Of a stretch of 64,000 nt of DNA, positions 1 through 64,000 are shown in pieces. The position numbers and the translations under genes are program-made. This stretch comes from Sipunculus nudus (lineage: Eukaryota; Annelida; Sipuncula; Golfingiida; Sipunculidae): positions 64,548,019 through 64,612,018 of the forward strand of contig CM049306.1 of NCBI GenBank assembly GCA_026874595.1, written 5' to 3'. The notes beneath the pieces were generated by a model. It saw only the letters and a program-made list of their open reading frames with translations, was not told the origin of the DNA and searched no databases. The stretch's first letter is position 1. The number at the start of each line of letters is the position of its first letter.

Positions 1-402
1 TTCCAGTTTTGTCATGTCAGGTTTGTCAAATATTACAAAATGCCGGAAACTAGATCCGTCTAGCTGTAAAAGTCGCCGAGTTATAAGCATTTCCGTGTAC
101 TCTAGTGTTTTCTCGTTTGACGAGATGGTGCAGGATTTGGCCAGTCTTGTAGATTTGTCATATCAAACTCTCTAAATGTTATGAAATGGCGAAAACTACA
201 TCTGTCTAGCTGTAAAAGTCGCCGAGTTATTAGCATTTCTGTGAAATCTCCTTTTTTATCGTTTGACGAGATATGGTGCGAGATTTGGCCAGTCTTGCAG
301 GTTTGTCATGTCAAACCGTCCAAATGTTAATGAATGCCAAAAACTAGACCTGTCTAGCCGTGAAAGTCGCCGACTTATATGCATTTCTGTGAAATCTCGT
401 TT
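1..402 (+). repeat. 147-bp tandem modules (C core)
   Basis: The marker AGTCGCCGA occurs at 71, 217 and 364, giving a period of 146-147 bp. Each monomer also carries TCTCGTTTGACGAGA, itself a near palindrome, and a CTAGACCTGTCTAGC stretch. The array resumes at 2811 after the inserted A element. Confidence 0.85.
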
Positions 403-2810
403 TTAGCTCAGCTGACTGAAAGTCATCTGAGCTATAGCGATCACTCTTTGTCCGTCGTCCGTCTGTCCGTCCGTCCGTCTGTCCGTCCGTTAACCAGGCA
501 CAAATCGTAACCGCTGGACCTAGAACCTTGTAACTTGGTATTCTGAGAGGTCCATAAAAATCTCCTTGGAAACCAGAAATTAGGTCTCTGTTACCCATAT
601 CCTTCGAGCTATGTGGCCCCAAAGTACCCCCCAGAAAAGTCAAAAATTTCATACAAAAACTTCAATATCTCATTAACTACTTGACTGTTGGTCATGATTT
701 TTGGCATACATATTGATCATGAGATGTCACATCACTTCCTGCAGACTGGTGGCGCCACCTGTATTTTTCGATTTTTTACGAATTTTTTTCTCTATTTTTG
801 AGACCTTTAAAAATGTGAACATCTGTTAACAAGGCACAAATCATAAAGACTGGACCTAGAATCTTCGTTCTTGACACACAGGGAGACCCATGATAAGTCT
901 CCATGGAAACCTGAAATTAGGTCTCTGTTACCCATATTCTTTAAGCTGTATGGGTCCAAAATACCCCCCCCCCCCAGAATAATGGAAAATTTGATACAAA
1001 AACTGCAGTATTTCAATAACTACAACACTGATGGTCATGATTTTCGGCATACATATTGATCATGAGCTGTTCCATCAGTTTCTGCAGACTGGGTGTGCCA
1101 CCTCTATTTTTTTTTCAAATTTTTACGAATTTTTTCTTTTTTTTGAGACCTTTAAAGATGTGGTTATCTGTCAACAGGGTACAAATCGCAACAACTGGAC
1201 CTAGAATCTTCATTCTTGTCATGCGAGGAGGCCCATGAAAGGTGCCTGTGGAAACTTGAAATTAGGTCTCTGTTACCCATATCCTTCAAGCTATAGGACT
1301 CCGAAGTATCCCTCAGAATAATGGACAATTTGATACAAAAACTGAAGTATCTGAACAACTAATGCAGTGATCACCATGATTTTTTGCATGGATATTGACC
1401 ATTAAGTGTTTTTATTAGTTTCTGCAGACTGGTGGAGCCACCTGTATTTTTGTATCCGCCAAAACGAAGTTTTGCGGATAATATGTTTTTGACCGAGTTC
1501 CTCCGCCGCGGCGGTGTTCGTTTCCAGAGAGCTCCTAGGAGACTAATGGAACGATTTTTCCCAAACTTACACCTATTATCGGGTCACATGTGAACTGGTG
1601 CCTAACCAATTTGCATTGACCTCTGACCTTTCCTCTCTATCCAGTGTCCATTTGTGGGTCTGTTTCCACTCATAAACCCTCATATCTCGGGAACCGTTTG
1701 ATCGATCAGGAAATAAAATTGATACAAATGTAGCCCTTGGATTGCTTTATAACATACACAAAAAATGGTGGCGCCACCTGTAACCATGTTTGCACAGTGT
1801 CCATCTGTTCATCTGCCTTGGGTTAAAATCACTCATATCTCTGCAGTGAATTGACTAATTCACCTGAAATTCGTCATGTGTATACATCCAGGATAGCTTT
1901 CTTGATTTTATGACAGGTGGCGCCACCTACGTTCACGTTCACGCTGATGACATCCAAGCTTATATCTCGGGAACCGTTTGACTGATCAGGAAATAAAATT
2001 TATACAAATGTAGCCCTTTGATAGCTCTGTAACATACACAAAAAATGGTGGCGTCACCTGTAACAATGTTTGCACAGCGTCTGTCTGTTAGTCTGCCGTG
2101 GCCTAAAATTACTCATTTCTCTGTAGTGGTTCGACATAACTGCCTAAAATTTTGCAGGTTTATACATCGTGGACAGCTTTCTTGATTTTATGACAGGTGG
2201 CGCCACCTACATTCTAGTTAACGCTGGACACATCCAAGCTCATATCTCAGGAACCATTTGACCGATTGGGCCAAAATTGTGCATGTGTTTAGATCTCACA
2301 TAGGTCTTTATCATACACAAAACTGGAGGGGTTACCTGCAAAGATTTTTGCACAGTGTTTGTCTGTTTTTTCTGCCATGGGCAAAAATCGCTCATATACA
2401 TGTAGTGGTTTGACTTTTCTGCCTAAAATTTTGCAGGTGTATACAACTTGGACAGCTTTCTGGATTTGTGGTAGGTGGCACAACCTACATACACATTTAG
2501 GCTGCAGACATCCATGCTAATATGCAACATACCTCACTCTATTTCCCCTTGCCACTCAATCCATGCCTCACTATCCGATTTTGGCAGATACATGTAGTCA
2601 CTTGTCGGTTACCCGACAACTTTTCTAGTTTTAAAAGTTTACACATTTTTCTCTATTTTTGAGATATATAAATACAGACTAAATCTTGGCCTGTTGGTTA
2701 ATCTGTTTGATGCTTCAGTTGAATGGGTATATACTACCATTCTGATGATAAAATTTCTTTTTGCGAATCTCTTCCCAGTCAGCTGAGCGTCATGACCCAT
2801 GGGTCACTTG
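403..2810 (-). mobile_element. A-family element, reverse, with nested D element
   Basis: Read on the minus strand it starts CAAGTGACCCATGGGTCATG, containing a 14-bp palindrome, then GCTCAGCTGAC. It ends GTCAGCTGAGCTAA, the inverted repeat of that subterminal sequence, preceded by GACGGACGGAC repeats. The core is about 300-335-bp modules with the phrase GGTAACAGAGACC and a GGTGGCGCCACC at 748-759. The paralogous sequence at 5155-5170 is continuous where this element sits (TCTCGTTTTT then CCACATTTGACC), so both boundaries are fixed by an empty site and no long target duplication is seen. Confidence 0.8.
1450..2628 (-). mobile_element. D-family element nested in A
   Basis: On the minus strand it starts CTAGAAAAG, followed by a hairpin near ACCGACAAGTGACTAC and the subterminal TGTATCTGCCAAAA. 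It ends at the hairpin TATCCGC...GCGGATA close to 1452-1479, after GCCGCGGCGG. The core has GGTGGCGCCACC modules at 1767, 1916 and 2196. The related A copy at 15235-15290 (reverse) lacks this block, which marks the insertion point in a T-run of the A module. Confidence 0.75.
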
Positions 2811-3140
2811 TTCCACATTTGACCAGATATAGCGCGAGATTTCGCCAAGTATCGCAGTTTTACTATGTCAAGTTGGCCAAATGTTACCAAATGCCAAAAA
2901 CTAGACCTGAGTAGCTGTAAAAGTCGCCTAGTTATAAGCATTTCCATGATATCTCGTTTTTTTCTCGCTTGACGAGATATGGTGCGAGATTTGGCCTGAT
3001 TTCTTTTCTGGCGTGTCAAGCTGGTCATATGTTATGAAATGCCAAAAACTAGACCTGTGTAGCTGTAAAAGTCGCCGAGTTATAAGCATTTCTGTGAAAT
3101 CTCGTTTTTTCTCGTTTGACGGTAAACCGAGCGAAATTTG
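2811..3140 (+). repeat. 147-bp tandem modules, continued
   Basis: AGTCGCC markers at 2922 and 3070 are 148 bp apart. This is the continuation of the array at 1-402. Together with the following 1.1 kb it is duplicated at about 5165-6330, an offset near 2.35 kb. Confidence 0.8.
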
Positions 3141-3997
3141 ACGAGACTTGCAATTGAATGACTTAGAACCAAGGGGAAGCAGCCTTATGCAAAAAACTAG
3201 ACCCTTGAAACATAAATATTAACCGAGATAGAAGCCAAAAACTGCATATTTTCAGATTGTCAAGTTTAACCCACAAATTTGGTAACCATGGTAACGGCAG
3301 TACAAAGCTACATGTGCGGAGGAATAAGAAAATGTTCCTAGTTTCAGATACCACAAAAAAAATGGTGTAACGTTTAATATTTTTTGAGATATTGCAGAAA
3401 AATGATATGTTACAGTGTTTCATGTACCACGCCCCTGGTGGCTATTTCCAAAAAATGAAAAATTGATTTCGAGATATTTATAAATGACAGAAAATATATC
3501 AATTTCAAAGCCACTGTTAAAAAAATGCGACCTGTAGGTCATATTTAATGAAATCTCGGAAACTCTCGTTTGGCGAGAAATGGTGCGAGATTTGGCGAGA
3601 CTTTCAGTTTTATCATGACAAGCTGTCCATAAGGTACAAAATGACCAAAACCAGACGTCTGTAGCTTAAAAATTGACAAAGTTACAAAAAATGGTCGTGT
3701 TATTTCCAATTTCCATGATTTTTGCCCAAAAAATGTAACCATGGTAACGGCAAATTTAAGTAAGCTACATGTCAAAGGAAAGGCCAGGTGATGACGAAAA
3801 AAATGAGCTATTGCAGATGTAGATAAGCCTATTTATGGCGAAGTTATAGTGCAAAAACCGTTAACCATACCTGTCGTGACCTTGACCCTTGACCTTGGAG
3901 CAATGTTGACCAAAAACAATAGGGCACCTAGAAATCGGTTGGTCAATCAAGCCTGTAAGTTTCAAGTTGATTGATGCAAAAGTGTGACCTGGAGAGT

Positions 3998-4253
3998 CGT
4001 GACAAACAAACAAACAAACAAACAGACAAAGAGACAAACAGACATACGCAACTGACGAACATGCTTGCCGAAATCGAAGATTTCCGGCAAGCAACAAACA
4101 GACAGACAGACAAACAGACATACGCAACTGACCAATATGCTTGCGGAAATCGAAGATTTCCGGCAAGCAACAAACAGACAGACAAACAGACATACGCAAC
4201 TGACCAATATGCTTGCCGAAATCTTTGATTCCGGCAAGCAACAAACAAAAAAA
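3998..4253 (+). repeat. C 3'-hairpin minisatellite, 3 copies of about 74 bp
   Basis: The hairpin GCTTGCCG-AAATC...GATTT-CCGGCAAGC occurs at 4063, 4139 and 4211. Copies are separated by ACAAACAGACAGACATACGC-type simple sequence. The last copy is followed by an A-run and then directly by the next C start at 4254. Confidence 0.85.
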
Positions 4254-6436
4254 CTAGATGACCAGAGGTCACGCGCTTGCCGGAAATGGAAATGATACAG
4301 ACAGATAGACAGAGAGTGCATGTAGAAACAGTCATATGAATGAGCAACATTGTGGGGGCAGCAGAAACGGATAATATGTTTATTTATGCATGCTGACCTT
4401 TAACAGCTGCATATCTTTCTAGTGTAAAAGGGACCAAGTTCAAAATTTTTTCATGAAATCCCGTTAATCTCGTTTGACAAGAAGCAGTGAGACGTTTTCA
4501 GGTTTGTCATGTCAAGCTGGCCGAATGATATGAAATGCCGAAAATCAGACCTGTCTAGCTATAAAAGCCGCTGAGTTATAAGCATTTGCATGAAATCTCG
4601 TGTTTTCTCGTTTGACGGGAAATGGTGCGAGCTTTGGCGAGATTTCCAGTTTTGTCATGTCAGGTTTGTCAAATACTACAAAATGCCGGAAACTAGACCT
4701 GTCTAGCTGCAAAAGTCGCCGTGTTATCAGCATTTACGTGAAATCATGTTTTTTTCTTGCTTGACGAGATATAGTACGAGATTTGGCAAGACGAGCAGTT
4801 TTATTATGTCAAGACGGCCAAATGGCGAAAACTAGATCTGTCTAGCTGTAAAAGTCGCCGAGTTATAAACATTTCTGTGTACTCTCGTGTTTTCTCGTTT
4901 GATGAGATATGGTGCAGGATTTGGCCAGTCTTGTAGATTTGTCATATCAAACTCTCTAAATGTTATGAAATGGCGAAAACTACATCTGTCTAGCTGTAAA
5001 AGTCGCCGAGTTATTAGCATTTCTGTGAAATCTCCTTTTTTATCGTTTGACGAGATATGGTGCGAGATTTGGCCAGTCTTGCAGGTTTGTCATGTCAAGC
5101 CGTCCAAATGTTAATGAATGCCAAAAGTCGCCGACTTATATGCATTTCTGTGAAATCTCGTTTTTCCACATTTGACCAGATATAGTGCGAGATTTCGCCA
5201 AGTATCGCAGTTTTACTATGTCAAGTTGGCCAAATGTTACCAAATGCCAAAAACTAGACCTGAGTACCTGTAAAAGTCGCCTAGTTATAAGCATTTCCAT
5301 GATATCTCGTTTTTTTCTCGCTTGACGAGATATGGTGCGAGATTTGGCCTGATTTCTTTTCTGGCGTGTCAAGCTGGTCATATGTTATGAAATGCCGAAA
5401 ACTAGACCTGTGTAGCTGTAAAAGTCGCCGAGTTATAAGCATTTCCGTGAAATCTCGTTTTTTCTCGTTTGACGATAAACCGAGCGAAATTTGATGAGAC
5501 TTGCAATTGAATGACTTAGAACCAAGGGGAAGCAGCCTTATGCAAAAAACTAGACCCTTGAAACATAAATATTAACTGAGATAGAAGCCAAAAACTGCAT
5601 ATTTTCAGATCGTCAAGTTTAACCCACAAATTTGGTAACCATGGTAATGGCAGCACAAAGCTACATGTGCAGAGGAATAAGCCAATGTTCCTAGTTTAAG
5701 ATACAACGATAAAAATTGTGCCATGTTTAAAATTATTTTAGATATTGCAGAAAAATGATATGTTACAGTGTTTCAGGTACCACGCCCCCTGGTGGCTATT
5801 TCCAAAAAATGAAAAACTGATTTCGAGATATTTAAAAAAAACACAAAATATATCAATTTCAAAGCCATTGTTAAAAAAATGCAACCTGTAGGTCATATTT
5901 AATGAAATCTCGAAGACTCTCGTTTGACGAGAAATGGTGCGAGATTTGGCGAGACTTTCAGTTTTATCATGTCAAGCTGCCTATAAGGTACATAATGACC
6001 AAAACCAGACGTCTGTAGCTTAAAAATTGACAAAGTTACAAAAAATGGTCGTGTTATTTCCAATTTCCATGATTTTTGCCCAAAAAATGTAACCATGGTA
6101 ATGGCAAATTTAAGTAAGCTACATGTCAAAAGAAAGGCCAGGTGATGACGAAAAAAATGAGCTATTGCAGAAGTGGATAAGGCTTTTTATGGCAAAGTTA
6201 TAGTGCAAAAACCGTTAACCATACCTGTCATGACCTTGACCCTTGACCTTGGAGCAATGTTGACCAAAAACAATAGGGTTCCAGGGTGTTCGGTTGTCAA
6301 TCAACCCTGTAAGGGTCATGTCGATTGCTGCAAAGTTGTGGCCAGGAGAGTGCAGACAAACACACAAACAAACAGACAAATGGACATATGCAACTGACCA
6401 ACCAACTTGCCGAAATCGAAGATTTCCGGCAAGCAA
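4254..6436 (+). mobile_element. C-family Helitron-like unit 2, complete
   Basis: It starts CTAGATGACCAGAGGTCA, with a TGACC-AGA-GGTCA hairpin, then the subterminal GCTTGCCGGAAAT. It ends with a single hairpin whose last arm is ATTTCCGGCAAGC, followed by AA. Inside are seven 147-bp-type modules (about 4440-5480), a CTCF-like CACGCCCCCTGGTGGC at 5781-5797, TGACCTTGACCCTTGACC near 6230 and ACAAACAGACAAA repeats. No protein is encoded. The next C unit begins with no spacer at 6437, a head-to-tail junction. Confidence 0.8.
4440..5480 (+). repeat. 147-148-bp tandem array
   Basis: Markers (AGTCGCC or a variant) at 4566, 4714, 4853, 5001, 5126, 5275 and 5423 give spacings of 148, 139, 148, 125, 149 and 148 bp. 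The two short spacings are internal deletions. The 4850-5145 part is nearly the same as 60-345. Confidence 0.85.
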
Positions 6437-6539
6437 CTAGATGACCACAGGTCACACGCTTGCCGGAAATGACCTTGAAATTAAAAATGCATGAGCAATG
6501 AAGAAGAGTACGAAAAAAGGCTATAATTTATGTGATACA

Positions 6540-7300
6540 GATTAACAGTTTTCGAGATACAGCCAACATTTTACAGGATAAATTGTTTGACTGCAGCTCC
6601 CTCTGGTAGCCATATTGAGAAAATGAAAAACTCTTTATAGATATTAGTGCCAGGCATATTTCGTATCAGTTTCAAAATGATGTGTGTAAAACTGGGGATT
6701 GTAGATTGCTATATGTAAGATGCATGCACTGGCAAGTAGTTAAACTGAGGACAGCGGACAAACAGACGGCCATACTGACAAAGTGACAAATGATTCAGGC
6801 CAGATGACCCATAGATAACATCCAGAAGACTCAAGGCAAGAATATAAGCTATAATATATGTAATAACGACTAACATTTTTGGAGATATAGCCGAAAGACA
6901 ACATGTTCGAGCGGGGTTGACTGCAGCGCCCCCTAGCGGCCACAGCCAGAAAATGAAATACCTGTTTCTAGATATTAGTCTCAGATATAAGATGTACTAG
7001 TTTCAAAAAGATTCGTTAAAAACTATGGCTTGTACTTTGCCATATGTAACATGCTACACCAACCAGCGGGCGTGATTGTTGACAGCAGACAAACAGACAG
7101 ACACACTGACAAAGTGACACAAGATTGAGACCAGATGACCCAACCAGAATATAGGGAAGACTCAGGACAAGAAAATAAGCTATAATTTATGTAAGTAAGA
7201 TTAATTGTTTTGGAGATATGGTCAAAACAAGATATGTCACTGTGTATTCGCTGCAGCGCCCCCTGGCGGTCAAATTCAAAAAATGGAAAAATAATTTCGA
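6540..7300 (+). repeat. 330-bp modules carrying CTCF-like motif
   Basis: The GC-rich heart of each module recurs at 6591, 6921 and 7251, exactly 330 bp apart. 6921-6942 reads CTGCAGCGCCCCCTAGCGGC and 7251-7272 CTGCAGCGCCCCCTGGCGGT; the first copy is degenerate. Each is followed by AAAATGAAAA and TCGAGATATT, and a GACAGACAGACACACTGACA stretch lies between modules. Confidence 0.85.
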
Positions 7301-7839
7301 GATATTGCTGTTGGATATAAAATATATCAGTTTCATAACAAATATTTCAAATTTGTGGCATCTAGGGTATCATTAATGATATCAGGAAATATCTCGTATG
7401 GCGAGATTTCATGCTAGAATTGGCGAGACTTGGTATTGGATCGTCGAGAACTCTTGACGGGCTACATTATGCAAAAAACCAGACCTCTCTAGCTATAAAA
7501 CTGACAAAGTTACAAAAATTAGCCCTTTTATTTTCGAAAATAATGAGTTTTCCCCAAAAATGTGTAACCATAGAAACAGCAGATTTCAGCAACATATATA
7601 TCAGAAGAAAGGCCTTGGAATGCCGATTAAAATGAGCCATGTTTGAAGTGGCTATGACAAATAGTAATGGAGATATGAAGAAAAGAGCACTTTAGGAACT
7701 TTTGATGACCTTGACCTTGACCTTTGACCTATATTGCCCAAAAACAATAGGCTTCTTGCATTTTTGATTTTACACAAACTGTGAAAGTTTGAAAGCGATG
7801 GGATCAAAATTGCGACCTGTAGAGACTGGACAGACAAAC

Positions 7840-8255
7840 AAACAAACAGACAAACAGACATCTGCGACTGACCAACCAGCTTGCAAAAATCGAAGATTTC
7901 CGGCAAGCAACAAACAGACATCCGCGACTGACCAACCAGCTTGCGAAAATCGAAGATTTCCGGCAAGCAACAAACATATGAACAGATCAACATGCTTGCC
8001 GAATCTTTGATTCCGGCAAGCAACAAACAAACATACGCGGGTGATCAACATGCTTGCCGAATCTTTTATTCCGGCAAGCAACAAACATACGCGGGTGACC
8101 AACATGCTTGCGAAAATCAAAGATTTCTGGCAAGCAACAAACAGACATCCGCGACTGACCAACCTGCTTGCCGAAATCGAAGATTTCCGGCAAGCAACAA
8201 ACATACGGAACTGATCAACATACTTGTCGAAATCTCTGATTCCGGCAAGCAATAA
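7840..8255 (+). repeat. C 3'-hairpin minisatellite, 7 copies of about 57 bp
   Basis: Hairpin starts lie at 7879, 7939, 7994, 8052, 8106, 8166 and 8222, a period of 54-60 bp. Stems of GCTTGC...GCAAGC are kept even where the inner bases change, including paired changes in the loop arms. Linkers are AACAAACAGACATCCGCGAC-like. Long ORFs read through both strands here only because of the repeat. Confidence 0.9.
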
Positions 8256-8636
8256 AACTATAACGCGACAGAAATGGCAAACCGGCCCGCAAAGAGTGTC
8301 TTTAGTTACTTATTTTATACGGCGAACGCTATAATTTTTGCAGTCACTGGAAAGCGTGTCTGTCTTTCATACTAAAACGCGCACATGCATGCGTCATGGC
8401 ATATGTATACGTGCATGCGGGTTTCCATTTTTTACAAAGTTGCTAAAATTTGTGGGGACCGTGTATGATTAAACCAAAGAGGCCATGGGCAGAAAGGCCA
8501 TGAAATGGCCATTCATATGGTGTACAGTTTATGTACCATAAATGTGTAGTTTTGGAGATATGGTTAAACAGTGATAGTAGGTACGGGGTTGCAGTGCGGC
8601 GCCCCCAAGCGGTTATTTTCCAAAAACTGAAAAACA
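8256..8636. other. spacer between hairpin arrays
   Basis: Mostly unique sequence, richer in CG dinucleotides (ACGCGCACATGCATGCGTC near 8380). The last 80 bp return to a C module: GGAGATATGG and a degenerate CTCF-like GCGGCGCCCCCAAGCGG at 8597-8613. No gene is visible. Confidence 0.5.
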
Positions 8637-8901
8637 AACAGACAAACAGACATCCGCGACTGACAAACCTGCTTGCCAAAATCGGAGATTTATGGCAAGC
8701 AACAAACAAACAGACATACACGACTGACCAACCAACTTGCCAAAATCGAAGATTTACGGCAAGCAACTCACAGGCATACGCGACTGACCAACCAACTTGC
8801 CGAAATCGAAGATTTCTGGCAAGCAACAAACAGACAGACAGACATCCGCGACTGACCAACCTGCTTGCAGAAATCGAAGATTTCGGCAAGCAACAAACAG
8901 A
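8637..8901 (+). repeat. C 3'-hairpin minisatellite, 4 copies of about 64 bp
   Basis: Hairpin starts at about 8671, 8735, 8795 and 8863 with the same AACAAACAGACATCCGCGAC linkers as the preceding array. The last hairpin abuts the next C start at 8902. Confidence 0.85.
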
Positions 8902-11900
8902 CTAGACGACCAGAGGTTGAGCGCTTGCCGGAAGTTTGAATGACAGACAGATGGACAGACGATACAAAGTGTCTGTTTTCCATCAATTGTGTGACCTTCA
9001 GAGTGAATGCCGAGGAATAAATGGCCTGTAGAATGACATATATCACACAAAATAACATGAAAGCATACAAATCTGACAACATCTGACAAACAGAAAGACA
9101 TCCTGACACACTGACACAATTTAAGATAACATATGATCAGATAAACATACGGAGAAGATATATAGAAACAAAATGAGTTATAGTTTGTGCAGATAAAGTT
9201 CACAGTTTTGGAGGAAAGGCCAAGCACTTATATGTTGCAGTGGTTCGAGGGCAGCGCCCCTAGCAACCATATCCCGAAAATGAAAAAAACACTTTTGAGA
9301 TATTAGTGTATGGCATCAGCTGTACCAGTTTCAAAAGGATTCCTGCAGAAATAACCAGCAAGAAGGCGAATTTGAAGAAAACTGACAAACAGACAGACAC
9401 GCTGACAAAGTGACTCAAGATTGTGTCCAAATGACTATACCAGGTTATGGAGAAGACTTAGAGGAAAAACATAAGCTATAGTTTATGTAATTGAGGCTTT
9501 GAATTTTGGAGATACGGCCAATATTATGATATAAGTGGTAGGGTCGTGTATAGGGCCCTTTAGCGGCCATATTGGGAAAATGAAAAATATGTTTCAAGAT
9601 ATTAGTGTTGACATAAGACGTACCAGTTTAAAAAAATTCTTTCGAAACTGTGGCCTGTAGAATGCTATATGTGAGATGCAAGAACAAGCAAGCAGGCGAA
9701 TTTGAGGAAGACTAAAAAACAGACAGAAATACTGACAAGGTGACACAAGAATGAGACCAGATGACCTACTCAGGTTATGGAAAAGACCAAGAGGAGGAAA
9801 ATATGCCATAGTTTCTGTAATCGAGGTTTATAGTTATGGAGATATGGCCAAAGAATGATATGTTTGGTGTGTCTTGTGCAGCACCCCCTAGTGGCCATAT
9901 CTGGAAAATGAAAAATCGGTTTCGAGATATTACTGTAAGGCATAAGCTATGAAATAGTTTCAAAAGGGTTCTTTCAAAACTGTGGTTTATAGAATGCTTT
10001 ATGTGAGACACAAGAGGAAGCAGGCGAATTTGAGGACAACTGACTAACAAACAGACACACTAACAAAGTGACACAAGATTGTAACAAGATGACTAAACTA
10101 GATTATGGAGAAGACTAAGCGGAAGAAAATAAGCTATAGTTTTTGTAAACTACACATATGTCAGTAATGAAACCTTTATTGATCATACCATTTTTCAGTG
10201 TACCAAGAAGTGAATATGTAAATATATATACATGTATATACATATATCATATATCTACCGTGCCACCACTGTGCTATTCTATACAATAAAATATTATATT
10301 ACTTTGAATTGATTGTTATTCATTATAGTGTGCATCGCATAGAAACTGACGAACCATATGGGGAATGAATGTGTTAATTATCTTATATGGGTGAGTAAAG
10401 AGAATTAATCATGAAAAAAGTAGCGATAGAAACAACTCAGATGACAACAGGTGACTAATCCATGTTAAAGGGAATGGATAGATGACTAAAATGACTACAA
10501 TTCAATACGACCATTTGTGACTAAATTATGAGAAATATACAATTTTGAGATTTCATATAACCTTGACCTTTGACCGATTGTGACTGGAACTTTGTGTTCT
10601 GTCCACTGGATATCTTTAAATGCGACTGCTAAAATTTGGCTTTAGAATAAAAAAAACGCATGACCACGATAACAGCAGATTCATTATACAATTTTATAAA
10701 AAAAAAAAGACCACATAATGACGTGTAAAATGACCTACAGTTTATGCCTCTGTGGTGAATAATGACGAAGATATGAGAGAAAAAGTGTTTTAGATTACCT
10801 AGACCTTAAAATGTTACCCATAAATACTTGAACCCACTTACTAGATAACAATCAGAGTAACTGATCTAAACTTCTTGCCTCTAGAATTCCATATATTAGA
10901 CAAAGGATCAAGCACTGAGGCGAATGTTACGACAATGGACGAACAGACATATATACTGACACACTGACACATCTGAAAAAACATCAGGAGATCATGTTAT
11001 TGCAAACGTATAATGGAACAATATAAGCTATATTTTATGTAGGTAAGGTTTAGAGTTTTAGAGATATTGCCACAAAATGATATTTTGTAATGGTCAACAT
11101 GTAGCGCCCCCTAGTGGCTATTTCGCAAAAATAACAAAAAATTACTCTCTTGGTACTAGTGTATGGCATAAGATGTACCAGTTTCAAAAGGATTCCTCCA
11201 AAACTCTGGCCTGTAGAATGCTATATGTGAGATGCAAGTACCAGCAAGCAGGCAAATTTGAGGACAACTGACAGACAGACAGACACACTGACAAAGTGAC
11301 AGTAGATTGAGACCAGATGACTACACCAGCTTATGGAGAAATATCAGAGGAAGCAAACAAGCTATAGTGTATGTAATTGAGGCTTATAATTTTGGAGATA
11401 TGGCCAAAACATGATATGTTGGTGAGGTTTGCATACAGCGCCCCCTAGCGGCCATATTCAACAAATGAAAAAAACTATTTCGAGATACTAGTGTAGAACA
11501 TAGGAAATGTCAGTTTCAAAAAGATTCCTGCAACAATGTGGCCTCCAGGGCAAGATGAATGGAATCTCGAAATATCTCGTTTGACGAGACATTTTACGAG
11601 ATAATGCGAGACGTAATAAAATCTTGTAGTACTAATTGAATGCTACCTAATGCAAAAAAAAAAACCTCTCTAGCTTTAAAATTGACAAATTAGTCCATTA
11701 ATTTTCAAATATCATCACTTTTCCCCGAAAATGCGTTACCATGGAAACAGCAAATTTGAGTCAGGGACACACCAGAAGAAAGGCCATTTGATGACTATGA
11801 AAATGAGCTATAGATGAAGTATATACGACCAATAGTGAGAAAGATATGAAGACAAACCGTTTACAAATTTTTGATGACCTTGACCTTGGATCAATATTGA

Positions 11901-12006
11901 CCAAAAATGTTAGGCCACTAGAACTTTTGGATATCCATCAACCCTATAAGATTGAAAACGAATGGTGCAAAAACTGCAACCTGTCAAGTGCACAAAAGCA
12001 AACAAA
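8902..12006 (+). mobile_element. C-family Helitron-like unit 4
   Basis: It starts CTAGACGACCAGAGG, then GCTTGCCGGAAGTTT. It holds 320-335-bp modules with CTCF-like hearts at 9251-9270, 9551-9570 (degenerate), 9878-9897, 11101-11120 and 11435-11456. A TCTCGTTTGACGAGA module (near 11575) and TGACCTTGACCTTGG (near 11877) follow. The 3' hairpin is missing: AAAAGCAAACAAA leads straight into the next C start. A foreign block lies at 10147-10385, and 10390-10900 is weakly related low-complexity C-like DNA. Confidence 0.7.
10147..10385. mobile_element. fragment related to 40.8-41.4 kb
   Basis: ATGAAACCTTTATTGATCAT followed by a TACAAGAAG-like phrase and an ATATATACATGTATATAC tract resembles 41308-41420. 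CATCGCATAGAAACTGACG with ATGTGTTAATTA resembles 40861-40900. It looks like a short copy of the sequence downstream of the decayed Helentron gene. Origin is inferred. Confidence 0.4.
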
Positions 12007-12420
12007 CTAGTCGACCAGAGGTCAAGCGCTTGCTGGAAGTTGAAATGATAGACAGACTGACAGACAGAACATATTGTCGGTTTTCTATCATTTGAATGAC
12101 CCTCAGAGCGTTTGCTGAGAAGTTGTGACCTGTAGAGTGACATATCAGACAAAACAACGAGCAAGCAGACATAGCTGAACACAAAAGACAAACAGACAGA
12201 CATACTGACACAGCTGTGATAACAGATTACCAGACAAATGTGCCGAAAGTAAAGAAGAGCAAAATGAGCAATAAATATATAATTGCATTAAATCTAGTTC
12301 CACATGCTGCAATCAAATGTGTGACACAGTTTATAGTTTTGGAGATATTTCACAATAATGATTACTGCAGCGCCATCTGGTGGGTATTTACCAAAATGAT
12401 AAAATAAGCTTCGAGATATT

Positions 12421-12478
12421 TTATTATTATTTTAGTATTATTTTGTTGGTATTATTATTAGTATTATTATTATTATGT

Positions 12479-12510
<32 letters not shown>

Positions 12511-14033
12511 GAGATGTATAATTTATATTTAACCCCTGCCCCCGATTGCAAACTGGATATCCGTCCATGATAAACCCTTTACTGTTCAGATTAGCCTGTG
12601 GATTGTCACACTCCTACTGTTCAGATTTATTTTGCATTTTTTCCACATTTTGACATGAATCTATATAAGAGACATTAACTCAGTAACCGTTAAAGGTATC
12701 TTTGTGAAATTTTCAGCTTTTACTGTCAGGTATATGTCCATCATGTTATTCCATTTATTTTCTATATACCTGGTTTGATATGTATGTAACTAAGGTATAT
12801 ACAGGTAAAAACAGGTAAATCTGTACTAACTGTATTTCCACTCACTGGTATATCACCAAAATGACCCCTTTCATCCTGTTTAGGTAACCCATTAACCCTT
12901 TGATAAAAAAAGGGAAATGTAAGGATTTTTTTTCACTCTAAGGTAATTATTAATTAAAGGTAAGAAAAAGGTGAATGATTTGGTTTAATACTGGAAAGGG
13001 AACCACCAACGAACCAGAATGTGCAAGTAAATTGGATTTTTCTGTGGAAATCAAATATTTTTCACCTGAAAAGCTTGCTGACCCAAAGAGCACATTCTAT
13101 GATTATTAACATATAACACATATGTATACCTGTACAGGTAAGTAAAGGTAAATTATTTTTTTTTCTGAATATGTTAGCAAACACCTTGTTCATCAATATA
13201 GTTACTATAAATTAATACCTTCTCTATTTATGGACTGTATAATTCATTTTGATATAAGAACAGGTGCTTTTAATACAGTAATTAAGTTACCTGTGTGAAT
13301 AGTACCTTTGTTCTTCAACTGATCTAATTACCTGTGGCAGTGACAAAATCATGCTGAAAAGTGGTTGAGAAGAATATGGATAAACAAGTGTCAACTGTGT
13401 AAAACCATTATATTTTTGAAGGAGTTAAAACAATATGCAGAAACTATCTTTTAATTAACTGCACAGCCACAAGACTTGTGGATTTCAATTTTGCCAATTT
13501 CTACCTGTAAAAGTTTACTCACCTGCACAGGTAAGATCAGGTAAATAAAGGTAAATTCTCATTTTTTTAATTTAAATTATATATTATACTTGTTATAAGG
13601 GACATTGCAATAAAAACTATTTACTTTTGTCCAATGTGCAAAATATATAATTTATGGGTGTGAAATGCACTAATTATCTGGTTACCTGTAATATACCTTT
13701 TTATGTCAAATTAATATATTTTTACATGTGCAGGCAAAAACAAATCGCCGACTGATTTTAAAATAAAATCTGGAAAAATGTGTCTACCCTGTTTGTTAAC
13801 ATTTCATGCAATAATAAAATTGCTGTTTAGTTGGTCTGTCGCGTGTATCTGCACTGGTAAAAATCCAGGTGCGACAGGTAAACAGGTGTGCACTTGGTTT
13901 GATCAACGATTAGCCTAAGTAAACGTTGATATATCCAAATCTTTCCCATTCGAAACAGTGTGAATGTACTAAAATTTGAAATAAAAAATCAAAACAAATG
14001 TCTAACACTTGTGAAAACTCTTATTTTCTTAAT
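12421..14033. repeat. AT-rich block with ACAGGTAA repeats
   Basis: It begins with TTATTATTATT and (TA)n microsatellites (12420-12515). Phrases such as CTGTACAGGTAAGTAAAGGTA (13123 region) and CTGCACAGGTAAGATCAGGTA (13512 region) recur about 390 bp apart, with weaker copies near 12800. No coding signal was seen. It may be another decayed tandem-repeat element whose ends I could not place. Confidence 0.45.
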
Positions 14034-14828
14034 TGGTTTGTGTGGAAATAAATAAAAGCTGTATTATGAGTTGTTGGTGTATAGCTTATGTATGAATTTT
14101 AATAGTATCTTTGGAGACAGGGAAAAGGACTGATTTCATTATTTTATTGACAAATGGAGTGCTATTGTCACACAGATTTTGATTTGGCCATATAACTTAT
14201 AAGCAGCACATATAATATAAGAGTTTATCTATTTATTAAAATTAAATAACAAATATTTTGCCAAATACAAATTTGGGCAAAATTTAAGGCACCAATTTTT
14301 TATTTTTGCTAATATTTAAAAAAAAAAATTTAAAGATTTTGATCTAATTTTGGGTATACAATTTGATTTTGATTAATTAAAGTTATATTACTGGAAAAAA
14401 AGTCCTTAGATTTAACATGTTTTGTGTAAAGGGATCAAATATCTTTCCTGATTTTTTACAAAATGCATGTTTGGGCCCATAATAATTATATAATACAGAC
14501 CTAATTTCTGGCATGTACATAGGAAATATATAGAGGAATATTTATGGTAAATATTAGGAAAAACAGATGAGTGGTTTCGATACTAGGCAGTCCTGAAGTG
14601 CGAATATAGGTTTTTAATAAAAAATTGAGGTTCTCCCTTAATTTCTCAAATGTCGCAAAGACCCAGTTTTCGGCTTGGTAGGAGATCTTGGGGACATCTA
14701 ACATTATGCCAAATTTTGGATTCCTAGGTCTTACGGTTTCAAAACGTGCCAGTTTAACGGACAGACGGACAGTCAAAGGACAAAGGACCACGACTATAAC
14801 TCAGATGACTTATAGTCAACTAAGCTAA
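14034..14828 (+). mobile_element. A2-family 3' part
   Basis: It matches the A2 elements at 26023 and 34297 from TTGTGTGG..AAGCTGTATTATGAG onward. It ends with ACGGACAGTC, ACTATAACTCAGATGACTTA and AGTCAACTAAGCTAA, the family hairpin with two arm changes. The 5' end is missing. Confidence 0.7.
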
Positions 14829-15087
14829 AAAACTAGACCTCTGTAGTATAATTATTAACAGAGATAGAAGCAAACTTTTCTATATTTTCATATTGACAAG
14901 TTTTACCCCAAAATTACGTAACCATGGTAACCGCAGCACAAAGCTACATGTGCAGAGGAATAAGACAATGATTCTAGTTTTAGAAACGACAATAAAAATT
15001 GTGACATTTTTAATATTTTTTGAGACATTGCAGGTAAATGATATATTCCAGTGTTTCACATACAACACCCCCTGGTGGCTTTATAAA

Positions 15088-16552
15088 CAAGTGACCCATG
15101 GGTCATGACGCTCAGCTGACTGGGAAGAGATTTGCAAAAGGAAATTTTATCATCTGAATGGTAGTATATACCCATTCAACTGAAGCATCAAACAGATTAA
15201 AGAATAAGCCAAGATTGTATCTGAATTTATATATCTCAAAATATGGGAAAAAATGCGTAAACTTTAAAAAAAATACAGGTGGTTCCACCAGTCTGCAGAA
15301 ACTAATAAAAACACTTAATGGTCGACATCCATGCAAAGAATCATAGTGATTTCTGCATTAATTGTTCAGATACTCCAGCTTTTGAATCAAATTTTCCATT
15401 ATTCTGAGGGATACTTCAGAGTCCTATAGCGTGAAGGATATGGGTAACAGAGACCTAATTTCAGATTTCCAAAGACACTCTCACGGGCCTCCTTGCATGA
15501 CAAGAATGAAGATTCTAGGTCCAGTTGTTACAATTTGTGCCATGTTAACAGATGACAGCATCCTTAAAGGTCTCAAAAATAGAGAAAAAAATTTAAAAAA
15601 ATTAAATAAAATATAGGTTGCACCATAAGTCTGAAGAAACTGATGAAACACTCCATAATCAATATGCATGTAAAGAATCATGGTGACCTCTGCATTAGTT
15701 GGTCAGATACTTCAGCTTTTGTATCAAATTGTCCATTATTCTGAGGGATACTTCGGAGTCCTATAGCTTGAAGGATATGGGAAACAGAGAACTAATTTAA
15801 GGTTTCCACAGACACTTTTCATGGGCCTCCTTGCATGACAAGAATGAAGATTCTAGGTCCAGTTGTTACAATTTGTACCATGTTGACACATAACAACATC
15901 CTTAAAGGTCTTAAAAATAGAGAAAAAAAATTGTAAAAATGTGTAACAGATATTGAAGTTTTTGTATGAAATTTTTCACTATTCTGGGGGGTACTTTGGG
16001 GCCCCATAGCTCAAAGGATTTGGGTAACAGAGACCTAATTTCTGGTTTCCATGGAGACTTTTCATAGGTCTCTCACTGTGTCAAAATGAAGATTCTAGGT
16101 CCAGTCTTTACGATATGTGCCCTGTTAACAGTTGTTCACATTTTTAAAGGTCTCAAAAATAGAGAAAAAAATTCGTAAAAAATCTAAAAATACAGGTGGC
16201 GCCACCAATCTGCAGGAACTGATGAAACATCTCATGATAAATATGTATGCCAAAAATCATGACCATCAGTGATGTAGTAAATGAGATATTAAAGTTTTTG
16301 TATGAAAATTTTGACTATTCTGGGGGGTACTTTGGGGCCCAATAGCTCGAAGGATATGGGTAACAGAGACCTAATTTCTGGTTTCCAAGGAGATTTTTCA
16401 TTGACCTCTCAGAATTTAAAGTTACAAGATTCTAAGTCCAGCGGTTACGATTTGTGCCAGGTTAACAGACAGACGGACAGACAAACGGACAGACGGACGA
16501 CGGACAAAGAGTGATCGCTATAGCTCAGCATGACTGAAAGTCAGCTGAGCTA
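15088..16552 (+). mobile_element. A-family element, forward, complete
   Basis: It starts CAAGTGACCCATGGGTCATG, then GCTCAGCTGAC. It ends in the hairpin AGCTCAG...CTGAGCT with GTCAGCTGAGC as last arm, preceded by GACGGACAGACAAACGGAC. Core modules are marked by GGTAACAGAGACC at about 15443, 16023 and 16360 with a variant at 15782: about 335 bp, one copy deleted. GGTGGCGCCACC lies at 16196. It is about 1.47 kb with no coding. A B element starts six bases further on. Confidence 0.85.
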
Positions 16553-16557
16553 TAAAA

Positions 16558-18733
16558 CAAGGCCTACAGGCCTAGTGCGAACCTGTGCATTGGGAAATAC
16601 ACCAGATATAATGCTTCAATGCTGGACCATTACTTCTCATGTATATGAACAATGCAAGTACTAAACATTTTGAATAAGAAAAAATTACACAAACATCACT
16701 GCTGAAATTCTGGCATGGGTGCACACAACACAAAAATGATTGTAGCTGGCACCACCAGTCGTGTATACATATATACATATGCCCAATTTCAGCTGATATA
16801 TCAAATTCCTCTGTAGAAATAAGCAGGCACATACACTGTGCAAAAGTCATTGTAGGTGGCGACACCTGTCTTGTGAACGAGAAAGCCATCAAAGACATAT
16901 AGACAGGTCAAAATATCAGGCCAATACATCAAAATTACCTTGAGTCTGATGCATGGGGCTTACCAGGCTAAGGTGAGAAAGGCAGTTGCCCCGAGTGAGC
17001 TGTGACAAATTTGCTAGCTGGCTCAGGCTACTGCACTAAGTGAACTCATGACCTGCACCTGGCTAGACTGAGTGAACTTTCGACCTGTACCTGGCTGCAC
17101 TCAGTGAACTCTTGACACAGTTGACACAGTTGGTAGTCCACATGCAGCCCTGAGGGGCATGACACCCATGAGGTGATCACATGGTGGCCATGAGGTGTTC
17201 ACATGTCACCCATGAGGTGATCACATGCCTTGTACTTGGCTGCACTGACTGAACTCTTGACACAGTTGACACAGTTGGTAGTCCACATGCAGCCCTGAGG
17301 GGCATGACACCCATGAGGTGATCACATGGTGGCCATGAGGTGTTCACATGTCACCCATGAGGTGATCACATGCCTTGTGCTTGGCTGCACTAACTGAACT
17401 CTTGACCTATATCTGGCTGCACTGACTGAACTCTTGACCTATATCTGGCTGCACTCTTGATCTGTTGCCAAATCTGAAACAGTTGGCAGTTTCTCAACCT
17501 ATTTAAAGATACAAACACAATCTTGGCCTGTTGGTAAATATATTTTACACATACTGAGAGACTTTTTTTTCAAGCTGACATATTCATAAACTTTTTATCA
17601 AAATATCTAAAATAACAAAAGATGCAGTTCTTTCATTGTTAAAGGTCCAATAATTCTGCCAAAAATCATTCAAGTAAAATAATTTTTGTGCAATGTTACA
17701 GAAGTTATAATAATAATTTTGTAGAAGAACAGTTTTGCAGTCCTCAGTTTGAAATAGACATAATAATGGCCATAAGACCAACTTAAGCTTATCTGATATG
17801 ATTGAAAGAGCCTTGTCCTAGGATAATTCTTTTGAAAAATTGAACGATTCAACTTGACAGTTTCATCATAAACATTTTAAGGTGAAAGAGGCTAAAATTA
17901 TTAGGTTTTTGCCCATAAAAAAACAGGTCAATTAATGTAGGTGGCACCACAAAATCTGCAAATTCAAATATGAGTCATGTGACCAACATTTGCACAATAC
18001 TTGGTAATAAATCAAATTGGTGTAAAACCACTAAAATTCATCAAATGCATACCATTTGAACAAACTTGAGAGGGCTTGCCTCTGGGATAATTTTTGTAAA
18101 ATATTGAACAATTTGGCTGGACCATTTACAAGAAGACTTTTTAAGGTTTTTCAGCTTTTTCCCTATAAAATCTAAGTAAATGCAGATAGCAAAAAAATAA
18201 GCTGAATCCCACAACATTTGATATGTGACAGATTATTGCATAAAATCTTGGGATGGTAGCTATTGCTATTCCTGAGAAATTATGGGTTAATGTACAGATG
18301 ACCAATGACCCCCATACAAAATAAGGTCAATGCAGGTGGCGCCACCAATACCTGAATTTCATATATGACTCATGTGACCAACACTGGCATAAAATTTGGT
18401 GATCATAGCTCCGGACATTTCTGAGATTCTAAGTTTACTGTAACTCGGCCAAAATTCACCGAACTTGAACCATTTGAACAATCTCGAGACAGACTGTATA
18501 AAAGATTATTTCTGTGAAACATTGAACAATTTGGCTTGACTGTTTTGGAGGAGAAGATTTTTAAAGGTTTTTTTGCTTTTTCTCTATAAAATCTAAGAAA
18601 ATGCAGAGTTTTCAGATGGCTAATTTTTTGCATTAAATTTCATGATACTAGCTCCAGTTGTTTTCAAAATAGTATGGGTTAACGACGACGACAGACGATG
18701 CCAAACCTTCGCATTAGCTCACAGGTTCACTAA
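16558..18733 (+). mobile_element. B-family element, complete
   Basis: It starts CAAGGCCTACAGGCCT, an AGGCCT-AC-AGGCCT hairpin, then GCGAACCTGTG. It ends CACAGGTTCACTAA, the inverted repeat with one change, preceded by GACGACGACAGACGATG. Internal blocks in order: a GCACCACCAGTC-type region, a TGCACTGACTGAACTC minisatellite, a TGATTTTGCCAAAA-type region and a GGTGGCGCCACC at 18336. It is the same size and order as 60078-62275. Confidence 0.85.
17095..17460 (+). repeat. 145-bp duplication and short minisatellite in B
   Basis: CTTGACACAGTTGACACAGT recurs at 17111 and 17256, 145 bp apart. Within each copy CATGAGGTGATCACATG and CATGAGGTGTTCACATG alternate. The right flank has short units of GGCTGCACTGACTGAACTC with CTTGACCTATATCT. 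Confidence 0.85.
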
Positions 18734-20099
18734 AAATTACTACAGATTCATATTGAATGCAAAATTATAATACAGATACATTTCACTGATGGCAAAATCT
18801 TGAATAAAGTTGAGTATGGATACCAATTATTTATAATCCATGTACAGCCGTCTTTATATACCCACAGAGAGCTGTATACCTGTGATTTTAAACATTGCCT
18901 GGCATGAGGAATATCTAAAATGATAAATCTAATTTTTTAAAAAGCTTTTAAAAAAAACATTCTTGTCAATATTAACCATAGATAACCTGAAATCTATATG
19001 TCTAGAGGCATGATGTAACAGATGCTGATAAACTGGTGCCAGGCTAGATGTATCTGCTTCACACAGCTAACATGTGGTAAAATGACTCAATTCAATCTTT
19101 ATAATTCAGCCAAATTTCATTCTTTTGAACCATAAAAGACAATTATTATCAGAATTATTCAGGGGATTATTCCTGTAAATATTAAACAAATTGGCCTCAG
19201 TAGCGTTAGTCAAAAAACTTTCTGCAGGTTTATAACTCATATGGGAAAATACAGCAAACTGGCTAAGTTCAGCTTCCCGTAACTCAACCAAAAAGCACTG
19301 AACCCAAATCATTTGAACAAACTTGAATTATCAACATCTGAGGATAATTAATGTGTGAGATTTAAGAATTTGGCCCAGTGGTTTTTGAGAAGAAGATCTT
19401 TGTAGCCACTGAGCTAAAAACTGGCTGTTATGGCATATGACTAAATTCAGCTTCCCATAACTTAGCCAAAAGTCACTGAAAAGAGACCATTTAAACAAAC
19501 TTCAGAAAGCACTACCCTAGGATCATTTCTGTGCGATATTAAATATTTTGGCCATATGTTTTAAGAGAAGAAGTTTTTTGTAGCCCTCAGTGTGATACAG
19601 GCACTAATGACCCCATACAAAAAAGGCCGATGCAGGTGGCGCCACCAATACCTCAATTTAAGATATGACATATGTTACCAACATTGGCATAAAATTTGGT
19701 GATGATAGCTCCAGCCGTTTCTGAGATTTAAATCTTAATATACTTTTTTGCACAGTTAACAAAGTTCAACCTCCTTTAACTCGGCCAAAAATCTCCAAAC
19801 TGGAACCGTTTGAACAAACTTGAGAAAGATTGTTCCAGGGATCATATCTGTGAAATATTGAACAATTTGGCTGGACAGTTTCGGAGAAGAAGATTTTTAA
19901 AGCTATTTTAGCTTTTTCCCTATAAAATCTAAGAAAATGCAGTTAGCCAAAAAATAAGCAAAATCTGATAGTTTTTTAGATGACTAATTTTTGGCATAAA
20001 ATTTCGTGATGCTAACTCTTGCCGTTTTCAATATAGTATAGGTTAACGTACAGATGACGGATGATGCCACACCATCGCATAAGCTCACAGGTTCGCTAA
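18734..20099 (+). mobile_element. B-family 3' part
   Basis: It starts inside a B-type internal block (TGAATGCAAAATTATAATAC) also present at 33235 and 56785. It has GGTGGCGCCACC at 19634 and ends CACAGGTTCGCTAA after GTACAGATGACGG. It has no 5' end of its own next to it, so it is either the remainder of the element into which 16558-18733 inserted or a truncated copy. Confidence 0.7.
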
Positions 20100-20604
20100 A
20101 AAATGATTTCGAGATATTTATAAAGAACACAAAGTATATCACTTTAAAAGCCATTGTTAAGAAATTGCGACCTCTAGGTCATATTTTATGATATCTCGAA
20201 AGATCTCGTTTTTTTTTATTGTGAGATTCCACGAGACTTTTATCTGTATAATAAATATCTCATTAAATACTACCTATTGCAAAAAAACAGACGTCTCTAC
20301 CTTGGAAAAATGAGAAATTTAAGGAGAAAATATCGAATTCCATGATTTTCCCCAAAAAATACATACCCATGGTAACGGCAAAATGAAACAATTTTGCATT
20401 GGCCCTAGTCGCCATCTTGTGGCAAATAGAATGAGCTATAGTTTGAGTGGCTGTGATTATTTTTGACGAAGATATGCAGAAAAAAACGTTTTAAGGCTTT
20501 TTGGTGACACTCCGAGGGTTATCCCTTTTACACCTTTTCCATAGTTTTCAGAGCAATTGCTTCAACATTGTGGCCTGTAGAGCAGCAAAAAACAAACAAA
20601 CAAA

Positions 20605-20756
20605 CTAGAGACCATAGGTCAAACGCTTGCCGGAAATTGAAAATTAAATAGGTCAAGGTCAAATTATTCTTTTATTTTATGAAGAATGAACAGGATACTA
20701 AAATGAGAAACTGTTTATTTGGATGCGCATATTTATGAACAAAAGCTGGAAGAAAA
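20605..20756 (+). mobile_element. C-family 5' end (truncated unit 6)
   Basis: CTAGAGACCATAGGTCAAAC and GCTTGCCGGAAAT show a C start directly after unit 5. C identity fades after about 100 bp, and an F element begins at 20757. Confidence 0.6.
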
Positions 20757-23377
20757 CTAGACATTTCTTGGCACCACAGGTGCCAGAGTATCCCCAGACA
20801 TAGTAGGCCCCCACCCCCTTTATAAATAGACCCCCATTTTTAGCAGCATATACTGACACTTGGCATATTTATTGTTTATTCCATCTAACAAACCACAATC
20901 TTGTTGAAGATGTTGGTCCTGTGACCTTGATCTTTTTAAAGATGTGTCCTGTGACCTTGACCTTTGACCTCATGACCCCAAAATCAATTCTGGTCTTGCT
21001 TTTCCAATGGGACATATACAAGTCAAGTTTGAAATCCATACGTCAATAAAAGCAGGAATTATCATCCAGAAACTAATTTTTGGATAGATGGCTCCTGTGA
21101 CCTTCACATATGACCTTGTGACCTCAAAATTGATAGTGTTTCTCTCTCTCTTGGCAGGAGAACTATATGTGCAAGATGAAAGATCTGAGATGAAATGTTT
21201 GGCAGAAAATGCATCCACATCTTTTAAAGAGGTTTCCTGTGACCTTGACCTTTGACCTCATGACCCCAAAATCAATTCAGGTCTTGCTTTTCCAATGGGG
21301 CAAATTCAAGTCAAGTTTGAAATCCATACATCAATAAAAGCAGGAATTATCATCCAGAAACTAAATTTTGGACAGATGGCTCCTGTGACCTTCACCTTTG
21401 ACCTTGTGACCTCAAAATTGATAGGGGTCTTCCACTCTTGGCAGGTGAACTATATGTGCAAGATGAAAGATCTGAGATGAATTGTTTGGCTGAAAATGCA
21501 TCCACAATCTTTTTAAAGAGGTGTCCTGTGACCTTGACCTTTGACCTCATGACCCCAAAATCAATTCAGGTCTTGCTTTTCCAATGGGTCAAATACAAGT
21601 CGAGTTTGAAATCCATACATCAATAAAAGAAGGAATTATCATCCAGAAACTAATTTTTGGACAGATGGCTCCTGTGACCTTCACCTTTGACCTTGTGACC
21701 TCAAAATTGATAGGGTTCTTCCTCTCTTGGCAGGTGAACTATATGTGCAAGATGAAAGATCTGAGATGAAATGTTTGGCTGAAAATGCATCCACATCTTT
21801 TTAAAGGTGTGTCCTGTGACCTTGACCTTTGACCTCATAACCTCAAAATCAATTTGGGTCTTGCTTTCCCAATGGGACATATATAAGTCAAGTTTGAAAT
21901 CCATACATCAATAAAAGCAGGAATTATCTTCCAGAAACTAATTTTTGGACGGATGGCTCCTGTGACCTTCACCTTTGACCTTGTGACCTCAAAATTGATA
22001 GTGTTCTTCCACTCTTGGCAGGTGAACAATATGTGCAAGATGAAAGATCTGAGATGAATTGTATGGCTGAAAATGCATCCACAATCTTTTTTAAGAGGTG
22101 TCCTGTGACCTTGACCTTTGACCTCATGACCCCAAAATCAATTTGGGTCTTGCTTTTCCAATGGGACATATACAAGTCAAGTTTAAAATCCATACATAAA
22201 TAAAAGCAGGAATTATCATCCAGAAACTAATTTTTGGACAGATGGCTCCTGTGACCTTCACCTTTGACCATGTGACCTCAAAACTGATAGGGGTCTTCCT
22301 CTATTGGCAGATGACTTACATGTGCAAGATGAAAGGTCTGAGATGCAATGTTTGGCTTAAAATGCATCAACAGTATCTTTGAAAATGCCAGTCCTGTGAC
22401 CTTGACCTTTGACCTCATGACCCCAAAATCAATTGGAGTCTTGCTTTTTCAATGGGACATATATAAGTCAAGTTTGAAATCAATACATCAATAAAAGCAG
22501 GAATTATCATCCAGAAACTAATTTTTGGACAGATAGCTCCTGTGGCCTTGACCTTTGACCTTGTGACTCCAAAATTTATATGGATCATCCACTATTGGCA
22601 AGTGAGCTATATATTAAAGATGGAAGACCTAGGATGAAAGTTTGGCTTAAAATGCATCCAAATTACCTTTTAAAATGCCAGTCCAGTGACCTTGACCTTT
22701 GACCTCATGACCCTAGAACCTATAGGGTTCTTACTTTAGTGGAGGGCCATACATAAGTCATGTTTGAAATCCATATGGCTATCAACACTGGAGATATCAT
22801 AAGAGGTGTGTGATTATCACCATATAGGGCAATATTCAAGGTCAAGGCCACTATCATAGGAAAGGTCATGACCCCAATTTAAAAAAACATCATCCCATAA
22901 CCCATACCTATGTATATGCATAATATAAAAGAAATCTGTCCATTAGTTTTGACTTACAATGCTCCCAGTACTGTAAGGTAGCAATTTTGGGGGTATTAAA
23001 CGGCACGAAAACAAGTAAAGAATAATAGGTGGCGCCACCAGTTTCTGGAACATGACAACCCTATCCATGATCTTCCATCAACTTGATTTTGGGATAAATC
23101 CATGCAAGATTTCTTGAGATATTAAAGAATTTGTGTGATTTTCCCCAAAATTGGACCTATTCAAGGTCAAGGACACTCTCTTAGTAAAGGTCATGACCTC
23201 ATTTTAAATAGGCGTCGTCCTCTCACCCATATCTATACATATACCAAGTTTGGTAAAGTTCTGGAAATATTTTTTGGGTTATCGCGCCAACAAGATTTAT
23301 ATACGGTGGTGGCGGCGGCGGCGGCGGCGGGACCGGTATGAAAACATAGTATCCCCCGACTTTGTCTGGGGATACAA
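20757..23377 (+). mobile_element. F-family element, complete
   Basis: It starts CTAGACATTTC, then the hairpin TGGCACC-ACA-GGTGCCA and the subterminal GTATCCCCAGACA. It ends with the hairpin GTATCCCC...GGGGATAC, whose last arm TGTCTGGGGATAC is the perfect 13-bp inverted repeat, then AA. Just before are GGCGGCGGCGGCGGCGG and GAAAACATAG, the latter shared with D. The core is a 289-bp array plus AAGGTCAAGG modules at 22830-23190. It is flanked by AAAA on the left and T on the right. About 2.6 kb, no coding. Confidence 0.85.
20921..22790 (+). repeat. 289-bp higher-order (dimeric) tandem array
   Basis: GTGACCTTGACCTTTGACCT starts at 20951, 21239, 21528, 21816, 22105, 22396 and 22686 (first base varying in the last), giving periods of 288-291 bp, with a truncated copy at 20921. 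Each period holds a second, diverged half (GTGACCTTCACCTTTGACC) about 145 bp on, so the unit is a dimer of roughly 145-bp monomers. Each half carries several TGACCT hexamers in direct repeat. Confidence 0.9.
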
Positions 23378-26022
23378 TAAGACATTTGGGCGAGACATTT
23401 GGTGCTTTACCGCGTGATGAAGATGAAACTCTCAAAAGGCTTGTGAAAGAAATGCAGACTCACAGCCACTCGAGTTATTGCAAGAAAAAAGGATCATGTA
23501 GATTTAGCTTTCCTTGACCACCTAGTCCTGTAACAGTGCTTGCAAAAGAACCAGATGATGAAATGGAAAAAAACTGTAAAAAAGATTGTGCATCCGGTGA
23601 ACACCAAAAAGTGAAGGATATAATATCTGACCATGATACACAGAGAGACACCAAACTGGAACAAATTCTAGACAAAGCCAACATCTCTCTACAGGAATAC
23701 CTTCAACAGTTATTGGTGTCACAAAGAGGGAAAACAATGGTATTAAAGAGATCACCTGCTGAATGTTGCATCCAGTGATACTCAAAGCTTAGCAGGCAAA
23801 CACTGATTTACAGTACTATGCGTATGCATGTGTTATGTACATTGCTGCCTTTATGGCGAAAAATGAAAAAGGCATTGGAGAACTGCTGAGACAAGTATGC
23901 AAAGAATACAAGGATCGAGATATCAAGTGCATGCTTCGACATATAGGCTCAGTATTCCTGAATCATCGTGAAGTTAGTGCTCAAGAATCTGTTTACCGTA
24001 TATTATCCATACCCATGAAAAAGTTCAGCAGAGAGGTCTTGTTTGTCAATACAGATGCCAAAGATGTACGAGCAGCCGGTCTTAAACCAAAGAGGGAACT
24101 AGATGATTTAGAAAACGGGGATGAAGACATTTTTCAGACTAATATCATTGAACGATACTCTTTGAGACCAGACTGCATCGAAAATCTATGTCTAGCAGAC
24201 TTTTCATCCAACTTTAAAATTAGACATGCAAACACGAATGAAATCAAAAATGACAGCGTGCCAGTTGTATTGGATATTGAGAACGGGCAAGAGGATGGTG
24301 AAGCACAAATCCCAAAACAGATTAAACTGAAAAACAACGGCGGCATCATGTTCAAAAGAAGACGTCCAGCAGTAATTATATTTCACAAGTTTAGTATTGA
24401 GAAGAACCCAAGTGACTTCTATCAATCAAAGCTGATGCTGTATCTACCATGGAGGGATGAAGATGTTGATCTGTTAAGCGGTTTATCCAGATTCAGCGTC
24501 ACATTATTTTCACGCACAAGACTAATAATTGATAGCTGTAAATGAAAATAAATACACAGAAAACCTAGAACTCGTTGAAGAAGCATTACAAAACAATGCA
24601 CGGTTTGGTCCGCCTGAACAAGCATTGCACCTGGTACAGAACATAACAATTTGCAAGATGAAGGTGAAGGTGTAGAGGTAGAAAGAGAATTTGATCAGCA
24701 AGATCTTGACGCCAATGCAGAACTGATCGAAATTCCAAAGTCTGGTCATGCTTCAGAAATTATGGCACGCTTTGCAACAGCTGAAAACCAATTTTAACTG
24801 ATGATGAATATAGGAAGATGGTGCGCAGTTTAAATGAAAAACAAGCAGAGATTGTATGCTTTAATAGAAAATGGTGCAAGGAAGCTGTTCTAGCTTTGAA
24901 AGAAAGTTGTGAAACCTTTTCAAGTATTCATGAGTGGACCAGGCGGAGTTGGAAAATCACATGTTAACAAGCTCATACATTCTGATGTCAGAAAATTATT
25001 TCGATTGTCAGACAAAGCAAGTCCTTCTGACGTTACCGTTCATCTGACTGCACCCACTGGAGTCACTGCTTTTAATGTAGGGGGCATGACCGTACATTCC
25101 GCTTTATCGCTGCAAACTAAAAAATATGGTGGTGATCACATTTCTTTTGACAAATTGAACATATTGAGATAAAAACTGGAGAATCTGCAGGTGTTGATCA
25201 CTGACGAGATATCTATGGTTGGATCCGATATGCTGCTGGACATTCACAAGCATCTGCAGAAAATCAGAGGTATTTCAGACGATTCCATTTCGATTGGAAA
25301 TGTTTCCATTCTGGCAGTTGGAGATATATTTCACTCTTCCAGTATTACAATCACATATCTATCAGCTGGTGAAAGATCCTTTTGAAAGACTGCTAGGTAA
25401 TCTTTGGAAAGATAATTTCCATCTACATGAATTGGATGAGGTGATGAGTCAGAAAGACAACTGTGCTTTTGCTGAAATCCTTTGTTGTATCAGAACTGGA
25501 CAACATACCAAAGCTGATATCTCATTATTAGAATCACGGGAAATAAAGGAAAAAGATCCAAACTATCCCTATGATGCTTTACACGCTTTCGCACACAATT
25601 CTGGCGTTGATGAAAGAAATCGGAAGAAACTGAAGGAACTGGAGCCAAATGAAGAAAATTGGATAAACATTTGGGCTTCAGACGATAAGACTGACAGCAC
25701 TGGGCAGCTGAATTTAGACAAAATAAAGACGTCAGAAAAGCGATCTGAAACGGCTGGATTACACACGCTTCTTGTACTGACAGTTTGTGCCAGAGTTATG
25801 CTGACATACAACATAGATACTGCTGATTGCCTTGTCAATGGTATTATAGGAACAGTACAAAAGATAGTATCAGATGGCAACAGAAAAGTGCAAACAATTT
25901 TGGTGAATTTTTATGAGAACACTGTAGGAAGGAAGGCAATATGTGCTAGTCAGTGGAAACAAACACATCCGAATGCAGTGCTTATGAAGAGACCTGAAGG
26001 AAGGTATGAAAAAGGGAATAAA
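23378..26022 (+). pseudogene. decayed Helitron/Helentron Pif1-type helicase gene, 5' and middle part
   Basis: The protein of a rolling-circle transposon is recognisable over about 880 codons but broken. The first frame (23380 on) has a QTHSHSSYC zinc-binding-like motif, with a stop at 23515, and continues to 23778. A shift near 23780 leads to ACVMYIAAFMAKNEKGIGEL and AQESVYRILSIPMK (to 24545), typical of the region between Rep and helicase. Further shifts follow near 24545, 24675, 24798 and 24905. Then come Walker A GPGGVGKSH, TAPTGVTAFN, a stop at 25170, Walker B ITDEISMVG, and SILAVGDIF. After a shift near 25335 the frame carries LTVCARVMLTYNIDTADCLVNG, a motif V-like block. An A2 element at 26023 cuts the gene; motif VI lies beyond it at 28665. 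The HUH Rep nuclease was not found. Family call is strong, Helentron subtype moderate. Confidence 0.88.
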
Positions 26023-28648
26023 CAAGGGACCTATGGGTCACGGTGCTCAGCTGTTATATATGATAAAAAAATATGAATTTAAAATGAAGTACATGCTGGT
26101 TTTGTGTGGTAATAATTATAAGCTGTATTATGAGTTGTTGTTGTTTAGCTTATGTATGATTTTGATAGTACCTTTGGAGACAGGGAAGAGGATTGATTTC
26201 ATTTATTTTATTAACAAATGGAGTACTATTGTCACACAGATTTTGACTTGGCAATATAACTTATAAGCAGAACATATAATATAAGAGTTTAACTATTTAT
26301 TAAAAAAAATTACAAATATTGTCCCAAATATAATTTTTATTAAAAATAATAAGAAAATCGTATGATTTTTTAAAATGAAATATAACTGAAATGATTATTA
26401 AAATAATATTAAAGAATATATTCATGAAAGCATTCATGAATACATTTTGAAAGTATTTGCACTGGTATTTTTACTCTCATTTTTACCTGAATTCCCATTC
26501 TTTATGCAAAATATTTTATAATGTAGTACATATTCATATTCGTATTTAAATACAATTGTAAAGTATTCACACCATGTCTGGTATTTATTCAGTTTTCACC
26601 AAACAATGATGTTGAGAATCCAAAATATACCAAATTCACACATTTAAATAATGATCATAAGTATCTGGTTTTATGACTTTTATTTATATTAAAAAAAATT
26701 AATGTAATATATCCATTTTGGACTAATTTCACATCAATGTACACACTAGACACAGTAGAAATCTAGATTAATATTATCAACTGCATCTTTGTCTATCATT
26801 AATTTCATTATTATGATCCCTAATGATTAGTAATGAATAATATGATTTACTTTTTTATCATTAAAATTGAACTGAAAAATGCCATGGGTGACTGCATGGT
26901 GTTATTTGGAATATGTGACATTCTATCCTTCAATACAAGATTCTTATATCATCAGTAACTGCGAGTTAATTTCCTGTTATTATACACTAACACATTCCTT
27001 TTCTATTTTTCTTTAATTTGTTATTAAAAACCAATAAAAAATTTATTAATTTATTGTTTATTGTTATGTTGTTGGTCAAAACTACTAGATGAGTTGGGTT
27101 GGACACCTGGATCAACTGTGGCTGTCCATAAGCTGCCTGGCTGCCCCAGTGTATGTCTCGCCTCAAGCATGCATAATTTGCTGAAAGTTCAACAAGGTCA
27201 ACATACAGGTGACACAAGAGGGGCTGGAGAGAGCCAAGGTCTGAGATGGTATCATAAAAACATTAATAAAAGCTATAATTTTTGGCCAATTTCTGTCAGC
27301 TTTCTAAACTACAAAGCTGAAATCCTGTGTGCATGATATAAAAATTATATCAACAGTGCTCACAGGAAACAAACGTGCCATGGTCAAAGTTGGGCAAAAA
27401 TTTAAGGTACTAATTTTATATTTATACTAATAACTTATAAAATTTGAAAAATTCAGAACTAATTTTGGGTATTCAATTGAATCTTGATTAAATAATGTTA
27501 CATCCCTGACAAAAAATCTCTAGCTTCAGCAATCCCCTTGTTAAGGGAGTAAATATATTTCTTGATTTTTTACAAAGTGCATTATGTTTGGGCCCATAAC
27601 TTAAAACAAATACGCAATACTGACATCATTTTTGGCATGTGCATAGAGAATGTATAGAAAAATATGTATATTATATATGATTACAGTCAGATCAGTGGTT
27701 TTGATATTAGGCAGTCTTGAAGTGTAACAATGGGTTTTTAATGGAAAAATGAAGTTTTTCAATAATATCTCGAAGGTATTAATTCCTAGTGACCAAATTC
27801 TTGGCATAGTAGGGGATTTTGGAAACATCTAATTGTATACCAAATTTTAGGAACTGAGAGCTTAAGCTGGGGAGCTGATTTCTTGCAAGATGTAAACAAT
27901 ATAATACATGATGCTTGAAAACTTGAATAAAATCTACAGTTTTTGATCAACTGGTTTCAAATTTTTGGTGTTAACACACAAAATGCTAACAAAAACATGC
28001 TGTGAAAATTAAATCCACAGTACTTTCAGAAAAAAACGTGCCATGGTCAAATTTGGGCAAAATTTAAGGTACCAATTTTTTATTTTTGTTAATATTTTAA
28101 AAAATTTAAAAGATTTTGATCTAATTTTGGGTATACAATTTAATTTTGATTAATTAAAGTTATATTACTGGAAAAAAAGTCCATAGCTTTAACATGTTTT
28201 GTGTTAAGTGAACAAATATCTTTCCTGATTTTTTACAAAATGCATTATGTTTGGGCCCATAACTTTTTTAATTAAATAATACAGACATAATTTCTGGCAT
28301 TTACACAGGAAATAGATAGAGGAATATTTATGGTAAATATGAGGAAAAGCAGATGAGTGGTTTTGATAAGAGGCCGTCCTGAAGTGTGAAAATAGGTTTT
28401 TAATAAAAAATTGAGGTTTTTCCTTAATTTCTCAAAGGAACGAAGTCGCAAAGACCCAGTTTTCCGCTTAGTAGGAGATCTTGGGGACATCTAACATTAT
28501 GCTGAATTTTGGATTCCTAGGTCTTACGGTTTCAAAACGTGCCACATCTACGGACGGACGGACGGACAGACGGACGGCAAGACAGACGGACGGATGACGG
28601 ACAATGGACCAGACTATAGCTCAGATGACTTATAGTCAGCTGAGCTAA
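26023..28648 (+). mobile_element. A2-family element, complete, inside helicase gene
   Basis: It starts CAAGGGACCTATGGGTCACG, then GCTCAGCTG. It ends GTCAGCTGAGCTAA, the last arm of a hairpin with AGCTCAGATGACT, after GGACGGACGGACAGACGGAC. The 5' end differs from A (CAAGGG for CAAGTG) and the core is different: AT-rich segments with GGGCCCATAACTT. Two core blocks (27400-27880 and 28050-28520) are diverged copies of one another. The short ORFs are not conserved as proteins between copies. Confidence 0.82.
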
Positions 28649-29076
28649 AAAGGAGCTCAGATAAGCTTATGTTGCATTTAGTCGGGTCAAGAAGATGGAA
28701 GGTTTACATATAGTAGACTTTGATGCTACTGGAATAAAGACTGACCGCACAATTGAAGATTAGATGCAGGAAATGTGACAGAACACAATACCTTCTGAAA
28801 AATTGACACTGCTTGAACACCATACTCCTGATTCAATAGTAATCGGCCATTTGAACATAAAGTATTTTCTTTAAAAAATGCCTGATATATTGAGTGCAAA
28901 ACAAACTTGCATTTTCGATGGCACAGGTGTGATGTGTTTCACCGAAACCTATTTGACGGATGAACACAGCATTGATGTTTTTTTCAGAAAAGTACCAGTA
29001 TCAGCTATTTAGACAAAATGTTCCATCTGAGCAGAACCACAGTGGATTGCACGGTGTCATGATCTGTGTAAAGAAA
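28649..29076 (+). pseudogene. Helentron helicase motif VI and start of endonuclease domain
   Basis: This is the same decayed gene resuming after the A2 insertion. From 28665 the reading AYVAFSRVKKMEGLHIVDFD is helicase motif VI of the Pif1/Helitron type, ending at a stop near 28761. Further on, VIGHLNIKYF and VMCFTETYL resemble the start of an exonuclease-endonuclease-phosphatase (apurinic-type) domain. Helentrons are known to carry such a domain after the helicase. Several stops occur. The A element at 29077 interrupts it after a GVMICVKK reading, and the domain continues at 40102. Confidence 0.8.
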
Positions 29077-29891
29077 CAAGTGACCCGTGGGTCATGATGC
29101 TCAGCCAACTGACATGTTGACAACATGTCCTTGCACAGACAACAAATTAAGGGACATCATTGTTCATGCATCTCAGCTTAAGTTCATCAAGACCCATAAG
29201 CACAAAAAGTCTGATGACAAACCTACTAGCCTTTCATGATGAATCTTGCAATTTATGTGTATTCTGCATTATTTCTAGGGTGCTCAAACATACCCCAAAA
29301 CTCGTAGAATATAGTTCACTGTGACCCAATTTCAGGTTTCTGGGGAGAACTTTTGAGGAACTCTGAATGTCAAATTAGAAGATTCTGGGCCCAAAGGTTA
29401 TGATTTGTGCCCTACAACTGGTATCAAATTTTCAATTATTCTTAGGGGTGCTTATATTTATAAGCCCCATAGATCAGAAAATATGGGTAACAGAGACCTA
29501 AATACACGTTTCCAAGGAGATTTTCATAGAACTCCCTGGATTTTAGGTTAGAAGATTCCAGGTCCAATGTTTATGAATTGTGCCCTGCTTTGGTATCAAA
29601 TTTTTAATTATGATGTGGGTGCTTATAAGCCCAATAGCTCAGAGAATATGGGTAACAGAGACCTAATTCCAGTTTTCCAAAAAGACTTTTTAAAACCTCT
29701 CTGGATGTAAAGTGAGAAGATTCCAGGTCCAGCGGTTATGATTTGTGCCCTGTTAACAGATGACCACATCTTTTAAGGTCTCAAAAATAGAGAAAAAAAA
29801 TCATTAAAAAAAAATGAAAAAATACAGGTGGCACCACAAGTCTGAAGAAACTAATGAACAAGGCCTACAGGCCTAATGCGAACCTGTGCAA

Positions 29892-32390
29892 AGATTGGGA
29901 GTATGAATGGAGGTTTATTTCAGAGTAGGACAGGTGAAGTGAGGCATAGATTAAGTGACAAGGGGAAAAGAGTGAGGTGTGTTGCATATTAGCATGGATG
30001 TCTGCAGCGTCAACCTGAATGTAGGTGGTGCAACCTGTCATAAAATCGAGAAAATTGTCCAGGATGTAAAAACCTGCAAAATTTCAGGTGGATAAGTCAA
30101 ACCACTGCTGAGATATGAGTGATTTTATCACAAGGCAGATGAACAGATGGATGCTGTGCATAAGTGGTTGCAGGTGGCGCCATAAACCCACATATCTCGG
30201 GAACCGTTTGACCGATCAGGCTGAAAATTTTGCACAAATGTAGCCCTTGGAAAGCTTTATAACATACACTAAAAATGGTGGCGCCACCTGCAGTCATTTT
30301 TGCACAGCATCCATCTGTTCATCTGCCTTGTGGTAAAATCACTCATATCTCAGCAGTGGTTTGACTTATCCACCTGAAATTTTGGGTAGTCGACAAGCGA
30401 CTTTGTGTATCCGCAGAAATCAGAGTGGGACAGGTGAAGTGAGGCATAGATTAAGTGACAAGGGGAAAAGAGTGAGGTGTGTTGCATATTAGCATGGATG
30501 TCTGCAGCGTCAACCTGAATGTAGGTGGTGCCACCTGTCATAAAATCGAGAAAATTGTCCAGAATGTAAAAACCTGCAAAATTTCAGGTGGATAAGTCAA
30601 ACCACTGCTGAGATATGAGTGATTTTATCACAAGGCAGATGAACAGATGGATGCTGTGCATAAGTGGTTGCAGGTGGCGCCACCAGTATTCCCTATGATG
30701 AAATGCTATGTGAGATCTATACACAAGCAGAATTTTGGCCCAATCAGTCAAATGGTTCCTGAGATATGAGTTTTGATGTCTGCAGAGAAATGTGAATGTA
30801 GGTGGCGCCACCTGTCATAAAATCGAGAAAATTGTCCAGAATGTAAAAACCTGCAAAATTTCAGGTTGAAAAGTCAAACCACTGCTGAGATATGAGTGAT
30901 TTTATCCCAAGGCAGATGAACATAGGGACGCTGTGCATAAATGGTTGCAGGTGGCACCACCAGTTTTGCCTATGATGAAGAGCTATGCGAGATCTATAGA
31001 CATGCAAAATTTTGGCTCAATCCGTCAAACGGTTCCAGAAATATGAGTTTGGATGTCTGCAGAGTAAAGTTGAATGCAGGTGGCGCCACCTGTCATAAAA
31101 TCGAGAAAGCTGTCCAGGATGTATAAACCTGCAAAATTTCAGGTTGAAAAGTCAAACCACTGCTGAGATATGAGTGATTTTATCCCAAGGCAGATGAACA
31201 TAGGGACGCTGTGCATAAATGGTTGCAGGTGGCGCCACCAGTTTTGCCTATGATGAAGAGCTATGCGAGATCTATAGACATGCAAAATTTTGGCTCAATC
31301 AGTCAAACGGTTCCAGAAATATGAGTTTGGATGTCTGCAGAGTAAAGTTGAATGCAGGTGGCGCCACCTGTCATAAAATCGAGAAAGCTGTCCAGGATGT
31401 AAAAACCTGCAAAATTTTAGGTGGAAAAGTCAAACCACTGCTGAGATATGAGTGATTTTATCCCAAAGCAGATGAACAGATGGACGCTGTGCAAAAAAGA
31501 TTTCAGGTGGCGCCACCAGTTTTGCCTACAATGAAGAGCCAGTGAGATCTATACACATGCAAAATTTTGGCTCAATCAGTCAAACGGTTTCTGAGATATG
31601 AGCTTGGATGTCTGCAGAGTAAACGTGAATGTAGGTGGGGCCACCTGTCATAAAATCGAGAAAGCTGTCCATGATGTATAAACCTGCAAAATTTCAAATG
31701 GAAAAGTCAAACCACTTCTGAGATATGAGTGATTTTATCCCAAAGCAGATGAACAGATGGACGCTGTGCAAAAATGGTTGCAGGTGGCGCCACCAGTTTT
31801 CCCTATGATGAAGAGCTATGTGAGATCTATACACATGCAAAATTTTGGCTCAATCGGTCAAACGGTTCCTGAGATATGAGCTTGGATGTCTGCAGAGTAA
31901 ACATGAATGTAGGTGGCGCCACCTGTCATAAAATCGAGAAAGCTGTCCAGGATGTATAAACCTGCAAATTTCTGGCGGAAAAGTCAAACCACTTCTGAGA
32001 TATGAGTGATTTTATCCCAAAGCAGATGAACAGATGAACGCTGTGCAAAAATGATTGCAGGTGGCGCCACCAGTTTTGCGTATGATTAAGAACTATGGGA
32101 GATCTATACACATGCAAAACTTTAGCCCAACTGGTCAAACAGTTCCCAAGATATGTGGGTTTATGTGTGAAAACAGACGCACAAATGGACGCTGGGCAGA
32201 GAGGAAAGGTCAGAGGTCAACCAAAAATGAGGGCCGGCAGTTCACATGTTTCTGATCATAATTCCGAATTTTAAAAAATTCTGCCCAGTGGTTATGGAGG
32301 AGTTCTCTGGAAACCTATGCAGCAATGGCTGCAGCATCAGCGTCCGACTGAAAACATAGTATCCGCAAAACTCTGTTTTGGCGGATACAA
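29892..32390 (+). mobile_element. D-family element nested in B
   Basis: Its 3' end is the hairpin GTATCCGCAAAAC...GTTTTGGCGGATAC followed by AA, then TGATTGTAGCTGG of B, as at 16737 and 60250 where D is absent. A D 5' motif (GTAGTCGACAAGCGACT, TGTATCCGC) lies inside at 30394, so the left part is duplicated or rearranged; the first 5' end (29892) is damaged. The core is alternating modules ending GGTGGCGCCACCAG and GGTGGCGCCACCTG. Confidence 0.7.
30660..32110 (+). repeat. GGTGGCGCCACC array, about 280-bp dimers
   Basis: The exact palindrome occurs at about 30672, 30800, 31079, 31226, 31357, 31506, 31786, 31913 and 32060, alternately spaced by about 128-149 bp. Alternate modules differ (TGCCTATGATGAAGAG type and TGTCATAAAATCGAGAAA type), giving a higher-order period near 280 bp. 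One copy near 31637 is mutated. Where flanked by CA and TG it becomes the 16-bp palindrome CAGGTGGCGCCACCTG. Confidence 0.88.
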
Positions 32391-34296
32391 TGATTGTAGC
32401 TGGCACCACCAGTCTTATATACAACAAAGAGATATATAAATATGCCCAATGTCAGACTGATATGTCGCACCCCTCCTGTAAAATAAGCAGTGACATAAAC
32501 TGTGCAAAAATTATTGTAGGTGGCGCCACCAGTCTTGTACACTATGAAGCTACCCGATATGTATAAACATTCCCAACTTAAAGCTGATGTATCAAATTCC
32601 TCTGTAGACATAAGCAGGCGCATACACTGCAAAAGTCAATGTAGGTGGCACCACCTGTCTTGTAAATAAGAATACCATCAAAGACGCATAGACAGGTCAA
32701 AATATCAGTCCAATACATCAAACTTTCCCAGAGTTTGATGCACTTGGCTGACAAGGCTTAGGTGAGTAAGGCAGTTGCCCCCGAGTGACCTGTGACAAAT
32801 TGCTGCCTCAAGCTACTGCACTGAGTGAACTCTTGACCTATTGCATAATCTGACACAGTTGGCAGTCTGCCAAAGCTATAAATAGATTCAGGCTGAACTT
32901 TCGTGCCAAATATGATGCAGTGAGCAGTCTTCCAAAGCTATAAATAGAATGCAGCTATTGCACTGAGTGAACTCTTGACCTCTACCTGGCTGCACTTCTT
33001 CCAATCCTGGCACTGTGCCAAAACTATTTATAGAGCTGACATCATCTTGGCTAATGGCGAACATCAAGGTACTGGCAATCTGCAAATGGTAAACCCAGTG
33101 CTGCCATCTGTACACAAAAGTGGTCCCTACTTGAAATAACTTAGAAATTTATTTTCCCAATACAAAATGCTTTTCAGCTGACTTTTTATAAAAAAGAAAT
33201 CAGGAATATATGTAAAATTATTACAGATGCATACTGAATGCAAAATTAAAATAAAGATATATCTCATTGATGGCAAATTCTTGATTAAGTTGAGTAGGGA
33301 TACCAATAATTATAATCCACGTACACTTGTCTTTATATAGCCACAGAAAGCTGAATATCCATGATTGTAACATTGCCTGGTATGATGAATAACTTAAATC
33401 ATAAATCTAAATTTTTTAAAAGCTTTTAAAAAAAAATTTCTTGTCAATATTAACCAAAGATAACCTGAAATCTAAATGTCTAGTGGCATGTTGTAATAGA
33501 TCCTGATTAAATGGTGCCAGGCTAGATGTTACAGCATAACACAGCTAACATATATGGTAAAATGACTCAAATCAATTTCCATAATTCAGCCAAAAATCAT
33601 TCATGTGAAACCATTAATGACAATTATTATAAGAATTATTGTAGGGATTATTCTTGTAAAATATTTAACAAACTGGCTTCAGTGGCATCAGTCGAAAAAT
33701 GTTTTGCAGGTTTATAACTCATATAGGAAGATACAGCAGAAGATCTTTGAGCCACTGAGCTAAAATGGGCTGTTATGGCATATGACTAAATTCAGCTTCC
33801 CATAACTTGGCCAAAAGCCACTGAAAAGAGACTATTTGAACAAACTTCAGAAAGCACTACCCTAGGATCATTTCTGTGCGATATTAAACATTTTGGCCAT
33901 ATGGTTTCAGAGAAGAAGTTTTTTGTAGCCCTCAGTGTGTTACAGGCACTGATGACCCCATACAAGAAAGGCTGATGCAGGTGGCGCCACCAATACCTCA
34001 ATTTCAGATATGACCTATGTGACCAACATTGGCATAAAATTTGGTGATGATAGCTCCAGCCACTTCTGAGATTTAAATTTTAATATGCTTTTTTGCACAG
34101 TTAACAAAGTTCAACCATCTGTAACTCTGCCAAAAATCATCGAACTGGAACCATATGTACAAACTTGAGAAAGATTGTTCCAGGGATCATTTCTGTGAAA
34201 TATTGGACAATTTGGCAGGACAGTTTCGGAGAAGGAGATTTTTAAAGCTTTTTCAGCTTTTTTCCTATAAAATCTAAGAAAATGCAGTTAGAAAAA
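32391..34296 (+). mobile_element. B-family internal region
   Basis: Block order matches 60250-62100: GCACCACCAGTCTT modules, TAGACAGGTCAAAATATCAG, the CTGCACTGAGTGAACTC minisatellite with CTATAAATAGA, then blocks with CATTTGAACAAACTT, and GGTGGCGCCACC at 33978. No gene is visible. Confidence 0.75.
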
Positions 34297-37200
34297 CAAG
34301 GGACCTATGGGTCACGACGCTCAGCTGTTACATATGATAAAAAAATATTATTTAGAAATAAGGCACATGCTGGTTTTGTGTGGAAATAAATATAAGCTGT
34401 ATTATGAGTTGTTGTTGTTTAGCTTATGTATGATTTTGATAGTACCTTTGGAGACAGGGAAGAGGATTGATTTCATTTATTTTATTAACAAATGGAGTAC
34501 TATTGTCACACAGATTTTGACTTGGCAATATAACTTATAAGCAGAACATATAATATAAGAGTTTAACTATTTATTAAAAAAAATTACAAATATTGTCCCA
34601 AATATAATTTTTATAAAAAATAATGAGAATCATGATTTTTTTAAATGAAATATAACTGATATGATTATTAAAATAATATTAAAGAATATATTCATGGATG
34701 CATTCATGAATACATTTTGAAAGTATTTGCACGAGTATTCATATACTTTCATTTTTACCTGAATTCCTATTCTTTATGCAAGAAATTTTATAATGGAGTA
34801 CATAATCATATACGTATTTAAATACAATTACAAAGTATTCGCACCATGTCTGGTATTTATTCAGTTTCACCAACCAATGATGTTGAGAATCCAGAATATA
34901 CAAAATTCACACATTTAAATAATGATCATAAGTACCTGGTTTTATGGCTTTTATTTATATTAAAAAATAACTGTAAAAAATTCATTTTGGACTAATTTCA
35001 CATCAATGTACACACTAGACACAGTAGGAATCTAGATTAATATTATCAACTGCATCTTTGTCTATCATTAATTTCCTTCATATGATCCCTAATGATTAGT
35101 AATGAATAATATGATTTACTTCTGGTAACACCTGCCATAGGTGACTGAATGGTGTTATTTGGAATATGTGACATTCTACCAGGGTTCGTACACTTATCAT
35201 GAGAAAAATTTCAAGCACTTTTCAAGGACCTGAAAAGTATTTTCAAGGACATCAAAATTTATGGACGGTCAGTGCACCTTCACCCATGCATGTTGCCGAC
35301 ACCGAAAGGCTTGTAACACAAAATGCAAAATAATATTTATAATGAGATGGACCATATAGTGTGATAAAAAAGGCTAGGAAATGTAAAATAAGTAATAGTT
35401 ATAAGGAAATGACTCAGAAAATAACAAATTTAGCCGAAATCTACATTAACAGCAATTGAAGCGCTTGTGAAATATCCTTTGGTATAGCCAGTCGCGGTTT
35501 AATACACAGCGGCCCATTGTTTTAACTTTACATTCAAAATGATCACTCATCTTTGGCATGACCTTGACAGATTTAACTAATCTGATAACGAGGGTCTAAA
35601 ACCTATCATATCTTGAATATGGATCTCTGATTTGCCGACTAGCTCAAACTTTAGCAAATTATATGCTCTAGAAAGGGTGCCGAAAAACTCAGACAGTTCG
35701 GCGATCGTGGGGGATAATCATTCACGTTTTCAACGCCTAAAAAAAAAATAAATAAATAAATAAAAGCCTGTAATATGTTACCCTTATACGATATTTTGGT
35801 ATAGTATTATCAAATTATTCAAAACAATACTAGTCAAACTTCGTATCAGCACGTTTGATATGACAACCTTGTCGTGCACGAGGTTTCTGCTGTTTACCGC
35901 CAAGTCACTGGCCGCACGTGTCAACAAATGGCCGGGCAACACCTGTGAAGGTCGTTATCTAACGATCACAGACGCAGCCAGATTTCTATTCAAACATGTC
36001 CAACATTTGATTAAAACTAAAAATGTGAAATCTTATTTAAAAAAAAAACTCTTGTTGGCGACCTTTATGCAATCGTTATGCAGGGCAGGGAGGGGGCCGA
36101 TGCTGGAAGTTGTATATGTCGCTGATCACTCTTTAAACTGCCAGCGTACTTCGCTTAGAAACGGCTATCACATCGCAACAAAAATGTGATTTCCCCCATG
36201 GATCCCAGCCTTTTACAAACTGATGCCAGAGTATGTGAATATACATCAGTACCTGCCAAACACCTTAACCTATTTCGGACAAACAGTATTTATCCTTAAT
36301 TGGATTGACCCCGCGTGTAAACTGTATTTCGCTGATCAGTGGTCTTATGGAGCTAACAAATGACGATCACAGCGCGTACACGTGAAATGCGGAGGTACGA
36401 AGATAAAAAAAAACACGCAACCCTTGGATAAACTGAAAAACCTTTAACCAAAACAAAGTCGGATTGGGTTCGTTGGGGAAATATGACCCCTCTGATATAA
36501 TTATTATCGCCGAATTACCAATGTAAAACGTAAAGTTTACTTGATTTAAACGACATATTCTACTGAGCGAATTAGTTTTATATTATTATTATCCCTCAGA
36601 TTCGAATTGTTCTCATCATGTATTTTTCACACATTTTATTCCCCTGGTTTGTTCCCAGATAATTATTTCCTTTGGACAGATCTTCTCAATAGCTATATTA
36701 ATAATCTCTGTAGTATTACTTTAAAATTTAAATTATAAATCTTGCGAAAATACTTACGTGAACTCGCCTGGCGTGGATTGAGTTTTCAATTAAAGAGCTT
36801 TCATACGTACCTCGGGGGAAATCTCCACGATCTTTCCAATAAAGCAGCTCACTTACTATTTGATAATAAACATGGTTATTACCCTCGTATGTTAACTTGT
36901 TACATCGTCACTTTCACTGCCCGGTCTCATTCATCCACGATTGGGTTAATCCTATTTCATACATTTGACTGACGTAGAGATGCCCGAAAGTCGATATTAA
37001 AATACCAGGTATGCAAAAAAAACTATGCATACACACAATATACACCAAACTCTTTCACAAAATTTTATTTTTCAAGCACTTTTCCAAACCACTCTCTCTT
37101 TTTAAGCACTTTTCAAGCCCTTGAAATTGAAATGACTATATTCAAGCACTTTTCAAGGTTTTCAAGGTGCGTACGAACCCTGTTCTACCCATCGATACAA

Positions 37201-38933
37201 GATTCTTATATCATCAGTAACTGCAAGTTAATTTCCTGTTATTATAAACTAACAAATTCCTTTTCTATTTCTCTTTAATTTGTTATTAAAAACCAATAAA
37301 AATTTATTAATTTATTGTTTATTGTTATGTTGTTGGTTAAAACTACTAGATGAGTTGGGTTGGACACCTGGATCAACTGTTGCTGGCCATAAGCTGCCTG
37401 GATTCCTGTATGCCTCGCCTCAAGCGTGCATAATTTGATGAAAGGTCAACAAGGTCAACATACAGGTGACTCAAGAGGGGCTGGAGAGAGCCAAAGTCTG
37501 ACAGGGTCTCATAAAAACATTAATAAAAGCTACAATTTTTGGCCAATTTCTTTCAGCTTTCTAAACTAAAAAGCTGAAATCCTAATGTGTGCATGATATG
37601 AAAATTATATCAACAGTGCTCACAGGACACAAACGTGCCATGGTCACAGTTGGGCAAAATTTAAGGTACTAATTTTACATTTATACTAATAACTTATAAA
37701 ATTTGAAAAATTCAGAACTAATTTTGGGTATTCAATTGAATCTTGATTAAATAATGTTACATCCCTGACAAAAAAAATCTCTAGCTTCAGCAATGCCCTT
37801 GTTAAGGGAGTAAATATATTTCTTGATTTTTTACAAAGTGCATTATGTTTGGGCCCATAACTTAAAACAATTACGCAATACTGACATCATTCTGGCATGT
37901 GCATAGAGAAAGAAAAATATGTATATTATTTATGATTAAAGTCAGATCAGTGGTTTTGATATAAGGCAGTCTTGAAGTGTAACAAGGGTTTTTTTTTAAT
38001 GGAAAAATGAAGTTTTTCATTAATATCTCGAAGGTATTAAGTCCTAGTGACCAAATTCTTGGCATGGTAGGGGATTTTGGAGACATCTAACTGTATGCCG
38101 AATTTAAGGAACTAAGAGCTTAAGCTGGGGAGCTGAGCTTTTGCAAACTGCATAACACTAGCTTGATGTAAACAATATGTTACATGGTGCTTGAAAACTT
38201 ATTAAAATCTACAGTTTTTGATCAACTGGTTTCAAATTTTTGGTGTTAACAGTTGAAATGCTAACAAAAACATGCTGTGAAAACTAAATCAACAGTACTT
38301 ACAGAAAAAAAACGTGCCATGGTCAAAGTTGGGCAAAATTTAAGGTACCAATTTTTTATTTTTATTAATATTTTAGAAAATTTAAAAGATTTTATCTAAT
38401 TTTGGGTATACAATTTAATTTTGATTAATTAAAGTTATATTACTGGAAAAAAGGTCGATAGCTTTAACATTTTTTGTGTTAAGTGATCAAATATCTTTCC
38501 TGATTTTTTACAAAATGCATTATGTTTGGGCCCATAACTTTTTTAAATTAAATAATACAGACATAATTTCTGGCATGTACATAGGAACTATATAGAGGAA
38601 TATTTATGGTAAATATGAGGAAAAACAGATGAGTGGTTATGATATTAGGCAGTCCTGAAGTGTGAAAATAGGTTTTTAATAAAAAATTGAGGTTTTTCCT
38701 TAATTTCTCAAAGGAACGAAGTTGCAAAGACCCAGTTTTCGGCTTGGTAGGAGATCTTGGGGACATCTAACATTATGCCGAATTTTGGATTCCTAGGTCT
38801 TACGGTTTCAAAACGTGCCACATCTACGGACGGACGGACGGACAGACAGACGGCACGACGGACGGACAGATGGACGGACGACGGACAATGGACCACGACT
38901 ATAGCTCAGATGACTTATAGTCAGCTGAGCTAA
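34297..38933 (+). mobile_element. A2-family element nested in B, carrying a TIR transposon
   Basis: Same ends as 26023-28648: CAAGGGACCTATGGGTCACG with GCTCAGCTG, and the hairpin ending GTCAGCTGAGCTAA. Left flank GCAGTTAGAAAAA and right flank ATAAACAAAATCCGATA rejoin to the continuous B sequence seen at 56546-56568. The two A2 copies are collinear over their whole length except for the 2.0-kb insertion at 35180. Confidence 0.85.
35180..37182. mobile_element. 2.0-kb TIR DNA transposon (hAT-like or other), non-autonomous
   Basis: Termini are CAGGGTTCGTACAC and GTGCGTACGAACCCTG, inverted repeats with one gap. Subterminal TTCAAGCACTTTTCAAG repeats occur in both orientations. TTCTAC at 35174-35179 and 37183-37188 looks like a 6-bp target duplication; the A2 copy at 26921-26945 is the empty site. 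The interior has a different base composition with more CG. It holds no convincing transposase: the 109-codon ORF at 35860 resembles nothing I recognise. Superfamily not settled; hAT-like subterminal structure is an inference. Confidence 0.8.
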
Positions 38934-39095
38934 AAATAAACAAAATCCGATATAGTTTTTTGGATGACTAATCATTTGCAAAAAATTTGGTGATGCTAGC
39001 TCCTGCCGTTTTTGAGATAGCTATGGTTAACGTACAGACGACGCACGACACAACGCACGACGCCGCACCATCGCATAAGCTCACAGGTTCGCTAA

Positions 39096-40101
39096 AAACT
39101 CCATGATGAATATCCATGCAAAGAATCATGGTGATCAATGTATCAGTTGTTCAGATATTTGAGCTTTTTTATCAAATTTTTCATTATTCTGGGGGGGGGG
39201 GGTACTTCGGAGCCCAATAGCTAGAAGAATATGGGTAAGAGAGACCTAATTCCAGGTTTCCAAGAAGACTTTTCATGGATCTATCTGGATGTATAGTTAG
39301 AAGATTCCAGGTCCAGTGCTTACGATTTTTGTACTGTTAACAGATGACGGCATTTTTTAAGGTCTCAAAATAGGGGAAAAAATTGTTAAAAAATCGAAAA
39401 AAAACCAGGTGGCACCATCAATCTGCAGAAACTGATAAAACACTCCATGATCAATATCCATGCAGAGAATCATGGTGATCAATGCATTAGTTGTTCAGAT
39501 ACTTTTGTATCAAATTTTTCATTATTCTGGGGGGGGGGGGGGGGTAATTCGGAGCCCAATAGCTAGAAGAATATGGGTAACAGAGACCTAATTCCAGGTT
39601 TCCAAGAAGACTCATCATGGACCTCTCTGGATGTAGAGTGAGAAGATTCCAGGTCCAGCGGTTACAATTTGTGCCCTGTTTACAGATGACAGCATCTATT
39701 GAAGTCCCAAAAATAGAGAAAAAAAATCGTAAAAAATCGAAAAAATACAGGTGGCGCCACCAGTCTGCAGAAACTGATGAAACACTCCATGATCAATATC
39801 CATGCTAAAAATCATGGTGATCAATGCATTAGTTGTTCAGATACTTGAGCTTTTGTTTCAAATTTTTCATTATTCTGGGGGGTACTTCGGAGCCCCATAG
39901 CCTGAAAATATGGGTAACAGAGACCCAATTCCAGGTTTCCAAGGAGATTTTTCATGGACCTCTCTGGATGTAAAGTCAGAAGATTCCAGGTCCTGGGGTT
40001 AAGATTGTGCCTTGTTAACGGACAGACGGCCGGATGGCCGGACAGACGACGGACAAAGAATGATCGCTATAGCTCAGATGACTTACAGTCAGCTGAGCTA
40101 A
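39096..40101 (+). repeat. A core modules, about 338 bp
   Basis: ATATGGGTAA recurs at about 39229, 39571 and 39907. Each module has ACCTGGTGG/GGTGGCGCCACC-type hearts (exact at 39750), CTGCAGAAACTGAT, AATCATGGTGATCAATG and a poly-G run of differing length (39191, 39530), which is a replication-slippage site. GACGGCCGGATGGCCGG precedes the 3' hairpin. Confidence 0.8.
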
Positions 40102-40520
40102 AAATTACAGCCAGAGGATTTGACTGTCGACAATGAAACACTGGAATGTAAAATTGTGAAATTTAAAGTACACAAATCGGATATCATTGATTGTTGCATA
40201 CAAGAAACCGTTACACCCACTTGAGCACTTTTGCACAAGATTTCATTCTCTTATTACATCTTTGCCATTGAATGCTTGTGTTTGTACTTGGAGACTTCAA
40301 TGATAACTTGAATGACAAACAAGAAAGCAAGTTATCTGAAATGATGATGCAATGTGGATTTGAACAATTTGTAAGAAAACCTACACAGAAAACCTAGATA
40401 GGGGTACCCTGATTGACCATATCTATCACAACAAGGTTGGTACATGAGATGTTACTGCAGAAGTTCATGATACATACTTCTCTGTTCATGACATCACATT
40501 TTGTTCTTTCAGGAATAAAT
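40102..40520 (+). pseudogene. Helentron endonuclease domain, C-terminal part
   Basis: This continues the reading lost at 29076. LQPEDLTVDNETLECKIVKF begins at about 40106, then come a shift, VLGDFNDNL (GDFN motif of the EEP nuclease fold) near 40285, GFEQFV, GTLIDHIYHN and EVHDTYFSVHDITF. The usual SDHD near the end of this domain reads SVHD here, so a catalytic position looks changed. Stops and shifts show it is dead. Downstream DNA is AT-rich, and I could not place the 3' end of the autonomous element. Confidence 0.8.
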
Positions 40521-41300
40521 GAATTATGTTACATTTTATTTGTACTGTCATTTTTGTTACAGTCGCAATTATAGTTATGATTTTTAATGACATTTTTGTT
40601 ATCAATTAGATGTATGTATATATATATATAACTATATATATATATATAAATATTAGCTTATATTTGAATATATTGTCTATTGATACATTTGCAATTTACA
40701 ATAATGAATTTTAGAACAGTTACCGAATAGTGCCATGCAATGATTGTGAATTTATTTTCTCTTTAATGATATATTGTGTTTTTTTTAGAAAGAGACATCC
40801 TGAAAGAGAAGCAGATTTTATGTTAGTTTTAAAAATTGAATATATTACACATTTATGTTGCATAGAAACCGACGGACGGTTTAAATGTGTTCCATTAGTT
40901 AATCTCTAAAACAAAAATAAAGAAAAGTCGGAAAAAATATATACTGATCGATGAACTGCATATCATATATTATTACCTTATGTATACATTCATTTCAGTT
41001 TATAACAATCAATCGGGACATGGTTAGGTACGTCACTTTGGGTCAGGAGGTGACAGGCCGTATGATAAGCACGGTCGATCTCTCCTAGAAGAACCAGTAT
41101 GTTTAGAAGAATGCCTTGAAATCATTTGCAACTGTGATACATTCAAAAGCCAATCAGATAGGAACATATCAGGCTGTTAAATTTTGCAAGAGTGCTCGCA
41201 GGAGAACCACCTAGCCAAGGCCAAATAAGTTTGCATGAAAGAGTGGAAGTGATTAACTCTACCAAAACGTTGCTACATAAGAACCTAAACTAGACCAGTA
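40521..41300. other. AT-rich region after Helentron relic
   Basis: A (TA)n microsatellite lies at 40617-40650 and a block at 40861-40900 is shared with 10315-10385. A slightly GC-richer unique piece (41015-41290) has no recognised product. Possibly the 3' untranslated part of the Helentron. Confidence 0.4.
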
Positions 41301-41419
41301 TCAGTTATAAAACCTTTATTGTTCATAACATGTTGCAGTGTTACAAGAAGAACTGAATATGTTAACAAATATATCTATAAATTTATATATATATATATAC
41401 ATATGCATGTATATATGTT

Positions 41420-41590
41420 ACAGTCAATGTGTAATATCAGCAAAATTGTAAATTGTCTGAAATTTTCAGTCAATTTACAAACTGCCTCATTCACTCAGGC
41501 ATTTTACAAAATGACTGAAATTTTCAGGCATTTAACAAATTGACTGAAAAATCAGTCCAATTATTTGACAGATTGACTGAAATTTTGAAT
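41420..41590 (+). repeat. short degenerate tandem repeat
   Basis: GACTGAAATTTTCAG, CTGAAATTTTCAGTCAATTT and similar phrases recur every 30-50 bp. CTGAAATTTTCAG is itself a palindrome with a central TTT. Confidence 0.6.
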
Positions 41591-41629
41591 TGGTGTAAGA
41601 CAAGTCATTTATTTAAAATAGATTATTAT

Positions 41630-42110
41630 TATGACATATGTATTCTGATATGGTAAACCTTGCCTATTTTGAGTGAACTTTATGTTTTGTCATCTTCTTT
41701 CTTAAGCTACATATGTAATAATATAATGTGTAAAATTACATGTATTCTGATATGGTATATCTTGCGAAATTTGAGTAAACTTTATATTTTTTCTTCTTAA
41801 ACTACATGTGTAATAATATGATGTGAAATATTTGATCAATAATGATGAGGAGAATCAATGTTAAACTCAAAAATCACAATAATATTTCACATTATATTAA
41901 TACACGCATAGCTTAAAGAGAGAAACTGTATAAACTGAAGAGAAAAAGTATAAACTGTTCTCAAATATTTCATAACTTGCATCTTTTGAAAAAAGTTTAA
42001 ATTTATTTCTTTTTTTTAAGGTATGTGTTTAATAATTTGTGTGAAATATTTGATAGAGAATGATGAGGATAATCAAATTTAAACAGATGCTTATATCAAA
42101 TACCTAATCA
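41630..42110 (+). repeat. about 105-bp duplication and GATGAGGATAATC repeats
   Basis: TGTATTCTGATATGGTA occurs at about 41639 and 41743. GTGAAATATTTGAT with AATGATGAGGA.AATC occurs at about 41825 and 42042 on this strand and inverted at 43978-44035, flanking the E element and the Cys-rich relic. Confidence 0.6.
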
Positions 42111-42395
42111 AGATATACGTGGATGAGTTACAAAGGGTGGTTGTTTACCAGAATTGCAGTGTAGGTGCTACCTTTAATGAGGCTACCCTGTGCACTATTT
42201 AATTAGAGCCAAACATTAATGGCTGATAGAGATGAGTAGTTTCTTTAATGGGTCAACCATGTACCTGCTTGATAGAGGCAAATTGTGACTTGTGTTAGAC
42301 TGAGTACTAAATGAGCACATGAGTCGGTTTTGCACATGCTGTTATTAGAGCCAAACCATGAATGTTGCTAGAGTTGAGAAGAAGAAGAGTCCATG

Positions 42396-42536
42396 TATGG
42401 TGAACAAGGGTATACCAAGTGTAACGGTGGACAGAGTGGCAAGCAATGCAAGTCAAACAAATGTAAATGTTTCAAGGCTGGACTGAAATATAACAGTAGG
42501 TGTCATGGAAGTTTGGCATGCCCTAATAAAAACTGA
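42396..42536 (+). pseudogene. Cys-rich C-terminal tail of a transposon-type protein
   Basis: The frame reads YGEQGYTKCNGGQ then CKSNKCKCFKAGL, SRCHGSLAC and a stop. Evenly spaced Cys with SNKCKCFKAGLKYNSRCH matches my memory of the Cys-rich tail of integrase-bearing, KRBA2-like transposon proteins in invertebrates. An upstream stop at 42375 limits it to about 50 codons, and no integrase core was found in the preceding kilobase. Either a decayed last exon or a transposon remnant. Confidence 0.5.
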
Positions 42537-42937
42537 AACTAGTATTGTGTAAGCTAATGAAAGGATCATATGTTTTCTTAATCAAGAAGAAGAAACCAAA
42601 TGTAGTTGTTAATGTCAAATGCATGTACACTATACATTCTTTGAGTATAGAGAAACACATTATGGCTGGTAGAGTTAATTAGTTAGCTTTTGTTGAGACA
42701 GTTTAGTATTTACAACAATGTTACTTTTTATTGAGACCGTTTAATATTTCACAACACATGATGAACAACTTCTGCAAAAATTGGAATCAATACACAAGAA
42801 CATTTTCGTTATCTGTATGTGAAACATTACACTTTACAACATGATGTATAATACATCACAATATATAACCATTTTGTAACAGTGAGATATATGAAACAAA
42901 TGGAATATTACTTGAATATTTGTCATTTTAATTTTAA
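42537..42937. other. AT-rich sequence, no feature seen
   Basis: Low-complexity AT-rich DNA with scattered ACAACATGATG phrases. No repeat match in the window and no coding signal. Confidence 0.4.
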
Positions 42938-43955
42938 CTAGATGTGTCGGAACGACACGAATGTCCCACCTGGGGCAAATTAGAAACATTTGTTAAATTT
43001 TGAAAAATTTTTTAAGTTAAGGAGGTGTTGTATGGTCAAAAGTAGGTCAACAAGGGCAAAATGCAAACTCGATCTGTAATGGGTGATTATCAAGCAACAC
43101 ACCAAAAATCAGGCCAGTATCTGCAGGCACTGTGAAAAAAAAATCCATACATGTGCATTTTCCATAAAAATTTCTGTCTACTTGAAATTTTCTATGTTTA
43201 GGAGCCGTAAAACAATCCAAAATAGGTCAATCGGGACAAAACTCAAACTCGCTCTGTAACTATCATTATCTGCCCACACATAAAAAATCAGGGTGGTATC
43301 TGCAGGCATTGAGGAAAAAAATCTGTACATGTGTATTTGTCATGAAAATTTATATTTTTCATGAAATTTTCCATGTTCAGGAGCCGTAAAACGGTCAAAA
43401 GTAGGTCAACCAGGACGAAATGAGAACTCAATCTGGAACTAGTCAATATCTGCCCACACACAAAAAATCAGGCTAATATCTGCAGGCATTGCGAAAAAAA
43501 GTCCGTACATGTGTATTTGACATGAAAATTTATATTTTTCATGAAATTTTCGAAGTTTAGGAGCTGTAAAACGGTCAAAAGTAAGTCAGCTGGGACGAAA
43601 CGTGAACTCAATCTGTAACTGGTCATTATCTGCCTACACACAAAAAATCAGGCCAATATCTGCAGGCATTGCGAAAAAAGTCCGTACATGTGTATTTGTC
43701 ATGAAAATTTCTATATTTCATGAAATGTTCTAAGTTTAGGAGCCATAAATGGTCAAAAGTAGGTCAACCGGGACGAAACACGAACTCGATCTGTAACTGG
43801 TCATTATCTGCCCACACACTGAAAATCAGGCCAATATCTGCAGGCATTTAAAAAAAAAAAGTCCGTACAACTGTTTGATTTCGGAATGACTGAAGGACGG
43901 AATGACGGACATGGGTAAAACTATATGCCCTGGCTACTTTGTGGCGGGGGCATAA
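42938..43955 (+). mobile_element. E-family element with five 180-bp modules
   Basis: It starts CTAGATGTGTCGGAACGACA, with a GTGTCG-GAA-CGACAC hairpin, and ends TATGCCC...GGGGCATAA, also a hairpin. The phrase GGTCAAAAGTAGGTCA or variant starts at about 43034, 43214, 43393, 43573 and 43751: 178-180-bp spacing. GACTGAAGGACGGAATGACG precedes the 3' end. The subterminal inverted repeat is diverged. Structure matches families common in mollusc genomes (from memory). Confidence 0.8.
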
Positions 43956-44029
43956 TAAAATGACTGATTTTTTTCAGTTAAACTGTGATTATCCTCATCA
44001 TTCTTTATCAAATATTTCACAAATGATGT

Positions 44030-44176
44030 TTGTGTAATTGGTTCTTGAACATAATCTATAGTACTAGCATTGTTCATATACATGTTACAGATGTACTTGA
44101 AAAGTTATGGTCCAGCATTGAAACATGATACCTGGTTTAAATCTAGCACAGGTTCGCATTAGGCATCTAGGCCTTG
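44030..44176 (-). mobile_element. B-family 5' end fragment, reverse
   Basis: On the minus strand it reads CAAGGCCTAGATGCCTAATG, then GCGAACCTGTGC, followed by the CAATGCTGGACCAT phrase of B. It is cut after about 150 bp. The A/T-run on its outer side may supply the poly(A) signal of the neighbouring gene. Confidence 0.75.
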
Positions 44177-44404
44177 TTTTTTTTATTAAAATTATACCTT
44201 AAAACTTGCTAAGTATAGTTACTGACCATATAGTGATGGAAAATGAATATTTAATTGTAGAATTAGCAAACCATGTAATTTGCTGCAGGTATATTTCTAG
44301 TTGGATTAATAAAGTTCAATAAGTTGTCAAAGAAATAATGCAAAGATACTATTAACTGGTCCAGTAAACTTTAACAAGATAAGGTGTTTTCCTTCCTTAA
44401 GACT
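44177..44404 (-). other. probable 3' UTR of the dehydrogenase gene
   Basis: AT-rich unique sequence lies between the stop codon and the B fragment. TTTATT at about 44180-44185 gives AATAAA on the minus strand, a candidate poly(A) signal some 220 bp after the stop. Inferred only from position. Confidence 0.4.
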
Positions 44405-44581
44405 TCAGATCAAGCCCACAATCCTCTCTGTGACCTCCCACAGCTTTTTGGCGACTGCATCATCCATACCAGCCTGTGCCTCTTGTGCTATTTTACACTC
44501 TGCAAAATACTTCCCACTGACTCCATTTAACTCCTCAGAAACTGCCACATGCACAGTTGTCTGCGCCCCCTCTTCAGGTGT
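44405..44581 (-). CDS. retinol-dehydrogenase-like short-chain dehydrogenase, last coding exon
   Basis: The minus-strand reading starts TPEEGAQTTVHVAVSEE, continues with NGVSGKYF and AAKKLWEVTE-like residues (actual DAVAKKLWEVTERIVGLI), and ends at TGA (44405-44407). It has 58 codons. The TPEEGAQT...G.SGKYF...LWE.SE..V pattern is the C-terminal end of the RDH11-14/DHRS group of NADP(H)-dependent dehydrogenases, which reduce or oxidise retinoids and related carbonyls on membranes. A splice acceptor CTGCAG with an AT/T-rich tract precedes it (AG at 44582-44583 on the complement), phase 0. The frame is clean, unlike everything around it, so it is likely a live host gene. Upstream exons (Rossmann fold, YxxxK) were not found up to 64000; the intron may be very long. 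Confidence 0.85.
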   Translation of the reverse strand, partial: TPEEGAQTTVHVAVSEELNGVSGKYFAECKIAQEAQAGMDDAVAKKLWEVTERIVGLI

Positions 44582-44863
44582 CTGCAGTTAAAACAAGTTT
44601 ACATTAAACAAATCAGCAATATTATAGATCAACCTATAAACATATCAAATAGAGGAAAATACTGCAGATTCTGCATAAATGGCATATAAAGCTAACTGAA
44701 GAAACCCTTAGTATCTGAAAGCTTCCCCGTAAAAGTGCTTGCAAAATTGGGGACCACTATTCATGTCTCTAACTGTAAGGGGTGACCACATTTAAATGAA
44801 TTTTTTTTTGTCAGATAAAGTTGACGTCAGGTGATTTGAATGATATAACATATACATATATTT
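44582..44863 (-). other. intron sequence next to the last exon
   Basis: Unique AT-rich DNA without ORF or repeat match; presumed intron because it adjoins the splice acceptor. Confidence 0.5.
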
Positions 44864-45058
44864 CAGGGGCAGATCCAGGATTCAAGAAAAGGGTGGGTCG
44901 AAGCCTTGAGCACCAATTAATGAAAAACCCTAAAAAAAGTCCATAAGGTCACCAAAAGGGGGGGGGGGTCTCGGCCGCAAAAAGTGGTCTAAAACCATGA
45001 AAAAGGTTGCCACGGCAGGAAAGGGTCGGGTCTGGACCCCCTCCTGGATCTGCTTCTG
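44864..45058. mobile_element. 195-bp MITE-like element
   Basis: Ends are CAGGGGCAGATCCAGGA and TCCTGGATCTGCTTCTG, 17-bp inverted repeats with two mismatches. The interior has a G-run and AAAAGGTTGCC. No clear target duplication is visible. This CAGGGGCGGATCCAGGA-type end is widespread in animal MITEs (memory). Confidence 0.75.
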
Positions 45059-45234
45059 TATCTAGTTAAAAATTATTTTGCTTGAAGTGTAAAAAAACGC
45101 TACATTTCATAAAAAATTGATGTCATGACGCTAAGACCGCTAAGACCAAATACAGATGTAAGACAGGTTATACGGGAAGTTTAGGTATGATAAAAAAGAA
45201 GGTGCATATGTAATTCATACATATATATGAACAA

Positions 45235-45908
45235 CTAGATGTGGTCGGACAATGGTCCTCAGAGGGCCCCGCCTTTCTGCAAGTGCTGGACTAGTTTACA
45301 TGTGGGTGAAAAATTAAGTTAAATTTGAAAAAATATGACAAACAGAAAAAGGGTTTTTATCCATATGCATGAGGGAAAAATCCTACTGGACCAAATGATA
45401 TTAAAGAAGATGTCTGAAATAATGTGTGCAATAGAAAATCAATGAATGTAATCTGTTAGCCATATTTGATTTTAAGCCAGTCTGTAATTCAATAGATCTG
45501 GAGCCCTTATATGTACCAATCAACCCTGTGAATTTGGGAAAGCTGCAGTATGTTGCTGTGGAGTTATCACGCACGAAAGAAAATCAGCGATTGGGCCGTG
45601 GCGGCCATATTGGAATTCCAATAACTCTGTAATTTGAAAGGTCTGGAGCCCTAATAGGTACCAATCAAACCTGTGAATTTGGAAAAGCTGCAGTATGTTT
45701 ATGTTGAGTTACAGCGCGCAAAAGAAAATCAGGGGTTGGGCTGTAGCAGCCATATTAGAATTCCAATAAGTCTGTTATTTCAATCAACCCTGTTAATTTG
45801 GGAAAGCTGCTGTATATTGTTGTTGAGTTATCGCGCTCGAAAGAAAGTGTCACCGACGGAAGGACTGACTGACACGGTAATCACTATAGGGCACCTGCTT
45901 GTCAAGCG
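45235..45908 (+). mobile_element. G-family element, 3' end truncated
   Basis: It starts CTAGATGTGGTCGGACAATG, then GAGGGCCCCGCC. Modules of about 145 bp follow: CTGGAGCCC at 45498 and 45643, with GGGCCGTGGCGGCCATATTG at the heart and CCAATAACTCTGTAATT at the join. GACGGAAGGACTGACTGACA precedes ACTATAGGGCACCTGC, after which D sequence takes over abruptly, so the final hairpin arm is missing. Confidence 0.7.
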
Positions 45909-47559
45909 GATCTATACACATGCAAAATTTCAGGGGGATATGTCAAAACAGTCCTGAGATACAAGTCTGAATGTCTGCAGCCTATACATAAATGTAGGTG
46001 GCACCACCTGCCACAAAATCCAGAAAGCTATCCAAGATGTCTAAACATGCAAAATTTTATGCAGATAAGTCACACCACTACTGAGATATGAGTGATTTTA
46101 GCTCACAGCAGACAAACAGATGTACGCTGTGCAAAAATGGTGGCAGGTGGCGACACCAATTTTGGGTAAGATTAAGATGTGAGATCTATACAAATGCAAA
46201 ATTTCAGGGGAATATGTCAAACCAGTCCTGAGATATAAGCCTGAATGTCTGCAGCTTATATACATAAATGTAGGCGGAGCCACCTGCCACAAATTCCAGA
46301 GAGCTATCCAAGATGTATAAACCTGAGAAATTTTAGGCAGATATGTCAAACCACTGCCGATATAAGTCATTTTATCCCAAAGCAAACAAACAGATGGACG
46401 CTGTGCAAAATTAGTTGCAGGTGGCGCCACCAGTTTTGCGTATGATAAAAAGTTATGTGAGATCTATAAACTTGCAAAATTTTTGCTCAATCGGTCAAAT
46501 GGTTCCCGAGATATGAGCTTGGATGTCTGCAGTGTAAATGTGAATGAAGGTGGCGCCACCTGTCATAAAATCAAGAAAGCTGTCAAGGATGTATAAACCT
46601 GCGTATAAACCTGCAAAATTTCAGGTGGATAAGTTAAACCACTGCCGAGATATGAGTGATTTTATCCCAAGGCAGTTGAACAAATGGACACAGTGCAAAA
46701 ATGGTTGCAGGTGGCGCCACCAGTTTTGCGTATGATAGAGCTATGTGAGATCTATAAACATGCAAAATTTTTTCCCAATCGGTCAAATGGTTCCTGAGAT
46801 ATGAGCTTGGATGTCTGCAGAGTAAATGTGAATGTAGGTGGCGCCACCTGTCATAAAATCAAGAAAGCTGTCAAGGATGTATAAACCTGCAAAATTGATT
46901 TTATAACAAGGCAGATGAACAAATGGACGCTGTGCAAAAATGGTTGCAGGTGGCGCCACCAGTTTTGCGTATGATAAAGAGCTATATGAGATCTATACAC
47001 ATGCAAAATTTTGGCCCAACTGGTCAAACGGTTCCCGAGATATGAGCTTGGATGTCTGTAGCTTAAACGTGATATAGGTGGCGCCACCTGTCATAAAATC
47101 AAGAAAGCTGTCAAGGATGTATACACATGCACAATGTCAGGTGTATAAGTCCAACCAATGCAGAGATATGAGTGTTTTTATCCCAAGGCAGATGAACAGA
47201 TGGACACTGTGCAAAAATGGTTGCAGGTGGCGCCACCATTTTTAGTGTATGTTATAAAGCTTTCAAAGGGCTACATTTGTGCAAAATCTTTAGCCTTACC
47301 GGTCAAATGGTTCATGAGATATGTGGGTTTATGTGTAAAAACAGACACACAAATGGACGCTGGGCAGAGAGGAAAGGTCAGAGGTCAACAAAAAGTGGGG
47401 GCACAGCAGTTCACATGTGACCGATCATAATTCCGAATTTTAAAAAATTCTGCCCAGTGGTTATTAGGGAGTTCTCTTGAAACCTATGGGGCGATGGCGG
47501 CAGCATCTGCGTCTGACTGAAAACATAGTGTCCGCAAAACTCTGTTTTGGCGGATACAA
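45909..47559 (+). mobile_element. D-family element, 5' truncated
   Basis: GGTGGCGCCACC modules lie at 46422, 46550, 46712, 46836, 46950, 47078 and 47225, with variants earlier. It ends CATAGTGTCCGCAAAACTC, TGTTTTGGCGGATACAA, then TGATTGTAGCTGG of B. It begins abruptly at the G junction with no D start. Confidence 0.75.
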
Positions 47560-48576
47560 TGATTGTAGCTGGCACCACCAGTCTTATATACAACGAAGAG
47601 ATATATACATATGCCCAATGTCAGACTGATATGTCAAACCCCTCCTGTGAAATAAGCAGGGACATACACTGTGCAAAAATTATTGTAAGTGGTACCACCA
47701 GTCTTGTACACTATAAGGTTACCTGATATGTATAAACATGCCCAATTTTAGGCTGATGTATCAAATTCCTCTGCAGAAATAAGCAGGCGCTAACACTGCA
47801 AAAGTCAATGTAGGTGGCACCACCTGTCTTGTAAATGAGAAAACCATCAAAGACACATAGACAGGTCAAAATATCAGGCCAATACATCAAACTTCCCCAG
47901 AATTTGATGCACTGGGCTGACATGGCTTAGGTGAGTAAGGCAGTAGCCCACGAGTGAACTGTGACAATATGCTGCCTCAAGCTACTGCACTGAGTGAACT
48001 CTTGACCTGTACTTGGCTGCACTGAGAGAACTCTTGACCTGTTGCATAATCTGACACAGTTGGCAGTCTGCCAAAGCTATAAATAGATCCAGGCTGAACT
48101 TTTGTGCCAAATCTGATGCAGTGAGCAGCCTGCCAAAGCTATAAATAGAATGCAGCTACTGCACTGAGTGAACTCTTGACCTATACCTGGCTGCACTTTT
48201 TCCAATCCTGGCACTGTGCCAAAACTATTTATAGAGCTGACATAATCTTGGCTAATGGCCAACATCAAGGCACTGGCAATCTGCCAATGGTAAACCAAGT
48301 GCTGCCATCTGAACACAAAAGTGGTCCCTACTTGAAATAACTTTGAAATTTATTTTCCAAATACAAAATGCTTTTCAGCTGACTTTTTATAAAAAAGAAA
48401 TAAGGAATATATGTAAAATTATTGAGGGTGCATGCTGAATGCAAAATTAAAATACAGATATATCTCACTGAAGGCAAATTCTTGAATTAAGTTGAGTAGG
48501 GATACCAATAATTTATAACCCACGTACAGTTGTCTTTATATAGCCACAGAGAGCAGAATATCCATGATTGTAACAT
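47560..48576 (+). mobile_element. B-family internal region
   Basis: It runs from TGATTGTAGCTGGCACCACC through TAGACAGGTCAAAATATCAG, the GCACTGAGTGAACTC minisatellite and CTATAAATAGA, matching 32391-33390 block for block. It stops at ATCCATGATTGTAACAT, where the orientation flips. Confidence 0.75.
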
Positions 48577-49190
48577 CTGGTCAAGTTGTTTGATATTGCA
48601 CAGAAATGATCCTAGGGTAGTGCTTTCTGAAGTTTGTTCAAATATTCTCACTTCAGTGATATTTGGCTGAGTTACAGGAAGCTTAATTTAGTCATATGCC
48701 ATAACAGCCCATGTTAGCTCAGTGGCTACAAAGATCTTCTTCTCAAAAACCACTGGGCCAAATTCTTAAATCTCACACATTAATTATCCTTAGATGTTGA
48801 TAATTCAAGTTTGTTCAAATGGTTTTGGTTCAGTGATTTTGGCTGAGTTATGGGAAGCTTAACTTAGCCATTTTGCTGTATTTTCCCATATGTGTTATAA
48901 ACCTGCAAAACGTATTTTGACTGACGCCACTGAGGCCAATTTGTTTAACATTTTACAAGAATAATCCCCTGAATAATTTTTATAATAATTGTCTTTTGTG
49001 GTTCCAAAGAATGAATTTTGGCTGAACGATAAAGATTGAATTGAGTTATTTTACCATACATGTTAGCTGTGTGAAGCAGATAAATCTAGCCTGGCACAAG
49101 TTTATCAGCATCCATTACATCATGCCTCTAGACATTTAGATTTTAGGTTATCTATGTTTCATATTGACAAGAATGTTTTTTAAAAGCTTT
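48577..49190 (-). mobile_element. inverted B fragment
   Basis: The reverse complement of this stretch matches B sequence at about 18955-19555 and 57000-57395, for example ATTTCTGTGCGATATTAAA read backwards at 48590-48610. It forms an inverted joint with the forward B block to its left and lies head-on to the B start at 49195. Confidence 0.75.
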
Positions 49191-49339
49191 TAAACAAGGC
49201 GTACAGGCTTATGCAAACCTGTGCAATGAGATTACTCCAGGTATAATGCTTCAATGCTGGACCATTACTTTTCAAGAACATGTGTAACATGTATATGAAC
49301 AATGCAAGTACTAAAAACTTAGAACAAGAAACAATTAAA

Positions 49340-50771
49340 CTAGATGACCAGAGGTCACGTGCTTGCCGGAAATGATGTAATGTTAGTCAGATGAATGAGC
49401 AATATCAAAGTGAAAGAAAATAAGCCATCATTTGTAAAGATTGGACCAATATTAACAAAGTTCTGAAGAATATAAGATTTTGATATGTTTTGGTCACCTT
49501 GACCTTGGACTTATTTGAATAATAAACATAGGCCTTCCAGATATCGTTACGAAAAATAACAAGAGTAAGTTACAAAGCAATTCCTGCAAAACGGTGGCCA
49601 GTAGAATTCTATATGTTAGACGCAAGAACCAGGAAGCAGGCGAAATGAAGAACAACTGAAAAACACACTAACATAGTGACAAACTAACCCAAGATTGAGA
49701 CCAGATGACTTAATTATGTTATGAAAAAACCTCAGAGGAAGATTATAAGCTATAGTTTATGTAATTGAGGTTTATAGTTTTGGAGATATGGGCAAAAAAT
49801 GATATGTTGTGGAAGTTTGGGTGCAATGCCCCCTAGCGGCCATATCTGGAAAATGAAAAATTTGTTTCATTATTTTAGTGTAAGACATAAGATGTAATAG
49901 TTTTAACAGGAATCTTTCAAAACTGTGGCCTGTAGAATGTTATATGTGAGACACAAGAAAGAGCAAGCAGGTGATTTGAGGACAACTGACAATCAGACAG
50001 ACATCCTGACAAAGGGACACAAGATTGAGACCAGATGACCAAACGAGTTCATGAAGAAAGACTTAGAGGAAAAAAATAAACTATAGTTTTTGTAATTGAG
50101 GCTTATAATTTTGGAGATATTGCCAAAACATGATATGTTGTAGAGGTTTGCACCCAGTGCCCCCTTGCGGCCGAATTCAAAAAATGAAAAAATTATTTCG
50201 AGATAATAGTGTAGGACTTATGAAAAGTCAGTTTCAAAAAGATTCCTGCAAAACTGTGGCCTCCAGGGCAAGATTACTGAAATCTCGAAATATCTCGTTT
50301 GACGAGATATTATACGAGATATTGTGAGACTCTTAATAGAATCTTGTAGTACTAGGTGAATGGTACCTGAAGCAAAAAACTAGACCTCTGTAGCTTTAAA
50401 ACTGACAAATTTAGAAAAATATCAGCACTTTTCCCCATGGTTACTGCAAATTGAGTCAGCTACACACCAGAAGACAGGCCTTGGAATGACGATTAAAATG
50501 AGCTACTGTTGAAGTAGATACGACCAATATTAACACAGATATGAACAAAAAACCGTTTTGTATACTTTTGATGACCTTGACCTTGACATTTGACCTATAA
50601 TGCCAAAAAACAATAGGCTTCCAGGACTTTGCTTGTCTACCAGCTGTGTAAGTTTGAAAGCAATTGCTGAAAAATTGTGGCCTGTAGAGAGTCCACAGAC
50701 AGACAGACAAACAAACAGACATCCATGACTGACCAACCTGCTTGCAGAAATCGAAGATATCCGGCAAGCAA
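49340..50771 (+). mobile_element. C-family solo element, complete (1.43 kb)
   Basis: It starts CTAGATGACCAGAGGTCACG with GCTTGCCGGAAAT and ends in a single hairpin, last arm ATATCCGGCAAGC plus AA. CTCF-like motifs lie at 49822-49844 and 50155-50173, a TCTCGTTTGACGAGA module near 50292 and TGACCTTGACCTTGACATT near 50573. Flanks CAATTAAA and CAAACATCACTGCTG are contiguous in B copies at 16690, 60210 and 63477, so the insertion is exact with no target duplication. This copy is the best reference for the family. Confidence 0.88.
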
Positions 50772-50818
50772 CAAACATCACTGCTGCAATTCTGGCATGG
50801 GTGCACACAACATAAAAA

Positions 50819-53607
50819 CTAGAATATGGGTAGTCAATAAGCGACCACATAAATCCTCCAAAAACAGAGTGGGAAAGGTGAAGTGAGGCATGGATTGAGT
50901 GGCAAGGGGAAATAGAGTGAGGTGTGTTGCATAATAGCCTTGATGTCTGTAGCTGAAATGTGTATGTAGGTTGCACCACCTACCACAAAATCTAGTAAGC
51001 TGTCCAAGATGTATAAACATGCAAAATTTTAGGCAGATAAGTCAAACCACTACTGAGATATGAGTGATTTTAGCCCACGGCAGACAAAAAGATGGACACT
51101 GTGCAAAAATGGTGGCAGGTGGCACCACCAATTTTGTGTAAGATTAAGAGATATGTGAGATCTATACACATGCAAAATTTCAGGGTGTTATGTCAAACCA
51201 GTCCTGATATATAAGCCTGAATGTGTCCAGCGTATACATAAATATAGGTGGTGGCACCTGCCACAAAGTCAAGAAAGCTATCCAAGATGTATAAACATGA
51301 AAAATTTTAGGCAGACAAGTCACAACACTACTGAGATATGAGTAATTTACCCACGGCAGACAAACAGACGAATGCTGTGCAAAAATGGTGGCAGGAGGCA
51401 CCACCAATTTTGTGTATGATTAAAAGTGATGTGAGATCTATACACATGCAAAATTTCAAGGGGATATGTCAAACCAGTCCTGAGATATAAGCCTGAATGT
51501 GTGCAGCATATACAAAAATGTAGGTGGTGCCACCTGCCAAAAAATCCAGAAAGCTATCTAAGATGTATAAACATGCAAAATTTTAGGCAGATAAGTCAAA
51601 CCACTACTGAGATATGAGTGATTTTAGCCCACGGCAGACAAACAGATGGACGCTGTGCAAAAATGGTGGCAGGTGGCACCATCAATTTTGTGTATGATTA
51701 AGAGCTATATGAGATCTATACACATGCAAAATTTCAGGGGGATATGTCAAACCAGTCCTGAGATATAAGCCTGAATGTGTGCAGCGTATACATAAATGCA
51801 GGTGGCGCCACCTGCCACAAAATCCAGAAAGCTATCCAAGATGTATAAACCTGCAAAATTTTAGGCAGATATGGCAAACCACTGCCGAGATATAAGTGAT
51901 TTTATCCCACGGCAAACAAACAGACGGATGCTGTGCAAAAATGATTGCAGGTGGCGCGACCAGTTTTGTGTATGATAAAGAGATATGTGAGATCTAAAAA
52001 CATGTAAAATTTTTGCCCAATCGGTCAAATGGTTCCTGAGATATGAGCTTAGAGGTGTGCAGCGTAAATTTGAATGTAGGTGGCGCCACCTGTCATAAAA
52101 CAAGAAAGCTGTCAAGGATGTATAAACCTGCAAAATTTTAGGCAGATAAGTCAAACCACTACTGAGATATGAGTGATTTTAGCCCACGGCAGACAAAAAG
52201 ATGGACACTGTGCAAAAATGGTGGCAGGTGGCACCACCAATTTTGTGTAAGATTAAGAGATATGTGAGATCTATACACATGCAAAATTTCAGGGTGTTAT
52301 GTCAAACCAGTCCTGATATATAAGCCTGAATGTGTGCAGCGTATACATAAATATAGGTGGTGGCACCTGCCACAAAGTCAAGAAAGCTATCCAAGATGTA
52401 TAAACATGAAAAATTTTAGGCAGATAAGTCACACCACTACTGAGATATGAGTGATTTTACCCACGGCAGACAAACAGACGAACGCTGTGCAAAAATGGTG
52501 GCAGGAGGCACCACCAATTTTGTGTATGATTAAAAGTGATGTGAGATCTATACACATGCAAAATTTCAAGGGGATATGTCAAACCAGTCCTGAGATATAA
52601 GCCTGAATGTGTGCAGCATATACAAAAATGTAGGTGGTGCCACCTGCCAAAAAATCCAGAAAGCTATCTAAGATGTATAAACATGCAAAATTTTAGGCAG
52701 ATAAGTCAAACCACTACTGAGATATGAGTGATTTTAGCCCACGGCAGACAAACAGACGGAAGCTGTGCAAAAATGGTGGCAGGTGGCACCATCAATTTTG
52801 TGTATGATTAAGAGCTATATGAGATCTATACACATGCAAAATTTCAGGGGGATATGTCAAACCAGTCCTGAGATATAAGCCTGAATGTGTGCAGCGTATA
52901 CATAAATGCAGGTGGCGCCACCTGCCATAAAATCCAGAAAGCTATCCAAGATGTATAAACCTGCAAAATTTTAGGCAGATATGGCAAACCACTGCCGAGA
53001 TATAAGTGATTTTATCCCACGGCAAACAAACAGACGGATGCTGTGCAAAAATGATTGCAGGTGGCGCGACCAGTTTTGTGTATGATAAAGAGATATGTGA
53101 GATCTAAAAACATGTAAAATTTTTGCCCAATCGGTCAAATGGTTCCTGAGATATGAGCTTAGAGGTGTGCAGCGTAAATTTGAATGTAGGTGGCGCCACC
53201 TGTCATAAACCAAGAAAGCTGTCAAGGATGTATAAACCTGCAAAATTTCAGGTGGATAAGTCAAACCACTGCCGAGATATGAGTGATTTTATCCAAAGGC
53301 AGATGAACAGATGGACGCTGTGCAAGAATGGTTGTAGGTGGCACCACCAGTTTTGTGTATGATAAAGAGCTGTGGAAGATCTATACACATGCAAAATTTT
53401 GGCCCAACTGGTCAAACAGTTCCTGAGATATAAGCTTGGATGTCTGCAGCATAAACGTGATGTAGGTGGCACCACCTGTCATAAAATCAAGAAAGCTGTC
53501 AAAGATGTATACTCATGCAAAATTTCAGGTTGAAAAGTCCAACCAATGCAGAGATATGAGTGTTTTTATCCCAAGGCAGATGAACAGATGGACGCTGTGC
53601 AAAAATC
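50819..53607 (+). mobile_element. D-family element, 3' hairpin lost
   Basis: It starts CTAGAATATGGGTAGTC after CATAAAAA of B, with a GTAGTC...GCGACC remnant of the 5' hairpin. The core has GGTGGCRCCACC modules, exact at 51802, 52080, 52910 and 53188. It ends at GCTGTGCAAAAATCTAAGA, where B resumes without the GCGGATAC hairpin. Confidence 0.75.
51031..53248 (+). repeat. 1109-bp direct tandem duplication
   Basis: AGGCAGATAAGTCAAACCAC and the following kilobase start at 51031 and again at 52140. The two copies differ at only a few scattered positions. This is the most recent large rearrangement visible, probably unequal exchange within the D array. Confidence 0.88.
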
Positions 53608-53813
53608 TAAGAGAATGCAGTTAGAAAAAAAATAAACAAATGATGACTGATGACTGATTATTTGCAAAAAATTTGCCAGTTTTTAGATAGGTATGGTTGA
53701 CTAGAGACGACACATGATGCACTGACGCACAATGGATGATGCAGCAACATTGCATAAGCTCACAGGTTCGCTAAAAATCCGATGATTTTTTAGATGACAA
53801 ATCTTTTGGAAAA

Positions 53814-55708
53814 CAAGGGACCCATCGGTCACGGCGCTCAGCTGAAGTTTGAAATTTTTGCAAATGCAAAATATGCAAAATATTCTACTGTAATGTTTTT
53901 CATTTATATAAGCATATGAGAAGCTAAGAGGAAAGGGGCCCTCCTACTTGGTTATAGTAAAGTTCTTAATATATGATTGCAAACTAATACTCTGACAAGA
54001 CTGTCATGAAGAAAAACAGTGACAAATTTGAGATACTGTGATGCATATGAAAAATTTACAGATGGACAGCCAAATGGACAGAATGGACTAATACCTAAAT
54101 TTCACTTTCAAGGGAATAATGCATTTAAGCTTATATATAAGCCTATTTTTTTAGCATATCCACTTTTTCCATTAATAGTTTTTATCTGATTCATTTTTTT
54201 TTTATTTACAAGTTTTATAAATTTGTAATAAAAAAACTGAAAATATAAGTTAAAATATTAGAATTCAAAGTTGCAATTATTATATATCCAGAGTGTAGCT
54301 CATATTGGGTCATATTATGCATACACATATATTTTATTATTTTTAAATCACTAATGTTTAAACTGAATTTAAAAGAGAATAGTGCCACAACATGGCATCT
54401 AGAAGATTTTTCCTTGAATCACTTTTAAAAAGTTTTGCACATTGGAGTTTTCAGTACATGCTTAATTTTATTCACTGAAATGAAATAAAAGATTCAGTAA
54501 ATTTGATAAAATAAAAACATCTTTTCAAATAAAGTATACACACATGTTGGTTGAATGAGGGACAAACAATATCATTGTGCTAATTACTATCTCAGCTATA
54601 ATTTTTTATTACTGGAATTAATAGTCAATTTCACACCTGGTGAAGTTTTTACTCTTCTGAAGTAAGGAATTACTTATCTGATGAACATCCACACTTTCAT
54701 AGCAATACACCACTTTGTGGACACAATTAAATGTGCACTTTAATCATTGTAACCCTGGTGCTACAATACAAAATCTAAAATGTAGCATAGCCAAGAATAA
54801 AATAAAATACAGAAAATTATAACATTCACATAGTTAATGCACCATCTGGAAGGGGGGGGGGGAGTACAGGGCAGAGGGGAAGCCTGCTAGTAGTGGCCAA
54901 GCTGAGCCAAGGCAAGCTGCCTGGGGTCTGTTACAAAATGCAAGTGAAGGCTGTACTACCAGGTGGACTGGATGTAAACAACACTTGACATGGTGTATGG
55001 AAACTTGAATAAAACCTACTCTTTTCAATCAATTCCTTTGAAATTTCGGATTTTAAAAGATTAAATTCTTATCTATATATGTTGTGAAAATTAAATCAAC
55101 AGTGCTTACAGGAAAAAAACATGCTATTGCCAAAGTTGGACAAAATTTAAAGTATTGATTTTTTATTTATGCTAATAACTTGACAAATTTGTAAAATTCA
55201 GATCTAATTTTGGGTAAAAAATTGAACCTTGATTAAATAAAGTTATATTCCTGAAAAAAAAGTCTCCAGCTTCAGCAATTCTCATGTTAGGTGAGTAAAT
55301 ATATTTCCTGATTTTTTCAAAATCGCATTATATTTGGCCCATAACTCCCAAATAATACCCAATACTGACCTAATTTTTGGTATGTTCATAGAAAATGTAT
55401 GGAAGAATATGAATACTAAATATGATGAAAAACAGATTAGTGGTTTTGATATTAGGCAGCCTTGGAGTGTAACAATGGTTTTTTACGGAAAAACAGAGGT
55501 TTTTCCTTAATATCTTGAAGCAACAAAGTCCTAATGACCCAATTTTCGGTATTGTAGGAGATTTTGGGGACATCTAATTGTATGGAAAATTTTGGATTGG
55601 TAGGTCGTACGGTTTTAAAACGTGCCCTGTTAACGGCCGGCCGGCCGCAGGGACAATGGACAAAAGACCACTACTATAGCTCAGATGACTTATAGTCAGC
55701 TGAGCTAA
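53814..55708 (+). mobile_element. A2-family element, complete, shorter
   Basis: It starts CAAGGGACCCATCGGTCACG with GCTCAGCTG and ends GTCAGCTGAGCTAA after GGCCGGCCGGCCGCAGG. Flanks (GATGACAAATCTTTTGGAAAA and ATTGGTGATGCTAGC) rejoin to B sequence at 56585-56620. The 54840-54960 part is GC-richer but matches A2 internal sequence near 27090, so it is not an exon. Confidence 0.82.
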
Positions 55709-56740
55709 AAATTGGTGATGCTAGCTCCTTCCCTTTTTGAGAAAGCTATGACACACGACGGACGACGGAAGACAGACAATCATTGCATAAGCTCACAGAT
55801 TTGCTAAAAATGCAAACCAAGTTTTTTTCAAACAGCTGAAAGATATAGTTCCAATAATCTGGGAATTCTGCATCTAGACATTGTGTCTAGACGTCTAGAC
55901 GCTGTGTCTAGATGTTTAGACACATTGTCTAGACACCCGCCAGAGCCAGGTCAGTTGCCATATTGATGTCTGGACCCCACCTGGTTGTACTGAGTGACCT
56001 CTTGAATTGGCTGCTGAATCTCAGCATGTTGTCAAATCTGTTTTCAAACACAGAAAGCCTTTTCAATTGGCTACAATGCTTTTTTAAAGCTGTATTTACC
56101 CAATCTTTTCTTATAAAACTGGCAGAACACTACGATAGAATAATTCTTGTAAAGTTTAAAGCTTAACAGTTTCATCATAAATCAGTGTATAAGCTAGAAG
56201 AGTTTAAAATTACATTTTCGCTTGTAAAAAACAGATAATGTAGGTGGCACCACCAATACCTCTATTTCAGATATGACATATGTGACAAACATTGGTATAA
56301 AATTTGGTGATTATAGCTCTAGCCCTTTCTGAGATTTTAAATTTAGTGTGCTTTCTTGGACAGATGACTAAGTTCAACCTCCTGTAATTCGGCCAAAATT
56401 CTCCAAACATGAATCATTTGAACAAACTCGAGAGAGATTGCTCCAGGGTTCATTTCTGTGAAATATTGGACAATTTGGCTGGACAGTTTCGGAGAAGAAG
56501 GTTTTCAAGCTTTTTTAGCTTTTTCCCTATAAAATCTAAGAAAATGCAGTTAGAAAAAATAAACAAAATATGATAGAGTTTTTCAGATGACTGATTATTT
56601 GCAAAAAAATTGGTGATGCTAGCTCCTGCTGTTTTTGAGATAGCTATGGTTAACATACAGTTGACCACGACGTACAACGTATGACGCATGATACACGATG
56701 GACAACTCCGCACCATCGCATAAGCTCACAGGTTCGCTAA
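55709..56740 (+). mobile_element. B-family 3' parts with two consecutive ends
   Basis: One B end lies at about 55807 (CACAGATTTGCTAA) and the next at 56740 (CACAGGTTCGCTAA). Between them is a GTCTAGAC cluster (55872-55936), a few non-B bases and a normal B 3' half from about 55945. Confidence 0.65.
55872..55936. repeat. GTCTAGAC palindrome cluster
   Basis: TCTAGACATTGTGTCTAGAC, GTCTAGACGCTGTGTCTAGA and TTTAGACACATTGTCTAGAC follow each other. GTCTAGACGTCTAGAC is a perfect 16-bp palindrome. The whole 65 bp can fold in several registers. Confidence 0.8.
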
Positions 56741-57647
56741 AAAAGAAATCAGGAATATATGTTAAATTAATACGGATGCATACTGAATGCAAAATTAAAA
56801 TACAGATATATCTCATTGACGGCAAATTCCTGAATTAAGTTGAGTAGGATACCAATAATTTATAATCCATGTACAGTTAGCCACAGAGTAGCTGAATATC
56901 CATGGTTGTAACATTGCCTGGTATGATGAATAACTAAAATCATAAATCTAAATTTTTTAAAAGCTTTTAAAAAAACTTTTTTGTCAATATTAACCAAAGA
57001 TAACCTGAAATTATTATAGGAATTATTGTAGGAATTATTCTTGTAAAATATTTAACAAACTCGCTTCAGTGGCATCAGTCGAAAACGTTTCGCAGGTTTA
57101 AAACTCATATAGTACAATACAGCAAACTGGCTAAAAAAAAGCACTGAACCAAAACCATTTGAACAAATCTCAATTATCAACAACAGAGGATAATTAATGT
57201 ATGAGATTTAAGAATTTGGCCCAGTGGTTTTTGAGAAGAAGACTTTGTAGCCACTGAGCTAAAATGGGCTGTTATGGCATATGACTAAATTCAGCTCCCC
57301 ATAACTTAGCCAAAAGTCACTGAAAAGACACCATTTGAACAAACTTCAGAAAGCACTACCCTAGGATCATTTCTGTGCGATATTAAACATTTTGGCCATA
57401 TGGTTTCAGAGAAGAAGTTTTTTCTAGTGTGATACAGGCACTGATGATCCTGTATAAAAAAAGCCAGTGCAGGTGGCGCCACCAATACCTCACTTTCAGA
57501 TATGACCTATGTGACCAACATTGGCACAAAATTTGGTGATGACAGCTACAGCCTTTTTTGAGATTTAAATTTTAACATGCTTTTTTACACAGTTAACAAA
57601 GTTCAACCTCCTGTAACTCGGCCAAAAATCTCTGAACTTCGAACAAA
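56741..57647 (+). mobile_element. B-family internal region
   Basis: GAAATCAGGAATATATGTTA onward matches 33197-34140 with deletions, including GGTGGCGCCACC at 57472. It stops at GAACAAACTT, where A sequence starts. Confidence 0.7.
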
Positions 57648-58871
57648 CTTATCAAGGAGACTTTTCATGGACCTATCTGGATGTAAAGTTAGAAGACTCC
57701 AGGTCCAGTGGTTATGATTTGTGCTCTGTTAACAGATGACAGCATCTTTTAAAGTCTCAAAATAGAGAAAAAAATAATTAAAAAATCGAAAAAATACAGG
57801 TGGCCCCACCAGTCTGCAAAAACTGATGAAATACTCCATGATCAATATCAATGCAAAGAATGGAGGTGATCAATGCATTAGTTGTTCAGATATTTGAGCT
57901 TTTGTATCAAATTTTTCATTATTCTGGGGGGTACCTCGGAGCCCCATAGCTTGAAGAATATGGGTAACAGAGACATTATTCCAAGTTTCCAAGGAGACTT
58001 TTCATGGACCTGTCTGGATGTGAAGAAGAGAAGATTCCAGGTCCAGTAGTTACTATTTGTGCCTTGTTAACGAACAGACGGCCAGATGGCCGGACGGACA
58101 ATGGACAAAGAGTAATTGCTTTAGCTCAGATGATTTACAGTCAGCTGAGCTAAAAATTATTAAAAAAATCGAAAAATACAGGTGGCGCCACCAGTCTGTA
58201 GTAACTGATGAAAAACTCCATGATCAATATCCATGCAAAGAATCATGGTGATAAATGCATTGGTTGTTCAGAAACTTGAGCTTTTGTATCAAGTTTTTCA
58301 TTATTCTGGGGGGTACTTCAGAGCCCTATAGCTTGAAGAATATGGGTAATAGGGACCTAATTCCAGGTTTCTGAAAAGACTTTTCATTGACCTCTCTGGA
58401 TGTAAAGTTAGAAGATTCCAGGTCCAGCAGTTACGATTTGTGCCATGTTAACAGATGACCACATCTTTTAAGGTCTCAAAAGTAGAGAAAAAAATTGTAA
58501 AAAATCGAAAAAATACAGGTGGCACCACCAGTCTGCAGAAACTGATGAAACACTCCATGATCAATATCCATGCTAAGAATCATGGTGATCAATGCATTAG
58601 TTGTTCAGATATTTGAGCTTTTTTATCAAATTTTTCATTATTTTGGGGGGTACTTCGGAGCCCCATAGCTTGAAGAATATGGGTAACAGAGACCTAATTC
58701 CAGGTCTCCAAGGAGATTTTTCATGGACCTCTCTTGATGTAAAATAAGAAGATTCCAGGTCCAGTGGTTACAATTTGTGCCTTATTAACGGACACTTAGC
58801 CGGATGGCCGGACGGAAGACGGACACAGAGTGATCGCTTTGGCTCAGATGACTTACAATCAGCTGAGCTAA
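57648..58871 (+). mobile_element. A-family 3' parts with two consecutive ends
   Basis: A modules (GGTAACAGAGAC) with A 3' hairpins ending at 58153 and 58871, each preceded by GACGGCCAGATGGCCGG or a variant. GGTGGCGCCACC lies at 58180. No A start is present, so the block is 5' truncated. Confidence 0.7.
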
Positions 58872-59036
58872 AAAACTGTAGATTTCATTCAAGTTTTCAA
58901 GCGCCATGTCTTGATTGTTGACATCAAGTTAGTGTAAATCCAGTGTGGTAGGCTGTTACATGATACCTTCACATCTGACCTACTGCCTCTGTTAGTGTCT
59001 GGGTCAGGCTGGGTCAGGCAGTAATTACCAGAGAGC

Positions 59037-59081
<45 letters not shown>

Positions 59082-59106
59082 GCTTTTTCTCTTTCTCTCT
59101 GTCTCT

Positions 59107-59150
<44 letters not shown>

Positions 59151-59347
59151 GTCTCTCACTGAAATGCCTCCCTTTCTCCCTCCATCCCATTCTATTGACG
59201 GGTACTATAAACCAGATTAATTAGCTACAAATATTGAAGCCATTTAGAAATGTTAAATAAACTGAAATATTCCAAATCACATATAGGTTATACTGAAAAT
59301 GTAAAGTAATTAACATTTTTAAACCTGGAAAAAAATGATGAATGGAA
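58872..59347. repeat. A2-like reverse fragment and (CT)n microsatellite
   Basis: 58872-58940 matches the reverse complement of A2 sequence near 38150-38215. A CTCTCT tract with TTT interruptions follows at 59036-59160, then about 180 bp of unique AT-rich DNA. Confidence 0.7.
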
Positions 59348-60077
59348 CAAGTGACCCATGGGTCATGACGCTCAGCCGACTGACATGTTGACAATATGTC
59401 CTTTCACAGGCAACAAATTATGATAATGTAGGTGGCATCATTGTTCATGTATATATTAGCTAAAGTTCACTAAGACCCATAGCACAACAAATTTGATGGC
59501 AATCCAACGAGCCTTTCCTGAGAAATCTAGCAATTTGTGTGTATTTTGCATTATTTCTGGGGTGCTCAAACTGACTCCAAAACCCTGAGAATATAGGTCA
59601 GGTTGGGGGGTGCTTATAAGCCCCATAGCTCTGAGAATATGGGTAACAGAGACCTAATTCTAGGTTTTCAAGGAGACTTTTCATGGACCTATCTGGATGC
59701 AAAGTTAGAAAATTTTAGGTCCAGCGTTTACAGATAGTGCCCTGTTAACAGATGACGGCATCTTTTAAGGTCTCAAAATAGAGAAAAAAAATGTGTTAAA
59801 ACTTTGGTTTTAACACTGGAGCTTTTGTATAAACTTTAAGTTATTCTGGGAGGTACCTCTAAGCCCCATAGCTCGGAGGATATGGGTAACAGAGACCAGA
59901 TTTTAGGTTTCCATGGGGATTTTCATGGACCTCCCAGGATGTCAAGTTAGAAGATTCTAGAACCAATATTTATGATTTGTGCCCTGTTATTAGATGACCA
60001 CATCTTTGAAGGTCTTAAAAGAAAGACAAGGGACCCATGGGTCACTGTGCTCAGCTGAAGTTGACCTTGAAGGTAAA
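59348..60077 (+). mobile_element. A 5' part and A2-type 5' end
   Basis: CAAGTGACCCATGGGTCATG with GCTCAGCCGAC opens an A element whose modules run to about 60025. A second start, CAAGGGACCCATGGGTCACT with GCTCAGCTG, follows at 60027 and is cut after 50 bp by the B start at 60078. No matching 3' ends are near. Confidence 0.7.
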
Positions 60078-62275
60078 CAAGGCCTACAGGCCTAATGCGA
60101 ACCTGTGCATTGGGAAATACACCAGGTATAATGCTTCAATGCTGGACCATAACTTCTCATGTATATGAACAATGCAAGCACTAAACATTTTGAATAAGAA
60201 ACAATTACACAAACATCACTGCTGAAATTCTGGCATAGGTGCACACAACACAAAAATGATTGTAGCTGGCACCACCAGTCTTGTATACAACAAAGCTATG
60301 AGAGATATATACATATTATACATATGCCTGATTTCAGACTGATATATCAAACCCCTCCTGAAAATAAGCAGGGAAACACACTGTGCAAGAATTATGGTAA
60401 GTGGCACCACCAGTCTTGTATAGGACAAAGCTATTCAATATGTATATATATGCCCAATTTCAGGCAGATATTTCAAATTCCTCTGTAGAAATAAGCAGGT
60501 ACATACACTGTGCAAAAGTCATTGTAGGTGGCGACACCTGTCTTGTGAACGAGAAAGCCATCTAAGACACATAGACAGGTAAAAAAATCAGGCCAATACA
60601 TCAAAATTACCTTGAGTCTGATGCATGGGGCTGTCCAGGCTTAGGTGAGAAAGGCAGTTGTCCCCGAGTGAACTGTGACAAATTTTGCTGGCTCAGGCTA
60701 CTGCAATGAGTGAACTCATGACCTGTTGCATAATCTGACACAGCTGGCAGTCTGCCAAAGCTATAAATAGATCAAGGCTGAACTTTGGTGCCACATCTGA
60801 TGGCAAGTCTGCTAACACTATAAATAGAATGCAGCTACTGCACTGACTGAACTCCTGACCCATACCTGGCTGCACTGAGTGAACTCTTGATCTGTTGCCA
60901 AATCTGAAACAGTTGGCAGTTTCTCAATCTATTTAAAAATACAGACACAATCTTGGAGTGTTGGTGAATCTGTTTGCATTTTTTTTCCAGCTGACATATT
61001 CATAAACTTTTTATCAAAATATCTAGAATAATTAAAGATGCAGTTCTTTCACTGTTAAAGGTCCAATGATTCTGCCAAAAATCATTCAAGTAAACTTGAA
61101 CAAAGGCCACCAAAGAATAATTTTTGTGCAATGTTACAGAAGTTATAATTGAAACAATAATTTTGTAGAAGAACAGTTTTGCAGTCCTCAGTTTGAAATA
61201 GACATAATAATGGCCATAAGACCAAAAAAAGCTTTTCTGATATGGTTGAAATAACCATGTCCAAGGATAATTCTTTTGAAAAATCGAACGATTCAACTTG
61301 ACAGTTTCATCATAAACATTTTAAGCTGAAAGAGGCTAAAATTATGAGGTTTTTGCCCATAAAAAAACGGTCAATAAAGGTTGCACCATAAAATCTGCAA
61401 CTTCAAATATGAGTCATGTGACCAACATTTGCACAATACTTGGTAATGCTAGCTTCTGTCATTTCTGAGATTACTATGTCAGTATGCTTACTTGGCCAAA
61501 TGACTGTTCAAATTCATGTAACTCCACTAAAATTCATCAAATGCAAACCATTTGAACAAACCTGAGAGGGCTTGTCTCTGGGATCATTTCTTTTAAATAT
61601 TGAACAATTTGGCTGGACCGTTTACCAGAAGAAGACTTTTAAAGGTTATTCAGCTTTTTCCCTATAAAATCTAAGTAAACGCAGATAGCAAAAAAATAAG
61701 CTGAATCCCACAAGATTTGATATGTGACAGATTATTGCATAAATCTGGGGATGGTAGCACTGCCATTCCTGAGAAATTATGGGTTTATGTACAGATGATC
61801 AATGACCCCCGTACAAAAAAGGTCAACCAAAAATGTGACCAACACTGGCATAAAATTTGGTGATGATAGCTCCGGCCATTTCTGAGACAGTCATTTTAGT
61901 ATGCTTTTTTGGACAGATGACTAAGTTCAACTTCCTGTAACTCGGCCAAAAATCACCGAACTTAAACCATTCAAACAAACTTGAGAAAGATTTTTCCAGG
62001 AATCATTTCTGTGAAATATTGGAAAATTTGGCTGAACAGTTTATGAGAAGAAGATTTTTAAAGCTTTTTCAGCTCTTTCACAATAAATCTAAGAAAATGC
62101 TGTTAGCCAAAAAATAAGCAAAATCCGATAGAGTTTTTTAGATGACTTATTTTTTGCATAAAATTTCATGATGCTTACTCTTGCCGTTTTCAAGATAGTA
62201 TGGGTCAACGTACAGACGCCAGACAACTGACACCTGACAACCCCACACCATCGCATAAGCTCACAGGTTCTCTAA
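60078..62275 (+). mobile_element. B-family element, complete (2.2 kb)
   Basis: It starts CAAGGCCTACAGGCCTAATG with GCGAACCTGTG and ends CACAGGTTCTCTAA after CGTACAGACGCCAGACAAC. No nested element, so it serves as the reference for B: GCACCACC modules, TATAAATAGA, minisatellite, CATTTGAACAAAC blocks, 3' end. It lacks the D and C insertions seen in its relatives, and gives their empty sites (60210 for C, 60250 for D). Confidence 0.88.
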
Positions 62276-63336
62276 AAATCTAAAATAATATCATTTGGAG
62301 ATAAAGTCTAGGAGGAAAAGGTAATATAGGCCATGGCTGGTTGACATGATTGGCTTACACTGATAAGTAAGAAGTTGTTTCAAATAATATTTTGTGACCA
62401 AACCATGCATTTCCTAATGTTAAAATTGAAGCATGTGAGCAGTTTGTGACCATAAGATGAATATTAATACCATGATCATTGGTTGGCTTTTTGATAAACT
62501 GTTAACATTTCAGTGGTTTACACATTTGTTAAATTGGATATATATATATATATATATCATTAAATATGTTTTTTTTTCTATTTTATAAAATGTATATAGT
62601 TGAAATATAACTAATATCCCTAGTCCACAGATGGAAGGACTTGGTTGTGGTGGTGGGGGGGGGGGGGGGATGGTTAGTGGAATGATGGGATTAAAGTTTA
62701 ACATATGCAATATTATTCAACTGAATATACAAGTTGCTTTCAAATTTCAGATTATCCAAAAACCATACACATAAAGCATATGAAAGTATAGGAAAATTTC
62801 ATAAATAATATATATTTAAGGATAACGGAGAGATGATGGATAGAAGAGCTGATCACTCCTGAGGAAAGAATGTTTCAATCAGATCTTAATTTTTTCTAAT
62901 CCAATAATTTTTTTCCAATAAATTTTTACACATTTTTCAATTAAAAACTAATGTCCCAGTACACAGGTGCAAAGGAACCAATGGCAGCTGTGTGTGTGTG
63001 TGGGGTTGGGGGTGGGTTATGGTTGGATTAACAACACTTCTGCATAAACATACAGGGAAAACAAAGCCTGATCTCCAATTCTGCTGAGGCAGGAAAATAA
63101 TGAACAAATGATTGTATTAGATCCTCGTTTTATTATCAAATCATTTTTTTCGTTTTAAGTTTATATTTTTATACATTTTCAATATAATCTATATATCTAT
63201 ATAAAAGTTTATTCATAATTCTAAATTACATCATCATAAATCTCAATCAGATAACACCACATCATGTATACAAATGTATATTAATTTTTACAACAAACAT
63301 ACATCTTTTAAATTTGCAAAACAATAAATATGTAAA
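62276..63336. other. unique AT-rich DNA with microsatellites
   Basis: A (TA)n tract lies at 62539-62560, a G-run at 62655-62669 and a (TG)n/G-rich tract at 62990-63020. AATTTTTACACATTTTTCAA-like phrases occur. Nothing matches the A to G families and no exon was recognised. Confidence 0.5.
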
Positions 63337-64000
63337 CATGGCCTACAGGCCTAATGCGAACCTGTGCAATGAGATTACACCAGGTATAATGCTTCAATGC
63401 TGGACCATTACTTTTCAAGAACATTTGTAACATGAATATGAACAATGCAAGTACTAAACACTTAGAACAAGAAACAATTAAATAAACATCACTGCTGCAT
63501 TTCTTGCATGGGTGCACACAACACAAAAACTAGAATATGGGTAGTCAACAAGGGACTACGTGTATCCGCCAAAATCAGAGTGGGAAAGGTGAAGTGAGGC
63601 ATGGATTGAGTGGCAAGGGGAAATAGAGTGAGGTGTGTTACATAATAGCCTGGATGTCTGCAGCCTAAATGTGTATGTAGGTTGCGCCACCTTCCACAAA
63701 ATCCAGAAAGCTGTCCAAGATGTATAAACATGCAAAATTTTAGGCAGATAAGTCAAATCACTACCGAGATATGAGTGATTTTAGCCCACAGCAGACAAAC
63801 AGACAGATGCTGTGCAAAAAGGGTGGCAGGTGGTGCCACCAATTTTGTGTATGATTAAGAGATATGTGAGATCTGAACACTTGCAAAATTTCAGGTGGAT
63901 ATGTCAAACCAGTCCTGATATATAAGCCTGAATGTCTGCAGCGTATACATTAATATAGGTGGCGCCACCTGCCACAATAATCAAGAAAGCTATCAAAGAT
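63337..64000 (+). mobile_element. B-family 5' end with nested D, runs off the window
   Basis: CATGGCCTACAGGCCTAATG with GCGAACCTGTG starts B. At 63530 CTAGAATATGGGTAGTC starts D, with a perfect GTAGTC...GACTAC hairpin and TGTATCCGCCAAAA, the cleanest D 5' end in the window. D modules follow (GGTGGCGCCACC at 63958). Confidence 0.82.

What the first reader, a model, noticed from the sequence alone, without database searches (positions are those of the whole stretch)
1..64000. Seven non-autonomous families share one end architecture with 11-14-bp subterminal inverted repeats
Seen: 5' start CTAGA (C, D, E, F, G) or CAAG (A, A2, B), then a short hairpin, then an inverted-repeat arm that returns at the 3' end before AA. 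Pairs: A GCTCAGCTGAC/GTCAGCTGAGC; B GCGAACCTGTG/CACAGGTTCGC; C GCTTGCCGGAAAT/ATTTCCGGCAAGC; D TGTATCCGCCAAAA/TTTTGGCGGATACA; F GTATCCCCAGACA/TGTCTGGGGATAC. GACGGAC- or GGCGGC-type simple repeats sit before the 3' end. Family sequences differ although the plan is the same. Established: Helentron-derived HINEs have subterminal inverted repeats, terminal hairpins and core tandem repeats. Inference: these are HINE-like families, each with its own end specificity.
Basis: partly seen in the sequence, partly recalled or inferred. Interest (0 to 1): 0.85.

Follow-up and report, generated by a model that had tools for sequence, protein, structure and literature searches.

The report
Nested rolling-circle transposons with matched ends

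Summary
Five families (A, B, C, D, F) each have an 11-14-bp arm at one end that is the exact complement of an arm at the other end; arms match only within a family. By published definition its "CTAGA/CAAG start + hairpin + arm" is the true 3' end (subTIR, palindrome, CTAG or CTTG), and its "3' end before AA" is the true 5' end (TT or TTA, subTIR, usually an inverted repeat, microsatellite). "Seven families" is too many: for E and G no matching 5' arm was found, and A2 is an A subfamily. Paralogous empty sites at seven insertions confirm the ends: 17 of 18 comparisons fit a gain of exactly two Ts and no other duplication. All 26 mapped 3' ends precede a T. This is the HINE (non-autonomous Helentron) plan. 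Additions: a decayed Pif1-helicase relic on the + strand, probably of a Helentron, followed in the same direction by a B-type 3' end; tandem arrays of C-family 5' ends; and GGTGGCGCCACC in cores of several families. Verdict: new families of a known kind.

The parts
403..2810 (+). Family A element, the only A copy mapped on the + strand, inserted in C-type sequence; carries D nested
   Evidence: 5' TTTTTA|GCTCAGCTGAC, 3' GTCAGCTGAGC + palindrome + CTTG|TT; empty site 5124-5253, 97.7%
1450..2628 (+). Family D element nested in A
   Evidence: arms 1451 and 2579 (1 mismatch); 3' CTAG|TTTT; empty site 15359-15184, 86%
4017..4241 (-). C-family array of true 5' ends (3 units)
4254..6436 (-). Family C element (C1)
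   Evidence: 3' end CTAG at 4254; 5' arm ends 6434, TT 6435-6436 abuts the next C 3' end
6437..8252 (-). Family C element (C2) with an array of seven 5'-end units (7850-8252)
8637..8893 (-). C-family array of 5' ends (four units)
15088..16553 (-). Family A element at the 3' side of a mixed-end composite
   Evidence: 3' end CTTG|TTTATAAAGCC continues into C-type host
16558..18733 (-). Family B element between A and a B-type 5' part
18734..20099 (-). 5' part of a longer B-type element; with 15088-18733 it forms one insert in a C-type host
   Evidence: host paralogs 5715-5900 and 3373-3546, about 83% across the joined flanks; the T-run junction was not clean
20757..23377 (-). Family F element with 289-bp core repeats, next to the coding relic
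   Evidence: arms 20788 and 23363; joined flanks gave no empty site
23378..26022 (+). Probable Helentron relic: Rep-like and Pif1 helicase pieces, broken frames
   Evidence: PF05970 PIF1 E=6.2e-5 (24900-25169), Pif1_2B E=0.0024 (25198-26028), both below curated cut-off; weak PDB Pif1-type matches; Rep-like piece without a Pfam hit
26023..28648 (-). Family A (A2-type) element interrupting the relic
28649..29076 (+). Relic continued; a frame recalls an endonuclease (recalled resemblance)
   Evidence: no Pfam support
29077..40101 (-). Family A element interrupting the relic, with B (and within it A and D-type sequence) nested
   Evidence: 3' end 29077, 5' arm ends 40098
29859..39095 (-). Family B element nested in A
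   Evidence: empty sites 58464-58636 (89%), 39695-39868, 57745-57917, 15561-15730
34297..38933 (-). Family A element nested in B
   Evidence: empty sites 56470-56643 (88%), 19862-20036, 62025-62198
40102..44176 (+). Relic continued; reaches a B-type 3' end (subTIR 44147-44157, CTTG|TT at 44176)
   Evidence: GDFN-type frame 40272-40394 (recalled); 44024-44179 is 84% identical to the minus-strand B end at 63334-63491
42938..43960 (-). Family E (3' CTAG; no matching 5' arm found; high end approximate), 180-bp core repeats
45235..45890 (-). Family G fragment (3' end only; high end approximate)
49340..50771 (-). Family C element in B-type host
   Evidence: empty site 63393-63570, 91%
53814..55708 (-). 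A-type unit (both ends A) in B-type host
   Evidence: empty sites 38942-39050 (79%) and 56579-56648 (82%)
60078..62275 (-). Family B element, both ends present
63530..64000 (-). Family D element, 3' end and core; runs off the window
   Evidence: D arm at 63561; with the 5' ends at 47557 and 32388 fits the empty B sites 16690-16790 and 60210-60310
30524..32071 (.). Example of core repeats that carry GGTGGCGCCACC twice per 277-bp D unit

Best explanation
The window is a nest of non-autonomous rolling-circle elements of the Helentron kind (HINEs). Each family is framed 5'-TT(A)-subTIR(-inverted repeat)-microsatellite ... core tandem repeats ... subTIR'-palindrome-CTAG/CTTG-3'. There are two end classes: A and B have TTA and CTTG (one B end reads CATG); C, D and F have TT and CTAG. 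Inferred mechanism: a Helentron Rep/helicase protein supplied in trans nicks at the 5' end beside the subTIR hairpin, Pif1-type helicase activity peels off a single strand, the 3' subTIR and palindrome mark the stop, and the strand is joined into a T-run without duplicating the target. Family-matched subTIRs would let the 3' copy pair with the 5' copy and open the 5' hairpin (the model proposed for Helitron2 in PMC3627910). Shown here: the anatomy, the arm matching, the boundaries and the target. Inferred: nicking, single-strand transfer and pairing. Family B is probably (about 60%) the satellite of the decayed + strand Helentron relic, because the only + strand B 3' end follows that relic.
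For: Arms match only within a family: 11-14 nt against 3-6 nt. 5' hairpins of 9 or more pairs in 14 of 18 A, C, D and F ends, against 1% of random stretches. Microsatellite just inside the 5' end and core tandem repeats with periods of about 145-342 bp. Seven insertions with paralogous empty sites: best identity 86-98% for five, 79-82% for the A-type unit, not computed for D in B; 17 of 18 comparisons give +2 T and no other duplication. 26 of 26 listed 3' ends are followed by T and 24 by TT. Of 16 stop-to-stop frames of 120 aa or more the two longest (250 and 292 aa) are in the relic; the rest are 179 aa or less. Pif1 pieces on the + strand. Shared B 3' region of 158 bp at 84%. Published features from passages of PMC4067079, passages and section 7 of PMC7492417 and passages of PMC3627910.
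Against: Coding support is weak: Pfam hits fall below the curated cut-offs, and neither the Rep piece nor the endonuclease pieces hit a fitting Pfam family. B lacks a 5' hairpin (0 of 7). The 3' palindromes are weak copy by copy: perfect stems of 5 or more in 15 of 24 A, B, C, D and F ends, and with one defect allowed most are within what random stretches give. The C 5' hairpin keeps 94.7% of cells paired, but covariation is no better than shuffles (120 of 500 reach it). A two-base TT duplication cannot be told from element-borne TT. No genome was held, so copy number and genome-wide consensus could not be tested. The B-Helentron link crosses about 3.5 kb of unassigned DNA that holds E, and the relic's 5' end is not in the window.
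Confidence: 0.86

Rival explanations
1. The elements move by cut-and-paste and make a 2-bp TT target-site duplication (MITE-like), not by a rolling circle.
For: Clean sites gain exactly two Ts, and 24 of 26 listed 3' ends are followed by TT.
Against: The ends are asymmetric: the 5' subTIR starts 2-3 nt from the end, the 3' one lies about 19-36 nt inside it; no terminal inverted repeats are seen in the end sequences; CTAG/CTTG at one end only; helicase relic nearby. Two 3' ends are followed by TC, not TT, but their 5' partners are not known. PMC4067079 (passage) treats the Ts as part of the element.
Confidence: 0.07
2. They are canonical Helitrons (Helitron1) with decayed ends.
For: CTAG-3' in C, D and F fits CTRR; helicase relic.
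Against: 5' is TT(A), not TC; A and B end in CTTG; insertion is not confined to A^T; passages of PMC3627910 give Helitron1 one hairpin and no paired subterminal repeats.
Confidence: 0.03
3. The repeats are ordinary satellites or segmental duplications, and the arm matches are incidental.
For: 75% of the window has a paralog elsewhere in the window at E<=1e-8; long tandem arrays.
Against: Homology stops at defined ends, and the host continues uninterrupted in paralogs at seven sites; arms match within family only.
Confidence: 0.02

Closest known systems
Cg_HINE elements of the Pacific oyster (PMC7492417; passages and section 7 read)
   Same: 11-12-bp subTIRs, complementary inverted repeat, GTCC/GTCY microsatellite on the left flank, central satellite-like repeats, 3' subTIR then palindrome, TT preference, no TSD, different sequence per family
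   Different: Arms 11-14 bp here; B lacks the inverted repeat; that paper could not relate its HINEs to an autonomous Helentron, whereas here a B-type 3' end follows a helicase relic. Sequences could not be compared (supplements not available).
HINE-Mo families and DINE-1 / Helentrons (PMC4067079; passages read)
   Same: 12-15-bp subTIRs, 3' palindrome, T-rich target, Ts belonging to the element, no TSD
   Different: The T number at the ends is described as variable; here it is two in 17 of 18 comparisons.
Helitron2 (passages of PMC3627910 and PMC4067079 read)
   Same: Short asymmetric inverted repeats, hairpins at both ends, T-rich target
   Different: PMC4067079 gives Helitron2 no endonuclease domain; here an endonuclease-like frame (recalled label) follows the helicase pieces, and tandem cores fill the elements.
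CvA, CvE, CvG and Pearl of bivalves (only as mentioned in PMC7492417 and PMC11136912 passages)
   Same: Different sequences, shared plan, tandem cores
   Different: Not compared by sequence.

Membership tests
HINE / non-autonomous Helentron | Family-specific subterminal inverted repeats of about 11-15 bp | tested here: met
   A, B, C, D, F; not shown for E and G
HINE / non-autonomous Helentron | Inverted repeat complementary to the 5' subTIR (5' hairpin) | tested here: inconclusive
   9 or more pairs in 8 of 9 A, 3 of 5 C, 2 of 3 D, 1 of 1 F, 0 of 7 B ends; background 1%. C covariation not above shuffles
HINE / non-autonomous Helentron | Palindrome between the 3' subTIR and the 3' end | tested here: inconclusive
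   Perfect stems of 5-7 bp in 15 of 24 A, B, C, D, F ends; with one defect allowed, random stretches of the same length reach the observed stem in 2-87%
HINE / non-autonomous Helentron | Microsatellite and central tandem repeats | tested here: met
   microsatellite weak in B and D
HINE / non-autonomous Helentron | Insertion at T/TT without target duplication | tested here: met
   7 sites, 17 of 18 comparisons +2 T only; 26 of 26 3' ends before T. A TT duplication is not excluded
HINE / non-autonomous Helentron | Autonomous partner with Rep/helicase and endonuclease sharing its ends | tested here: inconclusive
   + strand relic with Pif1 pieces followed by a B-type 3' end; Rep and endonuclease labels are recalled, with no Pfam hit; no B-type 5' end on the + strand in the window
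Canonical Helitron (Helitron1) | 5' TC, 3' CTRR, insertion between A and T | tested here: not met
   5' TT(A); CTTG in A and B; mixed left neighbours
MITE / classic TIR transposon | Terminal inverted repeats with a fixed target duplication | tested here: not met
   Repeats are subterminal and asymmetric; only TT is gained

The most novel reading that the evidence does not exclude
The satellite-like cores are retained because each unit carries a binding site for a host chromatin factor of the CTCF type. The C core carries matches to the CTCF consensus in one orientation, roughly once per 330-bp unit, and cores of A, B and D (and F once) carry the palindrome GGTGGCGCCACC, which shares the AGGTGGCGC half. 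Tandem growth of the core would then build arrays of factor-bound sites that rolling-circle transposition scatters through the genome.
Probability: 0.1. Interest if true: 0.75.

Novelty: new member of a known kind. Interest (0 to 1): 0.35.

Why it matters
The element plan is already published, so the finding itself is mostly confirmation. Three additions could matter. First, boundaries at single-base resolution (two Ts gained per insertion) bear on the variable T count that PMC4067079 left open. Second, a candidate Helentron partner for one HINE family bears on the unresolved partner question in PMC7492417. Third, a shared G/C-rich palindrome in core repeats of several families suggests a testable reason why these transposons keep satellite-like cores.

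Tried and rejected
A 30-nt A 5' pattern in viral contigs and a 30-nt A core pattern in genome contigs gave 0 hits. Rfam at gathering scores gave no hit. Covariation in the C 5' hairpin is not above shuffles. The 3' palindromes were controlled only at the end and turned out weak; I lowered the main odds from 0.88 to 0.86 for this and raised the TT-duplication rival from 0.06 to 0.07. A stricter test with perfect stems only had shown 6 or more pairs in 4 of 9 A, 2 of 5 C, 3 of 3 D, 1 of 1 F and 0 of 7 B 5' ends (background 7%). Local homogenisation of the C 5'-end arrays was not found: within-copy identity 0.797 (30 pairs) against 0.793 between copies (90 pairs), permutation p 0.37; one of the 16 units (8895) was 4 nt out of register in that call and was corrected to 8891. 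Strand bias remained after allowing for T-run supply (binomial p 2e-4 to 1.5e-3), but the insertions are nested and not independent, so I do not claim it. Two 3' coordinates were off by 1-2 nt (B should be 49195, D should be 63530) and one (B should be 16558); the T counts do not change. Conservation of core motifs: the two D palindromes rank in the top 3-5% of windows (33 units), the C CTCF-like site only in the top 21% (12 units); the A and B alignments did not hold the whole motif, so they were not tested. At most two mismatches the CTCF consensus has 17 hits against 4.1 expected. A search for papers with AGGTGGCGC, CTCF and Drosophila found one paper, where the string is in an unrelated table. 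Of a search on CTCF, molluscs and repeats and one on Helitron, bivalve and CTCF I saw only the listings. An exon-like frame at 44408-44587 gave no PDB or Pfam hit. Empty-site candidates at C-C joins, at B 16572-28645 and at B 49195-56737 were ambiguous and are not counted; the B/A composite at 15088-20099 was not clean.
Full report
The window has no genome held for it and is 63% A+T. 75% of it has a paralog elsewhere in the window.

Check of the observation. I mapped occurrences with up to two mismatches on both strands. For families A, B, C, D and F, 40 nt from a 5' end and 30 nt from a 3' end, from different copies except in F, share complementary runs of 13, 11, 13, 14 and 13 nt; all 20 cross-family comparisons gave 3-6 nt. 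E and G end in CTAG behind a possible palindrome but have no convincing matching arm. A2 copies have A-type ends with two changes in the 3' arm.

Polarity. In published HINEs the 5' subTIR is followed by its inverted repeat and a microsatellite, and the 3' subTIR by a palindrome near the 3' end (passages of PMC4067079; section 7 of PMC7492417). Read this way there are two end classes: TTA ... CTTG (A, B) and TT ... CTAG (C, D, F).

Hairpins. Allowing one mismatch or bulge, the 5' subTIR pairs with its inverted repeat over 9 or more pairs in 14 of 18 A, C, D and F ends and in none of 7 B ends; 1% of random stretches reach 9. The 3' palindromes are weaker: F has 9 pairs (2% of random stretches), the best A 7 (3%), the best B 6 (6-7%), one D 8 (6%), but C and several A, B and D copies are within chance one by one. 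They lie in the same place in each family, which is why I keep them in the plan.

Boundaries. Joining flanks and searching the window found uninterrupted paralogs for A in C (405-2810), A in B (34297-38930), B in A (29859-39092), C in B (49340-50769), D in A (1451-2628) and an A-type unit in B (53814-55705); D in B was tested with flanks from two copies. I then asked how many Ts before the subTIR must be counted to the element for the joined site to fit the paralog best. Across these seven insertions (eight rows) 17 of 18 comparisons gave two and one gave four, in a long T-run. No other duplication was seen. All 26 listed 3' ends are followed by T and 24 by TT. This fits HINEs, for which PMC4067079 reports T-rich targets, Ts that belong to the element and no TSD. 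A two-base TT duplication would look the same and is kept as a rival.

Coding relic. On the + strand, stop-free pieces between 23378 and 26028 match PIF1 (E 6.2e-5) and the Pif1 2B domain (E 0.0024), both below Pfam's cut-offs, and weakly match Pif1-type helicases in the PDB (E 0.013-0.02). Neighbouring frames recall a Helentron Rep piece (QTHSHSSYCKKKGSCRFSFP) and, after two insertions, an endonuclease (FTETYLTDE in 28875-29009; VLGDFNDNL in 40272-40394). These two labels come from memory and no Pfam family supports them. The relic borders F on its left and is cut by two A elements; E lies in its downstream part. Further down on the same strand lies the only + strand B-type 3' end of six (44147-44176); 44024-44179 is 84% identical to a minus-strand B copy over 158 nt. 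I take B to be the likely satellite of this Helentron (about 60%). PMC7492417 states that its HINEs could not be related to autonomous elements, and my search on this point listed three papers, of which I did not read PMC7992393.

Mixed ends. One insert in C-type host sequence (15088-20099) begins with a B 5' end and ends with an A 3' end. Replication from B that stopped at a nested A terminator would give this; so would a deletion between the two CTTG-TT ends. The T-run junction is not clean. If the first is right, the arms are not strictly required to match.

Arrays of 5' ends. C copies carry one to seven tandem units spaced 53-76 nt, each holding the 5' hairpin sequence, 13 of 16 preceded by TTTGTT. 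Units are as different within a copy as between copies (0.797 against 0.793, p 0.37), so this is not recent local expansion. Repeated loss of nested copies down to a 5' stub, or aborted insertions, would fit; I cannot choose.

Core motif. GGTGGCGCCACC occurs 35 times exactly and in none of 50 Markov shuffles. Its 10-mer GGTGGCGCCA has the most distinct sequence contexts (9; next is 8, an A/T-rich word) of all non-simple 10-mers seen six or more times, by a rough ungapped test of flanks. It lies in A, B and D cores and once in F, outside the 289-bp array. I did not test whether these cores are distant relatives. The C core instead carries CCASYAGRKGGCRS (consensus as quoted in PMC6746451): seven hits with at most one mismatch against 0.2 expected, all on the minus strand like the elements, in C1, C2 or beside the C 3' ends at 8902 and 12007. 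In D units the palindrome is among the best-conserved windows (top 3-5%); the C site is not (top 21%). The palindrome matches the CTCF consensus only in its right half. The 12-mer was found in one unrelated paper of the library. This is a lead, not a result.

Verdict. New families of a known kind, in a dense nest, with a probable partner relic.

Noticed in passing
7850-8252, 4017-4241, 8637-8893: Tandem arrays (7, 3 and 4 units, spaced 53-76 nt) of C-family true 5' ends, each with its hairpin sequence; units as diverged within as between copies.
   Followed up: partly
cores of A, B, D, F; e.g. 748, 19635, 23028, 31079: GGTGGCGCCACC, 35 exact copies in the window and none in 50 shuffles, in core repeats of several families.
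   Followed up: partly
5795, 6939, 7269, 9894, 11117, 11451, 12383 (-): Matches (0-1 mismatch) to the CTCF consensus CCASYAGRKGGCRS in or beside C elements, all on the element's strand.
   Followed up: partly
15088-20099: Insert with a B-type 5' end and an A-type 3' end in C-type host DNA: possible chimeric transposition or deletion.
   Followed up: partly
whole window: 23 of 25 listed 5' ends and 23 of 26 listed 3' ends are on the minus strand, more than T-run supply predicts, but insertions are not independent.
   Followed up: partly
35180-37182: Insert with CAGGGTTCGTAC terminal inverted repeats and TTCTAC on both sides, like a cut-and-paste DNA transposon, inside an A element.
   Followed up: no
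20952-22705: F core repeats carry TGACCTTGACCTTTGACCT; TGACCTTTGACCT occurs 8 times in F and once elsewhere. It recalls a nuclear-receptor direct repeat (recalled).
   Followed up: no
44408-44587 (-): Exon-like frame (VAVSEELNGVSGKYFAECKIA...) that recalls a retinol-dehydrogenase-type C-terminus (recalled); no PDB or Pfam hit.
   Followed up: partly
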